Below are positions 1 through 64,000 of a stretch of DNA of 64,000 nt, piece by piece; position 1 is the first letter of the stretch, and each line of letters starts with the position of its first letter. This DNA is from Rhodobacteraceae bacterium S2214 (GTDB lineage Bacteria; Pseudomonadota; Alphaproteobacteria; Rhodobacterales; Rhodobacteraceae). A program made the translations under genes and the position numbers. The notes below the pieces were generated by a model that was not told the DNA's origin, searched no databases, and was given only the letters and a program-made list of their open reading frames with translations. The stretch lies in the NCBI GenBank assembly GCA_025141675.1, contig CP081161.1, positions 3,325,501 through 3,389,500 on the forward strand, given 5' to 3'.

Positions 1-1820
1 ACGTCGAGCACGTCCATGACCTGATTGTAGTCGTCAGGGTTCACGATACCGCCCAAGAACCGTTCTTTCGCCCCGTCCATGTACCACGCGTCTGCGCCTT
101 CGTCTTCGAATGCGGCGGTGATGCGGCTGTTGACCTCGTCGCTGCGCAACAAGAAATCGGCGTCGGTCGGCAGCGCACCCTTTTTGGTGAAGCATGTCAG
201 CGGCACACCCCACGCGCGTTGCCGCGATAGTACCCAGTCGGGACGATCAGAGATCATCGCGTGCAGACGGTTGCGTCCTTTTGGCGGCGTCCATGTCACC
301 AGTTCGTCGATGGACCGCAACGCGCGTTCGCGGATCGTGGTGCCGTATGTGTCCTGACCGTCGCCAACTGCTTTATCCACGGCGGCAAACCATTGCGGCG
401 TGTTGCGGTAGATGATTGGCGCTTTGGATCGCCATGAATGCGGGTAGCTGTGTTTGATTTTGCCACGCGCGAGCAGACCGCCAACGGCCGCTAGTTTCGA
501 GATGACAGCGCCGTTTGCGTCGCCTTCCCAATCGCCCTTTTTAGCCTTCGCCCGCAGGATGCGTTTGCCGCCAAAGAATGGCAGGTCTTCGCGGAAAGAT
601 CCGTCGTCCATCACGTTATAGGTGATCATCTGCTCAAGCATGCCGAGGTCGCGGTAGAGTTCGAATTCTTCCATCCCGTGCGATGGTGCGCAATGGACAA
701 AACCAGTACCTTCTTCGTCGGTCACGAAGTCAGCGGCGCGGAAATCGCGTGGTTGGTCCCATTCGCCATTGCCGCCTTCGACGCCGTTCAGCGGGTGGCG
801 CAGGGAAATCGTTGCAAGCTCTGACGCCTCAACGGACCGGATGCGCCGCCACATGTTTTCATCCAGCCGTGCTTTGGTCAGCACGCCGTCGGCCAATTTG
901 TCAGCCAGGATGAACTTTTCGCCGATGGTGCACCAGCTTTCCTCGGGTGTGCCGATGACCTCGTAAAGGCCATAATCATAGTCGGCGCCGTAAACGACCG
1001 CCTTGTTTGACGGGATCGTCCAAGGCGTGGTGGTCCAGATCACAACGCTGGTGTTCAGCAAATCCTCGGCGAGGTTCTGTTGAATGCCTTCGAAATCGCC
1101 CGCTTCATCCAGCAGGGCCATATCGACGCCTTCGCCTTTGGCGCGGACAGCGAATTTCACCCAGATCGCGTGGCTTTCTTTGTCGTGGTATTCGACCTCA
1201 GCTTCGGCAAGCGCTGTTTGTTCAACCGGCGACCACATGACGGGTTTGGAGCCTTGGTACAGCGTCCCGTTCATCAGGAATTTCTGGAATTCTTCCGCAA
1301 TCACGCGTTCTGCGTGGAAATCCATCGTCAGGTATGGGTTTTCCCATTTACCAGTGACGCCCAAGCGTTTGAATTCTTCGCGCTGGATGTCGACCCAACC
1401 CGCAGCAAAATCGCGGCATTCTTGGCGGAATTCCACGACAGGTACATCGTCCTTGTCGCGGCCTTTTTCGCGGTATTTTTCTTCGATCTTCCATTCGATT
1501 GGCAGGCCGTGGCAATCCCAACCAGGGATATAACGTGCGTCTTTGCCCATCATCTGTTGGGACCGCACCACAAAATCCTTGAGGATTTTGTTCAGCGCGT
1601 GACCGATGTGCAGGTGACCGTTCGCATACGGCGGGCCGTCGTGCAACGTGAATGGTTCACGTGTTTCCGCCTTCGCTTTGTCGCGCAGGCGGTCGTAAAC
1701 GCCGATGCGGTTCCAGCGATCAAGCCATTCAGGTTCACGCTTTGGCAGACCAGCCCGCATCGGGAAGTCCGTTTTGGGCAGGTTCAGGGTCGATTTGTAT
1801 TCAGGGGTGTCGGCGCACAT
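1..1820 (-). CDS. ileS: Isoleucyl-tRNA synthetase, N-terminal part (gene runs off the left edge)
   Basis: Class I aminoacyl-tRNA synthetase that charges tRNA-Ile in the cytoplasm. Translating the minus strand from the ATG at 1820 gives an open frame of about 606 residues to the window edge. It begins MCADTPEYKSTLNLPKTDF and carries the HIGH signature at residues 69-72 inside PPYANGHLHIGHALNK. The large CP1 editing insertion follows. The frame ends at the edge just before the region where the KMSKS loop is expected, so roughly the C-terminal third, including the anticodon-binding domain, is missing here. The identification rests on the HIGH context and the CP1 sequence, and is secure. Confidence 0.95.
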   Translation of the reverse strand, partial: MCADTPEYKSTLNLPKTDFPMRAGLPKREPEWLDRWNRIGVYDRLRDKAKAETREPFTLHDGPPYANGHLHIGHALNKILKDFVVRSQQMMGKDARYIPGWDCHGLPIEWKIEEKYREKGRDKDDVPVVEFRQECRDFAAGWVDIQREEFKRLGVTGKWENPYLTMDFHAERVIAEEFQKFLMNGTLYQGSKPVMWSPVEQTALAEAEVEYHDKESHAIWVKFAVRAKGEGVDMALLDEAGDFEGIQQNLAEDLLNTSVVIWTTTPWTIPSNKAVVYGADYDYGLYEVIGTPEESWCTIGEKFILADKLADGVLTKARLDENMWRRIRSVEASELATISLRHPLNGVEGGNGEWDQPRDFRAADFVTDEEGTGFVHCAPSHGMEEFELYRDLGMLEQMITYNVMDDGSFREDLPFFGGKRILRAKAKKGDWEGDANGAVISKLAAVGGLLARGKIKHSYPHSWRSKAPIIYRNTPQWFAAVDKAVGDGQDTYGTTIRERALRSIDELVTWTPPKGRNRLHAMISDRPDWVLSRQRAWGVPLTCFTKKGALPTDADFLLRSDEVNSRITAAFEDEGADAWYMDGAKERFLGGIVNPDDYNQVMDVLD

Positions 1821-1887
1821 GGGTGGCGTCCTTTGGATCATATCACGTCATAGGATGAGGGTCGGCGCGCGGTCGCAACACCTGAAG

Positions 1888-1917
1888 CCCGGCTCGTCTG
1901 GTGGTCAGACAGCCGGG
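1888..1917. other. Strong hairpin in the ileS / monooxygenase divergent spacer
   Basis: CCCGGCT and GTCTG pair with CAGAC and AGCCGGG around a GTGGT loop, with a single C bulge, giving 12 base pairs. It lies about 70 bp upstream of ileS and 150 bp upstream of the divergent flavoprotein gene. No T-tract follows on either strand, so it is not a standard terminator. The rest of the 244-bp spacer shows nothing else I can name. Confidence 0.5.
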
Positions 1918-2064
1918 TGAATAATTCGTATTTGGATCATCATGTGATGTCTCATAAAGCGGCTTATAAGGCGCTGTCCCGCGCGGGTAAAGAGGCGGCT
2001 TTGCCCCATGGTTTGCGCGGATTTATGCGGTTAGTGTGCCCGAAAGTCAGGTTAGAGGGTCACG

Positions 2065-3264
2065 ATGGGTTCTGTTCAAAAGATTGCGGTTGTTGGTGCG
2101 GGAATCGGCGGCTTGGCGGCGGCGTCGATGTTGGCGGATCAGGGCCATGATGTGACAGTCTTTGACCAGTTTGATACGCCCCGCCCAGTTGGGTCGGGTC
2201 TGGTGATCCAGCCGATTGGTCAGGCTGTACTGGATAGTGTTGGTGCGGGTGATCTTGCGCGTGCGAAGGGCAATTTCATCAGCCGGATGTTGGGCCATGT
2301 GGAACCATCGGGGCGACGGGTGCTGGATGTTCATTACGATGCCAAACACGGTCTGCAGCGCGGTTTGGCCATCCACCGCGCGAGTCTGTTTGATGCGTTA
2401 TTCCAAGCCGCACAGACCCGCGATATCGCATTGCAAAGCAGCGCCGAGATCAAGTCAGCCTCTGCTGGCGTTTTGACCACCGCCGATGGGCAACAATTTG
2501 GACCGTTTGATCTGGTTGTGGATAGCGCCGGTGCAGGATCCCCTTTGTCGCCGATTGTGTCGCGCCCTTTGGCTTATGGCGCGATTTGGGGCACCGTCGA
2601 TTGGCCGGAAACAGATTTACCGAACGATTACCTGAGCCAGTGTTATCGCCGTGCGGACCGGATGGTGGGTGTCTTGCCGATTGGAACATTGCCGGGTGAC
2701 GACCGCCCGAAGGCCGCGATCTTTTGGTCAATGCCGTCCGGTGCGCATGCCGATTGGGTGGCAGGCGGCGTCGATGCTTGGCGCGATGCGGCGACGGCGT
2801 TGTGGCCTGCCTTTGCCCCTTTTGCTGCTCAGATCACGCAGACCGATCAAATGACGATGGCCCGCTACACTCACGGGACTTTGCGCAAACCCTTCGGCAA
2901 CGACATCGTTCACATTGGTGATGCCGCGCACCGCGCCAGCCCGCAGTTGGGCCAGGGGGCGAATATGGCGTTGCTGGATGCTGTTGCCTTAGCGAAAGCT
3001 GTGTCCGTAGCCGGTGTCGATGCCGCCCCTGCCCTATATGCAAAGGCACGTCGTTGGCATGTTTGGGCGTTTCAGGCGATGTCGGCCGCGTTTACCCCGC
3101 AGTATCAATCGGACAGTACGTTCCTGCCGAAGTTGCGCGATCACGTGATGTTTCCGGTGTCACAAATTTGGCCAGCGCCGCATGTGTTGACGCAGATTGT
3201 GCGCGGGACGATCCTGCCGCCGATGGGCCGGCTCAGCCATGTCGGCAAGCCGGACTTTCGTTAA
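2065..3264 (+). CDS. FAD-dependent monooxygenase (PHBH-fold flavoprotein)
   Basis: Aromatic-ring hydroxylase-type flavoprotein of 399 residues. The N-terminal Rossmann motif GAGIGG is at residues 11-16, followed by the acidic strand end typical of FAD binding (VTVFDQFD). The second FAD motif, HIGDAAHRASPQLGQG, is near residues 283-298. The ATG at 2065 follows an AGAGGG ribosome-binding site at good spacing. The gene stands alone and converges on the extensin-like gene with a 4-bp overlap of the 3' ends. The substrate cannot be told from the sequence: ubiquinone-type hydroxylases and salicylate-type enzymes share this fold. Confidence 0.85.
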   Translation: MGSVQKIAVVGAGIGGLAAASMLADQGHDVTVFDQFDTPRPVGSGLVIQPIGQAVLDSVGAGDLARAKGNFISRMLGHVEPSGRRVLDVHYDAKHGLQRGLAIHRASLFDALFQAAQTRDIALQSSAEIKSASAGVLTTADGQQFGPFDLVVDSAGAGSPLSPIVSRPLAYGAIWGTVDWPETDLPNDYLSQCYRRADRMVGVLPIGTLPGDDRPKAAIFWSMPSGAHADWVAGGVDAWRDAATALWPAFAPFAAQITQTDQMTMARYTHGTLRKPFGNDIVHIGDAAHRASPQLGQGANMALLDAVALAKAVSVAGVDAAPALYAKARRWHVWAFQAMSAAFTPQYQSDSTFLPKLRDHVMFPVSQIWPAPHVLTQIVRGTILPPMGRLSHVGKPDFR

Positions 3265-4169
3265 CGGCAGTACGACCCAGATCGGTAGCTTGCTGTGTCA
3301 AAATGAAAATGGTCGCGATGAAACCGGTTCGCGTTGGGACCCAGCACAGTGCCAAAAGGCCCGCAGGCGGCTTGCCACATACGTCGCAAAGCGTTGGAAT
3401 CGCGCGATGAATTCCAGCCTGTCAAAACAGTAATCTCGCGACCGCTTTTCAGACCGATACCCGCGATGTCGATTGCTTTGCCGAATGCATGTTCGGACAA
3501 ACGGCCTGTTGAGGCCGCATTGCGATTACGGCAAGCGTAGTGCGAGACCACGCGCAAAGACAACGCCTGCCCGCCTGTCGCGGGTTGCGCGCCCGTCGTC
3601 ACCCAGCGTTTCAGCGCTGATGCCGTGCGACAATCGATGGTCGCGGCTGGTTGCAAGGTCACACCAGCTACCGATCGCACGCGCACAGCGTTATCGATGC
3701 CACACCGTCCCCGACCGTTCACACGCCCGATAGCTTCGCCTTGGATCGCGGGGTCGCCGCAGACTTGACCCCGCCGGATGGCCGCGGCGCGTTGTTGCGC
3801 GGCACGTTCAATTGCAGCTGGGCGTTGCGTCGGGCGTTCAGACAAGGCGGGTGCCGTCGGGCTAAATGCAAAGAGATCTTGTTCAGCCCGCAATTGCGGA
3901 TCAGTCGCAGCACCATGCGCCAATTCAGGGCGTTCGTAGGGGCGTGCCGTCGGACGCAGTTCAGCGGATGGGACCGTTAGACGCGGGGCCATCGCAATCA
4001 CACCCGGCGTGCGGGACAAAGGCCGAATGGCCGATAGATCAGGTTGAATAGGTGCAACCGGAGCAGTCGTTTGCGCTGCAGGCCGTGCGTTCGGGCGTTG
4101 CGTTGCGTCTTGCGCTAAGGCCGTGCTGCACCCGAGCGTGCAAAGCAAAAGGGCCGCGCGAAAAATCAA
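3261..4169 (-). CDS. Extensin-like C-terminal domain protein (probable periplasmic peptidase)
   Basis: 302 residues. A signal peptide (MIFRAALLLCTLGCSTALA) is followed by a proline- and arginine-rich low-complexity linker to about residue 125, then the bacterial extensin-like domain. That domain has the metal-ligand pattern of the M15 D-Ala-D-Ala carboxypeptidase fold: the histidine and aspartate of SEHAFGKAID and the pair in HRDHFHFD near the C-terminus. Several conserved cysteines fit an oxidising compartment. It is probably exported and acts on peptidoglycan; this is family knowledge, not shown here. Its start overlaps the end of tyrC by 4 bp (ATGA), so the two are co-transcribed with hisC. 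Confidence 0.8.
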   Translation of the reverse strand: MIFRAALLLCTLGCSTALAQDATQRPNARPAAQTTAPVAPIQPDLSAIRPLSRTPGVIAMAPRLTVPSAELRPTARPYERPELAHGAATDPQLRAEQDLFAFSPTAPALSERPTQRPAAIERAAQQRAAAIRRGQVCGDPAIQGEAIGRVNGRGRCGIDNAVRVRSVAGVTLQPAATIDCRTASALKRWVTTGAQPATGGQALSLRVVSHYACRNRNAASTGRLSEHAFGKAIDIAGIGLKSGREITVLTGWNSSRDSNALRRMWQAACGPFGTVLGPNANRFHRDHFHFDTASYRSGSYCR

Positions 4170-5089
4170 TCTTTCGTGCCCGGAGTCCGGCCAAAATTCG
4201 GCTCTGACGTGTCTTGGCCCGCTTCGATAATGCCACGCCGGATCGCCCGTGTGCGTGTGAAGTAGTCGTGCAGATGTTCACCATCGCCTTGCCGGATGGC
4301 CCGTTGTAATGCGAATAGCTCTTCGGTGAAGCGGCCCAGAATTTCCAGCGTCGCGTCTTTGTTCGTCAGAAACACATCCCGCCACATCGTTGGATCGGAT
4401 GCTGCGATACGGGTGAAATCTCGAAAACCAGCTGCCGAAAATTTCACAACTTCGCTTTCGGTGACGCGCGCCAGATCGTCGGCGACCCCAACCATTGTGT
4501 AGGCGATCAGATGGGGCGTGTGGCTGGTGACAGCCAAAACCAGATCGTGGTGATCCGGCGTCATGGTTTCGACGTTTGCGCCCAGCGCTTCCCAGTATTG
4601 CGTGAGCTGATCGACTTTGGCCGGATCGGAGTTTTCAAGCGGCACAAGGATATTCCAACGGTTGTCGAATAGCGTCGCGAAGCCAGAATGCGGGCCGGAA
4701 TGTTCGGTCCCTGCCAGCGGGTGACCGGGGATAAAGTGAACACCGTCAGGGACATGCGGGTTCACAATGTCGATCACCGCTTGTTTGACCGACCCGACAT
4801 CTGTCAGCGTCGCACCCTGTTTCAGATGCGGTCCGATGTCGGCCATAACGGCTTCCATCGCCCCAACGGGCACACACAGCACGACCAGATCAGCGTTTTT
4901 CACAGCTTCGATAGCGGTTTCAGTGATCCGGTCACACAGGTTTATTTCGGTCGCGATTGCGCGTGTTTCGGCGGACCGCGCGGTGCCGACAATTTCGGTC
5001 ACACATTTCGCGCGGCGCATCGCATGCGCCATGGAACCCGCGATGAGGCCAAGACCGATCAGCGCGACCCGTTCGAAGATGACGGCCAT
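4166..5089 (-). CDS. tyrC: Prephenate/arogenate dehydrogenase
   Basis: 307 residues; oxidative decarboxylation step of tyrosine biosynthesis (prephenate or arogenate plus NAD(P)+). The dinucleotide-binding loop GLGLIAGS is at residues 11-18, and GHPLAGTEHSGP in the middle is the family signature around the catalytic histidine. The C-terminal helical domain holds the conserved HTPHLIAY. Its start codon overlaps the stop of hisC, an arrangement typical of alphaproteobacterial hisC-tyrC pairs in which HisC also transaminates aromatic keto acids. tyrA is an alternative name. Confidence 0.92.
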   Translation of the reverse strand: MAVIFERVALIGLGLIAGSMAHAMRRAKCVTEIVGTARSAETRAIATEINLCDRITETAIEAVKNADLVVLCVPVGAMEAVMADIGPHLKQGATLTDVGSVKQAVIDIVNPHVPDGVHFIPGHPLAGTEHSGPHSGFATLFDNRWNILVPLENSDPAKVDQLTQYWEALGANVETMTPDHHDLVLAVTSHTPHLIAYTMVGVADDLARVTESEVVKFSAAGFRDFTRIAASDPTMWRDVFLTNKDATLEILGRFTEELFALQRAIRQGDGEHLHDYFTRTRAIRRGIIEAGQDTSEPNFGRTPGTKD

Positions 5090-6174
5090 TACCGCGCCCC
5101 TTTGTATTGCGCGATGCCGTGTACGACACGGCGGCAGGCACTTTCATCGCCGACGGTGATCCGCAAGCAGTGCGGCAGTTTGTAACCAGCGACACGGCGC
5201 ACAAGGATGCCTTCGGATTTGAGGTGGTCGTCACAAGCGTTTGCTTCCTGTTCGGACCCGAAACGGGCCAGAACGAAGTTGGCTGTGGATGTGTCACATG
5301 GCACGCCGATTTCGGCCAATGCGTTGGCCAGCCAGTCGCGCCATTTGGCGTTTTCTGTCCGGCATTTTTCGAGGTAGTCGAGGTCACGCACTGATGCTTC
5401 CGCCGCCGCAAGTGCCGCAGAGGACAGGTTGAACGGACCACGGATGCGGTTCAGCACGTCGATGATTTCTTTTGGGCCGTACCCCCAACCAACCCGCAAT
5501 CCACCAAGGCCATAAATCTTGGAAAACGTGCGGGTCATGACGACGTTGTCGCGGGCTTCGATAATTGATGCCCCGCCATCGTAGCCGTCGACGAATTCTG
5601 CGTAGGCCCCGTCGAGCACCAGGATCGTATGATCAGGCACGCCGTCGGCCAGCCGCATCAGATCGCCTTCGCCGATCATGGTGCTGGTCGGATTGTTCGG
5701 GTTCGCAATGAAAACCAGCTTTGTATTGCTGTTACAGGCGTCAAGGATCGCATCGACGTCTGTCACGCGGTCGTTTTCTTTCACCTCAACGGGTGTCGCA
5801 CCCGCGGCCAGCGTTGAAATGCGGTACATGGCAAAGCCGTGTTCGGTGTGGATGACTTCATCACCCGGACCGGCGTAGCATTGGCACAAGAAGTGGATGA
5901 TTTCGTCCGATCCGACGCCGCAAATCACGCGATTAGGGTCCACTTTCCACGTCTCGCCAATTGCACGACGCAGTGGGCCGTGGTCGGTGGACGGGTAACG
6001 GTGCATGTCGTGGACCGACCGCGTCACTGCTTCTTTCGCAGCCGCTGATGGTCCAAGCGGGTTTTCGTTCGACGACAGTTTTAACACGTTGGTCTGCCCG
6101 TCCACATGGGACGCACCGCCTACGTATAAAGCGATGTCCATAATCCCGCGCTTGGGCTTAATCTGGCTAGCCAT
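5089..6174 (-). CDS. hisC: Histidinol-phosphate aminotransferase
   Basis: Class II PLP aminotransferase (361 residues) converting imidazole-acetol phosphate to histidinol phosphate. The PLP lysine is in [14 protein letters not shown] near residue 219; NPNNPTS and LDGAYAEF are the other cofactor motifs. The ATG at 6174 is preferred over 6189 because GGGGA lies 9 bases upstream. It overlaps tyrC by one base and is likely shared between histidine and aromatic amino acid synthesis. Confidence 0.93.
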
Positions 6175-6234
6175 TGTCGTGTTCCCCATTTCGTCTGGTG
6201 TTATTTAGCTGGCCTGCACCGCCCTGACCAGAGC

Positions 6235-6927
6235 TTATCCCCGCTGGCGCAGACGTGCGACCAAAGCGCCCCAACCGCCCGGCACAAGGATGGTTGCTGC
6301 GGCAAAGCCAAAGACGAAGCCGGCGAGTTCCGCGATCCACGACTGCCCGCCGCCAAACAACAGACCAAAGACCAATTGTAGGCCCAAAAGGAAGCCAATC
6401 AAACGGAAGGCCGTTAGTTGGTTTTGGCCCGTTTGGCCAAGGCGCAGCCACAGGATGTACGTGTATGACCCGATCAGTGCGAAGATCGCGGGATATGCCC
6501 CGAACAGCGGACTGGAATCGCGGGCGAGCAGGCAGAATATGACCGCCCCGAAGATCGACCCGCCAAAGAAGACGACCAGCGTTTTGATTGACCCGAACGC
6601 GTCCCCAACGAATTTGCCCAGCGCAAGCAAAAGCGCAATTGCAAACAACGCGTGGGTAAAGTCACCATGAACGAAGGGATAGGTCACAAAGCGTTGCACC
6701 AGATCGCGGCCATAATCGCCACGGGTTGTGATCACTTCGAGCACGAGTGGCGAGATGCCGTAGTCCTGCAACGCCCCGATCCGCCAGCCGATGCCCGTAG
6801 GCCCACCAATGATGCCAGCAGCCGCAAGCGACAACGCCCCTTCGACGACAACCATGATCAAGGCCAGCACGATAATTGCTGGCGGTAACGGGTTCACGGG
6901 CGGTTCAAAATCCGGATCGCTATGCAT
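6235..6927 (-). CDS. Rhomboid-family membrane protein lacking the catalytic residues
   Basis: 230 residues with about six membrane helices in the rhomboid arrangement. In active rhomboids the serine sits in GxSG; here the matching loop reads GAYP (143-146). The catalytic histidine in AHLxG is replaced by glutamate (AELAG, 199-203), and the oxyanion asparagine of the HxxxN helix is also absent (FTHALFAIA). It should therefore be a pseudoprotease, possibly binding or escorting membrane proteins; that role is inferred. The start at 6927 ([10 protein letters not shown]) is preferred to 6975 because the longer N-terminus reaches back toward the divergent trpS and looks like non-coding sequence. 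Confidence 0.8.
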
Positions 6928-7018
6928 GGTCGTCGTTCCCCAAGGCCTGTTGAAAGTCGTGTATCTGTCTGGCATGGGTATGCGACCTCATTTCAGATGG
7001 CCAGAGTGGACCCGTCAC

Positions 7019-8041
7019 ATGACACAAACACAATTCACACCCCGCGTTTTTTCGGGGATTAAACCGTCCGGCGGTCTTACGCTGGGCAATTACCTTGGCG
7101 CGATCAAACGGTTCGTGGGTATGCAAGGCGATATGCAGACGATTTACTGCGTTGTGGACATGCATGCGATTACCGTCTGGCAAGACCCTGCAGAGCTGGC
7201 AAATGCCACACGTGAAGTGGCTGCTGGGTATCTGGCGTCCGGCCTTGATCCGGCGCAATCCATTTTGTTCAACCAGTCCGCTGTTGCGGCACATGCCGAA
7301 TTAGGCTGGATTTTCAACTGTGTGGCCCGTGTCGGTTGGATGAACCGGATGACCCAGTTCAAGGACAAGGCTGGTGCGAATGCTGAGAAGGTGTCGCTTG
7401 GCCTGTACGCCTACCCTGCCCTAATGGCCGCCGATATTTTGCTGTATCACGCCACCCATGTGCCAGTGGGTGAAGACCAGAAGCAGCATGTTGAACTGAC
7501 GCGCGATATCGCGAAGAAATTTAACCACGACTTCAAAAACGACTTCTTCCCTGAGACGACCCCAGTGATCGAAGGCCCCGCGACGCGGATCATGAACCTG
7601 CGCGACGGTACCAAGAAGATGTCGAAGTCCGGTGAATCGGACATGGAACGCATCAACATGACGGATGGCGCGGACCTGATCGCGAAGAAGTTCAAGAAAG
7701 CACGGACCGATCCTGATGCTTTGCCAGACACAATGGACGGTCTGAAAGACCGGCCCGAGGCAAAGAACCTCGTCGAGATTTACGCCGCTTTGGATGACCG
7801 TAGCGCCGATGATGTGATCACCGAATATGCAGGTGCCGGTTGGGGTAAATTCAAACCTGCGCTGGCGGATCTAGCTGTTGAAAAACTCAGCCCGATTTCC
7901 GGCGAAATGGCGCGCCTGATGGATGATCCTACAGAGATCGACCGGATTTTGGCGGATGGTGCTGTAAAGGCGCGCGAAATCGCAGAACCTATTTTACAGC
8001 AAACCTACGACATCGTCGGGCTGCTGCGGCCACAGCGCTAA
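7019..8041 (+). CDS. trpS: Tryptophanyl-tRNA synthetase
   Basis: 340 residues, class I synthetase charging tRNA-Trp. It starts [19 protein letters not shown]. The HIGH-equivalent TLGNYLGAI is near residues 21-29, and a perfect KMSKS lies at about 200-204. The size matches the compact bacterial TrpRS. An upstream in-frame extension to 6791 overlaps the divergent rhomboid gene and was trimmed. Transcription appears monocistronic. Confidence 0.96.
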
Positions 8042-8050
8042 GCTGGACAC

Positions 8051-8080
8051 AAAAAGGGGGTGGGAGTTTCCCCCCACCCC
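8051..8080 (-). terminator. Rho-independent terminator of the PRC-barrel gene
   Basis: GGGGTGGG (8057-8064) pairs with CCCACCCC (8073-8080). On the minus strand the stem is followed by TTTTT (8055-8051), so it serves the gene ending at 8105. Because it also lies just behind trpS it may act in both directions. Confidence 0.75.
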
Positions 8081-8104
8081 GATCAGTTTACAATTCAGAA
8101 GGTG

Positions 8105-8920
8105 TTACCCTTCGTATTCTGGCTGTGCTTCTAGCGCTTCTTGGGTGCTGTCGATATAGACGCGGAAGTCGTCACCGTCGTCAGAACGTGTGATGTTCAG
8201 CTCTTCCAGCGTCACCGCAACTGGGCGTTCGCCCATGCCAAGGAAACCACCAACGTCGATCACCGCGCGGCCAATCGTGCCGTCGTCGTTCAGGATCAGT
8301 TCACTGATTTCACCCACATCTTCGTCGTTCAGGCCGTAAACGCGTGCACCGGTCAGGTCTTCCGTGGTCAGATCTTCGTTGCTGACGCGTGTGTATCCTT
8401 CACGTTCGATGTCTGGTGCCATCAACATTGGACGGTCTGCATCGTCCGTCATTGCGGCTTGGTCATCCGTCATTGTGTCTTCATCGGCATCGCTTCCAAT
8501 GTAGGCTGGCGCATCTTCGATACCCGCAACGCTGGACTGTACGACAACAAAGTATTCATCGGCTTCTTCACCGTCACTGATAAACTTCAGCTCATCCATG
8601 CTGATTGAGACGTCTTTTTCGCCAATGCCGATAAAGCCACCGACGCCTACGATCACGTTTTGCACGTCACCGGCGCGGGACAGAACGATTTCATTGATCT
8701 CGCCAATGTCATCCCATTCTTTTTCACCGTCTGCTTCGACGGTCATTTCTGCGTCCACTTCGTTTTCGGATGCGTAGACACGTGCACCGATCAGTTCAGA
8801 GGCATTGAGGTTGATAGCGGAGTCGAACTCCATGTCAGAAAACACGGCTGTGTGTCCGTCGGCGTATGCAGTCGTTCCAAGTACAAGTGCTGCGGCGGTT
8901 GTTGTAAGAAAGCGTTTCAT
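8105..8920 (-). CDS. Exported protein with two PRC-barrel domains
   Basis: 271 residues. The signal peptide is MKRFLTTTAAALVLGTTAYA. Two PRC-barrel repeats follow, around residues 35-110 and 180-255. Each has the pattern L-x-GARVY, G-x-I-x-E-x-(V/L)L and (V/I)-x-V-GGF-(I/L)-G-(I/M)-GE. The two halves are joined by an acidic linker rich in D, T and M, and the mature protein is strongly acidic. Similar secreted PRC-barrel proteins in alphaproteobacteria are often stress-induced, which agrees with the GGAAC-N16-CGTT promoter upstream. The biochemical role is unknown. Confidence 0.85.
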   Translation of the reverse strand: MKRFLTTTAAALVLGTTAYADGHTAVFSDMEFDSAINLNASELIGARVYASENEVDAEMTVEADGEKEWDDIGEINEIVLSRAGDVQNVIVGVGGFIGIGEKDVSISMDELKFISDGEEADEYFVVVQSSVAGIEDAPAYIGSDADEDTMTDDQAAMTDDADRPMLMAPDIEREGYTRVSNEDLTTEDLTGARVYGLNDEDVGEISELILNDDGTIGRAVIDVGGFLGMGERPVAVTLEELNITRSDDGDDFRVYIDSTQEALEAQPEYEG

Positions 8921-8972
8921 CGTATTCTCCTCAGTAGTTATCCGCTGAATTCGTCAGCGGTTACGGCTAAGC

Positions 8973-8997
8973 AACGACAAGCCCGGCAGATCGTTCC
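8973..8997 (-). promoter_or_regulatory. Sigma-EcfG (general stress) type promoter
   Basis: On the minus strand GGAAC (8997-8993) and CGTT (8976-8973) are separated by exactly 16 bases, matching the alphaproteobacterial general-stress consensus GGAAC-N16/17-CGTT. The start codon of the PRC-barrel gene is about 53 bp downstream, leaving a normal leader. A looser plus-strand match (GGAAC at 9021, CGTT at 9044, spacer 18) faces the SGNH hydrolase gene. Confidence 0.65.
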
Positions 8998-9185
8998 AAG
9001 AAAATTTCATGATTTTTCGCGGAACCCAGAAACGTGAAATTTCCGTTTGCTCTGGCACCCTTAATATATAGTGCCCCCCATTTTCCGGCGTGACTGGGCC
9101 CGCATTTGCGCAGCTTTTCGGGAACCCAATTGCCGTTCTGAAGTTGCTCCTGCGAACCTACGAAACACTGCCTTGGAGAGAGAAG

Positions 9186-9905
9186 ATGCTTGATGTCGTT
9201 GCCCGCTGTGCGCTGTCGCCTTACCTTGCTTGGCAGGCGTATAACGTCAGGAAATCTGCGCTGAAATTGCCGGATGCGTCGGGCGAACGGTCAGGCAAAC
9301 GCGGCACTGGTCCTGATCTGCGGCTTTTGATTGTGGGTGACAGTTCAGCCGCGGGTGTCGGCGCATCCCATCAAGAAGAAGCGTTATTGGGTCATATGCT
9401 GCGCCGTTTAACGCAGACCAACACGGTAACATGGGCCGTGAACGCCAAGACAGGATCAACCACACCTGAAACGATGGACCGCGTGCGCGACATGCCGTCC
9501 GGGAAATACGATCTAATTTCGGTGTCATTGGGCGTGAACGACATCACAAGCCTGACGCCCGTTCATATTTGGATACGACGCTACGCAGAATTGTTGGCCC
9601 TGCTTGAAGAAAAGTTCGCACCTGATGTGTTGTGCATCAATGGCATTCCGAAAATGCAATACTTTCCGCTATTGCCGCAGCCGCTGCGCTGGATCGTTGG
9701 CGCCCAAGCCGCCCGTTATGATCGCGCGCTGCGCAAGATGGTGCAGCATCGTAGTAACTGCCGTTATGTAGAATTGGATTTTGAACCGGAGCCAAGCCTG
9801 ATGAGCCCTGACGGCTACCACCCCGGTCCAAAGATTTACGCCGAATGGGGGCGCAAAGTGTACCGTTCGATCAGGAATGACGTGCGTCAGATGACCATCA
9901 ACTGA
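9186..9905 (+). CDS. SGNH/GDSL-type esterase or lipase
   Basis: 239 residues, serine hydrolase of the SGNH fold. Block I is GDSS with the nucleophile Ser at about residue 53. Block II is the glycine of NAKTGSTT, block III is LGVNDITS with the asparagine, and block V is the C-terminal DGYHP with Asp and His of the triad. No clear signal peptide is present. The ATG at 9186 follows GGAGAG at ideal spacing; an upstream GTG at 9090 would add 32 residues but has no such site. The substrate is unknown. Confidence 0.85.
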   Translation: MLDVVARCALSPYLAWQAYNVRKSALKLPDASGERSGKRGTGPDLRLLIVGDSSAAGVGASHQEEALLGHMLRRLTQTNTVTWAVNAKTGSTTPETMDRVRDMPSGKYDLISVSLGVNDITSLTPVHIWIRRYAELLALLEEKFAPDVLCINGIPKMQYFPLLPQPLRWIVGAQAARYDRALRKMVQHRSNCRYVELDFEPEPSLMSPDGYHPGPKIYAEWGRKVYRSIRNDVRQMTIN

Positions 9906-9922
9906 ACCACGTCGCTGACCGC

Positions 9923-10378
9923 TTATGTGATTGCTTCCAGACGTTCTTTTGACATCTCGCCGGGCACAATCGTCAACGGAACAGGCAAATCGCCTGCTTG
10001 GCGCGATAGTGACGTCACCAAAGGACCCGGACCCTTTTTGTCCGCCCCCGCCCCGAGAACCAGCACACCGACTTCCGAATCTTCGTTGATATAGTCCAAC
10101 AATTCGTTGATCGGTTCACCTTCGCGGATGACCAGTTCGGGATCTACGTTTTGTTTGTCGCGCATCCATTTGGCGAAGACTTCGAAATGGACTTCGATCC
10201 GTTCGCGTGCTTCGGCCCGCATGATTTCACCAACCCCGATCCAGTGGTTGAATTCATCGGGTGGAATGATTGACAGAACAGTCACGCCGCCGCCGGTATT
10301 TGCGGCCCGCATCGCTGCAAACCGCATTGCATTCAGACATTCACGGCTGTCGTCGAGCACCACTAAGAATTTCCGCAT
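9923..10378 (-). CDS. Universal stress protein (UspA family)
   Basis: 151 residues, cytoplasmic nucleotide-binding alpha/beta fold. It opens with MRKFLVVLDDSRECLNAMRF, the usual first strand and acidic ligand. The C-terminal GADKKGPGPLVTSLSRQ approximates the ATP-binding G-x2-G-x9-G-(S/T) motif. The start is fixed by AGGGAGG seven bases upstream of the ATG at 10378. It ends 17 bp from the convergent hydrolase gene. Confidence 0.85.
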   Translation of the reverse strand: MRKFLVVLDDSRECLNAMRFAAMRAANTGGGVTVLSIIPPDEFNHWIGVGEIMRAEARERIEVHFEVFAKWMRDKQNVDPELVIREGEPINELLDYINEDSEVGVLVLGAGADKKGPGPLVTSLSRQAGDLPVPLTIVPGEMSKERLEAIT

Positions 10379-10442
10379 TGATGCCTCCCTCATGCGCCTT
10401 TGGTCAGAGTGTGCCGTAACCAAACCGCGCTGGCAATCGGTA

Positions 10443-11300
10443 TCAGGCGGTTGCCGCCCAGTCCCAATACATATCTCTAACTTGCCGTGTGATCGGCCCC
10501 TGCTGGTATTGCACGTCATCAAAGGCCGTCACGGGGGTGACTTTGGACATATTGCCCGAGATGAAAACTTCGTCTGCAGCGCGGAAATCGTCGAAAGTCA
10601 GGATCGTTTCATACACTTCCATGCCCGCGTCCCGCATATTAGACAGGTGCCGCGCCCGCGTAATGCCAGCTAGGAACGTTCCGTTAGGGATCGGCGTAAA
10701 CGTGACCCCGTCGCGCACCATAAAGACGTTTGCCGTTGCTGTTTCTGCGACATTGCCCATGGCGTCCGCGACCAGCGCGTTTCCGAACCCTTTTGCCCGC
10801 GCTTCCATCAACATGCGTGCGTTGTTAGGGTAAAGGCAGCCCGCTTTGGCGTTAACCACCGCGTTTTCCATAACCGGTCTGCGGAAGCGGGTGGTCGTGA
10901 GTGTCGTTGTGGCATTTGCGTGAAAGGGGATTTCTTCGAGGCAGATTGCGAAACCTGTCGCCCCTGGCGCTGGTGCAACGGCTGTCGGCCCACCATCCAG
11001 CGCCCAATACATTGGCCGGATATAGACCGCGGCGTCGGGCGCGAACATTTTCAGCCCTTCGCGCACGATTTGCACCATGTCGTCCGCTTGGACAGTTGGT
11101 GTGATAATTAGTGCCTCTGCTGATCGGTTCACCCGTGCGCAATGTGGTTCCAAATCCGGCGTTAATCCATTCACCAGCCGCGCCCCGTCGAACACAGTCG
11201 TCCCAAGCCACGACCCGTGGTCCGCCGCCCGCATGATCGGCACATCGCCGTCATGCCATTGGCCTTCGAAGTAGGTTTTGATGTTGGTTCCGGTCGCCAT
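10443..11300 (-). CDS. Class IV aminotransferase, branched-chain amino acid type
   Basis: 285 residues, fold-type IV PLP enzyme close to IlvE (L-leucine, isoleucine or valine with 2-oxoglutarate). The lysine of VVNAKAGCLYPNN is the expected Schiff-base residue. ETATANVFMV and FLAGITRARHL are the phosphate-cup motifs. D-amino acid transaminases and aminodeoxychorismate lyases share this fold, so substrate preference is an inference from overall similarity. It stands alone and is divergent from nfu. Confidence 0.82.
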   Translation of the reverse strand: MATGTNIKTYFEGQWHDGDVPIMRAADHGSWLGTTVFDGARLVNGLTPDLEPHCARVNRSAEALIITPTVQADDMVQIVREGLKMFAPDAAVYIRPMYWALDGGPTAVAPAPGATGFAICLEEIPFHANATTTLTTTRFRRPVMENAVVNAKAGCLYPNNARMLMEARAKGFGNALVADAMGNVAETATANVFMVRDGVTFTPIPNGTFLAGITRARHLSNMRDAGMEVYETILTFDDFRAADEVFISGNMSKVTPVTAFDDVQYQQGPITRQVRDMYWDWAATA

Positions 11301-11381
11301 GGTCTGCCCCTGTTTGTGCCAAAGCAGAGCGTAGGATGCAGATTGCGGTCGGTAAAGCCGAGACTTGTCACCGATACAAAC

Positions 11382-11407
11382 GCGCCCGGCGGGGGAGCGC
11401 CGGGCGC
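11382..11407. other. GC-rich hairpin in the aminotransferase / nfu spacer
   Basis: GCGCCCGGC pairs perfectly with GCCGGGCGC around an 8-base loop. The 312-bp spacer holds this hairpin and the nfu promoter and no convincing gene. There is no T-tract, so its function is open. Confidence 0.45.
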
Positions 11408-11555
11408 AAATGGTCTGCTGCGATGTTTGTTGGGACGGGGTCGCAGCGGCCGACTATGGGGTATCGGTTGGGTTAAGTGTCGCTGATTCTCATGACGGTT
11501 CTGTGAAACGACCGGAATTGCCGCCGTCCTACCAACTTAGAATGATTCCAAACCC

Positions 11556-11584
11556 TTGACACATTGGCGGGTCGGGCGCATATC
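11556..11584 (+). promoter_or_regulatory. Sigma-70-type promoter for nfu
   Basis: A perfect TTGACA (11556-11561), a 17-base spacer and CATATC (11579-11584) lie 29 bp ahead of the chosen ATG at 11613. Confidence 0.55.
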
Positions 11585-11612
11585 TGTGGTCCAACCGAAG
11601 GGACCGCACCTC

Positions 11613-12176
11613 ATGTTTATTCAAACCGAATCCACACCGAACCCAGCCACGCTGAAGTTCTTGCCGGGTCAGTCCGTTCTCGAAGTTGGCACCGCTGATT
11701 TCCCAACACCCGAAGCCGGCGAAGCATCCCCGTTGGCCAAACGCATTTTTGCGACTGGCGGCGTGACGGGTGTTTTCTTTGGTATGGACTTCGTGACAGT
11801 CACGAAAGCCGATGACGTTGAATGGGACCACATCAAACCCGGCATTCTGGGCGCGATCATGGAACATTACCAGTCTGGCGCATCTGTGATGGGTGCCGAT
11901 CATCAGGTCACGTCCGGCCACGCCGAGCACACTGGTGAAGACGGTGAAATCGTTGGTCAGATCAAGGAATTGCTTGATACGCGCGTGCGCCCTGCTGTGG
12001 CCCAAGATGGTGGCGACATCACATTCCACGGTTTTGAACGCGGGATCGTGTACCTTCACATGCAAGGCGCCTGTGCCGGTTGCCCGTCATCCACACTGAC
12101 GTTGAAGATGGGGATCGAGAACCTGTTGCGTCACTATATTCCTGAAGTCATCGAAGTTCGTCCAGTCGCGGCCTAA
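11613..12176 (+). CDS. nfuA: Nfu-type iron-sulfur cluster carrier
   Basis: 187 residues. The N-terminal Nfu domain (MFIQTESTPNPATLKFLPG) is followed by a C-terminal NifU-like domain with the cluster-binding CxxC in GACAGCPSS. It delivers 4Fe-4S clusters to apo-proteins. The start MFIQTES is conserved in the family and lies downstream of a good promoter. It is followed at 4 bp by a small DUF gene and then tsaB-rimI, suggesting one transcript. Confidence 0.9.
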   Translation: MFIQTESTPNPATLKFLPGQSVLEVGTADFPTPEAGEASPLAKRIFATGGVTGVFFGMDFVTVTKADDVEWDHIKPGILGAIMEHYQSGASVMGADHQVTSGHAEHTGEDGEIVGQIKELLDTRVRPAVAQDGGDITFHGFERGIVYLHMQGACAGCPSSTLTLKMGIENLLRHYIPEVIEVRPVAA

Positions 12177-12179
12177 GCC

Positions 12180-12461
12180 ATGACAAAGATCGCCGTCGAA
12201 AACGTCAATGTCCCCGGTCAAGTGACCAATGTGGATGCGGCCAAGTACACGGCGATGAAAGACGCAATGATGCGGGTGATGTCCAGCGATCCGATGACAG
12301 CCGCCCAAATTAAAGACGCGGCTAAGGCCCATTTACCAGACGATTTGTTTCCCGCCGGGGCCACATCTGGCTGGTGGGTCAAATGCGTTCAGCTTGATTT
12401 GGAAGCGAAATCTGTACTGACGCGTCATGCTACCAAACCTTTGACGTGGTCGATCACATGA
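12180..12461 (+). CDS. Conserved small protein, DUF6958-like
   Basis: 93 residues, no signal peptide or membrane segment. It begins MTKIAVENVNVPGQVTNVDAAKY, which I recall from a domain-of-unknown-function family (assignment from memory). The middle has a helix-turn-helix-like run (MTAAQIKDAAKAHLPDDLF) followed by SGWWVKCVQLDLEAK, compatible with a small winged-helix fold. Its stop overlaps the tsaB start (ATGA). Confidence 0.75.
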   Translation: MTKIAVENVNVPGQVTNVDAAKYTAMKDAMMRVMSSDPMTAAQIKDAAKAHLPDDLFPAGATSGWWVKCVQLDLEAKSVLTRHATKPLTWSIT

Positions 12462-13042
12462 CATCGCGGGTTCTGGCGTTTGATACGGCCAGTGCACATT
12501 GTGCTGCCTGTCTGATCGACGGCGATACAGTGGTTGTGCGTGTTGATCCGATGGCCAAAGGCCAAGCCGAACATCTGATGCCAATGCTGGAAGAGGTTTT
12601 GTCCGACAACGGGCTGACTTGGCAGGATCTTGACGCGATTGGTGTGGGCACCGGTCCGGGCAATTTTACGGGTATCCGGATTTCTGTATCTGCTGCGCGT
12701 GGATTGGCTTTGGGGCTTGGTATTCCTGCTGTGGGTGTGACCCATCTTGAGGCACAGGTGCATGGATTGCCCCGCCCCGTGGTCGCGCAGGTCAGCGCGC
12801 CGCGAGAACAGGTTTACGTCCAAACCTTTGCCGATTTAATCAGCACGGCAGTTCTGGTCCCCGCGACGTCAGATATCGCACAGGCCGCCCCGCCGATTGT
12901 GGCGCCTGAGACCATGATCAAGAACATCGCCTTGATTGCGCGCGACCGCGCAGCAGACACAACCGATCGCCCCGCACCTTATTATGTCCGCGCCGCAGAC
13001 GCGGCCCCGCCGCGCGACGCAGCCCCTGTTCTATTGCCATGA
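12458..13042 (+). CDS. tsaB: tRNA threonylcarbamoyladenosine biosynthesis protein TsaB
   Basis: 194 residues, ASKHA-fold partner of TsaD in making t6A37 on ANN-decoding tRNAs. LAFDTASAHCAACL is the first phosphate loop, and GTGPGNFTGIRI is the family signature. The ATG at 12458 overlaps the previous stop as ATGA and is preferred to the GTG at 12446. The 3' end overlaps rimI by 4 bp, the classic tsaB-rimI pairing. Confidence 0.92.
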   Translation: MTSRVLAFDTASAHCAACLIDGDTVVVRVDPMAKGQAEHLMPMLEEVLSDNGLTWQDLDAIGVGTGPGNFTGIRISVSAARGLALGLGIPAVGVTHLEAQVHGLPRPVVAQVSAPREQVYVQTFADLISTAVLVPATSDIAQAAPPIVAPETMIKNIALIARDRAADTTDRPAPYYVRAADAAPPRDAAPVLLP

Positions 13043-13485
13043 CTCCCGATGATTTGGCGCGTGTGCATGCGGCGGCCTTTACCCAGAGCCGCCCATGGAC
13101 CGCGAAAGAGTTCGCGAGCCTGCTTGATTCCACGGGAGTGATTCTGCTGGGTGACGTGCGGTCATTTTTGCTGGGGCGGTTGATCGCCAGCGAAGCAGAG
13201 GTTCTGACCATCGCAACAGACCCAGATTTTCACCGCCAAGGCCACGCCCAGCGCAACCTTGCCACATTTTTGGACGACCTGCGCAGACAACAGGCGACGT
13301 CGGTCTTTCTAGAAGTCGCCGAAGACAATATTGCAGCTAAGACACTGTATGAAAACAATAGTTTCGAAAACGTCGGAATGCGCCCAAAATACTACGCCCG
13401 CACCGATGGACATGCCGTTGCCGCATTGGTACTGCGCCGCACGCTGATTGGTGATCATTCCGCAAATGGTCTGATTAAAAATTGA
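13039..13485 (+). CDS. rimI: Ribosomal-protein-alanine N-acetyltransferase-type GNAT
   Basis: 148 residues, GNAT fold. ATDPDFHRQGHAQRNL is the acetyl-CoA pyrophosphate-binding motif (expected R/Q-x2-G-x-G/A). FLEVAEDNIAAKTLYENNSFENVG is the typical RimI C-terminal segment. It is translationally coupled to tsaB through ATGA. The natural substrate (N-terminus of S18 in E. coli) is assumed from the family. Confidence 0.88.
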   Translation: MTPDDLARVHAAAFTQSRPWTAKEFASLLDSTGVILLGDVRSFLLGRLIASEAEVLTIATDPDFHRQGHAQRNLATFLDDLRRQQATSVFLEVAEDNIAAKTLYENNSFENVGMRPKYYARTDGHAVAALVLRRTLIGDHSANGLIKN

Positions 13486-13497
13486 CCGGTTGGTCAA
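13482..13497. promoter_or_regulatory. Inverted repeat TTGACC-GGTT-GGTCAA upstream of the nucleoside transporter
   Basis: Perfect 6-bp arms around GGTT, overlapping the rimI stop. A second copy of the core (ACCGGTTGACC, 13521-13531) follows 40 bp downstream. There TTGACC could serve as a -35 box with a poor -10 (CTTATC) 18 bases on. It could be an operator for the bmp operon, or a weak terminator (A-tract follows). Undecided. Confidence 0.4.
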
Positions 13498-13640
13498 AAA
13501 AACATCCCTCGAATTGAAAAACCGGTTGACCCTAGCGGGCTGGCAATGCCTTATCGTGCGATAAACCAGCACAGACTGGTTTGACTTTTGGGGGAAAGTC
13601 GTTGGCCTTCCCTCCTCACAACGACTTGGGAGACACCATT

Positions 13641-14636
13641 ATGACCCTTACAACGAAATTCTTGGGCGCGACGGCCGCTTTGGCATTGTCCGCTGGCGCA
13701 GTTGCTGCTGACCCTGCTGTTCTGTTCGATCTCGGCGGCAAGTTCGACAAATCCTTTAACGAATCTGCTTACAACGGCGCGCAGCGTTGGGCCGAAGAAA
13801 CTGGCGGTTCATACGCCGAAGTTGAAATTCAGTCCGACGCACAGCGCGAACAAGCGATCCGTCGTTTCGCTGAAACTGGCGCAAACCCAATCGTTATGGC
13901 TGGTTTCGCATGGGCATCCGCCCTTGGTGAAGTTGCTGGCGACTACCCAGACACTAAATTCCAAATCATCGACATGGTTGTAGACGCGCCAAACGTCCGT
14001 TCCATCGTGTTCGCTGAAGAGCAGGGTTCATACCTTGTTGGTATGCTGGCTGCGATGGCGTCCGAGACTGACACTGTTGGTTTCATCGGCGGCATGGACA
14101 TCCCGCTGATCCGTAACTTCGCATGTGGCTACGCACAGGGCGTAAAAGCGGTTAACGCTGACGCGACTGTTGTTGCAAACATGACAGGTACAACACCTGC
14201 AGCATGGAACGACCCGGTTAAGGGTTCCGAGCTGACAAAAGCGCAAATCTCTCAGGGTGCTGACGTTGTTTACGCAGCCGCTGGCGGTACTGGCGTTGGT
14301 GTTCTGCAAACAGCTGCAGACGAAAACATCCTGTCCATCGGTGTTGATGCGAACCAGAACTACCTGCACTCCGGTCAGGTTCTGACATCCATGCTGAAGC
14401 GCGTTGATAACGCGGTTTATGACGCGATGACCGCTGGTACTGATCTTGAGCCAGGTTTCAACGTAATGGACTTGTCCAACGGTGGCGTTGGCTACGCAGT
14501 TGACGAGCATAACGAAGCGCTCATCACAGCAGAAATGACTGCAGCACTTGACGCGGCACAAGCTGCGATCGTGGCCGGCGAAATTTCTGTCCACAACTAT
14601 AACTCTGACGAGACGTGCCCAGCGCTTGACTTCTAA
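13641..14636 (+). CDS. BMP-family ABC transporter substrate-binding protein (nucleoside type)
   Basis: 331 residues. Signal peptide MTLTTKFLGATAALALSAGAVAA, then the basic membrane protein (PnrA-like) domain. Family landmarks are DLGGKFDKSFNESAYNGAQ near the N-terminus, GMDIPLIRNFACGYAQG, and AAGGTGVGVLQ with the ligand-pocket glycines. The ATG at 13641 follows GGGAGA. Homologues bind purine nucleosides, and the purine nucleoside phosphorylase at the end of this operon supports that. A strong hairpin follows and probably makes this gene more abundant than the rest. Confidence 0.88.
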   Translation: MTLTTKFLGATAALALSAGAVAADPAVLFDLGGKFDKSFNESAYNGAQRWAEETGGSYAEVEIQSDAQREQAIRRFAETGANPIVMAGFAWASALGEVAGDYPDTKFQIIDMVVDAPNVRSIVFAEEQGSYLVGMLAAMASETDTVGFIGGMDIPLIRNFACGYAQGVKAVNADATVVANMTGTTPAAWNDPVKGSELTKAQISQGADVVYAAAGGTGVGVLQTAADENILSIGVDANQNYLHSGQVLTSMLKRVDNAVYDAMTAGTDLEPGFNVMDLSNGGVGYAVDEHNEALITAEMTAALDAAQAAIVAGEISVHNYNSDETCPALDF

Positions 14637-14661
14637 GTCAGCCAAATAGGCCAAACGATCA

Positions 14662-14691
14662 GGGCCGCACCGTTTGATTATGGTGCGGCCC
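14662..14691 (+). terminator. Attenuating hairpin behind the binding-protein gene
   Basis: GGGCCGCACC pairs with GGTGCGGCCC around a 10-base loop, followed by a weak T-rich stretch (ATCTCATTT). In ABC operons such a hairpin between the binding protein and the permeases commonly protects the upstream mRNA and lowers downstream expression. Confidence 0.65.
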
Positions 14692-14713
14692 ATCTCATTT
14701 CAGGAATATGCCG

Positions 14714-15067
14714 ATGATCCCCCAAATAGATGCCTTTTTCACCGCATGGTCGATTGCTGACGATGCAACCAGAGACGCGCAGGTCGCGGATTCTCTTTCG
14801 GATGAAATTGTCTATGCGGACCCACGCACGGCTGACCCTTTGACGACAGTAGCTGCCGTTCAGGCCTATGTCGGACAGTTTTCCAAGATGGCTCCGGGCA
14901 TGCCTGTTGCCGTCCTCAACACATCAACAACCCTGACTTACGCCCGTGCGACGGTCCAATTCGGTGAGGGCGATCAGTCCCAATTGGGTCAGTACACAGT
15001 TGATCTGGCCCCCGACGGCAAGATCACACGCATGGTAGGATTTGTAGGGATGGGGGCACCCACATGA
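14714..15067 (+). CDS. NTF2/SnoaL-like protein inside the nucleoside transporter operon
   Basis: 117 residues, cystatin-like cone fold expected from MIPQIDAFFTAWSIADDATRDAQVADSLSDE at the N-terminus and the later VQFGEGDQSQLGQYTVDL strands. No signal peptide. The ATG at 14714 sits 8 bases after AGGA; the ATG at 14708 is too close. Its stop overlaps the ATPase start by 4 bp. Whether it is an enzyme or a small-molecule-binding accessory of the uptake system is not known. Confidence 0.7.
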   Translation: MIPQIDAFFTAWSIADDATRDAQVADSLSDEIVYADPRTADPLTTVAAVQAYVGQFSKMAPGMPVAVLNTSTTLTYARATVQFGEGDQSQLGQYTVDLAPDGKITRMVGFVGMGAPT

Positions 15068-16602
15068 CAAACGTAGCACCAGCCATTGAGCTGAAAGGCA
15101 TTTCCAAGGCCTTTGGTCCCGTTCAAGCGAACAAAGATATTTCGATCAGCGTGATGCCCGGCACGGTCCACGGCATCATCGGCGAAAACGGCGCAGGTAA
15201 ATCGACGCTGATGTCGATCCTGTTCGGGTTTTACAAAGCCGACGCTGGCGAAATTTTCATCAGCGGCACGAAAACCGCAATCCCTGACAGCCAAGCCGCG
15301 ATTGCCGCTGGTATCGGAATGGTGTTCCAGCACTTTAAACTGGTCGAGAATTTCACCGTTCTAGAGAACGTGATCTTGGGCGCCGAGGATTCCGGACTGC
15401 TGAAACCGTCCCTGAACCGCGCCCGCAAAGAGCTGAAAGACCTCGCTGACGAATACGGTCTGAACGTCGAAGTTGACGCGTTAATCCAAGACATTGGCGT
15501 GGGTATGCAGCAGCGTGTCGAAATCCTGAAAGCCCTGTACCGCAAGGCCGACATCCTGATTTTGGACGAACCCACTGGTGTGTTGACCCCCGCTGAGGCT
15601 GATCAGTTGTTTCGCATTCTGGAGCGTCTGAAAGCCGAAGGTAAAACGATCATTCTGATCACCCACAAACTGCGCGAGATTATGGATACGACGGATACAG
15701 TGTCCGTGATGCGCCGTGGTGAAATGACCGCTACAGTGAAAACGTCCGAGACATCACCGCAGGAACTGGCGGAATTGATGGTCGGCCGTAAGGTGTTGTT
15801 GCAGGTTGATAAGGTCCCTGCACAACCGGGTGCGAATATTCTTGAGGTGAAGAACCTGAACGTGACCGACGATAAGGGCGTTCACCGCGTGAAAGACGTC
15901 AGTTTCAACGTCGCTGCCGGTGAAATCCTTGGGATCGCCGGTGTTGCAGGCAACGGTCAGTCCGAATTGCTTGAAGTCCTAGGCGGCTATGAAAAAGCCA
16001 CTGGGTCGATCACCGTGAACGGTGTTGAGCTGGACCTAACCGGATCGAAGTCTGACGGTCGGTCCCGCCGTGCCCGTGGGATTGCCCACGTGCCAGAGGA
16101 TCGCCAGCGCGAAGGTCTGATCATGGATTATGCCGCGTGGGAAAACACCGCGTTTGGCTATCATCACGACGAGAAATACCAGCGCTCTGGTCTGTTCATG
16201 GACAACAATGCGATCAAACAGGACACCATCGAAAAGATGGAACGGTTCGACGTGCGTCCGCCTGATCCGAAACTGGCGGCCAAGAACTTTTCCGGCGGCA
16301 ACCAACAGAAGATCGTTCTGGCCCGCGAGATTGAGCGTAATCCGGACCTTTTGCTGATCGGTCAACCGACCCGCGGTGTGGATATCGGCGCAATTGAATT
16401 TATTCACCAACAGATCGTTGCCCTGCGTGATCAGGGAAAGGCGATTTTGCTGGTGTCCGTAGAACTGGAAGAAATTCTGTCCCTGTCCGACCGCGTGGCC
16501 GTGATGTTTGACGGGATGATCATGGGCGAACGTTTGCCCGCTGAAACTGACGAAAAAGAACTGGGCCTGTTGATGGCCGGTATGACTGGGGATGTTGCGT
16601 AA
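15064..16602 (+). CDS. Nucleoside ABC transporter ATP-binding protein (two fused ATPase domains)
   Basis: 512 residues, RbsA/MglA-like double ATPase. The first domain has Walker A GENGAGKST (40-48), Walker B LILDEPTGVL and switch histidine ITHK. The second domain has the degenerate P-loop GVAGNGQSE and the signature NFSGGNQQK. It powers import with the two downstream permeases. The start overlaps the NTF2-like gene and the stop overlaps permease 1 (TAATG). Confidence 0.93.
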   Translation: MTNVAPAIELKGISKAFGPVQANKDISISVMPGTVHGIIGENGAGKSTLMSILFGFYKADAGEIFISGTKTAIPDSQAAIAAGIGMVFQHFKLVENFTVLENVILGAEDSGLLKPSLNRARKELKDLADEYGLNVEVDALIQDIGVGMQQRVEILKALYRKADILILDEPTGVLTPAEADQLFRILERLKAEGKTIILITHKLREIMDTTDTVSVMRRGEMTATVKTSETSPQELAELMVGRKVLLQVDKVPAQPGANILEVKNLNVTDDKGVHRVKDVSFNVAAGEILGIAGVAGNGQSELLEVLGGYEKATGSITVNGVELDLTGSKSDGRSRRARGIAHVPEDRQREGLIMDYAAWENTAFGYHHDEKYQRSGLFMDNNAIKQDTIEKMERFDVRPPDPKLAAKNFSGGNQQKIVLAREIERNPDLLLIGQPTRGVDIGAIEFIHQQIVALRDQGKAILLVSVELEEILSLSDRVAVMFDGMIMGERLPAETDEKELGLLMAGMTGDVA

Positions 16603-17702
16603 TGGATGTGATGCCAAAATGGGCCGAAGTGGTCCTTGTCCCGCTCATTTCATTGATTTTGGCCGCTTTTTTATCGGCTCTGGTGATCCTCGCGATCGGT
16701 GAAAGCCCACTGGCTGCGCTGAAACTGATGATCGATGGTGCGTTGGGGTCGACCTATGGCTGGGGCTATACGTTGTATTACGCCACCAACTTTATGTTCA
16801 CAGGTCTGGCCGTCGCCGTGGCGTTTCATGCCCGCATGTTCAACATCGGTGGTGAAGGTCAAGCGGTTCTGGGTGGCTTGGGCGTGGCACTTGTCTGTCT
16901 TTATATCCCATGGCCGCATTGGTCGATTGCACTGGTGGGTGCCAGCCTTGGCGCTGCGCTGTTTGGTGCCGCTTGGGCCGCGATCCCTGCGTTTTTACAA
17001 GCGAAGCGCGGTAGCCACATCGTGATTACAACGATCATGTTCAACTTCATCGCCGCTGCATTGCTGAACTACCTGTTGATCGGCGCATTGAAGGTGAAAG
17101 GGTCGATGGAACCTGCAACGGCGAAGTTCGCGGAAAGCGCCCATCTGCCGTCATTCCAAGACATGTTCAGCTTTGGCGAAACAACCCTATTCCGTGGCGC
17201 GCCTGCGAACGTTTCATTCTTTGTCGCTGTGGCTGCGTGTTTCGCGGTTTGGGCGCTGATCTGGAAAACCCGTTTGGGCTATGAAATTCGCGCCTTTGGC
17301 CATTCAGAAAGTGCTGCGAAATACGCAGGGATCAGCCCGACGAAAATCATCATGGTTTCAATGATGATTTCTGGTGGTCTTGCGGGCATGATGGCGATCA
17401 ACAACGTGATGGGTGAGGCCGAACGCCTTGTTCTGAACGCCGTCGAAGGTGCCGGTTTCATCGGGATCGCTGTGGCGTTGATGGGCCGGTCCCATCCGTT
17501 CGGCGTGTTCCTTGCTGCGATCCTGTTCGGGTTCTTGTACCAAGGCGGCGCAGAGCTGGCCCTGTGGACATCGATCCCACGCGAATTGATCGTTGTGATC
17601 CAAGCGCTTGTGATCCTGTTTACCGGTGCACTGGACAATATGGTCCGCAGCCCGCTTGAGAAAATGTTCCTCGCCATGCGGCGCAATAAGGCGGAGGCAT
17701 AA
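16602..17702 (+). CDS. Nucleoside ABC transporter permease 1
   Basis: 366 residues, polytopic inner-membrane protein of the BPD_transp_2 family. The conserved FNIGGEGQAVLGG loop and GISPTKIIMVSMMISGGLAG are the landmarks. It forms a heterodimeric pore with the next gene. It ends 3 bp before permease 2. Confidence 0.92.
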   Translation: MDVMPKWAEVVLVPLISLILAAFLSALVILAIGESPLAALKLMIDGALGSTYGWGYTLYYATNFMFTGLAVAVAFHARMFNIGGEGQAVLGGLGVALVCLYIPWPHWSIALVGASLGAALFGAAWAAIPAFLQAKRGSHIVITTIMFNFIAAALLNYLLIGALKVKGSMEPATAKFAESAHLPSFQDMFSFGETTLFRGAPANVSFFVAVAACFAVWALIWKTRLGYEIRAFGHSESAAKYAGISPTKIIMVSMMISGGLAGMMAINNVMGEAERLVLNAVEGAGFIGIAVALMGRSHPFGVFLAAILFGFLYQGGAELALWTSIPRELIVVIQALVILFTGALDNMVRSPLEKMFLAMRRNKAEA

Positions 17703-17705
17703 GCC

Positions 17706-18674
17706 ATGGATCTGTTAACTCTTCTTCAAATCCTCGATTCCACAATGCGCCTGTCCACGCCTTTGTTGCTGGCCTGTCTTGCGGGTCTGTTTTCCGAACG
17801 TGCGGGCATCTTTGACATTGGCCTTGAGGGCAAAATGCTGGCCGCCGCGTTCCTGTCTGCTGCTGTCGCATATGTCAGCGGGTCGGTCTGGGTCGGCTTG
17901 TTGGCTGGTATCGCCGCGTCATTGGTGCTTTCCGCTATCCACGGCCTTGCGTCGATTACATTCCGTGGGAACCAGTTGATTTCCGGCGTTGCGATTAACT
18001 TCCTCGCCGCTGGTCTGACCGTTGTCGTCGCCCAAAGCTGGTTCAAACAAGGGGGCCGGACACCGCAATTGACGGACGGCGCACGGTTTGAACCAATCAC
18101 ACTGCCATTCGCGGACGCGTTGCGTGACGTGCCCGTGCTTGGCCCGATCTATTACGAACTGATCTCTGGCCACACTGTGTTGGTCTACATCGCCCTGCTT
18201 TGTGTCCCTGCCACGTGGTGGTTGCTGTATCGCACCCGTTTTGGTCTGCGTCTGCGTGCTGTCGGTGAAAACCCTGCCGCTGTGGATACGGCTGGTGTGT
18301 CGGTCGTTGGTCTGCGTTATGCAGCTGTTGCGATCTGTGGCGTGCTGTGCGGCATTGCGGGTGCTTATTTGGCGACCGCGCTGCAAGCTGGCTTCGTGAA
18401 GGACATGAGCGCTGGTCGCGGCTATATCGCGCTGGCTGCGTTGATCTTCGCGAAGTGGCGTCCGTGGTATGCGCTTTATGCGACGTTGCTGTTCGGCTTC
18501 TTGCAGGCCTTGGCGCTGCGTCCCGACCTGATCGAAAGCATCTTGTCATTCAAGGTGAACGGTCAGCTGCTGGACGTGCTGCCTTACATCCTTACCGTGA
18601 TCATCCTTGCCGGTTTCGTCGGCAAAGCGATCCCACCTCGCGCTGGCGGAGAACCTTATGTCAAAGAACGCTAA
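17706..18674 (+). CDS. Nucleoside ABC transporter permease 2
   Basis: 322 residues, second pore subunit of the same family (FDIGLEGKMLAAAF, then ENPAAVDTAGVSV, then GLRYAAVAICGVLCGIAGAY). Its 3' end overlaps the purine nucleoside phosphorylase start by 17 bp, so the transporter and the enzyme are translationally coupled. Confidence 0.92.
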   Translation: MDLLTLLQILDSTMRLSTPLLLACLAGLFSERAGIFDIGLEGKMLAAAFLSAAVAYVSGSVWVGLLAGIAASLVLSAIHGLASITFRGNQLISGVAINFLAAGLTVVVAQSWFKQGGRTPQLTDGARFEPITLPFADALRDVPVLGPIYYELISGHTVLVYIALLCVPATWWLLYRTRFGLRLRAVGENPAAVDTAGVSVVGLRYAAVAICGVLCGIAGAYLATALQAGFVKDMSAGRGYIALAALIFAKWRPWYALYATLLFGFLQALALRPDLIESILSFKVNGQLLDVLPYILTVIILAGFVGKAIPPRAGGEPYVKER

Positions 18675-19467
18675 ATCCGTCGCGGACGTGATCCGCGCAA
18701 AAGCGGGCGACGCCCCCGTCAGCGTTGGCCTGATCCTTGGGTCAGGTCTGGCGCATATCGCTGACGAAGTGGACGGTGTTGCGATCCCGTACGCGGAACT
18801 GGACGGGTTTCCGCATGCGCGCGTGTCTGGTCACAAGGCCAGTCTGACTGTGGGCGATCTGGACGGTGTCCGTGTCGCTGTGTTCGGCGGACGGTCGCAC
18901 TATTACGAAAGCGGTCGCGGCGATGCGATGCGTCATCCATTAGAGGTTCTGAAGGAATTGGGCGCTGACACGTTGGTCGCAACCAACGCGGCCGGTTCCA
19001 TGCATCAGGAAATGCCGACAGGGTCGATCATGTCGTTGTCTGATCACATCAACTTTTCCGGCCTGAACCCGTTGATAGGTGAACCGACTGACGCCCGCTT
19101 TGTCCCGATGAAAGATGCGTATGACCCAAGCATCCGTGCGGCCATGCGCCATGCGGCCGACGCTGAAGGTGTGGATATGCATAGCGGCGTCTATGCGTGG
19201 TATTCCGGTCCGTCTTTTGAAACCGTAGCGGAAATCAAAGCGATCAAGATGCTGGGTGCCGATGCGGTTGGGATGTCTACCGTACCTGAGGTGATCCTTG
19301 CGCGGTTCTTGGGACTAAAAGCAGCTGCAATTTCGTGTATCACGAACATGGCCGCTGGCATGTCTGACGAAAATATCAGCCACGAACACACAAAGGCGAT
19401 GGCCCCGATTGGTGCTGCAAAGCTTGAAAAAGTGTTGCGCCGCTGGCTGCGTGACAAGGCCAATTAG
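18658..19467 (+). CDS. punA: Purine-nucleoside phosphorylase
   Basis: 269 residues, trimeric-type PNP that splits imported purine nucleosides with phosphate into base plus ribose-1-phosphate. LGSGLAHIADEV, VFGGRSHYYESG, TNAAGSMHQEMPTGS (phosphate and base site) and MSTVPEVILARFLGLK are conserved blocks. The ATG at 18658 begins MSKNAKSVADVIRAKAG. The gene symbol follows usual practice for this type. Confidence 0.88.
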   Translation: MSKNAKSVADVIRAKAGDAPVSVGLILGSGLAHIADEVDGVAIPYAELDGFPHARVSGHKASLTVGDLDGVRVAVFGGRSHYYESGRGDAMRHPLEVLKELGADTLVATNAAGSMHQEMPTGSIMSLSDHINFSGLNPLIGEPTDARFVPMKDAYDPSIRAAMRHAADAEGVDMHSGVYAWYSGPSFETVAEIKAIKMLGADAVGMSTVPEVILARFLGLKAAAISCITNMAAGMSDENISHEHTKAMAPIGAAKLEKVLRRWLRDKAN

Positions 19468-19594
19468 GCTGCACGATTAGGTCCAATCCCCCGCCAATGC
19501 CGCGTTTGCACAAAAATGTGTCGCGGGGGGTTTGACTTAATCCACCTAGTCGGGTCATGTGAAGACAGCGGACTTAAACGCTCGGAACAGCCCA

Positions 19595-20509
19595 ATGCAA
19601 ATATACCTTCCTATCGCCGAGGTTTCGGTGAACGCCTTCCTATTACTTGGACTAGGCGGCATTGTGGGTATTTTGTCGGGAATGTTCGGCGTTGGTGGCG
19701 GTTTTTTGATGACACCCCTGCTATTCTTTATTGGCATTCCTCCTGCTGTGGCCGTCGCCACAGAGGCAAACCAAATCGTTGCCTCATCGTTTTCGGGGGT
19801 GCTCGCCCATTTCAAGCGAAAGACCGTGGACCTCAGGATGGGGACGGTGCTGCTGATCGGTGGTTTGATTGGTGCAGCACTTGGTATCGTAGTGTTCAAC
19901 TACCTGCGGTCGCTGGGCCAAGTCGATTTGCTGGTACAGCTTTGCTACGTGGTTTTCCTTGGCATGATCGGGTCGCTGATGTTTGTCGAAAGCCTACGGG
20001 CGATCCGCAAATCCGGCAAAGGTGCCCCGCCAACGCGTCGTAAACACACATGGATTCACAACCTACCATTCAAGATGAAGTTCCGGGTATCCGGTCTTTA
20101 TATCTCTGTCATTCCGCCGCTTTTGGTTGGGATCACCGTTGGTATTCTTGCCGCGATTATGGGTGTCGGCGGCGGGTTCATCATGGTTCCGGCGATGATT
20201 TACCTGCTTGGCATGCCGACCAAAGTGGTTGTCGGCACATCCCTTTTCCAGATCATTTTTGTGACCGCGTTCACGACAATGCTGCACGCGACAACCAACT
20301 ACACCGTTGATGTTGTTCTGGCCGTATTGCTGTTGGTCGGCGGCGTTGTTGGCGCGCAGATAGGCACGCGGATCGGCGTGAAGATGAAGGCCGAACAATT
20401 GCGTATTCTGCTGGCCATCATGGTGCTGTTGGTTTGCGGCAAGCTGGCCTTTGATTTGCTCGTCCAACCGTCAGAACTGTATTCTATTGGCGGCGGGGGT
20501 GGTCACTAA
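19595..20509 (+). CDS. TSUP/TauE-SafE family membrane transporter
   Basis: 304 residues, two repeated four-helix halves. Each half begins with the family motif: GMFGVGGGFLMTPLL near residue 28 and AIMGVGGGFIMVPAM in the second half. The family exports or imports small sulfur or carbon anions such as sulfite or sulfoacetate; the substrate is unknown here. The ATG at 19595 (MQIYLPIAEV) is preferred to the GTG at 19559. The gene abuts the TIGR02186 gene, a pairing I recall from many alphaproteobacteria. Confidence 0.85.
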   Translation: MQIYLPIAEVSVNAFLLLGLGGIVGILSGMFGVGGGFLMTPLLFFIGIPPAVAVATEANQIVASSFSGVLAHFKRKTVDLRMGTVLLIGGLIGAALGIVVFNYLRSLGQVDLLVQLCYVVFLGMIGSLMFVESLRAIRKSGKGAPPTRRKHTWIHNLPFKMKFRVSGLYISVIPPLLVGITVGILAAIMGVGGGFIMVPAMIYLLGMPTKVVVGTSLFQIIFVTAFTTMLHATTNYTVDVVLAVLLLVGGVVGAQIGTRIGVKMKAEQLRILLAIMVLLVCGKLAFDLLVQPSELYSIGGGGGH

Positions 20510-21261
20510 TGCTGATCCGTCTGCTGTCCTTGCTTTGCCTGCTATCCATGCCTGCCAAAGCCGAAGAAATCGTTCTAGGCCTGAGCCGCGATGAAGTCGC
20601 GATTACCGCGAATTTCGACGGATCAGACATCCTGATCTTTGGCGCGATCAAACGCGATGCGCCTGCCCCGACTGACGAAAAGTTGGGTGTCATTATCACC
20701 GTTGCAGGGCCCGACGGTCCGGTCACTGTGCGCCGCAAGGCCCGCAGGCTTGGTATCTGGGTGAACACGGATTCTGTGAACGTTGCGGTTGCGCCATCGT
20801 TCTATGCCGTCGCCACGAACATGCCATTGGCCGACGTTCTGAATGCTGAGGTCGATAGCAAAGCCCGTATCAGCATTGCGAATGCAATCCGGACATACGG
20901 GCAGATGGATGGCAAAGAAGTTGATTTCGAGGATGCATTGATCCGCATTCGGGAAGATCAGCGTCTTTACCAGACGTTGCCGGACGCCGTACTGGTCGAA
21001 GACGAAACCCTATTCCGCACCAACATTTCGATGCCTGCAAACCTGACCGAAGGCGATTACCGCGCCGAGATTTATCTGACCCGTGGTGGCGATATCGTCG
21101 ATGTTTATGTGACGGATATTCCGGTGAAGAAAGTCGGGCTGGAACGTTGGTTGTATAATCTCGCGCATGACAACGCGCTTCTGTACGGCTTGATGTCGCT
21201 GGCAATTGCGATCGCTGCCGGTTGGGGAGCCTCTGCCGTGTTTTCCGTGTTCAAACGGTAA
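20509..21261 (+). CDS. TIGR02186-family exported membrane-anchored protein
   Basis: 250 residues. Signal peptide MLIRLLSLLCLLSMPAKA, an all-beta periplasmic part starting EEIVLGLSRDEVAITANFDG, and a single C-terminal membrane helix near 225-245. It begins one base within the stop of the TSUP transporter, so it is probably a periplasmic partner. Its function is not established. Confidence 0.85.
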   Translation: MLIRLLSLLCLLSMPAKAEEIVLGLSRDEVAITANFDGSDILIFGAIKRDAPAPTDEKLGVIITVAGPDGPVTVRRKARRLGIWVNTDSVNVAVAPSFYAVATNMPLADVLNAEVDSKARISIANAIRTYGQMDGKEVDFEDALIRIREDQRLYQTLPDAVLVEDETLFRTNISMPANLTEGDYRAEIYLTRGGDIVDVYVTDIPVKKVGLERWLYNLAHDNALLYGLMSLAIAIAAGWGASAVFSVFKR

Positions 21262-21264
21262 ACA

Positions 21265-21981
21265 CTATCCCCGACCGATGTAGGGCATCTTCGTCGCCAT
21301 CAGCGTTTGGAATTGCACGTTTGCCTCAGACGGCAACATCGCCATGTGATAGATCGCTGTGGCCACATCTTCCACGGCCATGCTTGGTAACGGATCAAGC
21401 CCCTCAGCCGCCCGTTTTTCTTCAAGCTGCTGCACAAGGTCGGTCCGCGCGTTGCCAATATCGATTTGCCCGCATGCAATGTCATAAGGCCGCCCATCAA
21501 GGCTCAGCGTTTTGGTTAGCCCCGTGACGCCGTGTTTTGTCGTCGTGTAGCAGATCGACCCTTCACGCGGGCTATGCGCTGAGATCGAGCCGTTGTTGAT
21601 GATCCGACCACCTTGCGGCGTTTGCTTGCGCATTTGCCGGAACGCCGCGCGCGCACACAGAAACATGCCAGTTAGGTTTACATCAACCACGGACTGCCAA
21701 TCGGCGAGGCTGATCTCGTCGATTGTGGTTTGTTTGCCGAACATGCCCGCATTATTGAACAACACATCAACCTGCCCGAAGGCGTCAAAAGCGGCGTCAA
21801 CATCCGCCTCTTTTGTAACATCACAGGGCAGCGCGACGGCGTTGTCATAGGCCGCAGCAAGATCTTCCAGCGGTTCTGCACGACGCGCGATCATGCCGAC
21901 ACGCCAGCCTTCGTCGAGAAACTTTTCGGCGGTCGCTTTGCCGATGCCGCTGCTGGCGCCCGTGATAACAATGCTTTTCAT
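21265..21981 (-). CDS. Short-chain dehydrogenase/reductase
   Basis: 238 residues, classical SDR. The NAD(P)-binding TGASSGIGKA is at residues 7-16, NNAG follows strand 4, the catalytic serine is in NNGSISAHS, and the YxxxK pair is YTTTK. It has a 4-bp overlap with the helicase gene upstream, placing it at the end of the luxR-luxI-helicase-SDR run. Substrate unknown. Confidence 0.88.
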   Translation of the reverse strand: MKSIVITGASSGIGKATAEKFLDEGWRVGMIARRAEPLEDLAAAYDNAVALPCDVTKEADVDAAFDAFGQVDVLFNNAGMFGKQTTIDEISLADWQSVVDVNLTGMFLCARAAFRQMRKQTPQGGRIINNGSISAHSPREGSICYTTTKHGVTGLTKTLSLDGRPYDIACGQIDIGNARTDLVQQLEEKRAAEGLDPLPSMAVEDVATAIYHMAMLPSEANVQFQTLMATKMPYIGRG

Positions 21982-23510
21982 AGCTCTCCCCCGCCGGTCA
22001 GCTCCAATGGTGCCGCTGGTGCGCGTAGGTCGTCCACACGCAGTTCACCCGATGGCTTCGCAAGACGGTTCCGCACCACCCAGCGTAACTGGTTTTCCGC
22101 CCGCGTAATTGCAACGTATGTCAGGCGTTTCCAAAGCGGCTGGCCCGCCTCGACCCGTCCCATGCGGGCGGCGATTTCGATATCGGGTGCAAAGACTTGC
22201 ACTGTGTCCCATTGCGACCCCTGCGCTTTGTGGATCGTGACAGCCGCGCCATGCAGGAACGTAGCACCCATGCGTGCCGCGAACGGGATAAACGGTTCTT
22301 CGTCGCCTTCCTGTTCGATCTTCACGATAGACGCCGCCGAGATTTGCGGTTCTTCCGCCCCCATCACGTGCAAGCGCGAAAAACCGGGCTTGCGACCCGG
22401 CCCAAGATAAACGACCTGCGCACCTTTGATCAGTCCGCGTGCTTCAAGGTCGAGCCGCTTTTTGCGGTGTTTCATCGGCAGTTCGATACCGTCACAGATC
22501 AACGGTTCGCCTTCCAGCAGTTCGTCGCCGGGCGCGCCATATGCGGCGCGAAACGCGTGGATCAACCGGATACGGGTTTTGTTGGTCCAGACCAGCACAG
22601 GCGACCGCGCCATCAGGTCAGATTCAACCCGTTGGGCCATGACAACCCGTTCGTCTTTTTGCGCGGCTTCCGCGACCATTTTTTCGAAATGATAGAAGTC
22701 GAGCATCGGGTCGGCCAGCGCATGTGCCAAATCAAGGATCGGGTTGCCTGCTGTTTGCCGGTGAACCCGTTCCAGAACTTTGACCTTCTTTTCAGGGAGC
22801 GTTTCGAACACCATCCCGCCAGAGGATTGCACCGGCGGCAGCTGTGCGGGATCGCCGAACAAGACAAGCGTCGGGAAAATCTCTTGCAGGTCTTCGAATT
22901 GTTTGGCGTCCAGCATCGAACTTTCGTCGATGAACCCGATATCGAGCGGTTCTTCGCGACGCTTCCAGCCCGTGATGAAATCCGATCCGCGCAATCCGGC
23001 GGCGGCAAGCGCCGCTGGCACCGATTTGTTCGCCTCAAACGACGCAAAGGCACGGTCTAATGCGACGTCTGTTAGACCTTCGATTTCAGGTTTTTCGCCC
23101 GATCCAGCCAGCCATTCGGCGACTTTTTCGTATTCTGGGTCATAGACCGGCGTGTAAAGAATACGGTGAATTGTTGTCGCAGGCACACCGCGATTGCGCA
23201 GAACTGACGCGGCTTTGTTGGTCGGCGCGAGAATTGCCAACGTCCTACGATCTTTACGCTTTTTGCCTTCCCAGTCGCCTGAAATGACATCAACACCAGC
23301 CTCTTCCAACGCTTTATAGAGCTTGGCCAACAACAGTGTTTTGCCCGACCCTGCCTTGCCGATCACAGCCATCACAGATGACTTATCGGATGCAGGCGGC
23401 ATCAGCAGGCTATCGTCCAGATGCACCCCCGATTGACGAAGGGTCTGAGCAACAGCATCCCAGGCTTCGGCCTGATCTTCTGAGAAGGTGACTTGGGTCG
23501 GCATATTCAT
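21978..23510 (-). CDS. RecD-like superfamily 1 DNA helicase
   Basis: 510 residues. Walker A GKAGSGKT near residue 52, motif Ia LAPTNKAA, Walker B FIDESSML, motif III LFGDPAQLPPV, and the C-terminal UvrD-like motifs TIHKAQGSQWDTV and YVAITRAENQL. It lacks the long N-terminal domain of RecD2 and so is a short standalone form. It begins 39 bp downstream of luxI. Confidence 0.88.
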   Translation of the reverse strand: MNMPTQVTFSEDQAEAWDAVAQTLRQSGVHLDDSLLMPPASDKSSVMAVIGKAGSGKTLLLAKLYKALEEAGVDVISGDWEGKKRKDRRTLAILAPTNKAASVLRNRGVPATTIHRILYTPVYDPEYEKVAEWLAGSGEKPEIEGLTDVALDRAFASFEANKSVPAALAAAGLRGSDFITGWKRREEPLDIGFIDESSMLDAKQFEDLQEIFPTLVLFGDPAQLPPVQSSGGMVFETLPEKKVKVLERVHRQTAGNPILDLAHALADPMLDFYHFEKMVAEAAQKDERVVMAQRVESDLMARSPVLVWTNKTRIRLIHAFRAAYGAPGDELLEGEPLICDGIELPMKHRKKRLDLEARGLIKGAQVVYLGPGRKPGFSRLHVMGAEEPQISAASIVKIEQEGDEEPFIPFAARMGATFLHGAAVTIHKAQGSQWDTVQVFAPDIEIAARMGRVEAGQPLWKRLTYVAITRAENQLRWVVRNRLAKPSGELRVDDLRAPAAPLELTGGGEL

Positions 23511-23549
23511 GCGCCGACCCTATATGGCACGCGGCAAAGGTGCCAGCGA

Positions 23550-24182
23550 TCAAGCGGCTTTCGGAAGGATTACGGGACGCCCCATCGACCGCTGGAACCA
23601 GTGTTCGGACACGTCCGACGACACCGCCGCGCGGCGCAACACATGCACCCGATCAATCGGCCTGTATTGCCACAGCCCAACGCTGATCTGGTCGCGCCCT
23701 GTACCGCTTGATCCCAAGACTTCGGGACTAGACCCGATCATGCGGTAAATGCGGATCATACGCGCATCAAAGACACCAAGCAGGTGTGTTAGTTGAAACG
23801 CGCGCATCAATTCGCCACCGCCGAGCATAAGTGCCGCTGCGACACGGGATGGCACCCCTTCGCGCAAGCAATATCGTGTGCATTCCCAAATCAGCGGATC
23901 GTCGATCACACGATCCCCCAGCAGGTCGCTAAAGTGGTCGTTTACCATCGTCTGGCCAGACGATGGAATAAACCGCATAGACCCGCCATGCGTCCCGTCA
24001 GGCATCACCCAGATGACATAAAGGGTATCGTCACGGTCGTATTCGTCGATTTCCCAGCCACGGTCATCAACGGTAACTTCCCATCCAAGACGTCGCTTAA
24101 ATTGGTCCGCACGATCGCGGTGCATTGACGCCTGTAATTTGGCGTCCAGACCGATGTCCCGTCCATAAATATATCGCAGCAT
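23550..24182 (-). CDS. luxI: Acyl-homoserine lactone synthase (LuxI family)
   Basis: 210 residues; makes an AHL signal from S-adenosylmethionine and an acyl carrier. The invariant residues are visible: Arg, Phe and Trp in RADQFKRRLGW, the two aspartates in EIDEYDRDD, Arg in SMRFIPS, and Glu and Arg in WECTRYCL. The ATG at 24182 follows AGGA at 8 bases; the ATG at 24191 would add three residues. It lies directly downstream of luxR on the same strand. The acyl chain length cannot be read from the sequence. Confidence 0.93.
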   Translation of the reverse strand: MLRYIYGRDIGLDAKLQASMHRDRADQFKRRLGWEVTVDDRGWEIDEYDRDDTLYVIWVMPDGTHGGSMRFIPSSGQTMVNDHFSDLLGDRVIDDPLIWECTRYCLREGVPSRVAAALMLGGGELMRAFQLTHLLGVFDARMIRIYRMIGSSPEVLGSSGTGRDQISVGLWQYRPIDRVHVLRRAAVSSDVSEHWFQRSMGRPVILPKAA

Positions 24183-24193
24183 CTGCCGCATCC

Positions 24194-24218
24194 TAACCTG
24201 TCTATAAAAAGATGGTTA
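24194..24218 (-). promoter_or_regulatory. Inverted repeat in the luxI leader (possible lux-box-like element)
   Basis: TAACC (24194-24198) and GGTTA (24214-24218) flank an AT-rich centre containing TATA. The plus-strand half ACCTG resembles the V. fischeri lux box half-site, but the right half (GATGGT) is degenerate. It lies 12-36 bp from the luxI start. Confidence 0.35.
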
Positions 24219-24288
24219 AGATTGCGACGTGCGGGTCTAGGAAGGATTACGGTACCGTACGCTGGTCTTTAAGAAATCATTGACGGCA

Positions 24289-25065
24289 TTAATGACCGGA
24301 GTGTGTATCACGCCCTGGCCAACCGCCCACGGAATCGCGCGCAGCACCGCCGACGATGATGTGTCCGTCTGCCAGCGCCTTGGCGACAGCATGGATCGTA
24401 TTGGACGCCCCGAGCTTGAACCGCGCGCTTTCGATATAGGCCCGCAACGTGTGTTCCGAGATCGACAGCATGTCCGCAACCTGCGCACGGCCGTATCCCA
24501 TCGCAAGGAACGTCAAGGCATCTACCTCGCGGGGGGAAAGAGGGCGGGTTGCTTCTGGCACGCGATTTTTCTCTAACTCCAACGCTTTTTGGTTCAAGAA
24601 ATATGCGATCAAAACCAGATCGCGTTGATGTTCTGCGGTAAATGCTTCCCAGACGTCGTCCGAACACGTGTGGGACACGCTAAACACCGCAAACTGTCCA
24701 TTTGGCCCGCGCAGCGGGATCGAATACCCTTGGTTCCCAATACCGTGGTCGATTGCATCTAATTGGAATTGCCGAGCCGCTTTGCTGCGCCAGTCAAGGC
24801 GCTTCCAATTGACCGGATGAGCGCCCTGAAAACAGCCTATGACGACCGGATCGATACGAAGATATTCCTTATCTACGTAGTGTTGAACCCATTTGGGCGG
24901 ATACGTCCCGAACCCATATTGATCACCATCCGCGCTGACCCAGTGATAAACCACATGGTCGATTTTGTAGTGATCACGTAAACCTAATGTCAGCCCATGA
25001 ATTTCTTCAAGAGCCGTAACCTTCTCAAGCTTGCGTAAGAATTCGTCTAGGTTCAGTTTCTTCAC
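24289..25065 (-). CDS. luxR: LuxR-family quorum-sensing transcriptional regulator
   Basis: 258 residues. The N-terminal autoinducer-binding domain contains the conserved WVQHYVDKEYLRIDPVV (Trp, Tyr, Asp-Pro of the ligand pocket). The C-terminal LuxR helix-turn-helix spans about residues 178-238 (LSPREVDALTFLAMGYGR). A glycine-rich tail of about 20 residues follows. It overlaps the upstream small gene by 41 bp and is followed after 106 bp by luxI. Confidence 0.92.
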   Translation of the reverse strand: MKKLNLDEFLRKLEKVTALEEIHGLTLGLRDHYKIDHVVYHWVSADGDQYGFGTYPPKWVQHYVDKEYLRIDPVVIGCFQGAHPVNWKRLDWRSKAARQFQLDAIDHGIGNQGYSIPLRGPNGQFAVFSVSHTCSDDVWEAFTAEHQRDLVLIAYFLNQKALELEKNRVPEATRPLSPREVDALTFLAMGYGRAQVADMLSISEHTLRAYIESARFKLGASNTIHAVAKALADGHIIVGGAARDSVGGWPGRDTHSGH

Positions 25066-25222
25066 TTCGTGCCAAATGCGACACGCCCCTCTTGTCCGGG
25101 TCTATTTCAGCTTCTGCCACGACCGCGACCCGATCCAATTCTTCGGCTAGGTCGGGCAATTCGTTCTGCTGAGCAAAACTTTTCAAATCAACAATGACGT
25201 CAAGAATCCATTGGTGTCCCAT
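25025..25222 (-). CDS. Small conserved protein preceding luxR
   Basis: 65 residues starting MGHQWILDVIVDLKSFAQQNELPDLAEELDRVAVVAEAEI (quoted in two parts: MGHQWILDVIVDLKSFAQQN and ELPDLAEELDRVAVVAEAEI). A helical N-terminal half is followed by a basic tail. I recall very similar short proteins upstream of luxR in other roseobacters (from memory). The frame runs 41 bp into luxR, suggesting translational coupling. Confidence 0.6.
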   Translation of the reverse strand: MGHQWILDVIVDLKSFAQQNELPDLAEELDRVAVVAEAEIDPDKRGVSHLARSEETEPRRILTQA

Positions 25223-25242
25223 GTTACAGCCTTTGCATTTAA

Positions 25243-25261
25243 GGTTAACAAATCGCTAACC
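25243..25261. promoter_or_regulatory. Inverted repeat GGTTA-N9-TAACC upstream of the luxR transcript
   Basis: Perfect 5-bp arms. The same arms, in the opposite order, bracket the luxI leader repeat. It is 21-39 bp upstream of the small gene that precedes luxR. It could be an operator; nothing in the sequence proves it. Confidence 0.35.
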
Positions 25262-25359
25262 CTCAATACTTACCATCTTCAGGGCCCCCGCATCACCGGC
25301 GGTTTCGGCACCCCCATAAATAGCGGGCCGACTATCAAACAAGTATTTGAAAACATTAA

Positions 25360-25384
25360 GGGCGCAACCAAAATGGATGCGCCC
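25360..25384 (-). terminator. Terminator of the crotonyl-CoA carboxylase/reductase gene
   Basis: GGGCGCA pairs with TGCGCCC around an 11-base loop. On the minus strand it is followed by TTAATGTTTTC. It lies 28 bp beyond the stop at 25412. The rest of the 189-bp spacer holds only the repeat described above. Confidence 0.6.
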
Positions 25385-25411
25385 CCTTTCGATTAACACA
25401 ACTTATAGTTG

Positions 25412-26695
25412 TTATTCGGGCGCAATGCAATCCTCAAAGGTGCGCAACCCCATTTTGGGAGATTGAACCAGCACGGCCATATTGCCGGGCTTGTGTTCGT
25501 TCTTGCGCATCTTCGTATGAGCGGCCGGAATTTCGTTCCACTCAAAGCATTCAGACATACATGGATCCAGTCGACGTTCGACCATCAGGTGGTTCGCGGC
25601 GGACGCCTGTTTGAGGTTTGCGAAGTGGCTCCCCTGCAGGCGCTTCTGGTGCATCCACATGTATCTAACATCAAACGTACAATTGTACCCAGAAGTTCCC
25701 GCACAAATGACAACCATGCCACCTTTTTTTACAACGAGGCTCGAAACTGGGAAAGTTGCTTCGCCCGGATGTTCAAAAACCATGTCCACATTCACGCCTT
25801 TTCCGGTGATATCCCAGATGGCTTTGCCGAACTTGCGCGCAGCTTTGAGCCATCCGTCATATTCGGGTGTGTTCACGGTAGGCAGTTGCCCCCAGCAATC
25901 GAAATCGTTCCGGTTGATCACACCTTTCGCCCCGAGCGACATCACAAAGTCACGTTTGCTTTCGTCGCTGATCACGCCGATTGCATTGGCCCCAGCCGTG
26001 TTGATCAACTGGATCGCATAGGACCCCAGACCGCCGGACGCTCCCCAAACCAGAACGTTCTGACCCGGTTTCAGATCATGTGGTTCGTGACCGAACAGCA
26101 TCCGGTAGGCTGTCGCGAGCGTCAGTGTGTAGCACGCCGCTTCTTCCCACGTCAGGTGCTTGGGACGCGGCATCAGTTGCTGCGCTTGCACACATGTGAA
26201 CTGTGCAAATGACCCGTCAGGGGTTTCATAGCCCCAAATCCGCTGAGACGGAGAATACATCGGGTCGCCACCGTTACAGTGTTCGTCGTCGCCGTCGTCT
26301 TGGTTGCAATGGATCACAACTTCATCGCCGACTTTCCAACGCTTCACCTTGTCACCTACGGCCCAAACGATGCCAGAGGCATCCGAACCGGCGATGTGGT
26401 ATTCGGCTTTGTGTACGTCAAACGGGCTAAGGGGTACGCCCAAGCCAGCCCAAACACCGTTATAATTAACGCCAGCGGCCATCACCATAACCAACACTTC
26501 GTGGCTGTCGGGTTTCGGTGTTGCGACAGTTTCGATTTCAAACGCTTTGTCTGGTTCGCCGTGACGTTCACGACGGATTGTCCATGCCTGCATCTGCTCT
26601 GGGACATGGCCCAAAGGTGGCATTTCACCGACTTCGTAAAGGTCTTTTTTCGGGGCTGCGTAGGCGTCTGCGCCTGCTGTCAAATCAAGGGCCAT
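25412..26695 (-). CDS. ccrA: Crotonyl-CoA carboxylase/reductase
   Basis: 427 residues, MDR-superfamily enzyme that reductively carboxylates crotonyl-CoA to ethylmalonyl-CoA with NADPH and CO2, the key step of the ethylmalonyl-CoA pathway for acetyl-CoA assimilation. The N-terminal GroES-like domain carries GVNYNGVWAGLG and the family-specific CNGGDPMYSPSQRIWGYET (20 residues or fewer quoted). The NADPH loop is GASGGLGSYA. The ATG at 26695 follows GGAG at 7 bases. ecm, mch and mcl2 lie nearby. Confidence 0.95.
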   Translation of the reverse strand: MALDLTAGADAYAAPKKDLYEVGEMPPLGHVPEQMQAWTIRRERHGEPDKAFEIETVATPKPDSHEVLVMVMAAGVNYNGVWAGLGVPLSPFDVHKAEYHIAGSDASGIVWAVGDKVKRWKVGDEVVIHCNQDDGDDEHCNGGDPMYSPSQRIWGYETPDGSFAQFTCVQAQQLMPRPKHLTWEEAACYTLTLATAYRMLFGHEPHDLKPGQNVLVWGASGGLGSYAIQLINTAGANAIGVISDESKRDFVMSLGAKGVINRNDFDCWGQLPTVNTPEYDGWLKAARKFGKAIWDITGKGVNVDMVFEHPGEATFPVSSLVVKKGGMVVICAGTSGYNCTFDVRYMWMHQKRLQGSHFANLKQASAANHLMVERRLDPCMSECFEWNEIPAAHTKMRKNEHKPGNMAVLVQSPKMGLRTFEDCIAPE

Positions 26696-26838
26696 GGTGC
26701 GCTCCATCTCGCTTTATTCCTGTGTCAATGCCGCGCCGCAGAATCGGGCGTCTGACCTAGCAATAAGATCGGTAGCGAAACAAAGCAACACCATGGCTGC
26801 ATTTTTTGTAATTTAATTACTGCCGCATCGCAGAAACG

Positions 26839-27204
26839 TTAGGGAAACGAGACCAGCGATACGGTACAAACGTCGATATTGTTCTTCACAATGCTTGTTC
26901 CGTCTTGGAATTCGGCCCGCATATCGTAACCGCAGCTTGTCCGGCCATCTGCAAAATCAATGTTGCGCGACGTGCCCGCAGGGAACACTTCAGATCCCAG
27001 AATGTCTTCTTCCCAGCTGTTGGTCGTTGTCGGAGACCCGTAGAACCTCCAAATGGTCCGCCCTGTGTTGTTGCTAACCGTGACGACTTTGTTCGCGAGA
27101 ATAACCGCCTGGCTGCCACCGCCGCCTGAAGAAACGTCTGCACACCCTGCAAGACCGCCCGCCACGATCCCAGCCGCAACCAAAGATTTAAAATGAAATG
27201 CCAT
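26839..27204 (-). CDS. Small lipoprotein of unknown function
   Basis: 121 residues. Lipoprotein signal MAFHFKSLVAAGIVAGG ending in the lipobox LAGC (Cys near residue 20). The mature part is beta-rich, with NNTGRTIWRFYGSPTTTNSW and a later Cys pair (TSCGYDM and DVCTVS). AAGGG lies seven bases before the ATG at 27204. It stands alone between ccrA and the acyltransferase. It resembles other exported proteins with an N-N-T-G-x-T-I motif, but I cannot name a function. Confidence 0.7.
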   Translation of the reverse strand: MAFHFKSLVAAGIVAGGLAGCADVSSGGGGSQAVILANKVVTVSNNTGRTIWRFYGSPTTTNSWEEDILGSEVFPAGTSRNIDFADGRTSCGYDMRAEFQDGTSIVKNNIDVCTVSLVSFP

Positions 27205-27296
27205 TAATGAGCCCTTTCTAAGACGATAAAATGTATGCGTTATTAGGCACATTAACCCGGTTTCAGGCAAGACTGGATTCCAGTACCTGACGCGGT

Positions 27297-28649
27297 TCAG
27301 GACGGGAAATGGTGCTTAATTGAATTCGCGTAATAGCCAAGCACATCAGCGCCATCGCCCTTAACGCGAACTTCGTCAGCATCACGTTCCAGCAAGTTGC
27401 GCAACACAAACCGTCCGAGCGTTTCATCCACAATCGCCGCGACATTCCGTTTCGGCAACGGCATCCGCTTTTCTTTCAATCCGTCCAGCATCCTGCCAAC
27501 GGACGTTTCGAGATCTGAAATTGACGTGGCACCTTCCACAACGATGGCCCGCGCGACAAGAGGTGCTGCCAGAACCGGCACCACGGCCCTGATCCGAGAC
27601 ATCAGTTCCTGCGCGACTTCGCTCGTCAAATCCGATTGAACATCGAATTTCGACAGTGTCAGCGGTGCGCCAAATGCAACCGACGCTGTCCCGAAACCTT
27701 TGAATTGCCCCGTCAGGCGCCGCCAGAAGTAGGCTGATACGCTGCTGACGACCGTCCATAGCGGTGGCCGAAAGCGGCGATTGCCCCCCTTGCCTGCCTT
27801 AATCAGGAACCGGTCTTCGAGGACTTGGTCGTAATTCAAAGCCACAGGAACGAAAATCACGTCCCGGTCCCCGTCTTCAAAACTTTCGACGATGTAGTTC
27901 AACAGGCCCAGCTTCGGATTACCGACCTCGCCCGTCAGGCTTAGCCCGCCTTCGGGGAACATTGCTTGAGTCACGCCACCATCGGTCGCCAGCTGGACGT
28001 ATCTTGCAAGAACACGACGGTACAAAGCTGTGCGTGACCGCCGACGGATAAAGTACGCCCCCATCATGCGGATCACGCCGGACAACGGCCAAACCCGCGC
28101 CCATTCGCCAACGGCATAAGACAACGCAGAGGCCCTGCTGACGAGATAAGTCACCAGAACATAGTCCATATTACTGCGATGGTTCATGACAAAGATCACC
28201 GTCGCGTCTTTGTCCAAAGACTGTAGCGCATCGCGGTCAAACGACCCAAGGCGGACCCGATATAACATCCGCGATAGCCATTTGGCGATGCGCATGCCGA
28301 AGGTAAAATAGACCGTCGCAGAGAAAGACGGCACAATTTCGCGGGCGTAATGCCGTGCTTTTTCAAAGGCTACGTTTTCCGGTACGTTATTTTCGCGGGC
28401 GTGATCCACGATGGCTTGGGTAATTTCTGGATCGTACAGCAAACGCTGGATCATGTCGTAACGTCGCGCCAGTTTGAAAGGCTCAATCGGACGTTCAAGT
28501 CGCGTGTTTAACTGCGCGATCAGCTTTTCAGCCCTGCGCCGGAAGAACCAACGCACAGACGGAAACAGAAAATGCGACGCAAACGTCACTGCGGCGAAAA
28601 GCACGATCAGAATGAACGCCCAAAGGGGCAGCGTCACAGGTTGCGTCAT
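27297..28649 (-). CDS. Glycerol-phosphate acyltransferase-like membrane protein (PlsB type)
   Basis: 450 residues. An N-terminal membrane helix (LWAFILIVLFAAVTF) precedes the acyltransferase domain. That domain has the HX4D motif in NHRSNMDYVLV, the GAYFIRR block, the substrate-binding FPEGGLSLTG and the later FVPVALNYDQV. The order matches the PlsB/DHAPAT branch more than PlsC. It probably acylates glycerol-3-phosphate or lysophosphatidate at the inner membrane; the acceptor is uncertain. Confidence 0.78.
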   Translation of the reverse strand: MTQPVTLPLWAFILIVLFAAVTFASHFLFPSVRWFFRRRAEKLIAQLNTRLERPIEPFKLARRYDMIQRLLYDPEITQAIVDHARENNVPENVAFEKARHYAREIVPSFSATVYFTFGMRIAKWLSRMLYRVRLGSFDRDALQSLDKDATVIFVMNHRSNMDYVLVTYLVSRASALSYAVGEWARVWPLSGVIRMMGAYFIRRRSRTALYRRVLARYVQLATDGGVTQAMFPEGGLSLTGEVGNPKLGLLNYIVESFEDGDRDVIFVPVALNYDQVLEDRFLIKAGKGGNRRFRPPLWTVVSSVSAYFWRRLTGQFKGFGTASVAFGAPLTLSKFDVQSDLTSEVAQELMSRIRAVVPVLAAPLVARAIVVEGATSISDLETSVGRMLDGLKEKRMPLPKRNVAAIVDETLGRFVLRNLLERDADEVRVKGDGADVLGYYANSIKHHFPS

Positions 28650-28730
28650 TGCGGGACATTGCCACGGGCGGCGTCCTAGGTAAATCCCACCGGTTCCTCA
28701 AGAAAAACGGGGATGCCGCAACGCAGCGAA

Positions 28731-28759
28731 TTGACAGCGCCACAAAATGTCTCATATTA
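28731..28759 (+). promoter_or_regulatory. Sigma-70-type promoter of ecm
   Basis: A perfect TTGACA (28731-28736), a 17-base spacer and ATATTA (28754-28759), about 48 bp before the ATG at 28807, which itself follows CGGAGT. Confidence 0.65.
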
Positions 28760-28806
28760 ACCCCACAGCGAAACAATATTACCTGATCTGATTCCGGAGT
28801 AGCCTT

Positions 28807-30774
28807 ATGTCGCAGACGCAGAAAACGAGACCATGGTTGTTCCGGACCTATGCAGGGCATTCGACAGCGGCGGCGTCTAATGCGCTTTATCGTGGCAATC
28901 TGGCAAAGGGCCAAACCGGTCTTTCGGTCGCTTTCGATCTACCGACACAAACCGGCTATGACAGCGACCACATTCTGGCAAAGGGCGAAGTCGGTAAGGT
29001 TGGCGTTCCTGTTTCTCATCTCGGGGACATGCGCGCGTTGTTCGACAACATCCCGCTTGAACAGATGAATACGTCCATGACAATTAATGCGACCGCCCCT
29101 TGGTTGTTGTCGCTCTATATTGCGGTCGCCGAAGAACAGGGTGCGGATGTGTCTGCGCTGCAGGGCACCGTTCAGAATGATATCATCAAGGAATATCTGT
29201 CGCGCGGCACATATATTTGCCCGCCAGAACCATCCTTGCGGATGATTACCGATGTCGCGGCTTATACCCGTGAACATTTGCCGAAATGGAACCCAATGAA
29301 TGTGTGTTCCTATCATTTGCAAGAAGCAGGGGCGACGCCGGAAGAAGAATTGGCTTTTGCATTGGCAACTGCAACCGCCGTTTTGGATGATTTGAAAGAC
29401 AAAGTTCCCGCAGAGCATTTTCCAGCGATGGTCGGTCGCATTTCGTTTTTCGTGAACGCAGGCATTCGTTTTGTGACCGAGCTTTGCAAAATGCGCGCAT
29501 TTGTCGAACTGTGGGACGAGATTTGTCAGGAACGTTACGGCGTCGAAGATCCGAAATTCCGCCGTTTCCGTTATGGCGTGCAGGTCAATTCACTCGGCCT
29601 GACCGAACAGCAGCCTGAAAATAACGTTTACCGCATTCTGATCGAAATGCTTGCGGTGACCCTATCCAAGAACGCCCGCGCCCGTGCAGTACAATTGCCC
29701 GCATGGAACGAAGCGCTTGGGCTACCCCGCCCATGGGATCAGCAATGGTCGCTGCGCATGCAACAGATTCTGGCGTATGAAACTGATTTGCTCGAATACG
29801 ATGATCTGTTTGACGGCAATCCTGCAATTGATCGCAAAGTGAATGCGCTAAAAGACGGCGCACGTGCCGAACTGAAACAGATTGACGGTATGGGCGGCGC
29901 AGTAGGCGCAATTGGTTATATGAAATCCCGCCTCGTCGAATCCAATGCAACCCGTATTGGTGGAATTGAAACGGGTGATACAACCGTTGTGGGCGTCAAT
30001 AAATGGCAGGCCGGTGAACCGTCACCGCTCACCGCTGGTGATGACGCAATTATGGTGTCCGATCCAAAAGCCGAAGCGGATCAACTTGCGCGTTTGGCCA
30101 AATGGAAATCAGATCGTGATGCAAATGCTGTTGATCAATCGCTTGCCGCTTTGCGCGCTGCTGCAATTGACGGCACGAATATCATGGGCCCTTCAATTGC
30201 CTGCGCAAAAGCCGGTGTCACAACGGGCGAATGGGCGGATGTCGTACGCGACGTATTCGGCCAATACCGTGCACCTACAGGCGTCAGCAGCAATCCGTCA
30301 AACCGGACCGAAGGGCTAGATGACATTCGCGAACAGGTCGATTTGGTCAGCGCGGCACTTGGTCGTCGGATGAAGTTTCTTGTTGGAAAACCTGGACTTG
30401 ACGGCCATTCAAACGGCGCTGAACAAATCGCTACCCGTGCGCGCGATTGCGGCATGGATATCGCCTACGATGGTATTCGCCTGACACCCGAAGACATTGT
30501 GTCAGCCGCCCGATCTGAAGACGCACATGTTATTGGCCTGTCGATCCTATCTGGATCCCATTTGCCATTGATTGCCGAAGTCATGTCGCAATTAAAAGCT
30601 GCTGGCTTGGATCATATTCCAGTGATTGCGGGCGGAATTATTCCGGACGACGATGCGCTTAAATTGAAAGCAATTGGCGTCGCCAGAGTCTACACACCAA
30701 AGGATTTTGAATTAAACAAAATCATGTTTGATATCGTTGCTTTGGTCGACCCACGCAAAATTGCAGCGGAATAG
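28807..30774 (+). CDS. ecm: Ethylmalonyl-CoA mutase
   Basis: 655 residues, B12-dependent carbon-skeleton mutase converting ethylmalonyl-CoA to methylsuccinyl-CoA. The N-terminal catalytic barrel starts WLFRTYAGHSTAAASN with GLSVAFDLPTQTGYDSDH. The C-terminal cobalamin domain carries GLDGHSNGAEQIA (D-x-H-x2-G) near residue 530. The single-chain architecture and the clustering with ccrA favour ethylmalonyl- over methylmalonyl- or isobutyryl-CoA mutase. Confidence 0.93.
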   Translation: MSQTQKTRPWLFRTYAGHSTAAASNALYRGNLAKGQTGLSVAFDLPTQTGYDSDHILAKGEVGKVGVPVSHLGDMRALFDNIPLEQMNTSMTINATAPWLLSLYIAVAEEQGADVSALQGTVQNDIIKEYLSRGTYICPPEPSLRMITDVAAYTREHLPKWNPMNVCSYHLQEAGATPEEELAFALATATAVLDDLKDKVPAEHFPAMVGRISFFVNAGIRFVTELCKMRAFVELWDEICQERYGVEDPKFRRFRYGVQVNSLGLTEQQPENNVYRILIEMLAVTLSKNARARAVQLPAWNEALGLPRPWDQQWSLRMQQILAYETDLLEYDDLFDGNPAIDRKVNALKDGARAELKQIDGMGGAVGAIGYMKSRLVESNATRIGGIETGDTTVVGVNKWQAGEPSPLTAGDDAIMVSDPKAEADQLARLAKWKSDRDANAVDQSLAALRAAAIDGTNIMGPSIACAKAGVTTGEWADVVRDVFGQYRAPTGVSSNPSNRTEGLDDIREQVDLVSAALGRRMKFLVGKPGLDGHSNGAEQIATRARDCGMDIAYDGIRLTPEDIVSAARSEDAHVIGLSILSGSHLPLIAEVMSQLKAAGLDHIPVIAGGIIPDDDALKLKAIGVARVYTPKDFELNKIMFDIVALVDPRKIAAE

Positions 30775-30868
30775 ACAACAGACGTATTTTTCGTGTATGG
30801 CGGAAAGACATGTGTAAACCCCACGGGAGTCGGGGCGATTTATGCATGAATTTCTAACGGAGCTACCG

Positions 30869-31204
30869 ATGAAAATTAACCTAAAGGGTATGTCTCGTAA
30901 GGAGCTCGAAAAGCTCCAAAAAGACGTGGACAAAGCGCTTGCGCGTATTGGTGACAAAGAACTGAAAGCGGTTCGGGACGAAGCCGCAAAACTTGCGGCC
31001 AAGCACGGCTATACGCTTGCTGACATCACGGGTGATGCACCTGTGAAAAAAGCACGTAAAGCAGCGGGGCCAAAAACGAAGGCACCTGCAAAATACGCGA
31101 ACCCGTCTGATAAATCTCAGACATGGACCGGCAAAGGGCGTCAGCCTGTTTGGTACAAAGAAGCCGTTTCATCAGGCACTGCGCCTGAAGCTATGGAAAT
31201 TTAA
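30869..31204 (+). CDS. H-NS-family nucleoid-associated protein
   Basis: 111 residues. An N-terminal coiled-coil oligomerisation segment (GMSRKELEKLQKDVDKAL to about residue 50) leads through a Lys/Ala-rich linker to the C-terminal DNA-binding motif YANPSDKSQTWTGKGRQPVW (T-W-x-G-x-G-R-x-P). Such proteins (HvrA type in Rhodobacter) bind AT-rich DNA. The ATG at 30869 follows GGAG; the ATG at 30842 is a weaker choice. Confidence 0.87.
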   Translation: MKINLKGMSRKELEKLQKDVDKALARIGDKELKAVRDEAAKLAAKHGYTLADITGDAPVKKARKAAGPKTKAPAKYANPSDKSQTWTGKGRQPVWYKEAVSSGTAPEAMEI

Positions 31205-31235
31205 GTCTCGACAATATTACGAGTATTTTTCTGAT

Positions 31236-31260
31236 AGGGTGGCTTGCGAGCCACCCTTTT
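31236..31260 (+). terminator. Rho-independent terminator after the H-NS-family gene
   Basis: AGGGTGGCT pairs with AGCCACCCT around TGCG and is followed by TTTTCTTTT. Confidence 0.85.
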
Positions 31261-31430
31261 CTTTTGCGCTCTCTGCACCTTTTGCGATTAGATCACAGCA
31301 TGGCTTGAGCTTGCGAACAAAAAAACGCATCTTCGCGCCACGGTTCATCGCGGGGTCGGGCGAAACACTATGCATCTTCGTCATACAGGCCCATGTTTGT
31401 GTAATTCATGTATGTAAGATTGATCTCGTT

Positions 31431-32015
31431 ATGCGTTTTGCCAGATGGCCATTTCTTACGACAGTTTTCATTGCGTCGTCATGCGGCCCCGCCGCCCAAA
31501 AAGGCGCATCAGGTGGTTTCGAAACCCCTGCCCCAAATGGTCAATTCCCCGTCGCCTTAGTAGAAACACAGTCAACAGTTTTAGATGACACCGTTTCATT
31601 GATTGCCGGCCGCGAAGAAGGCGTAGGATTGCGCGCCTTTGCCGGCATTATCCCCGACCAGCCAGTTCAATCCGACCTAACTGGAAATGCGACGTTCACT
31701 GGTCCCTATGCCGTCGCGTTTATTGAAGATATTGCGATTACCGACAATTTTGTCCGTGGCCGCAATTCTCTTTTGCGCGGAACGATCACATTAGATGCTG
31801 ACCTGTCGACCCTTAGTTTTAGTGGCACCGATCAGGTGCTAACTGTCGATGCGCAGATCAGGGATGACAACGTTTTGGACGGTCAGGTCACCGTGCTCGG
31901 CGTCGCTGGAACATTGCAGGGCGAGATTGGCGAAGATCGCGCATTCGGTGCATTTCACGGGGCGGATGAGACCCATTTGATGTCCGGCGGATTTGTCAGC
32001 TACCCCGCGCCTTAA
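31431..32015 (+). CDS. Probable outer-membrane lipoprotein, TbpB-barrel-like
   Basis: 194 residues beginning MRFARWPFLTTVFIASSCGP, a short signal with an atypical lipobox ending in Cys near residue 18. The mature protein is beta-rich. Its last segment, FGAFHGADETHLMSGGF, recalls the barrel domain of transferrin-binding-protein-like lipoproteins. That link is weak and from memory. No good ribosome-binding site is visible. It converges on the DUF1989 gene with a 4-bp overlap. Confidence 0.6.
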   Translation: MRFARWPFLTTVFIASSCGPAAQKGASGGFETPAPNGQFPVALVETQSTVLDDTVSLIAGREEGVGLRAFAGIIPDQPVQSDLTGNATFTGPYAVAFIEDIAITDNFVRGRNSLLRGTITLDADLSTLSFSGTDQVLTVDAQIRDDNVLDGQVTVLGVAGTLQGEIGEDRAFGAFHGADETHLMSGGFVSYPAP

Positions 32016-32860
32016 CGTCCGTGGCTGCGGTCATATCCGTTCTGTTCAGGTGAACTCCATTGCGATAGCGCTCCGTCAAGCGGCGCGATCACATCCATTT
32101 GCAACGGATAGCACGCTGCCGTGTCTGACGAATGTTCGGCGCTGCAATCGCCACCCGGACACGCGCTAAGCACGGCAAGCAGGTCAATTTCTGCGAATAG
32201 ATCAAGGTGGTCACCAGGCCGCACCGGGCTGGCCTTCATAAAATATTGCCCCGTATCGCGCGTGAACCCCGTGCACATGAAGACGTTGAGAACATCGTGC
32301 ACAAAGGGTTCCGCTTCACGCAGCGACACCCCAGTCGCATCCGCCAAGGCACGCGTCAGATTGGAATGGCAGCAGTGGTGATACTGCGTCCCGTTCAGCA
32401 GGTTACCGGTGTAAGGATCGCAACGCGTCCCGATGACATCGTGCACGGACCCACCGAAATCATCGATGCCGTACCAATCGAGCGTGTCATTGATCACGGT
32501 GGCCATTGGCCGCAACTGCGGAAAACTGGACCAAAGCCGGTCACCTGTGCTGACATGCGTGCCGTGCAAGGCACGCGTTTTTCCTGAATAGAACCGTTCA
32601 TTCAGGTCATTGGCGTTGAAAAGATTCAGATCACCCACCTGCGGTCCGTCTACGCTCGTGATCCGCAACATGTGCCCTGCAGGAACGCGAATTGCAGCCG
32701 CGTCGCGCGGAGCTGCCTGAACAGTTGAAATAACTTGGGCCGCATCAAAAGCTACGGCGTATGTTTCAGTGGGTGCATTTGGCAAGGCATCGGTTGGGTA
32801 ACAAATGACCGGGGCAATCGCACGGCGCGCAGCCGCATCAGATGGAGGAGAATGTGTCAT
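32012..32860 (-). CDS. Urea-carboxylase-associated family protein (DUF1989)
   Basis: 282 residues. Family landmarks are QVGDLNLFNANDLNERF near the middle of the N-terminal half, and HHCCHSNL and DVLNVFMCTGF, with Cys and His residues likely to bind a metal. The usual urea carboxylase and aminomethyltransferase partners are not nearby, so the physiological role cannot be inferred from context. Confidence 0.82.
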   Translation of the reverse strand: MTHSPPSDAAARRAIAPVICYPTDALPNAPTETYAVAFDAAQVISTVQAAPRDAAAIRVPAGHMLRITSVDGPQVGDLNLFNANDLNERFYSGKTRALHGTHVSTGDRLWSSFPQLRPMATVINDTLDWYGIDDFGGSVHDVIGTRCDPYTGNLLNGTQYHHCCHSNLTRALADATGVSLREAEPFVHDVLNVFMCTGFTRDTGQYFMKASPVRPGDHLDLFAEIDLLAVLSACPGGDCSAEHSSDTAACYPLQMDVIAPLDGALSQWSSPEQNGYDRSHGR

Positions 32861-32922
32861 GCGCTATATGAACGCCATGTTCAGGGCATTTGCAATTACC
32901 TGACAGCCCTTATTTCGATTTG

Positions 32923-33078
32923 CTAATGTGAGCCCGCAGGCATTTTACCCCAACTGATTTGGACCGCCCCGACAATCGGTTTTCCCAACTCGTCAACGTA
33001 GCATTTACCCGTGCGTGCGTCATCCTTCTCGTCACGAGCGTTAGAGGGCATTGCTCCGGTGGACCAAAGACCGATCAT
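32923..33078 (-). CDS. Very small protein (51 residues) with a strong ribosome-binding site
   Basis: MIGLWSTGAMPSNARDEKDD is the N-terminus, then CYVDELGKPIVGAVQISWGK. No signal peptide. GGAGG lies exactly seven bases before the ATG at 33078, the best Shine-Dalgarno in this area, which argues that it is translated. It starts 49 bp after the stop of the membrane protein gene on the same strand. No known family. Confidence 0.5.
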   Translation of the reverse strand: MIGLWSTGAMPSNARDEKDDARTGKCYVDELGKPIVGAVQISWGKMPAGSH

Positions 33079-33126
33079 GCAGTAACCTCCGCCTTGGACC
33101 ACACAGATAGGGCAGTTCAATGCCAA

Positions 33127-33594
33127 TCAGCAAACCTGTCTTGTATTACGTTTACTCAATGTGTCTTGTAAAATTGAGAACTGGCCTTGTTGTGTAAAAT
33201 TATGTTTCACGAGGGCAATCGATTTATCCAAGAAACGAATTGTCATGACAGTGCCTTGTCTCATTTGGATGACATCGACGCTTTGAATTTCAGATATTTT
33301 GATTGTCAAAGAGCCATGGCCAAAAAGGCCAAGCGGGATCGTCAAGGTGTCGGCCGACATGACGATATACCTTGTTTCACGCAAAGAAGATCGTAACATC
33401 ACCCCAGAACACGCAAATAGCGTCAAAGAGAATATGAGCACGAACCAGTTGAATGTACGCGTCGTTGTTTCTGAAACGCCCTCGCTCACCGCTGAACCGT
33501 CATGCGTGAGCACAAGATGCAAGGCTGCCCAAGTGAGCACGCTCCCGATAATTAGGCACAAAATGGCCAGTGCTGTGCTTGGCTTGTAGCCCAT
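33127..33594 (-). CDS. Small membrane protein with a PH-like cytoplasmic domain
   Basis: 155 residues. Two membrane helices (ALAILCLIIGSVLTWAALHL and FNWFVLIFSLTLFACSGVML) are followed by a soluble beta-rich part (RYIVMSADTLTIPLGLFG, then TLTIKISEIQSVDVIQ) typical of bacterial PH-like membrane proteins. A TTG at 33642 would add 16 residues. Function unknown; base composition is more AT-rich than its neighbours. Confidence 0.6.
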   Translation of the reverse strand: MGYKPSTALAILCLIIGSVLTWAALHLVLTHDGSAVSEGVSETTTRTFNWFVLIFSLTLFACSGVMLRSSLRETRYIVMSADTLTIPLGLFGHGSLTIKISEIQSVDVIQMRQGTVMTIRFLDKSIALVKHNFTQQGQFSILQDTLSKRNTRQVC

Positions 33595-33642
33595 TTTTAG
33601 CTCAGCTTGTGATTGATCAATTGAGGCAATGCTGCTGGTCAA

Positions 33643-33939
33643 GACTGAATCGAACCTTTGTTGATTTCGCGAAAACGGACTGCGATTGTCCGGCGGCTAC
33701 TTCTAAGTTGGGCGCAAAAACTGAGATATGCAGCAGGCTTGTGATTTGGACTTGTTGCAGCATACGAACTTTTGATGCTTAGTGTATTCGATCTAAAGGG
33801 GACCATCGGGGTAATACGCTCTGGCGCGGCGCCTTTCGAGACTTTCGCCGCGCGCTGCGTGGGGCGGCTGCTATTGTCGGTTTACTTCGGCTATTATCGA
33901 CAGGTTAGGACCAAGTGACGTTCAACATCTAGAAATGCA
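33643..33939. other. Spacer without a recognisable gene
   Basis: About 300 bp between the PH-like gene and the sdh terminator. Frames are broken on both strands. I see no tRNA, repeat or promoter I would defend. Confidence 0.5.
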
Positions 33940-33966
33940 AAAGGCCCGCCAGACTGGAGGGCCTTT
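33940..33966 (-). terminator. Terminator of the sdh operon
   Basis: AAAGGCCC pairs with GGGCCTTT around an 11-base loop. On the minus strand a run of T follows. It lies 21 bp past the sdhB stop. Confidence 0.8.
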
Positions 33967-33986
33967 GCGAACCGTGTCAGTCAGCC

Positions 33987-34766
33987 TTAAACGACGCGTT
34001 CGACCATCATGCCTTTGATGCTCGCAATCGCTTTGGCTGGGTTTAGACCCTTCGGGCAGGTCTTTGCGCAGTTCATGATCGTGTGACAACGGTAGAGTTT
34101 GAACGGATCTTCCAATTCATCCAGACGCTCGCCAGTTGCTTCGTCACGGCTGTCGATGATCCAGCGGTAGGCATGCAACAGCGCTGCTGGCCCAAGATAC
34201 CGATCGCCATTCCACCAGTAGGACGGGCAGGACGTTGAACAACATGCGCACATCACGCATTCATACAGACCATCCAGCTTTTCGCGGTCTTCAACAGACT
34301 GCTTCCATTCCTTCGCAGGACGGTTTGTCTTCGTTTCCAGCCACGGCATGATAGATGCGTGCTGTGCATAGAAGTGCGTCAGATCAGGGATCAGATCTTT
34401 GATCACGGGCATATGTGGCAGCGGGTAAATCTTCACGTCGCCTTCAACGTCATCCATGCCGTAGATGCAGGCCAGCGTGTTGATCCCGTCGATGTTCATC
34501 GCACAAGATCCGCAAATCCCTTCGCGGCAGGAACGGCGGAACGTCAGCGTCGGGTCAATCTCGTTCTTGATCTTGATCAGCGCGTCCAGAACCATAGGAC
34601 CGCATGTGTCCATATCCACGAAATACGTGTCCAAAGACGGGTTTTTGCCGTCTTCTTCGTTCCAACGATAAATCTGCACTTTGCGCAGGTTCGTCGCACC
34701 TTCAGGTTTTGGCCAAGTCTTGCCAGTCACCATGCGGCTGTTCTTAGGGAGTGTCAGTTGTACCAT
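33987..34766 (-). CDS. sdhB: Succinate dehydrogenase iron-sulfur subunit
   Basis: 259 residues. It carries electrons from the flavin to ubiquinone through three clusters. Cysteine groups: [15 protein letters not shown] with a later Cys (2Fe-2S), [16 protein letters not shown] (4Fe-4S) and [15 protein letters not shown] (3Fe-4S). It is last in the sdhC-D-A-(two lipoproteins)-B order. Confidence 0.97.
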
Positions 34767-34798
34767 GTCTTCTCTCCTTCTGGGGCAGGCCCAGTCTT

Positions 34799-35092
34799 TT
34801 ATCTATTGCGCAGAACAGGTGGCCGGATCGGCAATTCACCCGTGCGCTGAAACACACATCTTTCGTAGACCGCAATTGGGTCCGCGCCATGCAGGAAATC
34901 CGAACTGACCCCAACGCTGGCGTTTGCAAAATTTCCGTTGTTGCTACTGGTGCCGAGGGTGAGCTGCCCAGTTGGAGCTTGCGCAGCACGCGCCCGTTCT
35001 TCGCATTGGTCAGCGACCAACGCCGGATCAGGTGGGGGTAGGTCACAGGCAGATAACCCGATGATCGGTATGATCAAAAATGCCCGCATCAT
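34799..35092 (-). CDS. Small lipoprotein between sdhA and sdhB (second)
   Basis: 97 residues beginning [20 protein letters not shown]; lipobox LSAC. The mature part has one Cys pair (DQCEERAR and [11 protein letters not shown]) and a polar centre rich in Asn and Ser. Its start overlaps the stop of the preceding lipoprotein gene (ATGA), and sdhB follows 32 bp after its stop, so it is inside the sdh transcript. Function unknown. Confidence 0.68.
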
Positions 35093-35562
35093 TGTCCCGT
35101 ACAATATCCCGCGCCGCCGAACAGAACAGACGCACCAGCGGGACAATCGCGCGTCACGACCCGGGCTGGAGCAACCGAAGCTACTTCAGATAATTGGGGA
35201 AGCGGGACGATGGCGACTTCGCCAACTGGTGCTTGGATCGGCAATGGCGCTTCCGCCGAGCTTACCTCACCTGACGCGGGCGTCATTGCCACTGCATTCT
35301 CAGCCGTGGCGCGTGCGCAAGCATTTACCCGCCGCGCGGCTTCGCGTGAAAGCCTTTCACTTGGCAAAATGGAAGCAATCCCTTTACCACTCGATGACGC
35401 GAGAATATCGACCGCTATTGGAAAGACCGCATCACCTTCAAGTTTCGCGCAAGCATGGATGGCGTCCTCTTGCACTGAAATTGGTGGTAAATCATCCAGA
35501 CTTCCACAAGCTGCCAGCGCAAGGATACCCGCGCCTGTTAAAATGCAATGCGCAATCCCCAT
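35089..35562 (-). CDS. Small lipoprotein between sdhA and sdhB (first)
   Basis: 157 residues with signal [19 protein letters not shown] (lipobox LAAC). The mature part has conserved-looking Cys residues (HACAKLEGD, NACARATAE and the C-terminal [18 protein letters not shown]). Its start overlaps the sdhA stop by one base. It is probably attached to the inner or outer membrane on the periplasmic side; a link to complex II is suggested only by position. Confidence 0.68.
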   Translation of the reverse strand: MGIAHCILTGAGILALAACGSLDDLPPISVQEDAIHACAKLEGDAVFPIAVDILASSSGKGIASILPSERLSREAARRVNACARATAENAVAMTPASGEVSSAEAPLPIQAPVGEVAIVPLPQLSEVASVAPARVVTRDCPAGASVLFGGAGYCTGQ

Positions 35563-37367
35563 CAGTAAACCCGCGCCTTTGGTGCGATTTTCTTAAGGTC
35601 AATCCCGCCTTCGTCGTGATTTGTCAGCGGGTCAAGATGCACTGGACGTGTTGTCAGTGTGGTTTTTGCCCCATCGACAACCGCCAACGAATGAACGCGC
35701 CAGTTCTTGTCGTCACGATCAGGATAATCCTCGTGGGCATGCGCCCCGCGGCTTTCCTTACGTGCTTCAGCAGCCACAATCGTCGCCAATGCGTTTGGCA
35801 TCAGGTTTGTCAGCTCAAGCGTTTCCATCAGGTCAGAGTTCCACACCAGCGACCGGTCGGTCACTTTGATGTCGTCCATCTTGCCTGCGATACCTTCCAT
35901 CGCGGTCACACCTTCGGCCAGCGTTTTGTCTGTCCGGAACACAGCCGCGTCTTTTTGCATCGCTTTTTGCATTTCGAGGCGCAGTTCGGCGGTGGATGTT
36001 TCGCCTTTTGCGTGGCGCAGCCCATCGAAACGATCGAATGCGTAGTCCACGGACGCTTGGTTCAGCGTCGGGTTCGCAGAGTTCGGATCAACAACTTCAC
36101 CAGCGCGGATCGCGGCAGCACGGCCAAAGACCACGAGGTCGATCAAAGAGTTAGACCCAAGACGGTTCGCACCATGCACAGACGCACAACCCGCTTCGCC
36201 CACAGCCATCAAGCCCGGCACGATTGCGTCGGGGTTGTCTTTGGTCGGGTTCAGCACCTCACCCATATAGTTCGTTGGAATACCGCCCATGTTATAGTGA
36301 ACAGTCGGCAGAACAGGGATCGGTTCTTTGGTCAGATCAACACCGGCAAAGATACGTGCGCTTTCCGAAATACCCGGCAGACGCAGATCCAGCGTTTCTT
36401 TCGGCAGGTGGTTCAGGTGCAGGTGGATATGGTCACCATCTGCGCCAACACCGCGGCCTTCGCGAATTTCCATCGTCATACAGCGGGACACAACATCACG
36501 CGACGCGAGGTCTTTATAAGTCGGCGCGTAACGCTCCATGAAACGCTCGCCTTCGGAGTTGGTTAGATAACCACCCTCGCCGCGCGCGCCTTCGGTGATC
36601 AAACAGCCAGCGCCGTAAATCCCAGTCGGGTGGAACTGAACGAATTCCATATCCTGCAACGGCAGCCCCTGACGGGCCACCATGCCGCCACCGTCACCAG
36701 TACAGGTGTGGGCAGAGGTCGCAGAGAAATAAGCACGGCCGTAGCCGCCAGTCGCCAAAACAACAGTCTTCGCGTTGAAGACGTGCATCGTGCCGTCGTC
36801 AAGTTTCCACGCGATGACGCCTTGGCAGACGCCGTCTTCGGACATGATCAGGTCCATCGCGAAATATTCGATGTAGAACTCAGCCTGTTGCTTCAAAGAC
36901 TGACCATACAACGTGTGCAGGATCGCGTGACCCGTCCGGTCAGCCGCCGCACAGGTCCGTTGTACAGGTGGGCCTTCACCGAATTCGGTTGTGTGGCCAC
37001 CAAATGGACGCTGGTAAATCTCGCCCTTTTCAGTCCGCGAGAATGGCACACCGTAGTGCTCCAGCTCGTAAACAGCCTTCGGGGCTTCACGCGCGAGATA
37101 TTCCATCGCGTCCGTATCACCCAGCCAGTCAGACCCTTTCACAGTGTCATACATATGCCACTGCCAGCTATCAGGGCCCATGTTGCCCAGCGATGCGGCA
37201 ATACCGCCCTGTGCCGCAACAGTGTGCGACCGCGTTGGGAAGACTTTAGAAATACAGGCCGTTTTCAGACCCTGTTCAGCAAGACCCAATGTCGCGCGCA
37301 GACCAGCACCACCGGCACCAACCACAATCGCGTCATAGTAATGGGTTTCATATTCGTAAGCAGCCAT
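35562..37367 (-). CDS. sdhA: Succinate dehydrogenase flavoprotein subunit
   Basis: 601 residues. FAD Rossmann motif GAGGAGLRA near residue 18, covalent-FAD histidine in [10 protein letters not shown], active-site [15 protein letters not shown] and the C-terminal [14 protein letters not shown]. It oxidises succinate to fumarate at the cytoplasmic face. The second ATG (37367) is used. Confidence 0.97.
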
Positions 37368-37385
37368 CAAAAATCTCCGGCAGAA

Positions 37386-37757
37386 TTAAAGGGCAAGGCG
37401 CAGGATGGCGATCACGCCAAGCGCTGCGGCACCATAAGACAGACAAATCATCGCGATGATCAGCGCCTTGCGGGCGATACCATGGACGTAGTCTTCGATC
37501 AGGGTTTGGACACCTTTGCGGAAGTGGAAAAAGCTAACTACAAACGTCAGCGCTGCAATCGCGGCAGGCACGGGACGGGCGTAGTAGGCCACGACTTCCT
37601 CGTAAGACGACCCCAAGGTCGCGCCAAAGGTGAAGATAAAGAGCGGGATCAGCACCACAAGCGCCACAGAGGACACCATCATTTTCCAGTGGTGGTCTGT
37701 GCCTGTTTTGGCAGAGCCCATGCCCACGACGCGTTTACGATCAGTTACAAATGCCAT
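37386..37757 (-). CDS. sdhD: Succinate dehydrogenase membrane anchor subunit
   Basis: 123 residues, three membrane helices. FFHFRKGVQTLIEDYVHG holds the conserved histidine and Asp-Tyr of the quinone and haem site. It lies between sdhC and sdhA with short spacers. Confidence 0.92.
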   Translation of the reverse strand: MAFVTDRKRVVGMGSAKTGTDHHWKMMVSSVALVVLIPLFIFTFGATLGSSYEEVVAYYARPVPAAIAALTFVVSFFHFRKGVQTLIEDYVHGIARKALIIAMICLSYGAAALGVIAILRLAL

Positions 37758-37769
37758 GTCAGTGATCCT

Positions 37770-38153
37770 TTACAATACGACGGCGCAGAAGATGGTCATC
37801 AGGACAGAGCCGATGATCATCAAGATGCCCATGGTTTCGGACTTTTCGACCTCAAGGCCGTACCCCATGTCCCAGATCAGGTGACGGATGCCGCCAAATG
37901 TGTGATACCAGATCGCCCATGTGGACAGGAACAAGACCAGATCGCCAAACCAGCTGGTGACGAAACCGTTCGCGGTCGCAAAGGCCTCTGGCCCTGCTGC
38001 GGCGGCAACGAACCACCATGTGATCATCAACGCCGCAACGATGACGGCGTTGCCGGTCAAGCGGACGAAGATAGAGGTCATAGAAGTCATTTGCGGACGA
38101 TAAATCGTCAAATGCGGTGACAGAGGGCGATTACCCCGGTTCACATCGGCCAT
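37770..38153 (-). CDS. sdhC: Succinate dehydrogenase cytochrome b556 subunit
   Basis: 127 residues, three helices. RPLSPHLTIYRPQMTS is the family N-terminal signature, and HTFGGIRHLIWDMG contains the haem-ligand histidine. First gene of the operon; the pair of TGTGATCACA boxes lies 141-171 bp upstream of its start. Confidence 0.95.
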   Translation of the reverse strand: MADVNRGNRPLSPHLTIYRPQMTSMTSIFVRLTGNAVIVAALMITWWFVAAAAGPEAFATANGFVTSWFGDLVLFLSTWAIWYHTFGGIRHLIWDMGYGLEVEKSETMGILMIIGSVLMTIFCAVVL

Positions 38154-38260
38154 GGCTGTTCCCTTTTGTGGCTAGCGCAGGCGGACTGCGCACAGGCTTT
38201 GAGGTGTTCTAGCAAGAATCTTAGCGCGGAGTCACGCAGAGGTATCCAAAGAAACTGTGA

Positions 38261-38290
38261 ATAATTGTCCCATGCGGTGACTTTTTTCAA
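38261..38290 (-). promoter_or_regulatory. Candidate sdh promoter
   Basis: TTGAAA (38290-38285) and AATTAT (38266-38261) with an 18-base spacer on the minus strand. The paired TGTGATCACA boxes end just upstream of its -35, the position expected for an activator. Confidence 0.45.
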
Positions 38291-38293
38291 TCT

Positions 38294-38324
38294 TGTGATC
38301 ACAGCGACAAAAAGTGTGATCACA
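38294..38324. promoter_or_regulatory. Paired TGTGATCACA operators upstream of sdhC
   Basis: Perfect 10-bp palindromes at 38294-38303 and 38315-38324, starts 21 bp apart (two helical turns). The same pair with the same spacing stands before sucC, and a single copy precedes the GntR gene at 57 kb. Confidence 0.8.
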
Positions 38325-38372
38325 AAATGGGACGGTGGGTGGGGCGTCGCTGAAAGCGCGCGTCACCAAACG

Positions 38373-39401
38373 TCACACCGGCATCAGCGCCCAATAATCC
38401 AGATCAAGCAGGACATCAGGCAGATACTTACCATCCTCCCCCTTCAATTCTCCCGCTGCTCCCTTCGTCGCAACAAGCCGCAACCGGATCGCGCCCACGC
38501 CCGGTGCAGATGTTTCGGCAGTATCAAGCACTTCGGACCAAGCCCGCACAGTGTCGCCTGCAAAACAAGGGTTCGCATGTGCACCACCATTCAGCGCCAC
38601 AATCATCTGCGCATTCGCCAGCCCGTTAAACGACAGCGCACGCGCCAACGAAATTACATGACCACCGTACATCAACCGTTGTCCATCAGGGCGGAATGTC
38701 GCGTCAAAATGGACCTTCGCGGTGTTCTGCCACAACCGCGTCGCCATCATGTGTTCGGCTTCTTCAATCGTGACGCCATCCACGTGGTCAATAATTTCGC
38801 CGACTTCATAGTCGCTTAGCTTATGTGGCTCGCCCGCCAAGGCATAGTTATACCCCGTAAAATCAAGGCCCTTGGGGATGATCAAATCCGCAGGATCAAC
38901 AACTTTGGCAAGCTCCGGGATGACCGCCTCGGGCGCGTCACCTGCGCCCCGTTTGCGCACCATGACCCAACGCACATAGGACAGCAGCAGTTCGTTATGC
39001 TGATTCCACCCTTCGGTGCGCACCCAAACAACGCCGGATTTCCCGTTAGAGTTCTGCTTGATCCCGATGACCTCTGACGTTGCTGTAACAGTATCGCCGG
39101 GCCACAAGGATGTGTGCCAGCGGCCTTCGGCATAGCCCAAGTTCGCGACCGCATTCAGGGACACGTCAGGGACTGTTTTCCCAAAAACCGTATGAAACGT
39201 GATCAGATCATCAAGCGGGCTGAACGGCAGCCCGCAGTCCTGCGCGAACTTATCAGACGAATGCAGCGCATGCCGCGCAGGGTAAAGCGCGTGGTACAGC
39301 GCCCTTTCACCCATCTTGATGGTGCGTGGCACTGCGTGTGTGATCACATCACCAACGGCATAATCTTCGAAAAAGCGGCCTGCGTTCGTCTTGGGTGCCA
39401 T
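38373..39401 (-). CDS. mch: Mesaconyl-CoA hydratase (double MaoC domain)
   Basis: 342 residues, two hot-dog/MaoC halves. It hydrates mesaconyl-CoA to beta-methylmalyl-CoA in the ethylmalonyl-CoA pathway. The start is MAPKTNAGRFFEDYAVGDVI. Dehydratase-like segments are HSSDKFAQDCGLPFSPLDD in the first half and HVISLARALSFNGLAN in the second. The identification is strengthened by ccrA, ecm and mcl2 in the same 16 kb. A TGTGATCACA palindrome lies within its first 21 codons. Confidence 0.9.
   Translation of the reverse strand: MAPKTNAGRFFEDYAVGDVITHAVPRTIKMGERALYHALYPARHALHSSDKFAQDCGLPFSPLDDLITFHTVFGKTVPDVSLNAVANLGYAEGRWHTSLWPGDTVTATSEVIGIKQNSNGKSGVVWVRTEGWNQHNELLLSYVRWVMVRKRGAGDAPEAVIPELAKVVDPADLIIPKGLDFTGYNYALAGEPHKLSDYEVGEIIDHVDGVTIEEAEHMMATRLWQNTAKVHFDATFRPDGQRLMYGGHVISLARALSFNGLANAQMIVALNGGAHANPCFAGDTVRAWSEVLDTAETSAPGVGAIRLRLVATKGAAGELKGEDGKYLPDVLLDLDYWALMPV
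39339..39348. promoter_or_regulatory. TGTGATCACA palindrome inside the 5' end of mch
   Basis: An exact copy of the operator found before sdhC, sucC and the GntR gene, 53-62 bp into the coding sequence. It may be an internal operator or a codon coincidence (Val-Ile-Thr). Confidence 0.4.
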
Positions 39402-39604
39402 TATTGCTGACCTAACTTCATATCTGGGCTGTAAGGCGTATCGACATCTTTGGTCACCGCCTGTCCGCAGCGCATGACACCATTGGCATGGTCGTAGGCA
39501 TAGGTCGGGTCACCATACAGTTCCCATCCCTTGGATAGGGCCAGTGATACTTTGTGACAGAATTCGGAACTGTCGTCCTCGGTGAGCAGGCGGTAGATTT
39601 TCAT
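39401..39604 (-). CDS. DUF1737 small protein
   Basis: 67 residues. MKIYRLLTEDDSSEFCHKVS and KGWELYGDPTYAYD match the DUF1737 pattern as I remember it. It overlaps mch by one base and starts 3 bp after the NnrU stop, so it is part of the mcl2-nnrU-DUF1737-mch transcript. Function unknown. Confidence 0.8.
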   Translation of the reverse strand: MKIYRLLTEDDSSEFCHKVSLALSKGWELYGDPTYAYDHANGVMRCGQAVTKDVDTPYSPDMKLGQQ

Positions 39605-39607
39605 GTC

Positions 39608-40153
39608 TTATCCAAACGGGTTGTAGCCAAGTAGAATATGGATGGTCGCAACAACCAAGAAGACGACCACTGTGGCGATAACGGCGGTGATTTCTTTCTT
39701 GATCGGGACTTCGTGATACGGTCCGCGCGGTCCTTCTGCACGGTTGATCACAAGCATTTCGGCAATTGCCCAAGCGGCCATGCCACCAAATAACAGGAAC
39801 GACGGGCTATCGCCGTTCACGAGGATATGCGCCACAGACCAGACCAGCACGGCGGTCAATTGCGGATGCCTGATCGCTTTGGTGACGCGGGTTTTCGCGC
39901 CAGACGCTGCGAACAGGTAAAAGGCGAAAAGCATAAGCAGGTTATTGATGCCGGTCATTGCCGGACTGCGGCCCCAGTAGAAGGTGCCATCGGCAACCTT
40001 ATACCCGATCACCATCAATACGATGCCCGCGACAGATCCCAAGGCGACAATGCCTTTGCCCTTATCGCCAAATTTGGCCCGCTCTTTCGGGGCGATGCGT
40101 TTCCAGAAGTGAACACCTGACCAAAGGATCAGGCCGGCAAGTATATAGATCAT
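39608..40153 (-). CDS. NnrU-family integral membrane protein
   Basis: 181 residues with about five membrane helices. RHPQLTAVLVWSVAHILVNGD is the family core, in a domain shared with isoprenylcysteine methyltransferase-like proteins and first met in nitric-oxide reduction clusters. No denitrification gene is nearby, so its role here is unknown. It overlaps mcl2 by 4 bp. Confidence 0.85.
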   Translation of the reverse strand: MIYILAGLILWSGVHFWKRIAPKERAKFGDKGKGIVALGSVAGIVLMVIGYKVADGTFYWGRSPAMTGINNLLMLFAFYLFAASGAKTRVTKAIRHPQLTAVLVWSVAHILVNGDSPSFLLFGGMAAWAIAEMLVINRAEGPRGPYHEVPIKKEITAVIATVVVFLVVATIHILLGYNPFG

Positions 40154-40992
40154 GAATTTTCCAACGTGGCGATTGCTGCGGCTTTCGCCAGCGTCGCCCG
40201 TGCGGTCACAACATGCAAGTTCTCGACGATCTTTCCGTCGACAACGGCGACGCCCTGCCCTTCGGCCTCTGCAGTCTCGAACGCGGCAATCTGGCGTTCG
40301 GCCAATGCAATTTCGTCCTGCGATGGCCCAAATGCCGCGTTACAGATCGCGACCTGCGCCGGATGAATCAGCGTTTTCCCGTCGAAACCCATGTCGCGCC
40401 CTTCGGCGCATTCGATCGCCAAGCCGTCGTCGTCTTTGAACGCGTTATAGACCCCATCTAGCGCAGTGATTCGATTTGCACGCGCCGCGAGCAGACAATG
40501 CTGCAGCGCCGTCATCATGGCCGGACGGGTGCGCGCATTCAGGTCCTTCGCAAGATCGTTTGTCCCCATAACAAAGCCCGCAAGGCGCGGATGTGCCGCA
40601 ATGCTTTGTGCGTTCAGGATACCCAGCGGTGTTTCCATCATCGCCCAAATTGGCAGGTCCGGAATAAGCGCAGCCAGCGCATCTAGATCAGCGGGGCTAT
40701 CGACCTTAGGCAACAGCACAGCATCGCAATCCATGTTTGCGACAGCGGCTGCATCGTCAGCCCCCCACTGCGTATCTAGCCCATTGATCCGAACAATCTT
40801 TTGACGCGGCCCGTACCCGCCCGCAGCCAAGGCGTTGGTTAGTGTTTCGCGCGCGTCGACCTTCGCATCAGGCGCCACCGCGTCTTCGAGATCGAAGAGA
40901 ATGATATCAACAGGCAGGCCCCGCGCCTTGTCCAAGGCGCGATCCTTTGATCCGGGAATATAGAGGGCGGAACGGGCTGGGCGGGTTTCCAT
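40150..40992 (-). CDS. mcl2: HpcH/HpaI-type lyase, probable (3S)-malyl-CoA thioesterase
   Basis: 280 residues, citrate-lyase beta-like TIM barrel. RSALYIPGSKDRALDKA is the N-terminal CoA-binding block, DLEDAVAPDAK holds metal-ligand acids, and ETPLGILNAQ and GTNDLAKDLNA are later conserved blocks. The short length and the pairing with mch fit Mcl2, the malyl-CoA thioesterase of the ethylmalonyl-CoA pathway, rather than the longer lyase Mcl1. GGAAG precedes the ATG at 40992. Confidence 0.82.
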   Translation of the reverse strand: METRPARSALYIPGSKDRALDKARGLPVDIILFDLEDAVAPDAKVDARETLTNALAAGGYGPRQKIVRINGLDTQWGADDAAAVANMDCDAVLLPKVDSPADLDALAALIPDLPIWAMMETPLGILNAQSIAAHPRLAGFVMGTNDLAKDLNARTRPAMMTALQHCLLAARANRITALDGVYNAFKDDDGLAIECAEGRDMGFDGKTLIHPAQVAICNAAFGPSQDEIALAERQIAAFETAEAEGQGVAVVDGKIVENLHVVTARATLAKAAAIATLENS

Positions 40993-41014
40993 CGAATCTT
41001 CCTTCGCAATAATG

Positions 41015-41090
41015 TTGCGCAAACATGACCGCAAACCACACAATCATTCAACCCGAAATGCGCCGCAGCGCAGCAAAAACTGTTGCGCAA
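41015..41090. promoter_or_regulatory. Two TTGCGCAA palindromes upstream of mcl2
   Basis: Perfect 8-bp palindromes at 41015-41022 and 41083-41090, 68 bp apart; a degenerate half copy (TTGCGAAG on the minus strand) lies closer to the start. They could bind a regulator of the mcl2-mch operon, for instance of the RamB/PccR type, which uses TTTGCAAA-like sites. That link is an inference. Confidence 0.4.
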
Positions 41091-41196
41091 TGCACCGTCA
41101 CGGAGAATTAACCCTTTCCGGTCATAGTTATCTCAATACTTCATCATTGCCGGACGCAGGGTTTGCGTCCCTCTCCCAGCAAACAAGGTGAATACT

Positions 41197-41504
41197 ATGA
41201 AACGTCATTTCTACCTGCTCTCATTTGGCATCGGCGCCATGATTTTAGCCACGGCGCAAGCCCATTCAGCACCCGCATGTGCGGACCACGCAGCCGTCGT
41301 ATCACGGCTAGAAACCCTCTACGGCGAAGGTCGCCAAGCTATGGGGCTTGGGGCGAACAACACGGTCGTTGAGGTCTACGCATCTGCTGAAACTGGCAGT
41401 TGGACAATCACCGTGACCCAACCCGGTGGTCCGACGTGCCTTGTTGCAGCAGGTGAATCGTTTCAGCTTGAAACACCCGAACTGATTATCGACGGGAACG
41501 ACGC

Positions 41505-41508
<4 letters not shown>
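41197..41508 (+). CDS. Small exported protein of unknown function
   Basis: 103 residues. Signal peptide MKRHFYLLSFGIGAMILATA, cleaved after the following AQA or HSA. The mature part has two cysteines (APACADHAA and GPTCLVAAGES), likely a disulfide, and a GSWTITVTQPGG beta segment. The ATG at 41197 follows AAGGTG at 7 bases; a GTG at 41188 is less likely. It converges on the TSUP gene. Confidence 0.7.
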
Positions 41509-43313
<1,805 letters not shown>

Positions 43314-43335
43314 GGGCTCGCACTAAAGAATTGAT

Positions 43336-43364
43336 AAGGCGCCCCATCGCGGGCGCCTTTTTTT
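43336..43364 (+). terminator. Rho-independent terminator of mdh
   Basis: AAGGCGCCC pairs with GGGCGCCTT around CATCGC, followed by a T-tract. Confidence 0.9.
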
Positions 43365-43411
43365 ATGATCATTGCCAAAGCGAATCGCTTCACCGCATTC
43401 ATACTTTGATT

Positions 43412-43442
43412 TGTGATCACACCCAAAAAGACTGTGATCACA
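43412..43442. promoter_or_regulatory. Paired TGTGATCACA operators upstream of sucC
   Basis: Perfect palindromes at 43412-43421 and 43433-43442, again with starts 21 bp apart and an A-rich 11-bp spacer, as before sdhC. The sucC start is 98 bp downstream. Confidence 0.8.
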
Positions 43443-43539
43443 AATGTCGCTTTTTTAGCGCTATCATTGTTTTGGCAGTTTTTTATTAAACAATCATGTG
43501 TTTCAGTCGGTCCAAACTCACCCCAACCGAGGGACAGAC

Positions 43540-44733
43540 ATGAACATCCACGAATACCAAGCCAAAGCCTTGCTGAAATCTTTTGGCGCACCCGTCAGCG
43601 ACGGTCGTCCGGTTTTGAAAGCCGAAGATGCCAAAACAGCCGCTGGCGAACTGGATGGCCCACTTTGGGTTGTTAAGGCACAAATCCACGCAGGTGGCCG
43701 CGGCAAGGGTTCGTTTAAAGAAGCCGACGCTGGCGACAAAGGCGGTGTACGCTTGACGAAATCTGCGACGGAAGCTGCAGAAGAAGCCAAAAAGATGCTC
43801 GGCCGCACATTGGTCACGCACCAGACTGGCCCAGCTGGTAAGCAAGTGAACCGCATCTACATCGAAGACGGTTCTGGCATCGAAACAGAAATGTACCTTG
43901 CCCTGCTCGTCGATCGTCAAACATCCCGCATCGGTTTCGTTGTATCGACCGAAGGCGGCATGGATATCGAAGAAGTCGCCGAAAACACACCTGAAAAGAT
44001 CCTGAACTTCACAGTTGATCCTGCAACGGGCTACCAAGCCTACCACGGCCGTCGCGTCGCGTTTGCGCTGGGTCTGACTGGTCAGCAGGTCAAACAATGT
44101 GTTGGCCTGATGGGCATCCTTTACAAAGCATTCGTCGAAAAAGACATGGAAATGCTTGAGATCAACCCGCTGATCGTCACAGACAAGGGCGACCTGAAAG
44201 TGCTGGACGCGAAGGTATCGTTCGACGGCAACGCTGTTTATCGCCACCAAGATATCGCCGCCCTGCGCGACGAAACAGAAGAAGATCCAAAAGAACTGGC
44301 CGCTTCTAAATACGACCTGAACTACATCGCGCTTGACGGTGAAATTGGTTGCATGGTGAACGGTGCGGGTCTTGCGATGGCCACCATGGACATCATCAAA
44401 CTCTACGGTGCTGAACCTGCCAACTTCCTGGACGTTGGTGGCGGCGCGACAAAAGAAAAAGTAACCGAAGCGTTTAAGATCATCACATCAGATCCAAACG
44501 TCAAAGGCATCCTTGTGAACATCTTCGGTGGCATCATGCGCTGTGATGTGATCGCCGAAGGCGTTGTCGCCGCGGTGAAAGAAGTTGGCTTGAAAGTGCC
44601 ACTGGTTGTCCGCCTTGAAGGGACAAACGTGGAAGAAGGCAAAGCGATCATCAACAATTCAGACGTTGATGTAATTGCGGCTGACGACCTGAAAGACGGG
44701 GCGCAAAAAATCGTGTCTGCCGTCAAAGGCTGA
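43540..44733 (+). CDS. sucC: Succinyl-CoA synthetase beta subunit
   Basis: 397 residues, ATP-grasp subunit converting succinyl-CoA to succinate with nucleotide gain. [19 protein letters not shown] is the family start, [11 protein letters not shown] the nucleotide loop, and FVNIFGG-like [11 protein letters not shown] the dimer signature. GAGGGA precedes the ATG. A run of small exported-protein genes separates it from sucD. Confidence 0.97.
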
Positions 44734-44848
44734 GGCAGGATCAGGCAAGATCCAGAGCGGTGATCAGGGTGGGGCCTGATGTGACACGACGGTGTCAAAA
44801 TATGATCAGATGCGGGACCCTAAACCGCACGACTTGGGAAGTCTTACG

Positions 44849-45052
44849 ATGAAGTACATTTGCATATTCACCATGCTTACCGCTCTTGCTGCCTGTGACG
44901 CAGGATTTGGCGCGAGCCGGATTGGCGATACAATCCTTGAAACCGGCACACTGAACTGCACAGAAGGATCACCTCAGGAGCAAGCTCTTGTGGTTGGTAC
45001 GGAAGCTGATCCAGTGCGCTGCGGACCACAAACACAGCCAATCGTTCAATAA
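44849..45052 (+). CDS. Tiny lipoprotein 1 between sucC and sucD
   Basis: 67 residues: signal MKYICIFTMLTALAAC (lipobox LAAC), then a short polar mature part with Cys in LNCTEGSPQ and a C-terminal PVRCGPQTQP. The last block matches lipoproteins 2 and 3, so it is a diverged member of the same family. GGGAAG lies before the ATG. Function unknown. Confidence 0.68.
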   Translation: MKYICIFTMLTALAACDAGFGASRIGDTILETGTLNCTEGSPQEQALVVGTEADPVRCGPQTQPIVQ

Positions 45053-45075
45053 GTCTAAAAGTCTGTCTTTTAGAC
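45053..45075 (+). terminator. Perfect hairpin directly after tiny lipoprotein 1
   Basis: GTCTAAAAG pairs with CTTTTAGAC around TCTGT, beginning at the base after the stop codon. There is no T-tract; it may attenuate or stabilise the transcript. Confidence 0.5.
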
Positions 45076-45207
45076 ATTCAATCAAACTGAATAGGAGTGG
45101 ATTTTAACTGAATTGAGACTGCAACATCTCGTCAACTTTTGAACCGTAGTTCTGTTTACAAGGCACAATACTGTGCCACTGGATTACGACTTCAAAGGAA
45201 GATTGTC

Positions 45208-45414
45208 ATGTTAAAGCCAATGCTCGCACTGCTCACACTCGCCGCAACAACCGCTTGTATGGATGTCGATAGGGCGGATGTATCCCGGAACTACACAGGC
45301 AGTTTGAATGGCTGCCCGGGATTGACCGGAATCAGCGCGCAGTATTCCCAATCCGTTGCAGGCATGCCTGTACGGTGCGGTCCGCAGTCCGCTTCGCCAG
45401 TGACTTTCCGCTAA
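45208..45414 (+). CDS. Tiny lipoprotein 2 between sucC and sucD
   Basis: 68 residues: MLKPMLALLTLAATTAC signal, then a mature part ending in CPGLTGISAQYS and AGMPVRCGPQSASPVTF. Apart from the lipidated Cys it has exactly two cysteines, 22 residues apart, probably a disulfide. It is the same length as, and closely similar to, lipoprotein 3. AAGGAAGA precedes the ATG, and a perfect GGCACA-ATAC-TGTGCC inverted repeat lies 31 bp upstream. Likely periplasmic; function unknown. Confidence 0.7.
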   Translation: MLKPMLALLTLAATTACMDVDRADVSRNYTGSLNGCPGLTGISAQYSQSVAGMPVRCGPQSASPVTFR

Positions 45415-45423
45415 ATACACAAC

Positions 45424-45450
45424 GTTCCGGCGCGCCAATAGCGCCGGAAC
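45424..45450 (+). terminator. Perfect hairpin after tiny lipoprotein 2
   Basis: GTTCCGGCGC pairs with GCGCCGGAAC around a 7-base loop, 9 bp past the stop. No T-tract follows. Confidence 0.55.
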
Positions 45451-45586
45451 AACCACCAAAAAGCAGCCTAGGCAGCACGACTAAAAACGAAAGGACAAGA
45501 AAAAACCAGAATTGGGCCAAAGTTTGGCTACATCGCCCCACCATTTCAATTTTAAGACAAAATCGAAACGAATGGTGGATGTACTC

Positions 45587-45793
45587 ATGATCAAGCAATC
45601 AATTCTTGTTCTTTCAGCTCTAACTTTGACCGCATGCGTCGGGTCAGGCACAGAAACAGCAAACTTCGACAAACCAAGCACACAAGCTGCTTGCCCAGGT
45701 TTGACCGGCGTTAGCGCACAATATTCGGTCCAAATTGCAGGCATGCCTGTACGTTGTGGTCCACAAACAGAGAGCCCGGTTACCTTTCAATAA
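45587..45793 (+). CDS. Tiny lipoprotein 3 between sucC and sucD
   Basis: 68 residues: signal MIKQSILVLSALTLTAC, then CPGLTGVSAQYS and AGMPVRCGPQTESPVTF, matching lipoprotein 2 almost position by position in the C-terminal 33 residues while the linker after the lipid anchor differs. This is a recent tandem duplication in which the C-terminal half is under constraint. Function unknown. Confidence 0.7.
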   Translation: MIKQSILVLSALTLTACVGSGTETANFDKPSTQAACPGLTGVSAQYSVQIAGMPVRCGPQTESPVTFQ

Positions 45794-45835
45794 GGTTCGG
45801 GCCCCTTTGCCGCAAACCGCGGCGAGGGACGAACC
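45794..45835 (+). terminator. Nested hairpin after tiny lipoprotein 3
   Basis: Outer arms GGTTCG and CGAACC enclose an inner GCCGC / GCGGC stem, starting right after the stop codon. Confidence 0.45.
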
Positions 45836-45848
45836 AGAAGGGTGAAAC

Positions 45849-46040
45849 ATGCGGGGCACACCGATTAAACTGTTGGCGACAGGCTTCATGGCCTGTGGCC
45901 TTTTCGCATGCTCCAGCCCCGAACTCGTCGAACTACCAGTTCGTTCATCCCCCCAAGACCAAGCTCCCTATTCCCCTGACGTCGGCGATGCACCTTTGCG
46001 TGGCACCGCTGTGGCCATCGCATTGGCACCGGGGGAATGA
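45849..46040 (+). CDS. Small lipoprotein 4 between sucC and sucD
   Basis: 63 residues. MRGTPIKLLATGFMACGLFAC is a lipoprotein signal, with Cys in the lipobox LFAC. The mature part is short and acidic, with LPVRSSPQDQAP where the family above has PVRCGPQ; this may be chance. AAGGGTG precedes the ATG, and the stop overlaps the next start (ATGA). Confidence 0.55.
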   Translation: MRGTPIKLLATGFMACGLFACSSPELVELPVRSSPQDQAPYSPDVGDAPLRGTAVAIALAPGE

Positions 46041-46537
46041 TGATGGTGCGCACATTTTCAATCACTTTGTTGATGGGATTGTCGAGCACTGCTTTCGCGC
46101 AGGATCTCGCAAACGCACCATGGACAGCCGACGAATTGAAGACGGTGTTCCATACCGCCTGCGTCGCGTCACAACCCGCTTTACTGGAACGCCGCACTGA
46201 AGACATGGCCGCATCCCTTGGGTTTGCCACGATTGACGGCGACGCTGATCTGACTGTGACGTCGGCCGATGCTGCATTGACGATTGCCGTTGACGGCAAC
46301 CCGATAGAAGCATCCTGCACGATGACCCTACCCGTCAGCGCACACACGACTGATCCCGTTCAGATGCACGGCGCCCTTGGTGCCTTGTTTGCAGAACTGA
46401 ACGCGGACGAACGCCCCAACGAAGAAATGATCAGCTCTGGTTTCAATTGGAACTGGGCATCTGACGACACTTACTACGACGCAATTCTCACACAAGATCA
46501 GGATCAATTGACCGTCTCCTTGACGGTCAGCCGCTAA
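46037..46537 (+). CDS. Exported protein of unknown function between sucC and sucD
   Basis: 166 residues. Signal peptide MMMVRTFSITLLMGLSSTAFA, cleavage before QDLANAPW. The mature part has two cysteines (HTACVASQP and EASCTMTLP) and a repeated beta pattern (ADLTVTSADAALTIAVDG, DQDQLTVSLTVS). It is coupled to lipoprotein 4 by a 4-bp overlap and followed by sucD after 59 bp. No family recognised. Confidence 0.65.
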   Translation: MMMVRTFSITLLMGLSSTAFAQDLANAPWTADELKTVFHTACVASQPALLERRTEDMAASLGFATIDGDADLTVTSADAALTIAVDGNPIEASCTMTLPVSAHTTDPVQMHGALGALFAELNADERPNEEMISSGFNWNWASDDTYYDAILTQDQDQLTVSLTVSR

Positions 46538-46596
46538 CCAAACCTGCGCCGGAAACGGGGCAATATCGATGACGACATAACAATTCGGAGGGCCCA

Positions 46597-47481
46597 ATGG
46601 CCATTCTCGTAGACGAAAACACCAAAGTTATCTGCCAAGGCCTGACAGGGTCTCAGGGGACATTCCACTCCGAGCAAGCAATTGCATACGGCACCAAAAT
46701 GGTTGGCGGCGTGACGCCAGGCAAAGGTGGTCAGACGCATCTGGACCTGCCGATCTTCAATTCTGTGCACGAAGCCAAATCCGTGACCGAAGCAAACGCG
46801 TCCGTAATCTACGTACCGCCGCCCTTCGCTGCGGATTCCATCCTCGAAGCGATCGACGCGGAAATGGAACTGATCATCTGTATCACTGAAGGCATTCCAG
46901 TGCTGGACATGATGCGCGTGAAACGTGCTTTGGAAGGCTCTGCCTCCCGCCTGATCGGGCCAAACTGCCCGGGCATCATCACACCTGACGCCTGCAAAAT
47001 CGGCATTATGCCCGGCCACATTCACAAACGCGGGAGCGTGGGTGTTGTGTCCCGGTCCGGCACGCTAACTTACGAAGCAGTGAAACAGACATCTGACAGC
47101 GGTTTGGGCCAATCGACGGCCGTAGGCATCGGTGGTGACCCGATCAAAGGGACCGAGCATATCGATGTGCTCGACATGTTCCTCGACGATGATGAAACAC
47201 ACTCCATGATCATGATCGGTGAAATCGGCGGTTCTGCAGAAGAAGAAGCAGCCGAATTCCTGGCCGAGCAGCGCAAGAAGGGCCGTTGGAAACCTACCGC
47301 TGGCTTCATCGCTGGCCGTACAGCGCCTCCTGGCCGCCGTATGGGTCACGCTGGTGCGATTGTTGCCGGTGGTAAAGGCGACGCAGAAAGCAAGATCGAA
47401 GCGATGAAATCCGCAGGTATCGTCGTAGCAGACAGTCCGGCCACGCTTGGCGAAGCTGTGCTGGAAGCGATTGCGAAGTAA
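46597..47481 (+). CDS. sucD: Succinyl-CoA synthetase alpha subunit
   Basis: 294 residues. CoA-binding [31 protein letters not shown], and the phosphohistidine region near [21 protein letters not shown] lies before the ATG. A terminator-like hairpin follows, then sucA. Confidence 0.96.
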
Positions 47482-47489
47482 AAAAACGC

Positions 47490-47509
47490 AGGCGGGGGCA
47501 ACCCCGCCT
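47490..47509 (+). terminator. Hairpin between sucD and sucA
   Basis: AGGCGGGG pairs with CCCCGCCT around GCAA; a weak CCCCTTTT follows. It is likely partial termination before the large sucA gene. Confidence 0.6.
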
Positions 47510-47564
47510 CACCCCTTTTCGAAGGGAACACCATGCCCGACCTAACCCCCAATGAGGTCCCCTC

Positions 47565-50525
47565 ATGAACGACCAATCCCCCAACGACGTTTTCCACGCC
47601 TCTTCCTTCATGCAAGGGCATAACGCGGAATATATCGAACAGCTTTATGCCCGCTATGCCGACAATCCCGGCGCTGTCGACGAAAGCTGGCAGGCTTTCT
47701 TCCGGTCGCTTGGCGACGCACCTGCGGATGCAAAGGCCGAAGCCGCTGGCCCGTCTTGGGGTCGCACCGATTGGCCGCCCGTGCCAAACGACGATCTGAC
47801 AGCAGCACTTGATGGCCAATGGGCCGCCGAACCAGAGGCCGCGGGCAAAAAGATTAAAGGCAAAGCTGCCGAAAAGGGTGTTGGTCTGTCCGAAGAACAG
47901 GTGCGTTCCGCCGTTCTGGATTCCATCCGCGCGTTGATGATCATCCGCGCATACCGTATTCGCGGCCACCTCATTGCCGACCTCGACCCGCTTGGTATGC
48001 GCGACAATGACCCGCATCCCGAACTTGATCCCGCGTCCTACGGTTTCACCGCCGCTGACATGGACCGCCCGATTTTTATCGACAATGTGCTGGGCCTTGA
48101 AATCGCGACGATGAACGAAATCATCGCGATTGTCCGCCGCACCTATTGCGGCACATTTGCCCTGCAGTACATGCATATTTCGAACCCTGATGAAGCGGGC
48201 TGGCTGAAAGAACGCATCGAAGGACTGGGCAAGGAAATCAGCTTTACCCAAAACGGACGGAAAGCGATCTTGAACTCCTTGGTGGAAGCCGAAGGTTTTG
48301 AAAAGTTCCTGCACGTCAAATACATGGGCACGAAGCGTTTCGGCCTGGATGGCGGCGAAAGCCTGATCCCTGCGATGGAACAGATCATCAAACGCGGTGG
48401 TCAATTGGGTCTCGAAGACATCGTCATCGGCATGCCGCACCGCGGCCGTTTGTCGGTCCTCGCCAACGTTATGGAAAAGCCGTACCGCGCGATTTTCAAC
48501 GAATTCCAAGGCGGGTCGTTCAAACCTGAGGATGTCGATGGATCGGGCGATGTGAAGTACCACCTTGGTGCGTCATCTGATCGGTCTTTTGACGACAATA
48601 CGGTCCACCTGTCCCTGACTGCGAACCCGTCCCACCTAGAGGCTGTGAACCCTGTTGTTCTCGGGAAAGTCCGCGCCAAGCAGGACCAAAAGAACGACGA
48701 AGACCGCACAAAAGTCATGGCGATCTTGCTGCACGGTGATGCAGCCTTTGCTGGCCAAGGTGTTGTCGCCGAAGGTTTCGGTTTGTCTGGCCTGAAAGGT
48801 CACAAAACCGGCGGCACGATGCATATCGTTGTGAACAACCAAATCGGATTTACAACTGCTCCGCATTTCAGCCGGTCCAGCCCTTATCCGACGGACATCG
48901 CCCTGATGGTCGAAGCCCCGATTTTCCACGTGAACGGGGACGATCCAGAGGCGGTTGTGCACGCGGCCCGCGTTGCGACCGAATTCCGTCAGAAGTTCCA
49001 CAAAGACGTCGTTCTCGACATCATTTGCTACCGCCGCTTTGGTCACAACGAAGGCGATGAGCCGATGTTCACCAACCCGGTAATGTACAAGAAGATCAAA
49101 AAGCAGAAGACCACGCTGACTTTGTATACCGAACGTTTGGTCAAGGACGGCCTGATCCCGGAAGGCGAAATTGAAGACATGAAGGCCGCGTTCCAAGCGC
49201 ACCTGAATGCCGAATTTGAAGCGGGCAAGGAATACAAACCGAACAAGGCCGATTGGCTCGACGGGAAATGGTCGCATCTAGATCGTCACAAAGACGACTA
49301 TCAGCGCGGCGTGACCGCGATTGATGAGGCGACCTTTAAGGCTGTTGGTAAGGCTCTATCGACCGCACCGGAAAACTTCCCGCTGCACAAGACGGTTGCC
49401 CGTCTGCTGGATTCAAAAGCGAAAATGTTTGAAACCGGCGAAAATATCGACTGGGCCACCGGCGAAGCCTTGGCTTTCGGGTCGCTCCAGACAGAAGGCT
49501 ACCCTGTCCGCCTGTCCGGTCAGGATTGTACGCGCGGCACTTTTAGCCACCGTCATTCCGGCCTGATCAATCAGGACAACGAAGATCGGTACTACCCGCT
49601 GAACAACATCCGCAAGGGTCAAGCCCAGTATGAAGTCATCGATTCCATGCTGTCGGAATACGCGGTGCTTGGGTTCGAATACGGCTATTCACTGGCCGAA
49701 CCAAATGCGCTGACATTGTGGGAAGCCCAGTTTGGCGATTTCGCCAACGGCGCCCAAATCATGTTTGACCAGTTCATCAGTTCTGGTGAAAGCAAATGGT
49801 TGCGGATGTCCGGTCTCGTTTGTCTGTTGCCACATGGGTACGAAGGCCAAGGGCCCGAACATTCAAGCGCCCGTCTGGAACGTTTCCTGACGATGTGTGG
49901 AGGTGACAACTGGATCGTTGCGAACTGTACGACGCCTGCGAACTACTTCCACCTGCTGCGCCGCCAGCTGCACCGGACGTTCCGTAAACCGTTGATCTTG
50001 ATGACACCAAAATCCTTGCTGCGTCACAAGTTGGCGGTTTCCAAAGCCGAAGAATTCACGACAGGATCATCGTTCCACCGTGTTCTTTGGGATGATGCCC
50101 AGCAGGGCAATTCGGACACGGAACTGGTTGCGGACGACAAGATCAAGAAGGTCGTGATGTGTTCCGGTAAGGTCTACTATGACCTGCTGGAAGAACGCGA
50201 CGCGCGCGGCATCAAGGACGTCTATATCCTCCGGTTCGAACAGTTCTATCCGTTCCCTGCGCAGTCCGCAGTGAACGAACTTGAACGGTTCAAGAATGCC
50301 GAAATGGTTTGGTGTCAGGAAGAACCCAAGAACCAAGGTGCTTGGTCCTTTATGGAACCAAACATTGAATGGGTTCTGACCCGTATCAAAGCGAAAAACA
50401 CGCGTCCGGCCTACGCCGGTCGTGCCGCCGCCGCATCCCCTGCGACCGGTTTGGCCAGCCAACACAAAGCACAGCAAACAGCCCTCGTTGACGATGCGCT
50501 GACGATTAAAGGATCAAAGAAATGA
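47565..50525 (+). CDS. sucA: 2-oxoglutarate dehydrogenase E1 component
   Basis: 986 residues, thiamine-diphosphate enzyme of the TCA cycle. An N-terminal E2-docking segment ([20 protein letters not shown]) is followed by the ThDP site [12 protein letters not shown] with [11 protein letters not shown], and the transketolase-like C-terminal half with [11 protein letters not shown] and [18 protein letters not shown]. Full length for the family. It overlaps sucB by 4 bp (ATGA). Confidence 0.97.
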
Positions 50526-51706
50526 GCACCGAAGTTCGCGTCCCAACACTGGGTGAATCCGTGACAGAAGCCACGGTCGCCACATGGTTCAAACAACCCG
50601 GCGACACTGTCGCGGTTGATGAAATGCTGTGTGAATTGGAAACAGACAAGGTGACCGTTGAGGTGCCATCGCCCATCGCCGGCACGTTGTCTGAAATCGT
50701 CGCTGCAGAAGGCGAAACAGTAGGCGTCGACGCCCTGCTGGCACAAATCAGCGAAGGCGACGCTGCACCAGCGCCCGCTGCCAAGAAAGAAGAACCAAAG
50801 GCAGAAGCCGCACCAGCCCCGGCTGCTGCAACGAAGGACGTTGAAGACGCGCCATCCGCGAAAAAACTGATGGCCGAAAACAACCTGACAGATGTGCAGG
50901 GCACTGGCAAAGACGGCCGTGTGATGAAAGGCGACGTGCTGAACGCGCTGGCCACGCCTGCCCCTGCCGCCGCCGCCCCACGTGCGCCGGTCGCTGCTGA
51001 TCAGGCTGCGCGCGAAGAACGTGTGAAGATGACACGCCTGCGCCAGACCATCGCAAAACGTCTAAAAGACAGCCAAAACACCGCCGCGATGCTGACCACC
51101 TACAACGAGGTCGACATGACCGAGGTGATGGCGCTGCGCAACGAATACAAAGACCTGTTCTTGAAGAAACACGGTGTGAAGCTTGGCTTCATGTCCTTCT
51201 TCACGAAGGCCTGCATTCACGCGCTGAACGAAGTGCCAGAAGTGAACGCTGAGATCGACGGCACCGACGTGGTCTACAAAAACTACGTCAACATGGGCAT
51301 CGCCGCAGGTACGCCAACGGGTCTTGTCGTCCCAGTGATCAACGATGCCGATCAGATGTCCTTTGCGGGTATCGAAAAGGCAATCGGTGCGATGGGCGCA
51401 AAAGCCCGTGACGGCAAACTGTCCATGGCGGAAATGCAAGGCGGGACCTTCACGATCTCGAACGGCGGTGTCTACGGTTCCCTCATGTCGTCCCCAATCC
51501 TGAACCCCCCGCAGTCCGGCATCTTGGGCATGCACAAAATCCAAGACCGCCCGATGGCGATCAACGGTCAGGTCGTGATCCGTCCGATGATGTATCTGGC
51601 GCTGTCCTACGACCACCGGATCGTCGACGGCAAAGGTGCGGTGACGTTCCTTGTACGGGTGAAAGAGGCGCTCGAAGATCCACGTCGGTTGTTGATGGAT
51701 TTGTAA
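50522..51706 (+). CDS. sucB: 2-oxoglutarate dehydrogenase E2 (dihydrolipoyl succinyltransferase)
   Basis: 394 residues. One lipoyl domain with the modified lysine in [12 protein letters not shown] near residue 43. An Ala/Pro linker, the peripheral-subunit-binding domain ([20 protein letters not shown]), a second Ala/Pro linker, and the catalytic domain ending with the [10 protein letters not shown] active-site motif. Translationally coupled to sucA. Confidence 0.97.
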
Positions 51707-51726
51707 AGAACGGTAAACGCATTTGT

Positions 51727-51761
51727 AGTGCTTGAAAGACTGAAAAAGTCTCTCAAGCACT
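51727..51761 (+). terminator. Long hairpin after sucB
   Basis: AGTGCTTGA and AGACT pair with AGTCT and TCAAGCACT around GAAAA, with a single A-C mismatch, 14 pairs in all. No T-tract. It probably separates sucB from the next small genes or protects the sucAB mRNA 3' end. Confidence 0.6.
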
Positions 51762-51789
51762 TAGTTCTGCAAGCGTATCGGATGAACCT

Positions 51790-52266
51790 ATGAGGCGATC
51801 TATCTCCACAATAATCGCGGGCGCACTATTCGGCTTATTCATTGGTTCGTCAATGGGACTGGCGTTTGGTGGTTCCGCATACAATGCCGCTTGGTTTTTT
51901 ACTCCACTTGGCGCTTTCATTGGCTGGCTAGTTCACAAATCGAGTGCTTCAGAAGGTGTGGATCTGGAACAAACAAGAGATTTCGATGCGCTCGATTCCA
52001 GTGCGGAGAAGGTAGGGAAGGCTTCGGCAAATATCTTTACCTCTCTATTAAAGATCTTGGCCTCTCTCTGGAATTTTCAAATTGATCTTTTGGACACGCT
52101 TGGGCTTCTTCAGACTTTCGTCAAACAACCACTTTTGTTTGCAGGGTTATGTGTGGTCATTTCAGTGTTTTTTCCTCCATTTTTGGTGATCTATTTTTTA
52201 TCATGGTTGGGGGCGAGCCATTTTGGCGCAACAGAGAATACCAAGTATAGAGCAAAAAACGCATGA
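51790..52266 (+). CDS. Small integral membrane protein of unknown function
   Basis: 158 residues with two N-terminal helices (TIIAGALFGLFIGSSMGLAF and the AWFFTPLGAFIGWLV segment), a polar middle and a C-terminal hydrophobic pair (LLFAGLCVVISVFFPPFLVI). It overlaps the MAPEG gene by 4 bp. The sequence is more AT-rich than the suc genes around it, and it may be a later insertion between sucB and lpd. Confidence 0.65.
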   Translation: MRRSISTIIAGALFGLFIGSSMGLAFGGSAYNAAWFFTPLGAFIGWLVHKSSASEGVDLEQTRDFDALDSSAEKVGKASANIFTSLLKILASLWNFQIDLLDTLGLLQTFVKQPLLFAGLCVVISVFFPPFLVIYFLSWLGASHFGATENTKYRAKNA

Positions 52267-52655
52267 CACCTGAACTCACAGTTCTAGCCCTAGCTGCCGT
52301 TCTCCAAGCGGTTCAGTTCATGCTCTATTCCGTCTTCGCGAACCTACAGGTCGGCCCGAAAAAGGCGATGGGTCCGCGTGATACGCATATTACGCTGACA
52401 GGCACCGCTGGTCGTTTGCAGCGCGCCATGAACAACCATTTCGAAGGGTTGATCTTTTTCACCATCGCCGTCGTGGTAGTCGTGCTTGGCGACAAGGCGA
52501 CCGCATTCTCCGCAATTTGCGCGTGGACCTATCTGGGTGCCCGCGTCCTCTATGTCCCTGCTTACACATTTGGATGGACCCCTTGGCGGTCGCTCATTTG
52601 GTTCGTAGGGTTCACCGCAACCATGCTGATGATCCTGTCAGCGCTTTTGTTCTAA
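52263..52655 (+). CDS. MAPEG-family membrane protein
   Basis: 130 residues, four helices. GTAGRLQRAMNNHFEGLIFF is the conserved first cytoplasmic loop (R-x3-N-x2-E), and GARVLYVPAYTFGW the second. The family includes glutathione-dependent enzymes, but bacterial members of this branch are uncharacterised. Located between sucB and lpd. Confidence 0.85.
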   Translation: MTPELTVLALAAVLQAVQFMLYSVFANLQVGPKKAMGPRDTHITLTGTAGRLQRAMNNHFEGLIFFTIAVVVVVLGDKATAFSAICAWTYLGARVLYVPAYTFGWTPWRSLIWFVGFTATMLMILSALLF

Positions 52656-52727
52656 CATCGCGGTGCACGCGTTGTGCACGTATTGTGCACGCGAGTCACA
52701 GCCCAATTTCGCCCTAGGAGATCCCCC

Positions 52728-54116
52728 ATGGCTAACTACGACGTCATCATCATCGGTTCAGGTCCCGGCGGCTATGTATCCGCAATCCGCTGCGCCCAGC
52801 TTGGTCTGAAAACGGCCATTGTTGAGGGTCGCGAAACGCTTGGCGGGACCTGCCTAAACATCGGCTGTATCCCATCCAAAGCATTGCTGCACGCCACCCA
52901 TATGCTGCACGAAGCCGAACATAATTTCGGCGAAATGGGCCTAAAGGGCAAAGCGCCGTCTGTGGATTGGAAGCAGATGCAAACCTACAAAGCCAACGTC
53001 ATCGGTCAGAATACCGGCGGTGTTGAATTCTTGATGAAGAAGAACAAAATCGACTGGCTGAAAGGCTGGGGATCAATCCCTGAAGCGGGCAAGGTCAAGG
53101 TCGGCGACGACGTCCACGAGGCGAAGAACATCATCGTCGCCACAGGGTCCGAACCATCCGCCCTGCCGGGCATTGAAGTCGATGAAAAGACTGTCGTGAC
53201 ATCAACCGGCGCGCTTGAGCTTGGCAAAATTCCAAAGAAATTGGTCGTGATCGGCGCGGGTGTCATCGGGTTGGAGCTTGGGTCTGTTTATGCCCGTCTT
53301 GGTGCCGAAGTGACTGTAATTGAATTCCTCGATGCAATCACACCAGGTATGGATGCCGAGGTTGCGAAGACATTCCAGAAACTGCTGATGAAACAGGGTC
53401 TGAAATTCACGCTGGGCGCTGCTGTTCAAGGCGTTGAGACCAAGAACAACAAGGCCAAAGTGACGTATAAACTACGCAAAGACGATTCCGAGCACACAGT
53501 TGACGCGGACACCGTGCTGGTTGCCACTGGCCGTAAACCCTACACAACGGGTTTGGGTCTGGATGCGCTTGGCGTTGCGATGTCCGACCGTGGCCAGATC
53601 AAAACCGACGCGAAATATGCGACCAATGTCGCTGGTATCTATGCGATTGGCGATGCGATCGACGGCCCAATGTTGGCCCACAAAGCTGAAGACGAAGGCA
53701 TGGCTGTCGCGGAAGGCATCGCAGGCCAGCAGCCCCATGTGAACTACGACGTGATCCCGGGCGTGATCTACACGCACCCAGAGGTTGGCAGCGTCGGCAA
53801 AACTGAAGAACAGCTGAAGGAAGAAGGCCGCGCCTACAAAGTCGGCAAATTCCCGTTCTTGGGCAACGGCCGCGCCAAGGCGAACTTTGCCGGCGACGGG
53901 TTTGTAAAGATGTTGGTAGATGCGTCATCCGACCGGATTTTGGGCGCGCATATCATCGGCCCAATGGCGGGCGATTTGATCCATGAAATCTGTGTCGCGA
54001 TGGAATTTGGCGCGGCTGCCGAAGATATCGCACGCACATGCCACGCGCACCCGACCTATTCCGAAGCGGTGCGTGAAGCCGCCCTCGCCTGTGGCGACGG
54101 CGCGATCCACATGTAA
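52728..54116 (+). CDS. lpdA: Dihydrolipoyl dehydrogenase (E3)
   Basis: 462 residues. FAD motif [10 protein letters not shown] at about 10-19, redox-active disulfide [12 protein letters not shown] near residues 44-49, NAD motif [10 protein letters not shown], and C-terminal active-site [13 protein letters not shown] precedes the ATG at 52728. It reoxidises the lipoyl groups of the 2-oxoglutarate dehydrogenase complex encoded just upstream. Confidence 0.96.
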
Positions 54117-54117
54117 A

Positions 54118-55143
54118 TCAATCTTTGCTGGCCTCTTTCGCGGGGCCAGCAACGCCCACATGCTTGCGCCACAAATCGCGAAACGGCAGCGTGTAAATCT
54201 TCCAAACGGATGTATATTCCGTTTCTTCCACACCATAGAGCCCGAATTTCACGTCCCGATCATCGTCGGGCATGTGGTAGGTTTTGAACAATACATCCCA
54301 AACCGGAAACATGAACGCGAAGTTCTTGTCGAGGTGATCAGGATGGCAGCTGTGGTGCACGTGATGGTGCGCGGGCGACGGGAACACCTTTGACCAGTTC
54401 CCTTTCCACCGTAGCCAGACATGCGAATGACGCAGGTGGTAGCCGCCGACGTTGAAAAGAAAGAAGAACAGCGGCACGCCCAGCACCTCTGGCGGGCGCG
54501 GCACGTATCCAAAGACAAGGGCGACGACGCCCATCAAAACGCCGTACCCTGCCCCGATCCCGATGCCGTAGGCGATGTTATCAACCGGATGTTCGCGGAA
54601 ATTCGACAGCGGATGCATGACCTCTGGGCTGTGGTGTACCTTGTGAAAATTCCACAAAAACGGGATCTTATGCTGCAGGTAATGGATAAAAAACCCGATG
54701 AAGTCCCCGACCGCGATCGCGATGATCAGGTAGATCAACGAAATCGACATGCCTTTGATCGTCAGCACTTCGTTCCAGTTGAAAGCGACCAGTTCGTTTG
54801 ATCCGGTGATCAGCTGAAACGTGAACGCCAATGTGCCGGCTAGCAGTCCGATGTGGATCAATTTCATCGTCAGTTCGTTGATCACGAAGAAACGAAGATC
54901 AAGCCACGCCGATGCGTTGCTCCAGACCTTTTTCGGAAACAGAAACGCAAGGAACGACGGTGTATTGTCGCCATTGCGAGGCCATGTCTTGCGGTAGACG
55001 AACAGCGCAAACAAAGCGCTGGTCATCAAGTAAACCCAAAACAGACGGTGATCCGAGCTTGTTGGGTACGCGATCACAGCCCAGAAGCGATCCGACAACG
55101 TCGTCGAAATCCGCTCGAACAATGCGAGTAATGTGTCTGTCAT
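54118..55143 (-). CDS. Sterol desaturase / fatty acid hydroxylase family membrane protein
   Basis: 341 residues, four to six helices and the di-iron histidine boxes: HYLQHK, HKVHHS, and HHHVHHS near the C-terminal side, plus HLRHSHVWLRW. It oxidises a lipid or carotenoid-like substrate at the membrane; the specific substrate is unknown. It converges on lpdA with one base between stops. Confidence 0.87.
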   Translation of the reverse strand: MTDTLLALFERISTTLSDRFWAVIAYPTSSDHRLFWVYLMTSALFALFVYRKTWPRNGDNTPSFLAFLFPKKVWSNASAWLDLRFFVINELTMKLIHIGLLAGTLAFTFQLITGSNELVAFNWNEVLTIKGMSISLIYLIIAIAVGDFIGFFIHYLQHKIPFLWNFHKVHHSPEVMHPLSNFREHPVDNIAYGIGIGAGYGVLMGVVALVFGYVPRPPEVLGVPLFFFLFNVGGYHLRHSHVWLRWKGNWSKVFPSPAHHHVHHSCHPDHLDKNFAFMFPVWDVLFKTYHMPDDDRDVKFGLYGVEETEYTSVWKIYTLPFRDLWRKHVGVAGPAKEASKD

Positions 55144-55323
55144 GCCCTATGACCTGCTTTTGATATTTCTTCTTTTGTCATTAAAATCTTAAAAAATGGG
55201 CTCAAATACAACGAAAATGGGTCGATACCGCGCCAGCCCATAGATATGCGACCCATCAGACACGCACTGGCGCGATCGCATTGCATTTCATATCTATGAT
55301 ATGTCCAACGAAGGAACCCTGAT

Positions 55324-55632
55324 GTGTCCCCCGAAGTTACCATTCTGATCATCAACGCGGCTTTGTTGGCCTTTGCATATCTGTGGGCTTACCCGAGTTT
55401 GCCGCACAAGAGCTGGAATGCCATCATGTGGCGCGATGTTGTGATTTCAGTCGCGGCCTTGGTTCTGGCTGGCGCATTATTTTTAGGGCGCGATCTGGCT
55501 TTTGATATGATCCTATTTAGCACGAATTGGTTCATATTTTCTTTTGTGACCATGAGCTTAATGGAAATACCGTTGTTTATCTGGTTTGCCCGCAAGCATG
55601 GTCTGCGTTTTGATGAATCGGATGAATCCTAA
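55324..55632 (+). CDS. Small three-helix membrane protein
   Basis: 102 residues from a GTG start with GGAA upstream. Helices: VTILIINAALLAFAYLWAY, VVISVAALVLAGALFL and the segment WFIFSFVTMSLMEIPLFIWF. The C-terminal tail is acidic. I recognise no family. Confidence 0.6.
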   Translation: MSPEVTILIINAALLAFAYLWAYPSLPHKSWNAIMWRDVVISVAALVLAGALFLGRDLAFDMILFSTNWFIFSFVTMSLMEIPLFIWFARKHGLRFDESDES

Positions 55633-55737
55633 CAGACGAGCAGGTTGAATTTGTCATACTCATGTCCGACTGCAACCACACGTTAACCACATTACCGCGC
55701 TAACCTTGCTCAACTTAAACCTTTGTTGGACAGGCAA

Positions 55738-56334
55738 ATGCAGCGTTTATTGATGGCTCTCCCGATCCTTATGCTCGTGGCAACACCTGCGTCTGCGGCA
55801 ACTTTGACGACGCTTTGGGTGGTGACGAAATACGGCGGAATCGTTTTAGGGATCGTTCTGATTTTGTTTGTTGCGATGCGCAAACGCCCCCGTAAAGAGA
55901 CAAAGATCGAAGTTCCATCATTGCCGGAAACGCCAATGTTCTCGGAAACATTGCTTACGATGATGTTCCACACCGCACGGCTGAGCGGCGACATCAGCCA
56001 GAACACGCTTCAGGTGTTGTTGCGGTCGTACAAACATTTGACCGGCAATACTGTCAGTCAAAAGATGATCACTGCGAAATATGCACAGACAACAGAAGCT
56101 GACGAACTGCTTGGAATTGTCGCGCCATTTTCCCGGATTGAGCGTGATACGATCATGAGAGCCTGCGTTGACGTGGCCGCCGCCGATGGTGCCTTGACCA
56201 GCGCCGAGCACGATTTTTTGATGGCGCTTAGCACGGCCTTGGGCCATGACGCTGCCGTCTTCCGTGATCAAATTCGCATGGCTTTGCATACCGATAGACC
56301 ACGGACCATCGTCCCGACTGCGATGCCTGCTTAG
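55738..56334 (+). CDS. TerB-like domain membrane/exported protein
   Basis: 198 residues. A hydrophobic start, MQRLLMALPILMLVATPASA, may be a signal or anchor; a second hydrophobic segment (YGGIVLGIVLILFVAM) is a clear membrane helix. The C-terminal part has a TerB-type helical motif, VDVAAADGALTSAEHDFLMAL. The role of TerB-like domains is not settled (metal or stress response). The ATG at 55738 replaces a TTG at 55723. Confidence 0.65.
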   Translation: MQRLLMALPILMLVATPASAATLTTLWVVTKYGGIVLGIVLILFVAMRKRPRKETKIEVPSLPETPMFSETLLTMMFHTARLSGDISQNTLQVLLRSYKHLTGNTVSQKMITAKYAQTTEADELLGIVAPFSRIERDTIMRACVDVAAADGALTSAEHDFLMALSTALGHDAAVFRDQIRMALHTDRPRTIVPTAMPA

Positions 56335-56978
56335 GCTTTCAACATCCGCAGCCCTTGTGTTGCGTCTGTCCGGACTGACAATCGCAAACCGGGTTCATCC
56401 CCTGCCTTCAACGCCGCGAGGATCAGTTTGTGGTGATAAGGCGGTTCCGTCCGATTGAGCCGCCCGTAAAGCGCACGCATCGTCGGTCCAAGTTGCAACC
56501 AAACCGTTTCCATCACCGCCAACATCGCGGGCGCTTGGGCCCGCAGGTAAAGCGTGCGGTGGAATTCAAGGTTCATACGGATGTAGCCGGATGCGTCGTG
56601 CCGCGCGACCATCTGACTGACACCTTGGTTGATCGCCTCAAGCCGTTCGATCAGCGCAAAATGCGCCCGCGGCAAGGCACGACTGGCCAATTCCGGTTCG
56701 ATCATCGCGCGCAAGGTCGCGAGTTCTTCGATCCGGTCGTTGGACAGTTCTGGCGTCGTTACACGTCCCGATGACGAAAGCGACAAAGCCCCTTCCGCCA
56801 CCAAACGCCGCACGGCTTCGCGCGCGGGCGTCATGGAGACATCAAAATCCTTACCGATCCCCCGCAACGTCAGCGCCGCCCCAGGATCAATTTCACCATG
56901 CATAATTTGGGTACGCAAAGCGCGATACACACGTTCGTGGGCAGCAGCGGTTGGATCTAGGGGACGTGGCGCAATCAT
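56331..56978 (-). CDS. GntR-family regulator, FCD (FadR) subfamily; candidate TCA-cycle regulator
   Basis: 215 residues. N-terminal winged helix (RVYRALRTQIMHGEIDPGA, then TPAREAVRRLVAEGAL) and a C-terminal all-helical FCD ligand domain with the metal-site histidines around LEFHRTLYL and PPYHHKL. An exact TGTGATCACA palindrome lies 9-18 bp upstream of its ATG, the same sequence found in pairs before sdhC and sucC, so autoregulation and control of those operons is likely. From memory, R. sphaeroides AkgR is a GntR-type regulator of TCA genes, and this may be its orthologue. Start at 56978 (MIAPRPLDP). Confidence 0.85.
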   Translation of the reverse strand: MIAPRPLDPTAAAHERVYRALRTQIMHGEIDPGAALTLRGIGKDFDVSMTPAREAVRRLVAEGALSLSSSGRVTTPELSNDRIEELATLRAMIEPELASRALPRAHFALIERLEAINQGVSQMVARHDASGYIRMNLEFHRTLYLRAQAPAMLAVMETVWLQLGPTMRALYGRLNRTEPPYHHKLILAALKAGDEPGLRLSVRTDATQGLRMLKA

Positions 56979-56986
56979 GCGATCTT

Positions 56987-56996
56987 TGTGATCACA
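56987..56996. promoter_or_regulatory. TGTGATCACA operator before the GntR gene
   Basis: Single perfect palindrome within TTTGTGATCACAAAA, immediately upstream of the regulator start codon, where bound protein would block transcription initiation or early elongation. Confidence 0.75.
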
Positions 56997-57009
56997 AAAC
57001 CGGATCAGG

Positions 57010-57705
57010 TCAATCGCCGAACTGTACCCGATGCAATTGATCACCGTTTTCACGTAACCAGCGACGTGCCGGCATGTGATCCCCATACAGCCGTTCCACG
57101 ACGGCCCAAAACGCAGGGGAATGGTTCATCTCGGCCAAATGCGCGACTTCGTGGGCGGCGACGTAATCCAGCACCTCTGGCGGGGCCATAATCAGCCGCC
57201 ATGAATACATCAACGTCCCTTTGGATGAACATGACCCCCACCGCGACCGCGTATCACGCAGCGACAGACGGGCGTAGGTTTTACCAATCTGCGCCGCATA
57301 GCGATCAGATGCGGAGGCCAGCACATCACGCGCCTGCGCTTTTAACAGCGCTTGGGCTTTCTGGCCCGCAGTCTGTTCATTTGGGACATGCAATGCATCT
57401 TCGGTCAGCATCGCCCGCTTGCTGCGCCCTGCCACAACGGGGATCAACCGACCGGCAAAAGGGACCGTGCCGCCTGCTTCAACCACGTGTAATTCGCGGA
57501 CCTGGGACAGATGCCCGCGCAGCCACGATTCGCGTTCTTCGAGGAATGCGACCGCCTCTGGCACCCGCGCGCGCTTAGGAATCGTCAGTGTGACGCGCCC
57601 ATCCAGCCGCGACACCCGTAAAGACAGGCGTTTGGCGGTAGATGACCGGCGTAAAGCGACCTCAATCGGGGGGTTGCCATGCAGGGTATGGTGGCCCATA
57701 TCCAT
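57010..57705 (-). CDS. YgjP/SprT-like zinc metallopeptidase
   Basis: 231 residues. Zincin motif HEVAHLAEMNHSPAFW (HExxH plus a third His), preceded by RDTRSRWGSCSSKGTLMYSW, the signature of the DUF45/M48-like family. The start at 57705 (MDMGHHTLHG) is chosen because residues further upstream read as non-coding. A cytoplasmic protein; natural substrate unknown. Confidence 0.83.
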   Translation of the reverse strand: MDMGHHTLHGNPPIEVALRRSSTAKRLSLRVSRLDGRVTLTIPKRARVPEAVAFLEERESWLRGHLSQVRELHVVEAGGTVPFAGRLIPVVAGRSKRAMLTEDALHVPNEQTAGQKAQALLKAQARDVLASASDRYAAQIGKTYARLSLRDTRSRWGSCSSKGTLMYSWRLIMAPPEVLDYVAAHEVAHLAEMNHSPAFWAVVERLYGDHMPARRWLRENGDQLHRVQFGD

Positions 57706-57810
57706 AGTTCCGTTGTTGACCTGTGCCAAAGGCTTTGACACCACTGTTTGCTTATGGCAGTTGGCAGCGATCCGCTGCAAGAGCACGACCAGATTTATAA
57801 GGAATAGCCA

Positions 57811-58149
57811 ATGCCTAAGGAAGAGTGGGGCACGAAGCGCCTCTGCCCCGAGACCGGCAAACGCTTCTACGATTTGAACGCCACGCCGGTGATCAGCCCG
57901 TACACAGGGAAAGAAGTCCCTGTTGAGACTGGCAAGACACGGACGATGGTTGCTGATGCCGAAGATGCGCAGACCAAGAAAATGAACGCCAAAGACGCGG
58001 ATCAAGACGATGATCTGGTGTTGGACGACGAAGACGCGGACGACGATGATGATGTCGATCTGGGCGACGACGTTCTGGAAGATGATGACGATGATACCGT
58101 TTCATTGGAAGAATTGGCTGATGTAGCCACTGGCGACGACGACGATTAA
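57811..58149 (+). CDS. TIGR02300-family protein
   Basis: 112 residues. MPKEEWGTKRLCPETGKRFY and NATPVISPYTGKEVP form the conserved N-terminal zinc-ribbon-like part. The C-terminal half is an extended Asp/Glu-rich acidic tail. AGGAAT precedes the ATG. Function unknown. Last chromosomal gene before the tRNA. Confidence 0.88.
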   Translation: MPKEEWGTKRLCPETGKRFYDLNATPVISPYTGKEVPVETGKTRTMVADAEDAQTKKMNAKDADQDDDLVLDDEDADDDDDVDLGDDVLEDDDDDTVSLEELADVATGDDDD

Positions 58150-58173
58150 TTCGTCTCAGAAGATTTTCGTGAT

Positions 58174-58202
58174 GGGCGAGATTTTTGATCTTGATCTCGC
58201 CC
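58174..58202 (+). terminator. Hairpin after the TIGR02300 gene
   Basis: GGGCGAGAT pairs with ATCTCGCCC around an 11-base loop. No T-tract. Confidence 0.55.
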
Positions 58203-58267
58203 GCCACGCTGCATAGACAGCAGCACGCGACGCAAGTCGTTCCCATGTGGAAATATCCACATCTGAT

Positions 58268-58343
58268 GGGGCCTTAGCTCAGCTGGGAGAGCGCCTGCAT
58301 GGCATGCAGGAGGTCAGCGGTTCGATCCCGCTAGGCTCCACCA
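58268..58343 (+). tRNA. tRNA-Ala (anticodon GGC)
   Basis: 76 bases including an encoded CCA. The acceptor stem GGGGCCT/AGGCTCC has one G-U pair. D-arm GCTC/GAGC, anticodon stem CCTGC/GCAGG with loop ATGGCAT (GGC), T-arm AGCGG-TTCGATC-CCGCT. An integrase gene begins 83 bp downstream in the same orientation, so the 3' end of this tRNA is the probable attachment site. Confidence 0.95.
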
Positions 58344-58425
58344 TCACCTCTCAAACCCCTTATTTTACTGTAAAGCCTTTGATTTACAGGTGATTGATGT
58401 CCAAGTGTAACGGGAAAGTGCTACA

Positions 58426-60201
58426 GTGACGAGGTTAGTCAAAGTGGCTGGACACACCCGATTGTACCGCAGAGGTGCGGTCTATTATCATCGTGCTGCA
58501 ATCCCAAACGATATCAAAGAGACCTACCCAAAGGCCGAAGAAGTTTTCTCATTGAAGACGAAAGACCACGCTGAAGCGCTCCAAAAGGTGCGCGTGGCCG
58601 CTGTCGAAGTTGACCAGCGCTTCGCCAATCATCGTCGCGAGTTAGCACGTGAGCAAGCTGATGTGCTGGACGCTCTTACACCAGACCAAATCAACTCGGT
58701 TCGTGATGCGTACTACCGCCACCTGCTGGAGGAAGATGAGGAGGTTCGGCTAGATGGCTTCGTTGAACTCGGTGATGATGGCAACGTGATAGGGGCGCTC
58801 CCTGACGAGCCGCTAACCAGCTTTGCAGAGCATGGCGAACAGATTGACAACTTCGACAAGGATGCGCGTCATCTATCAGCACAGGGCAAGTCCGACCCAT
58901 TCTGGGATGGTGAAGTTGATGAGGTGCTCAGCTGGAGTGATATCAATCTCAAGCTTGCACCCGCTTCACCTGATCGAAAACGTCTAGCTCAGGCCTTGCA
59001 ACAAGCTGTTGTACTGGCGTCCAAAGACACGAAGGCCCGCCAGCAAGGGGATGTCGTCTTGACCCCTCCAGCCCCTGCCCCAATCGAGCGGAAGGCCAGC
59101 CTTATGTCCTCCAAGGTCTCAGAATGGGTCGAAGAAAAGTCGAGGTCAGATTGGGGTATCAAGTCACAGGACGACCATCGTCACTGGCTTGCTGTCTTCA
59201 TCGAAATCGTAGGAGAACGGCCCTACACGGACTACGGCAAAGCCGATGGGCTGCGGTTCAAATCAGTTCTTTCCAAGCTTCCCGCCAACATCAAGAAGCT
59301 CAGAGAGACGCGGGACCTACCGCTACTGCAGGCCGTCGACAAGGCTCAAGAATTGGGTTTGGAACCGATATCGATTTCCACCTACAACAAAGCCATGGTA
59401 CGCGTCGGGTCATTCTTCGGTTGGCTAGCGATCAACACCATCGAGGAAATCTCGAACCCCGTGGACAAGCTGCGCCTCAGAGACAAAGTCAGCGCCAAGG
59501 ACAAACGTGCACCTATCTCACAGGCCGACCTGACGACCCTCTTTAGCAGCCCAGTATGGCGCACTTGTCATTCCGCACGACTTTGCGCGAGAAGCGGCAA
59601 TTTTGAGATGACTAGCCATTGGAAGTTCTGGCTGCCTATGATCGCAGTCTGGACCGGAGCAAGGTCGAACGAAATCGGTCAGCTACTGATTTCAGACATA
59701 AAGACCGAGGATGGCGTCGACTATCTACACATCGTAGATGAGATGGAGTTCCAGCGGACCAAAAGCAACGCATCACGCAGGAAGGTCCCAATACACAGTC
59801 AACTAAAGCAGTTAGGCCTGTTAGAGTTAGTTTCTGAACGCGCAAGCGCTGCTGATCCGAAAGCAAGGCTTTTCCCTGATCTGAAGGTAGGCGCAAAAGG
59901 CTACTTCTCAGAGAACGTCACGAAGTTCTTCTCACCGTACATGGAGAAGATCGACATCAAGACGAGCAAGACTTCATTCCACAGCCTTCGGCACAGCTTT
60001 CAGGACGCTTGTCGAAGAGCGAAGGTCTATCAAGGGCACGGGGAGGCCATAGCTGGCCGTGAAGAGGGCGGGACTGGTGGCGCATATGGTGGTGAAGGCT
60101 ACGACGTCAGCGAACTCAATGCCTCGTTACAGCTTATCAGCTACCCTTCCGTCGATTGGACATCCATACCGGCCTATCGCTCAGGTCACTATAAATCCTA
60201 G
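58426..60201 (+). CDS. Tyrosine-recombinase integrase
   Basis: 591 residues. An N-terminal DUF6538-like segment (LYRRGAVYYHRAAIPNDIKE) is followed by a long arm/core-binding part and the C-terminal catalytic domain. Arg in WTGARSNEIGQ (about 414), Lys near 446, His and Arg in HSLRHSF (519, 522) and probable nucleophile Tyr in GAYGG (about 554). The usual second His before the Tyr is Arg here (AGREEGGTGG, about 545). GTG start. Its position beside tRNA-Ala fits site-specific integration there. Confidence 0.88.
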   Translation: MTRLVKVAGHTRLYRRGAVYYHRAAIPNDIKETYPKAEEVFSLKTKDHAEALQKVRVAAVEVDQRFANHRRELAREQADVLDALTPDQINSVRDAYYRHLLEEDEEVRLDGFVELGDDGNVIGALPDEPLTSFAEHGEQIDNFDKDARHLSAQGKSDPFWDGEVDEVLSWSDINLKLAPASPDRKRLAQALQQAVVLASKDTKARQQGDVVLTPPAPAPIERKASLMSSKVSEWVEEKSRSDWGIKSQDDHRHWLAVFIEIVGERPYTDYGKADGLRFKSVLSKLPANIKKLRETRDLPLLQAVDKAQELGLEPISISTYNKAMVRVGSFFGWLAINTIEEISNPVDKLRLRDKVSAKDKRAPISQADLTTLFSSPVWRTCHSARLCARSGNFEMTSHWKFWLPMIAVWTGARSNEIGQLLISDIKTEDGVDYLHIVDEMEFQRTKSNASRRKVPIHSQLKQLGLLELVSERASAADPKARLFPDLKVGAKGYFSENVTKFFSPYMEKIDIKTSKTSFHSLRHSFQDACRRAKVYQGHGEAIAGREEGGTGGAYGGEGYDVSELNASLQLISYPSVDWTSIPAYRSGHYKS

Positions 60202-60310
60202 AGGACCGCTAAAGCGCCGCTCGGACATGTGTGGAACTAGTAATCCTAAGGCGTTCCAGAGGCAGGAATTACCCCCTCCCTTCACAAGGAACCCACACAG
60301 GATTAACCCA

Positions 60311-60814
60311 ATGACGACCCAATGCCCCGTCTGCGGCTTTGCTTTTGCCCGTAGACGAAAGGACCAAGCTTACTGTAGTCCGAACTGCCGTAAGGCTAAG
60401 TATCAGCGCCAGAAACGCGTACAGACGCCAGCTAACAGCTCACATAGCCACAGTAAACGACAAGACAACGAACTGCTGTTTGATCGTTCAAAACGGCTGG
60501 CTGAGATGTACTACACGACCGCCCCTGCATCACGACTAGGCGTACTGAAAGACTTCATAGACCAAGCCCGTTCGGGTCACTCAGGTCTCCGCCAAATCTT
60601 GACGAATAAAATGCTACTGAAACCGCCAAGACAAAAGAAGCAGCTTTTCTACTGCAACAGCCCCAAAAGCTACAAAACGATCAGTCAACTTGCCAATCGC
60701 TACTGTTGGCGGTTCTGGAAACACAGTGTGAAATGCGTCGTCTACGGCAAAGCGCCCGAACCTAAAACTGGTGAAGTGATCTGTTCATCACATGGCCATC
60801 TAATCACCGCATAA
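60311..60814 (+). CDS. Zinc-ribbon protein next to the integrase
   Basis: 167 residues. N-terminal C5-x2-C8 and C22-x3-C26 (CPVCGFAFARRRKDQAYC, then SPNCRKAKYQ) form a treble-clef-like zinc ribbon, followed by a basic linker and a helical part (RSKRLAEMYYTTAPASRLGV) ending in KAPEPKTGEV. I recall similar proteins beside integrases in Rhodobacterales. It may be a small DNA-binding regulator or excision factor; that is a guess. Confidence 0.65.
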   Translation: MTTQCPVCGFAFARRRKDQAYCSPNCRKAKYQRQKRVQTPANSSHSHSKRQDNELLFDRSKRLAEMYYTTAPASRLGVLKDFIDQARSGHSGLRQILTNKMLLKPPRQKKQLFYCNSPKSYKTISQLANRYCWRFWKHSVKCVVYGKAPEPKTGEVICSSHGHLITA

Positions 60815-60818
60815 CTTG

Positions 60819-60853
60819 TTCTGACCATCATGTTTCAATCGTGGTGGTCAGAA
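60819..60853 (+). terminator. Imperfect hairpin after the zinc-ribbon gene
   Basis: TTCTGACCA (60819-60827) pairs with TGGTCAGAA (60845-60853); the stem extends to 14 positions with two wobbles. No T-tract. Confidence 0.5.
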
Positions 60854-61105
60854 GGCGTCGTCACCATATTATGAAAGGGGTGAAGGCTAACGTGATGCGG
60901 CACTAGGCTACGATGATTTTTCCGACAAAAATGTCTTGGGTCATCTAATATATAAGAGCATTGCGATACCCCCCCCCTACCCCCATGAACTAACGTCACG
61001 GACAACGACCAACGTGAAGCAAAGAAGCACGAACCTATGTGCTTGGATCAATCACCACGGAATGGGTGCTAGCTAGCTCCTCTGGTCTGAGCTGGACGGG
61101 CGTTT
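60854..61105. other. Non-coding stretch with a C9 tract
   Basis: No open frame that I would call a gene. A run of nine C (60969-60977) followed by TA and five C is the only feature seen. Together with the repeats below it makes up the 830-bp gap before the serine recombinase. Confidence 0.5.
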
Positions 61106-61145
61106 AATTACCCCCACTATGTAGAGAAACAATTGCCCCCACTAT
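61106..61145. repeat. 15-bp direct repeat, 25 bp apart
   Basis: AATTACCCCCACTAT (61106-61120) and AATTGCCCCCACTAT (61131-61145) differ at one base. Iterated end repeats of this kind occur at termini of IS21-like elements, but no transposase is present here. Confidence 0.55.
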
Positions 61146-61176
61146 CTGCCGTGCAGGCAGCCCATAAGAGAAGACC

Positions 61177-61265
61177 AAGAACCAAGAACCAAGAACCAAG
61201 AACCAAGAACCAAGAACCAAGAACCAAGAACCAAGAACCAAGAACCAAGAACCAAGAACCAAGAA
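61177..61265. repeat. Tandem array AAGAACC x 12
   Basis: Twelve perfect 7-bp units (61177-61260) and a partial unit; a defective unit precedes. Perfect identity points to recent slippage or recent origin. Confidence 0.97.
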
Positions 61266-61301
61266 TGGATGAGAGGATCATCATCATAGAACAAGAATAA
61301 A

Positions 61302-61418
61302 GATGACCATGATGACCATGATGACCATGATGACCATGATGACCATGATGACCATGATGACCATGATGACCATGATGACCATGATGACCATGATGACCAT
61401 GATGACCATGATGACCAT
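61302..61418. repeat. Tandem array GATGACCAT x 13
   Basis: Thirteen perfect 9-bp units, 36 bp after the 7-bp array. On the minus strand it reads as a His-His-Gly repeat in an open frame (61117-61482) that lacks a ribosome-binding site. Confidence 0.97.
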
Positions 61419-61500
61419 CGAACTGCCTTAGGAATTGGTCAAGCAAGTAATGGGCCAATCGGCTGCAATTCATGACCTTCATTTAGGGGTAACGAAGTAG

Positions 61501-61633
61501 GTGGTCATAGGCCACATGATGTACGTTAGGGTATACCTTTGTGGTCATACTGAATGGACAGCCATTAGGTGTACGTAAGACTTGACATACATCAACGGAC
61601 ACCACTATCAACGGACATCAACCTAACGTACAC
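61501..61633. promoter_or_regulatory. Iterated motifs before the serine recombinase (res-like or operator region)
   Basis: TGTACGTtAG-like motifs at 61519-61530 (plus), 61568-61579 (plus) and 61622-61633 (minus). In addition GTGGTCATA occurs at 61501 and 61541, and ATCAACGGACA at 61591 and 61608. The cluster ends 12 bp before the recombinase ATG. Confidence 0.6.
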
Positions 61634-61645
61634 CCAAAGGCCACC

Positions 61646-62281
61646 ATGTCTCAAACCGTTCTCTATGCCCGCGTATCCACCAAAGACCAGAACATCACCC
61701 ACCAGAAAGACCAAGCAGAGGCTGCTGGGTTCACCATCGACAAGGTAGTGAGTGACCACGGCGTCTCAGGCATCCACACACGCCTTTCTGAGCGGTCTGA
61801 GGGCAAGAGGCTGTTCGACATACTCCGGTCTGGAGATGTCCTCGTGGTGCGCTGGGTGGACCGCTTAGGCCGCAACTATGAGGACGTCACCGACACCATC
61901 CGAGACTTCATGCGGAGGGGGGTCATTATCAAGACTGTAATCAACAAGATGACCTTCAATGGGGCAACTAGAGACCCCATGCAAGCGGCTGTGAGGGACG
62001 CTCTCATTGCCTTCATGGCCGCTACGGCGCAAGCACAATCAGAAGCCACCAAAGAGGCTCAGAGGGCCGGAATCGAGGCCGCTAAGGATGACCAGCAACG
62101 GTATCGCGGCAAGAAGCCAAGCTATGATCGCAAGACCTATCAAGCTGTGATAGACCAGCTTGCATTGGGCGAAGGGGCCTCAAGCATCTCCAAGGCTACC
62201 GGACTGACCAGACAGACCATCTTGCGCATCAGGGACAAGCCTGAGACCGCTGAAGCTGCGCTAAGCAAGTGGGGCATGTGA
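61646..62281 (+). CDS. Serine recombinase (resolvase/invertase family)
   Basis: 211 residues. N-terminal catalytic domain with Ser at residue 11 (LYARVSTKDQN, with the nearby Arg) and VVRWVDRLGRNYEDV holding the other active-site arginines. A long helix (AFMAATAQAQSEATKEAQRAG) follows. The C-terminal helix-turn-helix ends GASSISKATGLTRQTILRI. Complete small resolvase/invertase architecture. Its likely target is the repeated region directly upstream. Confidence 0.92.
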   Translation: MSQTVLYARVSTKDQNITHQKDQAEAAGFTIDKVVSDHGVSGIHTRLSERSEGKRLFDILRSGDVLVVRWVDRLGRNYEDVTDTIRDFMRRGVIIKTVINKMTFNGATRDPMQAAVRDALIAFMAATAQAQSEATKEAQRAGIEAAKDDQQRYRGKKPSYDRKTYQAVIDQLALGEGASSISKATGLTRQTILRIRDKPETAEAALSKWGM

Positions 62282-62508
62282 GTTCGATGGGGGATTTTGT
62301 TTTTTGATTTCTTAAAGGTCACTGCAAAGCTGTTAGTAAGCCTAAAAATACGCCTTGTAGTGAGTTAAAAGAACAATCATTTTCTGCTTGGATAGGTTCT
62401 GACATCTCACAGCCCAGACCGGACCTTATCGAAGAACGACGGCCTTGAAACGGACCATGCTTTTACCCGATTTAATGTTAGATCGGGACGACTGACTGTC
62501 ATGTTCAT

Positions 62509-62697
62509 TCACTCTTCCCCACCCTTGTGGTAAATTTTGTGAGCTAGTCCACAGGCATCCAAATGGAGCTTGTTGTTCTCGTCTCTGGGATTGGTACACG
62601 TGATGGTGTCACCAAAAACCTGATCTACAAACAGTATGATTTCTTCAGGGTCGTTTTTGCGCACAACTTGATCGTTCGGTTTGAAGTCATGCATCAT
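62509..62697 (-). CDS. Small protein of unknown function
   Basis: 62 residues, MMHDFKPNDQVVRKNDPEEI then ILFVDQVFGDTITCTNPRDE. It is acidic and beta-rich, in the style of small KOW/SH3-like folds (DQVVRK to ITC). It overlaps the preceding glycine-zipper gene by 4 bp (ATGA), supporting real coupled translation. Not recognised. Confidence 0.5.
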   Translation of the reverse strand: MMHDFKPNDQVVRKNDPEEIILFVDQVFGDTITCTNPRDENNKLHLDACGLAHKIYHKGGEE

Positions 62698-62921
62698 TTT
62701 GCACCCTTCTTGGAAGCTCTTTTGTCGCGCCATTCTTCGATCTTTTGCGCGGCATCTGGTCCAGCGCTAAGGCCCCACCCCGCACCAATCACCGTGAAGA
62801 CCGAGGCCCCTGCCATGGCCCCGAATAGGCCGCCAACGATGCCTGTCCCAGCTCCAATAGTAGCTCCAGTCGTAGCTCCTGCAATCATACCTGCGATTCG
62901 AGAATTTTTGATGAATTTCAT
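62694..62921 (-). CDS. Glycine-zipper small membrane protein
   Basis: 75 residues. An N-terminal basic stretch, then a glycine-zipper hairpin (AGMIAGATTGATIGAGTG and GGLFGAMAGASVFTVIGAG), then a charged C-terminus (AAQKIEEWRDKRASKKGAK). Such proteins insert in membranes as helical hairpins. The cargo role is unknown. Confidence 0.6.
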   Translation of the reverse strand: MKFIKNSRIAGMIAGATTGATIGAGTGIVGGLFGAMAGASVFTVIGAGWGLSAGPDAAQKIEEWRDKRASKKGAK

Positions 62922-62951
62922 TGTTCTATACTCTTTTTTAAGTGCCTGAAT

Positions 62952-63152
62952 TCAGATCACCCGACTCACCGCTTGATTGCAATAGGCGGTTACTCGATAG
63001 CCCCAGAGGCGAGCCCTCAAGTGACGGAAATACGTCAAACCAATGATAGCGATGCTTGCCAGAGTGAAGTCGAAATCTAACAATCCCTTTTCGGAGCAAG
63101 ATTCGCACAAAAATAATCGGCCAGAAGCACCTACTGCGGCAAAAGGGGCCAT
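62952..63152 (-). CDS. Doubtful small open frame
   Basis: 66 residues with CESCSEKG, a hydrophobic stretch (FTLASIAIIGLTYF) and a basic tail. There is no ribosome-binding site. It lies in the 365-bp stretch between the glycine-zipper gene and the edge gene; two other frames there are equally open, so this may not be a gene. Nothing else is visible in the stretch. Confidence 0.25.
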   Translation of the reverse strand: MAPFAAVGASGRLFLCESCSEKGLLDFDFTLASIAIIGLTYFRHLRARLWGYRVTAYCNQAVSRVI

Positions 63153-63286
63153 AGCTGCCGTTCGTCCACCCTCGGCAATGCTGCAATGCGGTCGTTCATT
63201 GCCGACATTCGTTGAAAGCGCAAAGTTCGCCTACGTCAAAAGCTTCACCTTCAAACGCTCGGCTTTAAATTCAGTATTCACTTTGC

Positions 63287-64000
63287 TTACTCTGCAGGAT
63301 CATCATCTTCGACACTTACGCTTTCGTAGCTTGGGAAAAGTCCATTCCAAACAATACGTGTTCGCTTCGCACCTATAACTACATCACTTACTTTGCGGCT
63401 AAATTCGCGATCTTCTTCCTGCTTGGCAAAATTCTCCATGGAGCCAGTTAGAAGATCTCTAGTGGCATCCTCCGAATGCTTAATGAAGTCCGCAACCCGC
63501 TTTCGCCCTAACTTAACAAACGCTGACAAAAGTTGACGGTCTTTGGCATCAAGCGCAGTACACAGAAAATGCCTTACAATACTCTCTTTCTCGCTAGCCA
63601 TCACCCTATCGCCATCTGTAACAATTCCGACGACGACATTTGGCATCATACGCATTGCGTTTTGCAGACCGTTAGCGGTCACCGAGCGAACACTCTCCCG
63701 ACACTTACGGAACAGGTCAGAATGGAAACTCTTTGGTATAGTTTGAAAAACGACGTCGAAACTAACTGTCGAAGAGGAAATATCGGTTGTTTCATCTAGG
63801 ACGTCCGAAACGAAACTTTGGAAAGAAGCCCTAAATTCGGCATCTGGCATAGAAATTTCTGCGATATTTGAATATTCGACAAGTAGAGCAACCTCATGAG
63901 AGCTAGCTGCCAGACAAGAAGTCCATTCGTCACCGCCTATCGATTGAAGCTCTTTTTCGACCAGATCGAAGAGATCGCGATAGCCTTCATCGGTTACACT
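63287..64000 (-). CDS. Unrecognised gene, C-terminal 237 residues (start beyond the right edge)
   Basis: The frame stays open past the internal ATG at 63850 to the window edge, adding about 50 residues (including EGYRDLFDLVEKELQSIGGD), so the true start is outside. It is a soluble, helical, charged protein; segments include AMRMMPNVVVGIVTDGDRV, LSAFVKLGRKRVADFIKHSE, and an acidic C-terminus SVEDDDPAE. AT-rich relative to the chromosome. No domain recognised. Confidence 0.6.
   Translation of the reverse strand, partial: SVTDEGYRDLFDLVEKELQSIGGDEWTSCLAASSHEVALLVEYSNIAEISMPDAEFRASFQSFVSDVLDETTDISSSTVSFDVVFQTIPKSFHSDLFRKCRESVRSVTANGLQNAMRMMPNVVVGIVTDGDRVMASEKESIVRHFLCTALDAKDRQLLSAFVKLGRKRVADFIKHSEDATRDLLTGSMENFAKQEEDREFSRKVSDVVIGAKRTRIVWNGLFPSYESVSVEDDDPAE

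Follow-up and report, generated by a model that had tools for sequence, protein, structure and literature searches.

The 64-kb window analysed here (the whole stretch of DNA) raises the question of whether one short palindrome, TGTGATCACA, ties two TCA cycle operons to a regulator gene, and how proteins bound at such sites would act on the promoters behind them.

The palindrome in the window and in the genome

The original prediction placed six exact copies of TGTGATCACA in the window, and all six were found, at 38294, 38315, 39339, 43412, 43433 and 56987. An order-1 model built from the window gave a chance expectation of 0.095 copies for the window and 5.7 for the 3.86-Mb genome; the claimed excess over chance (six against about 0.1) therefore held. 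Four copies form two exact pairs, TGTGATCACA-N11-TGTGATCACA. One pair (38294..38324, minus strand) lies upstream of sdhC (37770..38153, minus strand; TIGR02970, E 3.2e-36), which is followed by ORFs named by eye as sdhD and sdhA. The other (43412..43442, plus strand) lies upstream of sucC (43540..44733, plus strand; NF001913, E 6.4e-174), followed by ORFs named by eye as sucD, sucA, sucB and lpd. The spacing is 21 bp at both, identical as proposed. A single copy (56987..56996, minus strand) precedes the gene designated akgR (56331..56978, minus strand), which encodes a 215-aa GntR/FCD regulator with a GntR DNA-binding domain (PF00392, E 8.9e-13) and an FCD effector domain (PF07729, E 1.4e-18).

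The whole genome contains ten exact TGTGATCACA places, four of which lie outside the window. Three of these four are within long ORFs (named by eye as aldehyde dehydrogenase, 5'-nucleotidase and adhesin), and one is on contig C4, a short distance 5' of an ORF, suggesting that the copies outside the window are background. With up to three mismatches allowed, the sdhC and sucC pairs were the only pairs at 21-bp spacing in the genome, and no third pair indicating a wider regulon was found in this whole-genome scan. The genome-wide scan that the original prediction had proposed thus supported the link to TCA genes for the pairs, while the four further single copies stayed at background level. A 14-mer extension of the word, with up to two mismatches, occurred at 32 genome places, compared with five for the reversed word, which is a poor control because it contains CTAG, a tetranucleotide rare in many bacteria. 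Nine imperfect 14-mer places were inspected, and all nine were inside stop-free frames of at least 150 aa.

The sixth copy (39339..39348, minus strand) lies inside mch, where it spells the codons D-V-I-T-H. It had been counted in the operator set. Among 36 mch sequences the exact word was present in that of the window alone and its 8-bp core in five, the window included; since the copy spells conserved codons, it was ruled out as an operator and judged a coding coincidence.

Pairs keep their spacing and targets across Rhodobacteraceae

The exact pair was present in 188 of 295 Rhodobacteraceae genomes, whereas a rough model predicted 0.08 pairs by chance over all 295. The reversed control word gave no pair in this count, which is weaker evidence than it appears because that word also holds CTAG; elsewhere the reversed control was not empty (G036, G367, G524). 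Pairs with identical flanks were counted once. The pair sets combined the listed part of the genome listings with a scan of named genomes, and their totals are therefore lower bounds. Among the pairs listed, at least 234 of 256 preceded sucC (169) or sdhC (65), the window's own included in each, and 22 were not assigned to either gene. Among the 76 distinct Rhodobacteraceae pairs listed in a count that allowed 31 different spacings, 70 were spaced at 21 bp, five at 20 bp and one at 31 bp. The spacing claim rests on this set, since the scan of named genomes asked for spacings of 20 and 21 bp only.

That the palindromes arose by chance and serve no function is in keeping with the mch copy and with the four found elsewhere in the genome. 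It does not fit an exact pair in so many genomes with fixed spacing and targets; we regard this explanation as practically negligible. The two pairs refute it, and the akgR site does so with less force.

A few pairs lie apart from this pattern. One extra pair with one mismatch (L156, genome G042) precedes a lyase gene (PF00206) read as fumarase, and no nameable TCA gene was found behind the third pair matches of G045 and G022. In genomes of the class outside the family, pairs occurred in three of 380, at spacings of 22, 24 and 22 bp, and the 3-kb loci around them had no SdhC or SucC match. A Brachybacterium pair (20 bp, no TCA gene match) was taken as chance. Maritalea mobilis and Robiginitomaculum sp. 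(a MAG), both with names outside the family, carry a 21-bp pair before sucC, indicating that one of the two, the labels or the boundary of the family, is not strict.

The regulator occurs with the pairs. AkgR matches at E 1e-20 were found in 272 of 290 Rhodobacteraceae genomes, with more than one match in many of them. Among 149 genomes listed, the 21-bp pair (up to three mismatches) was lacking in 13 of the 16 without an AkgR match better than 1e-50 and in eight of the 133 with one (hand count; Fisher p 6e-11). This and all other p-values are nominal, because the sequences of one family share ancestry. As exceptions, G009 lacks such a pair despite a strong AkgR relative, and three genomes, G019 (91% complete), G096 (77% complete) and G114, have pairs and no good AkgR match.

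The multiple matches leave room for another GntR/FCD protein of the same genome to bind the pairs, with AkgR controlling only itself. The motif GTGATCAC is also proposed for a Pseudomonas regulator 32% identical to AkgR, so related FCD proteins can share it (PMC6365646, available part). Such a protein is very unlikely to be the pair-binding factor, given that the identical 10-mer precedes akgR in 20 of 30 loci (the window's own included) and that the pair is absent from most genomes that have no good match to AkgR.

The GntR/FCD protein of the window is very probably the AkgR ortholog, as judged from family, motif, targets and neighbourhood: it has both domains, and the GTGATCAC operator core lies before the sdh and suc operons. 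The resemblance to AkgR of R. sphaeroides proposed for it at first thus stands, with this qualification. No R. sphaeroides record was among the 80 loci listed in the scan of named genomes. Comparisons of AkgR used the best 30 loci by score, the window's own among them, of the 272 genomes with a match. The metal site of FCD proteins consists of an Asp plus three His; in these 30 AkgR sequences N136, H140, H183 and D205 were invariant, and D205 occupies the expected position of the third His.

Helical phasing between the operators and the predicted promoters

Towards the promoter, A/T-rich stretches recur from the pair every 10-10.5 bp, with the same phase at sucC and sdhC. In the sucC set (n=156) the power was 1.01 at period 10, compared with 0.026 for the 99% point of the null; in the sdhC set (n=60) it was 0.73 at period 10.5, compared with 0.073. 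The A/T peaks were at +10.2 and +10.3, respectively. At sucC the A/T content was highest at the operator end (0.88-0.99 at +9 to +12). The phase of the pattern was tied to the pair and did not follow the start codon.

The sdh -35 had been placed directly beside the paired sites. That element is not conserved and was rejected as the conserved promoter; what relatives keep instead is a GTGAC core some 59 bp downstream of the pair. In the window, the putative sdhC -35 is GTGACT (38230..38235, minus strand; +59 to +64 after the pair), whose GTGAC core is kept in relatives. A weak candidate -10, TAGAAC (38206..38211, minus strand), was picked by eye at 18-bp spacing, and relatives are A/T-rich at +80 to +86. 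The core was present in 54 of 65 sdhC upstream regions and missing in 11, and in 41 of these 54 its T fell between +58 and +61 (scored as the last GTGAC past +30; L091 alone has two, at 59 and 87). Overall, -35 core positions were near +49, +60, +71 or +81, that is, at whole helical turns: 12 of the 13 off-mode regions were within 1.6 bp of this ladder, which was picked after the data were seen, so that the chance value of 4e-6 is nominal. At sucC, the promoter scan used a profile trained on the modal class; the window's gap from pair to start (97) puts it in the minority class, and no sucC promoter was recognisable by eye in the window.

These data suggest a mechanism that we consider probable. 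TGTGATCACA would be the dimer operator of AkgR, and two AkgR dimers, 21 bp apart on one helix face, would bind cooperatively upstream of sdhC and the suc operon. With the -35 set at -36, the pairs would lie at about -88/-109 at sucC and -99/-120 at sdhC. The two sites keep helical phase with one another and with the predicted promoters, as expected of a tandem same-face activator. The 10-bp-phased A/T minor grooves between operator and -35 would offer the alpha-CTDs of RNA polymerase a same-face path to the regulator, or would bend the DNA intrinsically. Such a path would require the -35 to keep whole-turn spacing. A point against this model is that activators usually work from sites closer to the promoter than -88.

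The phasing and the whole-turn spacing may instead serve DNA curvature, or looping of AkgR to RNA polymerase, and not groove binding by alpha-CTDs. In sequence, curvature shows as A/T phased at 10-10.5 bp across four turns, as here. Set against this, the A/T peak nearest the -35 is where a proximal UP subsite would be expected (about -42, if the -35 is placed correctly), and we hold curvature to be possible and somewhat less likely than not to be the purpose. The curvature and alpha-CTD readings are both compatible with the present data.

A different proposal is that AkgR binds the pairs mainly as a repressor or modulator, with activation left to another factor such as CceR and the phased A/T stretches serving as ordinary UP elements. 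UP elements usually have A/T at -42 and -52, and we take RSP_1663 to be the CceR locus. In the available parts of the sources, R. sphaeroides CceR is reported to act on both succinate dehydrogenase and 2-oxoglutarate dehydrogenase (PMC11323563), and RSP_1663 is predicted to regulate succinate dehydrogenase (PMC4344238). However, AkgR is named a transcriptional activator in the available part of PMC6365646, and, provided that the promoters are placed correctly, the pair would be too distant to act by blocking RNA polymerase. Moreover, the A/T maximum at the operator end, without fading away from the -35, and the phase locked to the pair do not suit ordinary UP elements. We consider this proposal unlikely and retain activation by AkgR from the pairs.

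The akgR operator and what the architecture adds

The single site was said to adjoin the start of the regulator gene, and it does: it ends 8 bp before the akgR ATG (56978, minus strand). It extends to the palindrome TTTGTGATCACAAA (56985-56998), the sole perfect 14-mer in the genome. A putative -35, TTGACC (57008..57013, minus strand), starts 35 nt before the ATG and shares bases with the stop codon of the YgjP-like gene that lies upstream. Of the 30 akgR upstream regions examined, seven lack the GTGATCAC core; of the 23 with it, 21 show TTGAC 17 nt ahead of the operator, and in 20 the distance from TTGAC to the start codon is 34-36 nt. The akgR transcript is thus predicted to be nearly leaderless, and the operator, A/T-rich on both flanks, would overlap the presumed -10. 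This position suggests that AkgR represses its own gene. Activation at the pairs combined with autorepression at the single site, as originally predicted, fits best, with promoters and autorepression still putative.

The two-site architecture had been suggested as the informative part, and for the 21-bp pair it is. The AkgR element would then consist of two dimers 21 bp apart (G/C on the inner, A/T on the outer flanks), an operator-phased A/T ladder and a promoter that shifts by whole turns, kept over most of the family. Whether this amounts to a long-range, phase-locked TCA activator, its level set by tighter binding at the one site over the akgR promoter, is in our judgement evenly balanced. 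With this regularity, a motif list for a known regulon becomes a promoter mechanism that can be tested in a large bacterial family with marine and phototrophic members, and the 31-bp element is a cheap marker for AkgR control of TCA genes in Rhodobacteraceae genomes.

The AkgR regulon of Rhodobacter sphaeroides was reportedly described by Imam, Noguera and Donohue (mBio 6:e02461-14, 2015), and we take RSP_0981 to be AkgR. The available part of PMC4344238 calls RSP_0981 simply a GntR family member and predicts that it regulates sdh, sucCD and the 2-oxoglutarate dehydrogenase genes, and that of PMC6365646 cites GTGATCAC among the sites of the transcriptional activator AkgR. Regulator family, motif and targets are like those found here, and activation is likewise proposed here. 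The link of regulator, operator and targets is therefore not new, being in print for R. sphaeroides; the addition of the present analysis is the architecture. The available parts of these two papers describe neither the 21-bp pair nor the A/T phasing, nor do they mention whole-turn promoter spacing or an akgR site overlying the -10. PS417_07240, the GntR-like protein of the Pseudomonas simiae deoxyribonate cluster for which GTGATCAC is proposed, is described there with a single palindrome before its own cluster and no TCA targets (PMC6365646).

Among solved structures, the best sequence match to AkgR was the FCD regulator McbR/YncC (PDB 4p9f; E 1.1e-21, residues 17-203), which we take to be that of E. 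coli; unlike AkgR, it is not named as a TCA regulator. Tandem class III CRP promoters of E. coli have two upstream dimers on the same face, contact alpha-CTDs and need helical phase. The arrangement proposed here from sequence would resemble them in all three respects, although the regulator families are unrelated and the AkgR sites, at a spacing of 21 bp, both lie a long way upstream.

Genomic distribution of the operator word

The original prediction had located six exact copies of the 10-bp palindrome TGTGATCACA, the presumed AkgR operator, in the window, and each was found at its predicted position. An order-1 model gives an expectation of 0.095 copies per window and 5.7 per genome. The whole 3.86 Mb genome contained ten exact places, six of them inside the window; of the four others, three lay within long ORFs and one on contig C4 before an ORF. 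Thus, the word is at background elsewhere in the genome, and the exact word is enriched in the window only. The genome-wide scan that had been proposed placed the 21-bp pair (two copies 21 bp apart, ≤3 mismatches) at two loci only, sdhC and sucC, and the word was not common elsewhere. The copy inside mch, the mesaconyl-CoA hydratase gene, had been counted in the operator set; it was rejected as a coincidence of codons.

The extended palindrome TTTGTGATCACAAA had one mismatch-free place in the genome, at the regulator gene. With ≤2 mismatches it occurred at 32 places, compared with 5 for the reversed word, and all nine imperfect places inspected were within long open frames. Immediately upstream of sdhC, in the same orientation, comes the mesaconyl-CoA hydratase gene, and beyond it a CitE-type lyase gene (38373-40995).

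The pair and its regulator across relatives

An exact pair (4 to 34 bases between) was found in 188 of 295 family genomes, for which a rough model expects 0.08 pairs. The reversed control pattern was absent from all 295; this control is weak and was not relied on because the pattern includes CTAG, which is scarce in many bacterial genomes. It did turn up in other searches (G036, G367 and G524). Spacing among the 76 distinct family pairs fetched was 21 bp in 70, 20 in five and 31 in one. In the class, 7 of 385 genomes carried a pair: four of five examined from the own family and 3 of 380 outside it, the latter with spacings of 22, 24 and 22 bp.

We collected 256 pairs, either exact or with ≤3 mismatches at 20 or 21 bp. 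Among those listed, 234 front sucC (169) or sdhC (65), including the two of the window; the remaining 22 include the three class genomes outside the family. Also among the 22, L288 and L109 each have the pair between mdh and sucA and no adjoining sucC match, indicating that it remains with the operon even when sucC is not its neighbour. Four pairs assigned to neither gene (L197, L241, L259, L282) were near a locus end. In L156 (G042:C16, 493-523), another of the 22, a 21-bp pair with one mismatch precedes a PF00206 lyase gene taken to be fumarase; in some relatives fumC may thus belong to the regulon. Upstream of sdhC in L321 (G125:C13, 514-565), three operator-like sites lie 21 bp apart each, the third imperfect. 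In the scan of named records, 80 of 119 stretches were listed, nearly all Rhodobacteraceae or Rhodobacterales by name; among these, Maritalea mobilis (L207) and a Robiginitomaculum MAG (L210) carry a 21-bp pair before sucC, reflecting either mislabelled records or a wider range of the pair. The Brachybacterium pair (L238) looks like chance.

Under the relaxed scan (≤3 mismatches), 128 of 149 family genomes had a 21-bp pair, and a regulator match at E 1e-20 was present in 272 of 290. With the regulator limit set at 1e-50 and two genome tables tallied by hand, the relaxed pair was absent from 13 of 16 genomes without a regulator match versus 8 of 133 with one (nominal p 6e-11, as family sequences share ancestry). 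Of these eight, G055, G069 and G133 carry 20-bp pairs, and G061 and G087 showed an exact pair in the broader-spacing scan. G009, G122 and G147, each with a 1e-50 match, gave no pair in the relaxed or exact pair scans; rewiring is possible in G009, which has a strong AkgR relative but no 21-bp pair (≤3 mismatches). The opposite exceptions, a pair without a 1e-50 match, were G019, G096 and G114.

Promoter position and A/T phasing

Downstream of the sucC pair, A/T content rises near +10, +21, +31 and +41, every 10 bp (n=156; power 1.01 against a null 99% point of 0.026), and downstream of the sdhC pair the period is 10.5 (n=60; 0.73 versus 0.073); the comparison covers sucC and sdhC regions. The two genes had the same phase (+10.2 and +10.3); upstream of the pair the periodicity was nearly absent (0.051, 0.033). 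In a smaller sucC set (n=55), power was 1.05 when anchored on the pair and 0.11 on the start codon.

After the A/T block of sucC, a TTT at +47 to +49 (0.75, 0.68, 0.49) was taken as a putative weak -35. A GTGAC core occurred beyond +30 in 54 of 65 sdhC regions: 41 fell between +58 and +61, with four at 48-49, five at 70-71, three at 80-81 and one at 87. Twelve of these 13 off-mode cores fell within 1.6 bp of a 10.7-bp ladder, chosen after the data were seen; the thirteenth region (L091) has a second core at +59. Mutual identity among the 13 segments was at most 42%. A candidate sdhC -35 adjoining the pair had been proposed; as the conserved promoter it was rejected, since the conserved -35 lies some 59 bp away, which argues for long-range, not adjacent, activation.

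The sucC promoter was placed by a promoter profile, with regions grouped by pair-to-start gap. For gaps <100 it came 10-11 bp nearer in 18 regions of 26, and for gaps of 100-104 it came 10 bp nearer in four of seven. At 105-115, 93 of 117 regions had it within 1 bp of the mode. At 116-135 it was 20-22 bp further in four of eight and at the mode in the other four; with still longer gaps, 7 of 11 regions had it at the mode. With its gap of 97, the window sucC falls into the short class, and its promoter was not placed with confidence. Together with the sdhC ladder, these classes indicate that the promoter is mostly shifted by whole turns.

The regulator, its own site and comparison with AkgR

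The regulator gene, a probable akgR (56331-56978, minus strand), encodes 215 aa with GntR and FCD domains; its closest solved-structure match was McbR (E 1.1e-21). FCD residues N136, H140, H183 and D205 were invariant across 30 sequences. A third His of the canonical FCD metal site is expected where D205 stands, so the site looks altered. A GntR/FCD gene from outside the family (L077, G405), with 34% identity to AkgR, adjoins a TGTGATCACA pair of 24-bp spacing; the motif may be common to a wider FCD group.

In the 30 best-scoring loci, window included, from the 272 genomes with a match, exact TGTGATCACA lay upstream of akgR in 20 and the GTGATCAC core in 23; seven had neither. Among the 23 with a core, the distance from TTGAC to the operator was 17 nt in 21 loci, and that to the first in-frame start codon was 34-36 nt in 20. 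In the window, the presumed -35 TTGACC (57013-57008, minus strand) precedes the ATG by 35 nt and shares bases with the stop codon of the upstream YgjP-like gene. This spacing would put the transcription start at or beside the ATG and the operator over the -10; the transcript is predicted to be leaderless, and autorepression by occlusion would be the natural reading.

Of 20 akgR sites, 14 have TT ahead of the 10-mer and 10 have AA behind it. Exact 21-bp sucC pairs (n=143) had A/T outer flanks (0.82-0.99 per position) and G/C at the inner operator-adjacent bases (A/T 0.16 and 0.16); at sdhC pairs (n=32) the outer flanks were weaker (0.56-0.94; inner 0.28 and 0.09). From sequence, we infer that the single akgR site may be stronger and the paired sites weaker and cooperative.

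Earlier work had already described AkgR with its motif and targets, and PMC6365646 calls it a transcriptional activator; we take AkgR to be RSP_0981 of R. sphaeroides. The accessible text of PMC4344238 gives predicted control of sucCD, sdh and 2-oxoglutarate dehydrogenase genes by RSP_0981, a GntR-family protein; thus, at its core the finding extends established biology to a new genome. The literature searched on AkgR and TGTGATCACA, available in part, held no description of the pair, its phasing or the whole-turn spacing, some of which the AkgR mBio 2015 paper may contain. This promoter architecture is possibly new, and it is the testable part of the finding beyond the known AkgR regulon.
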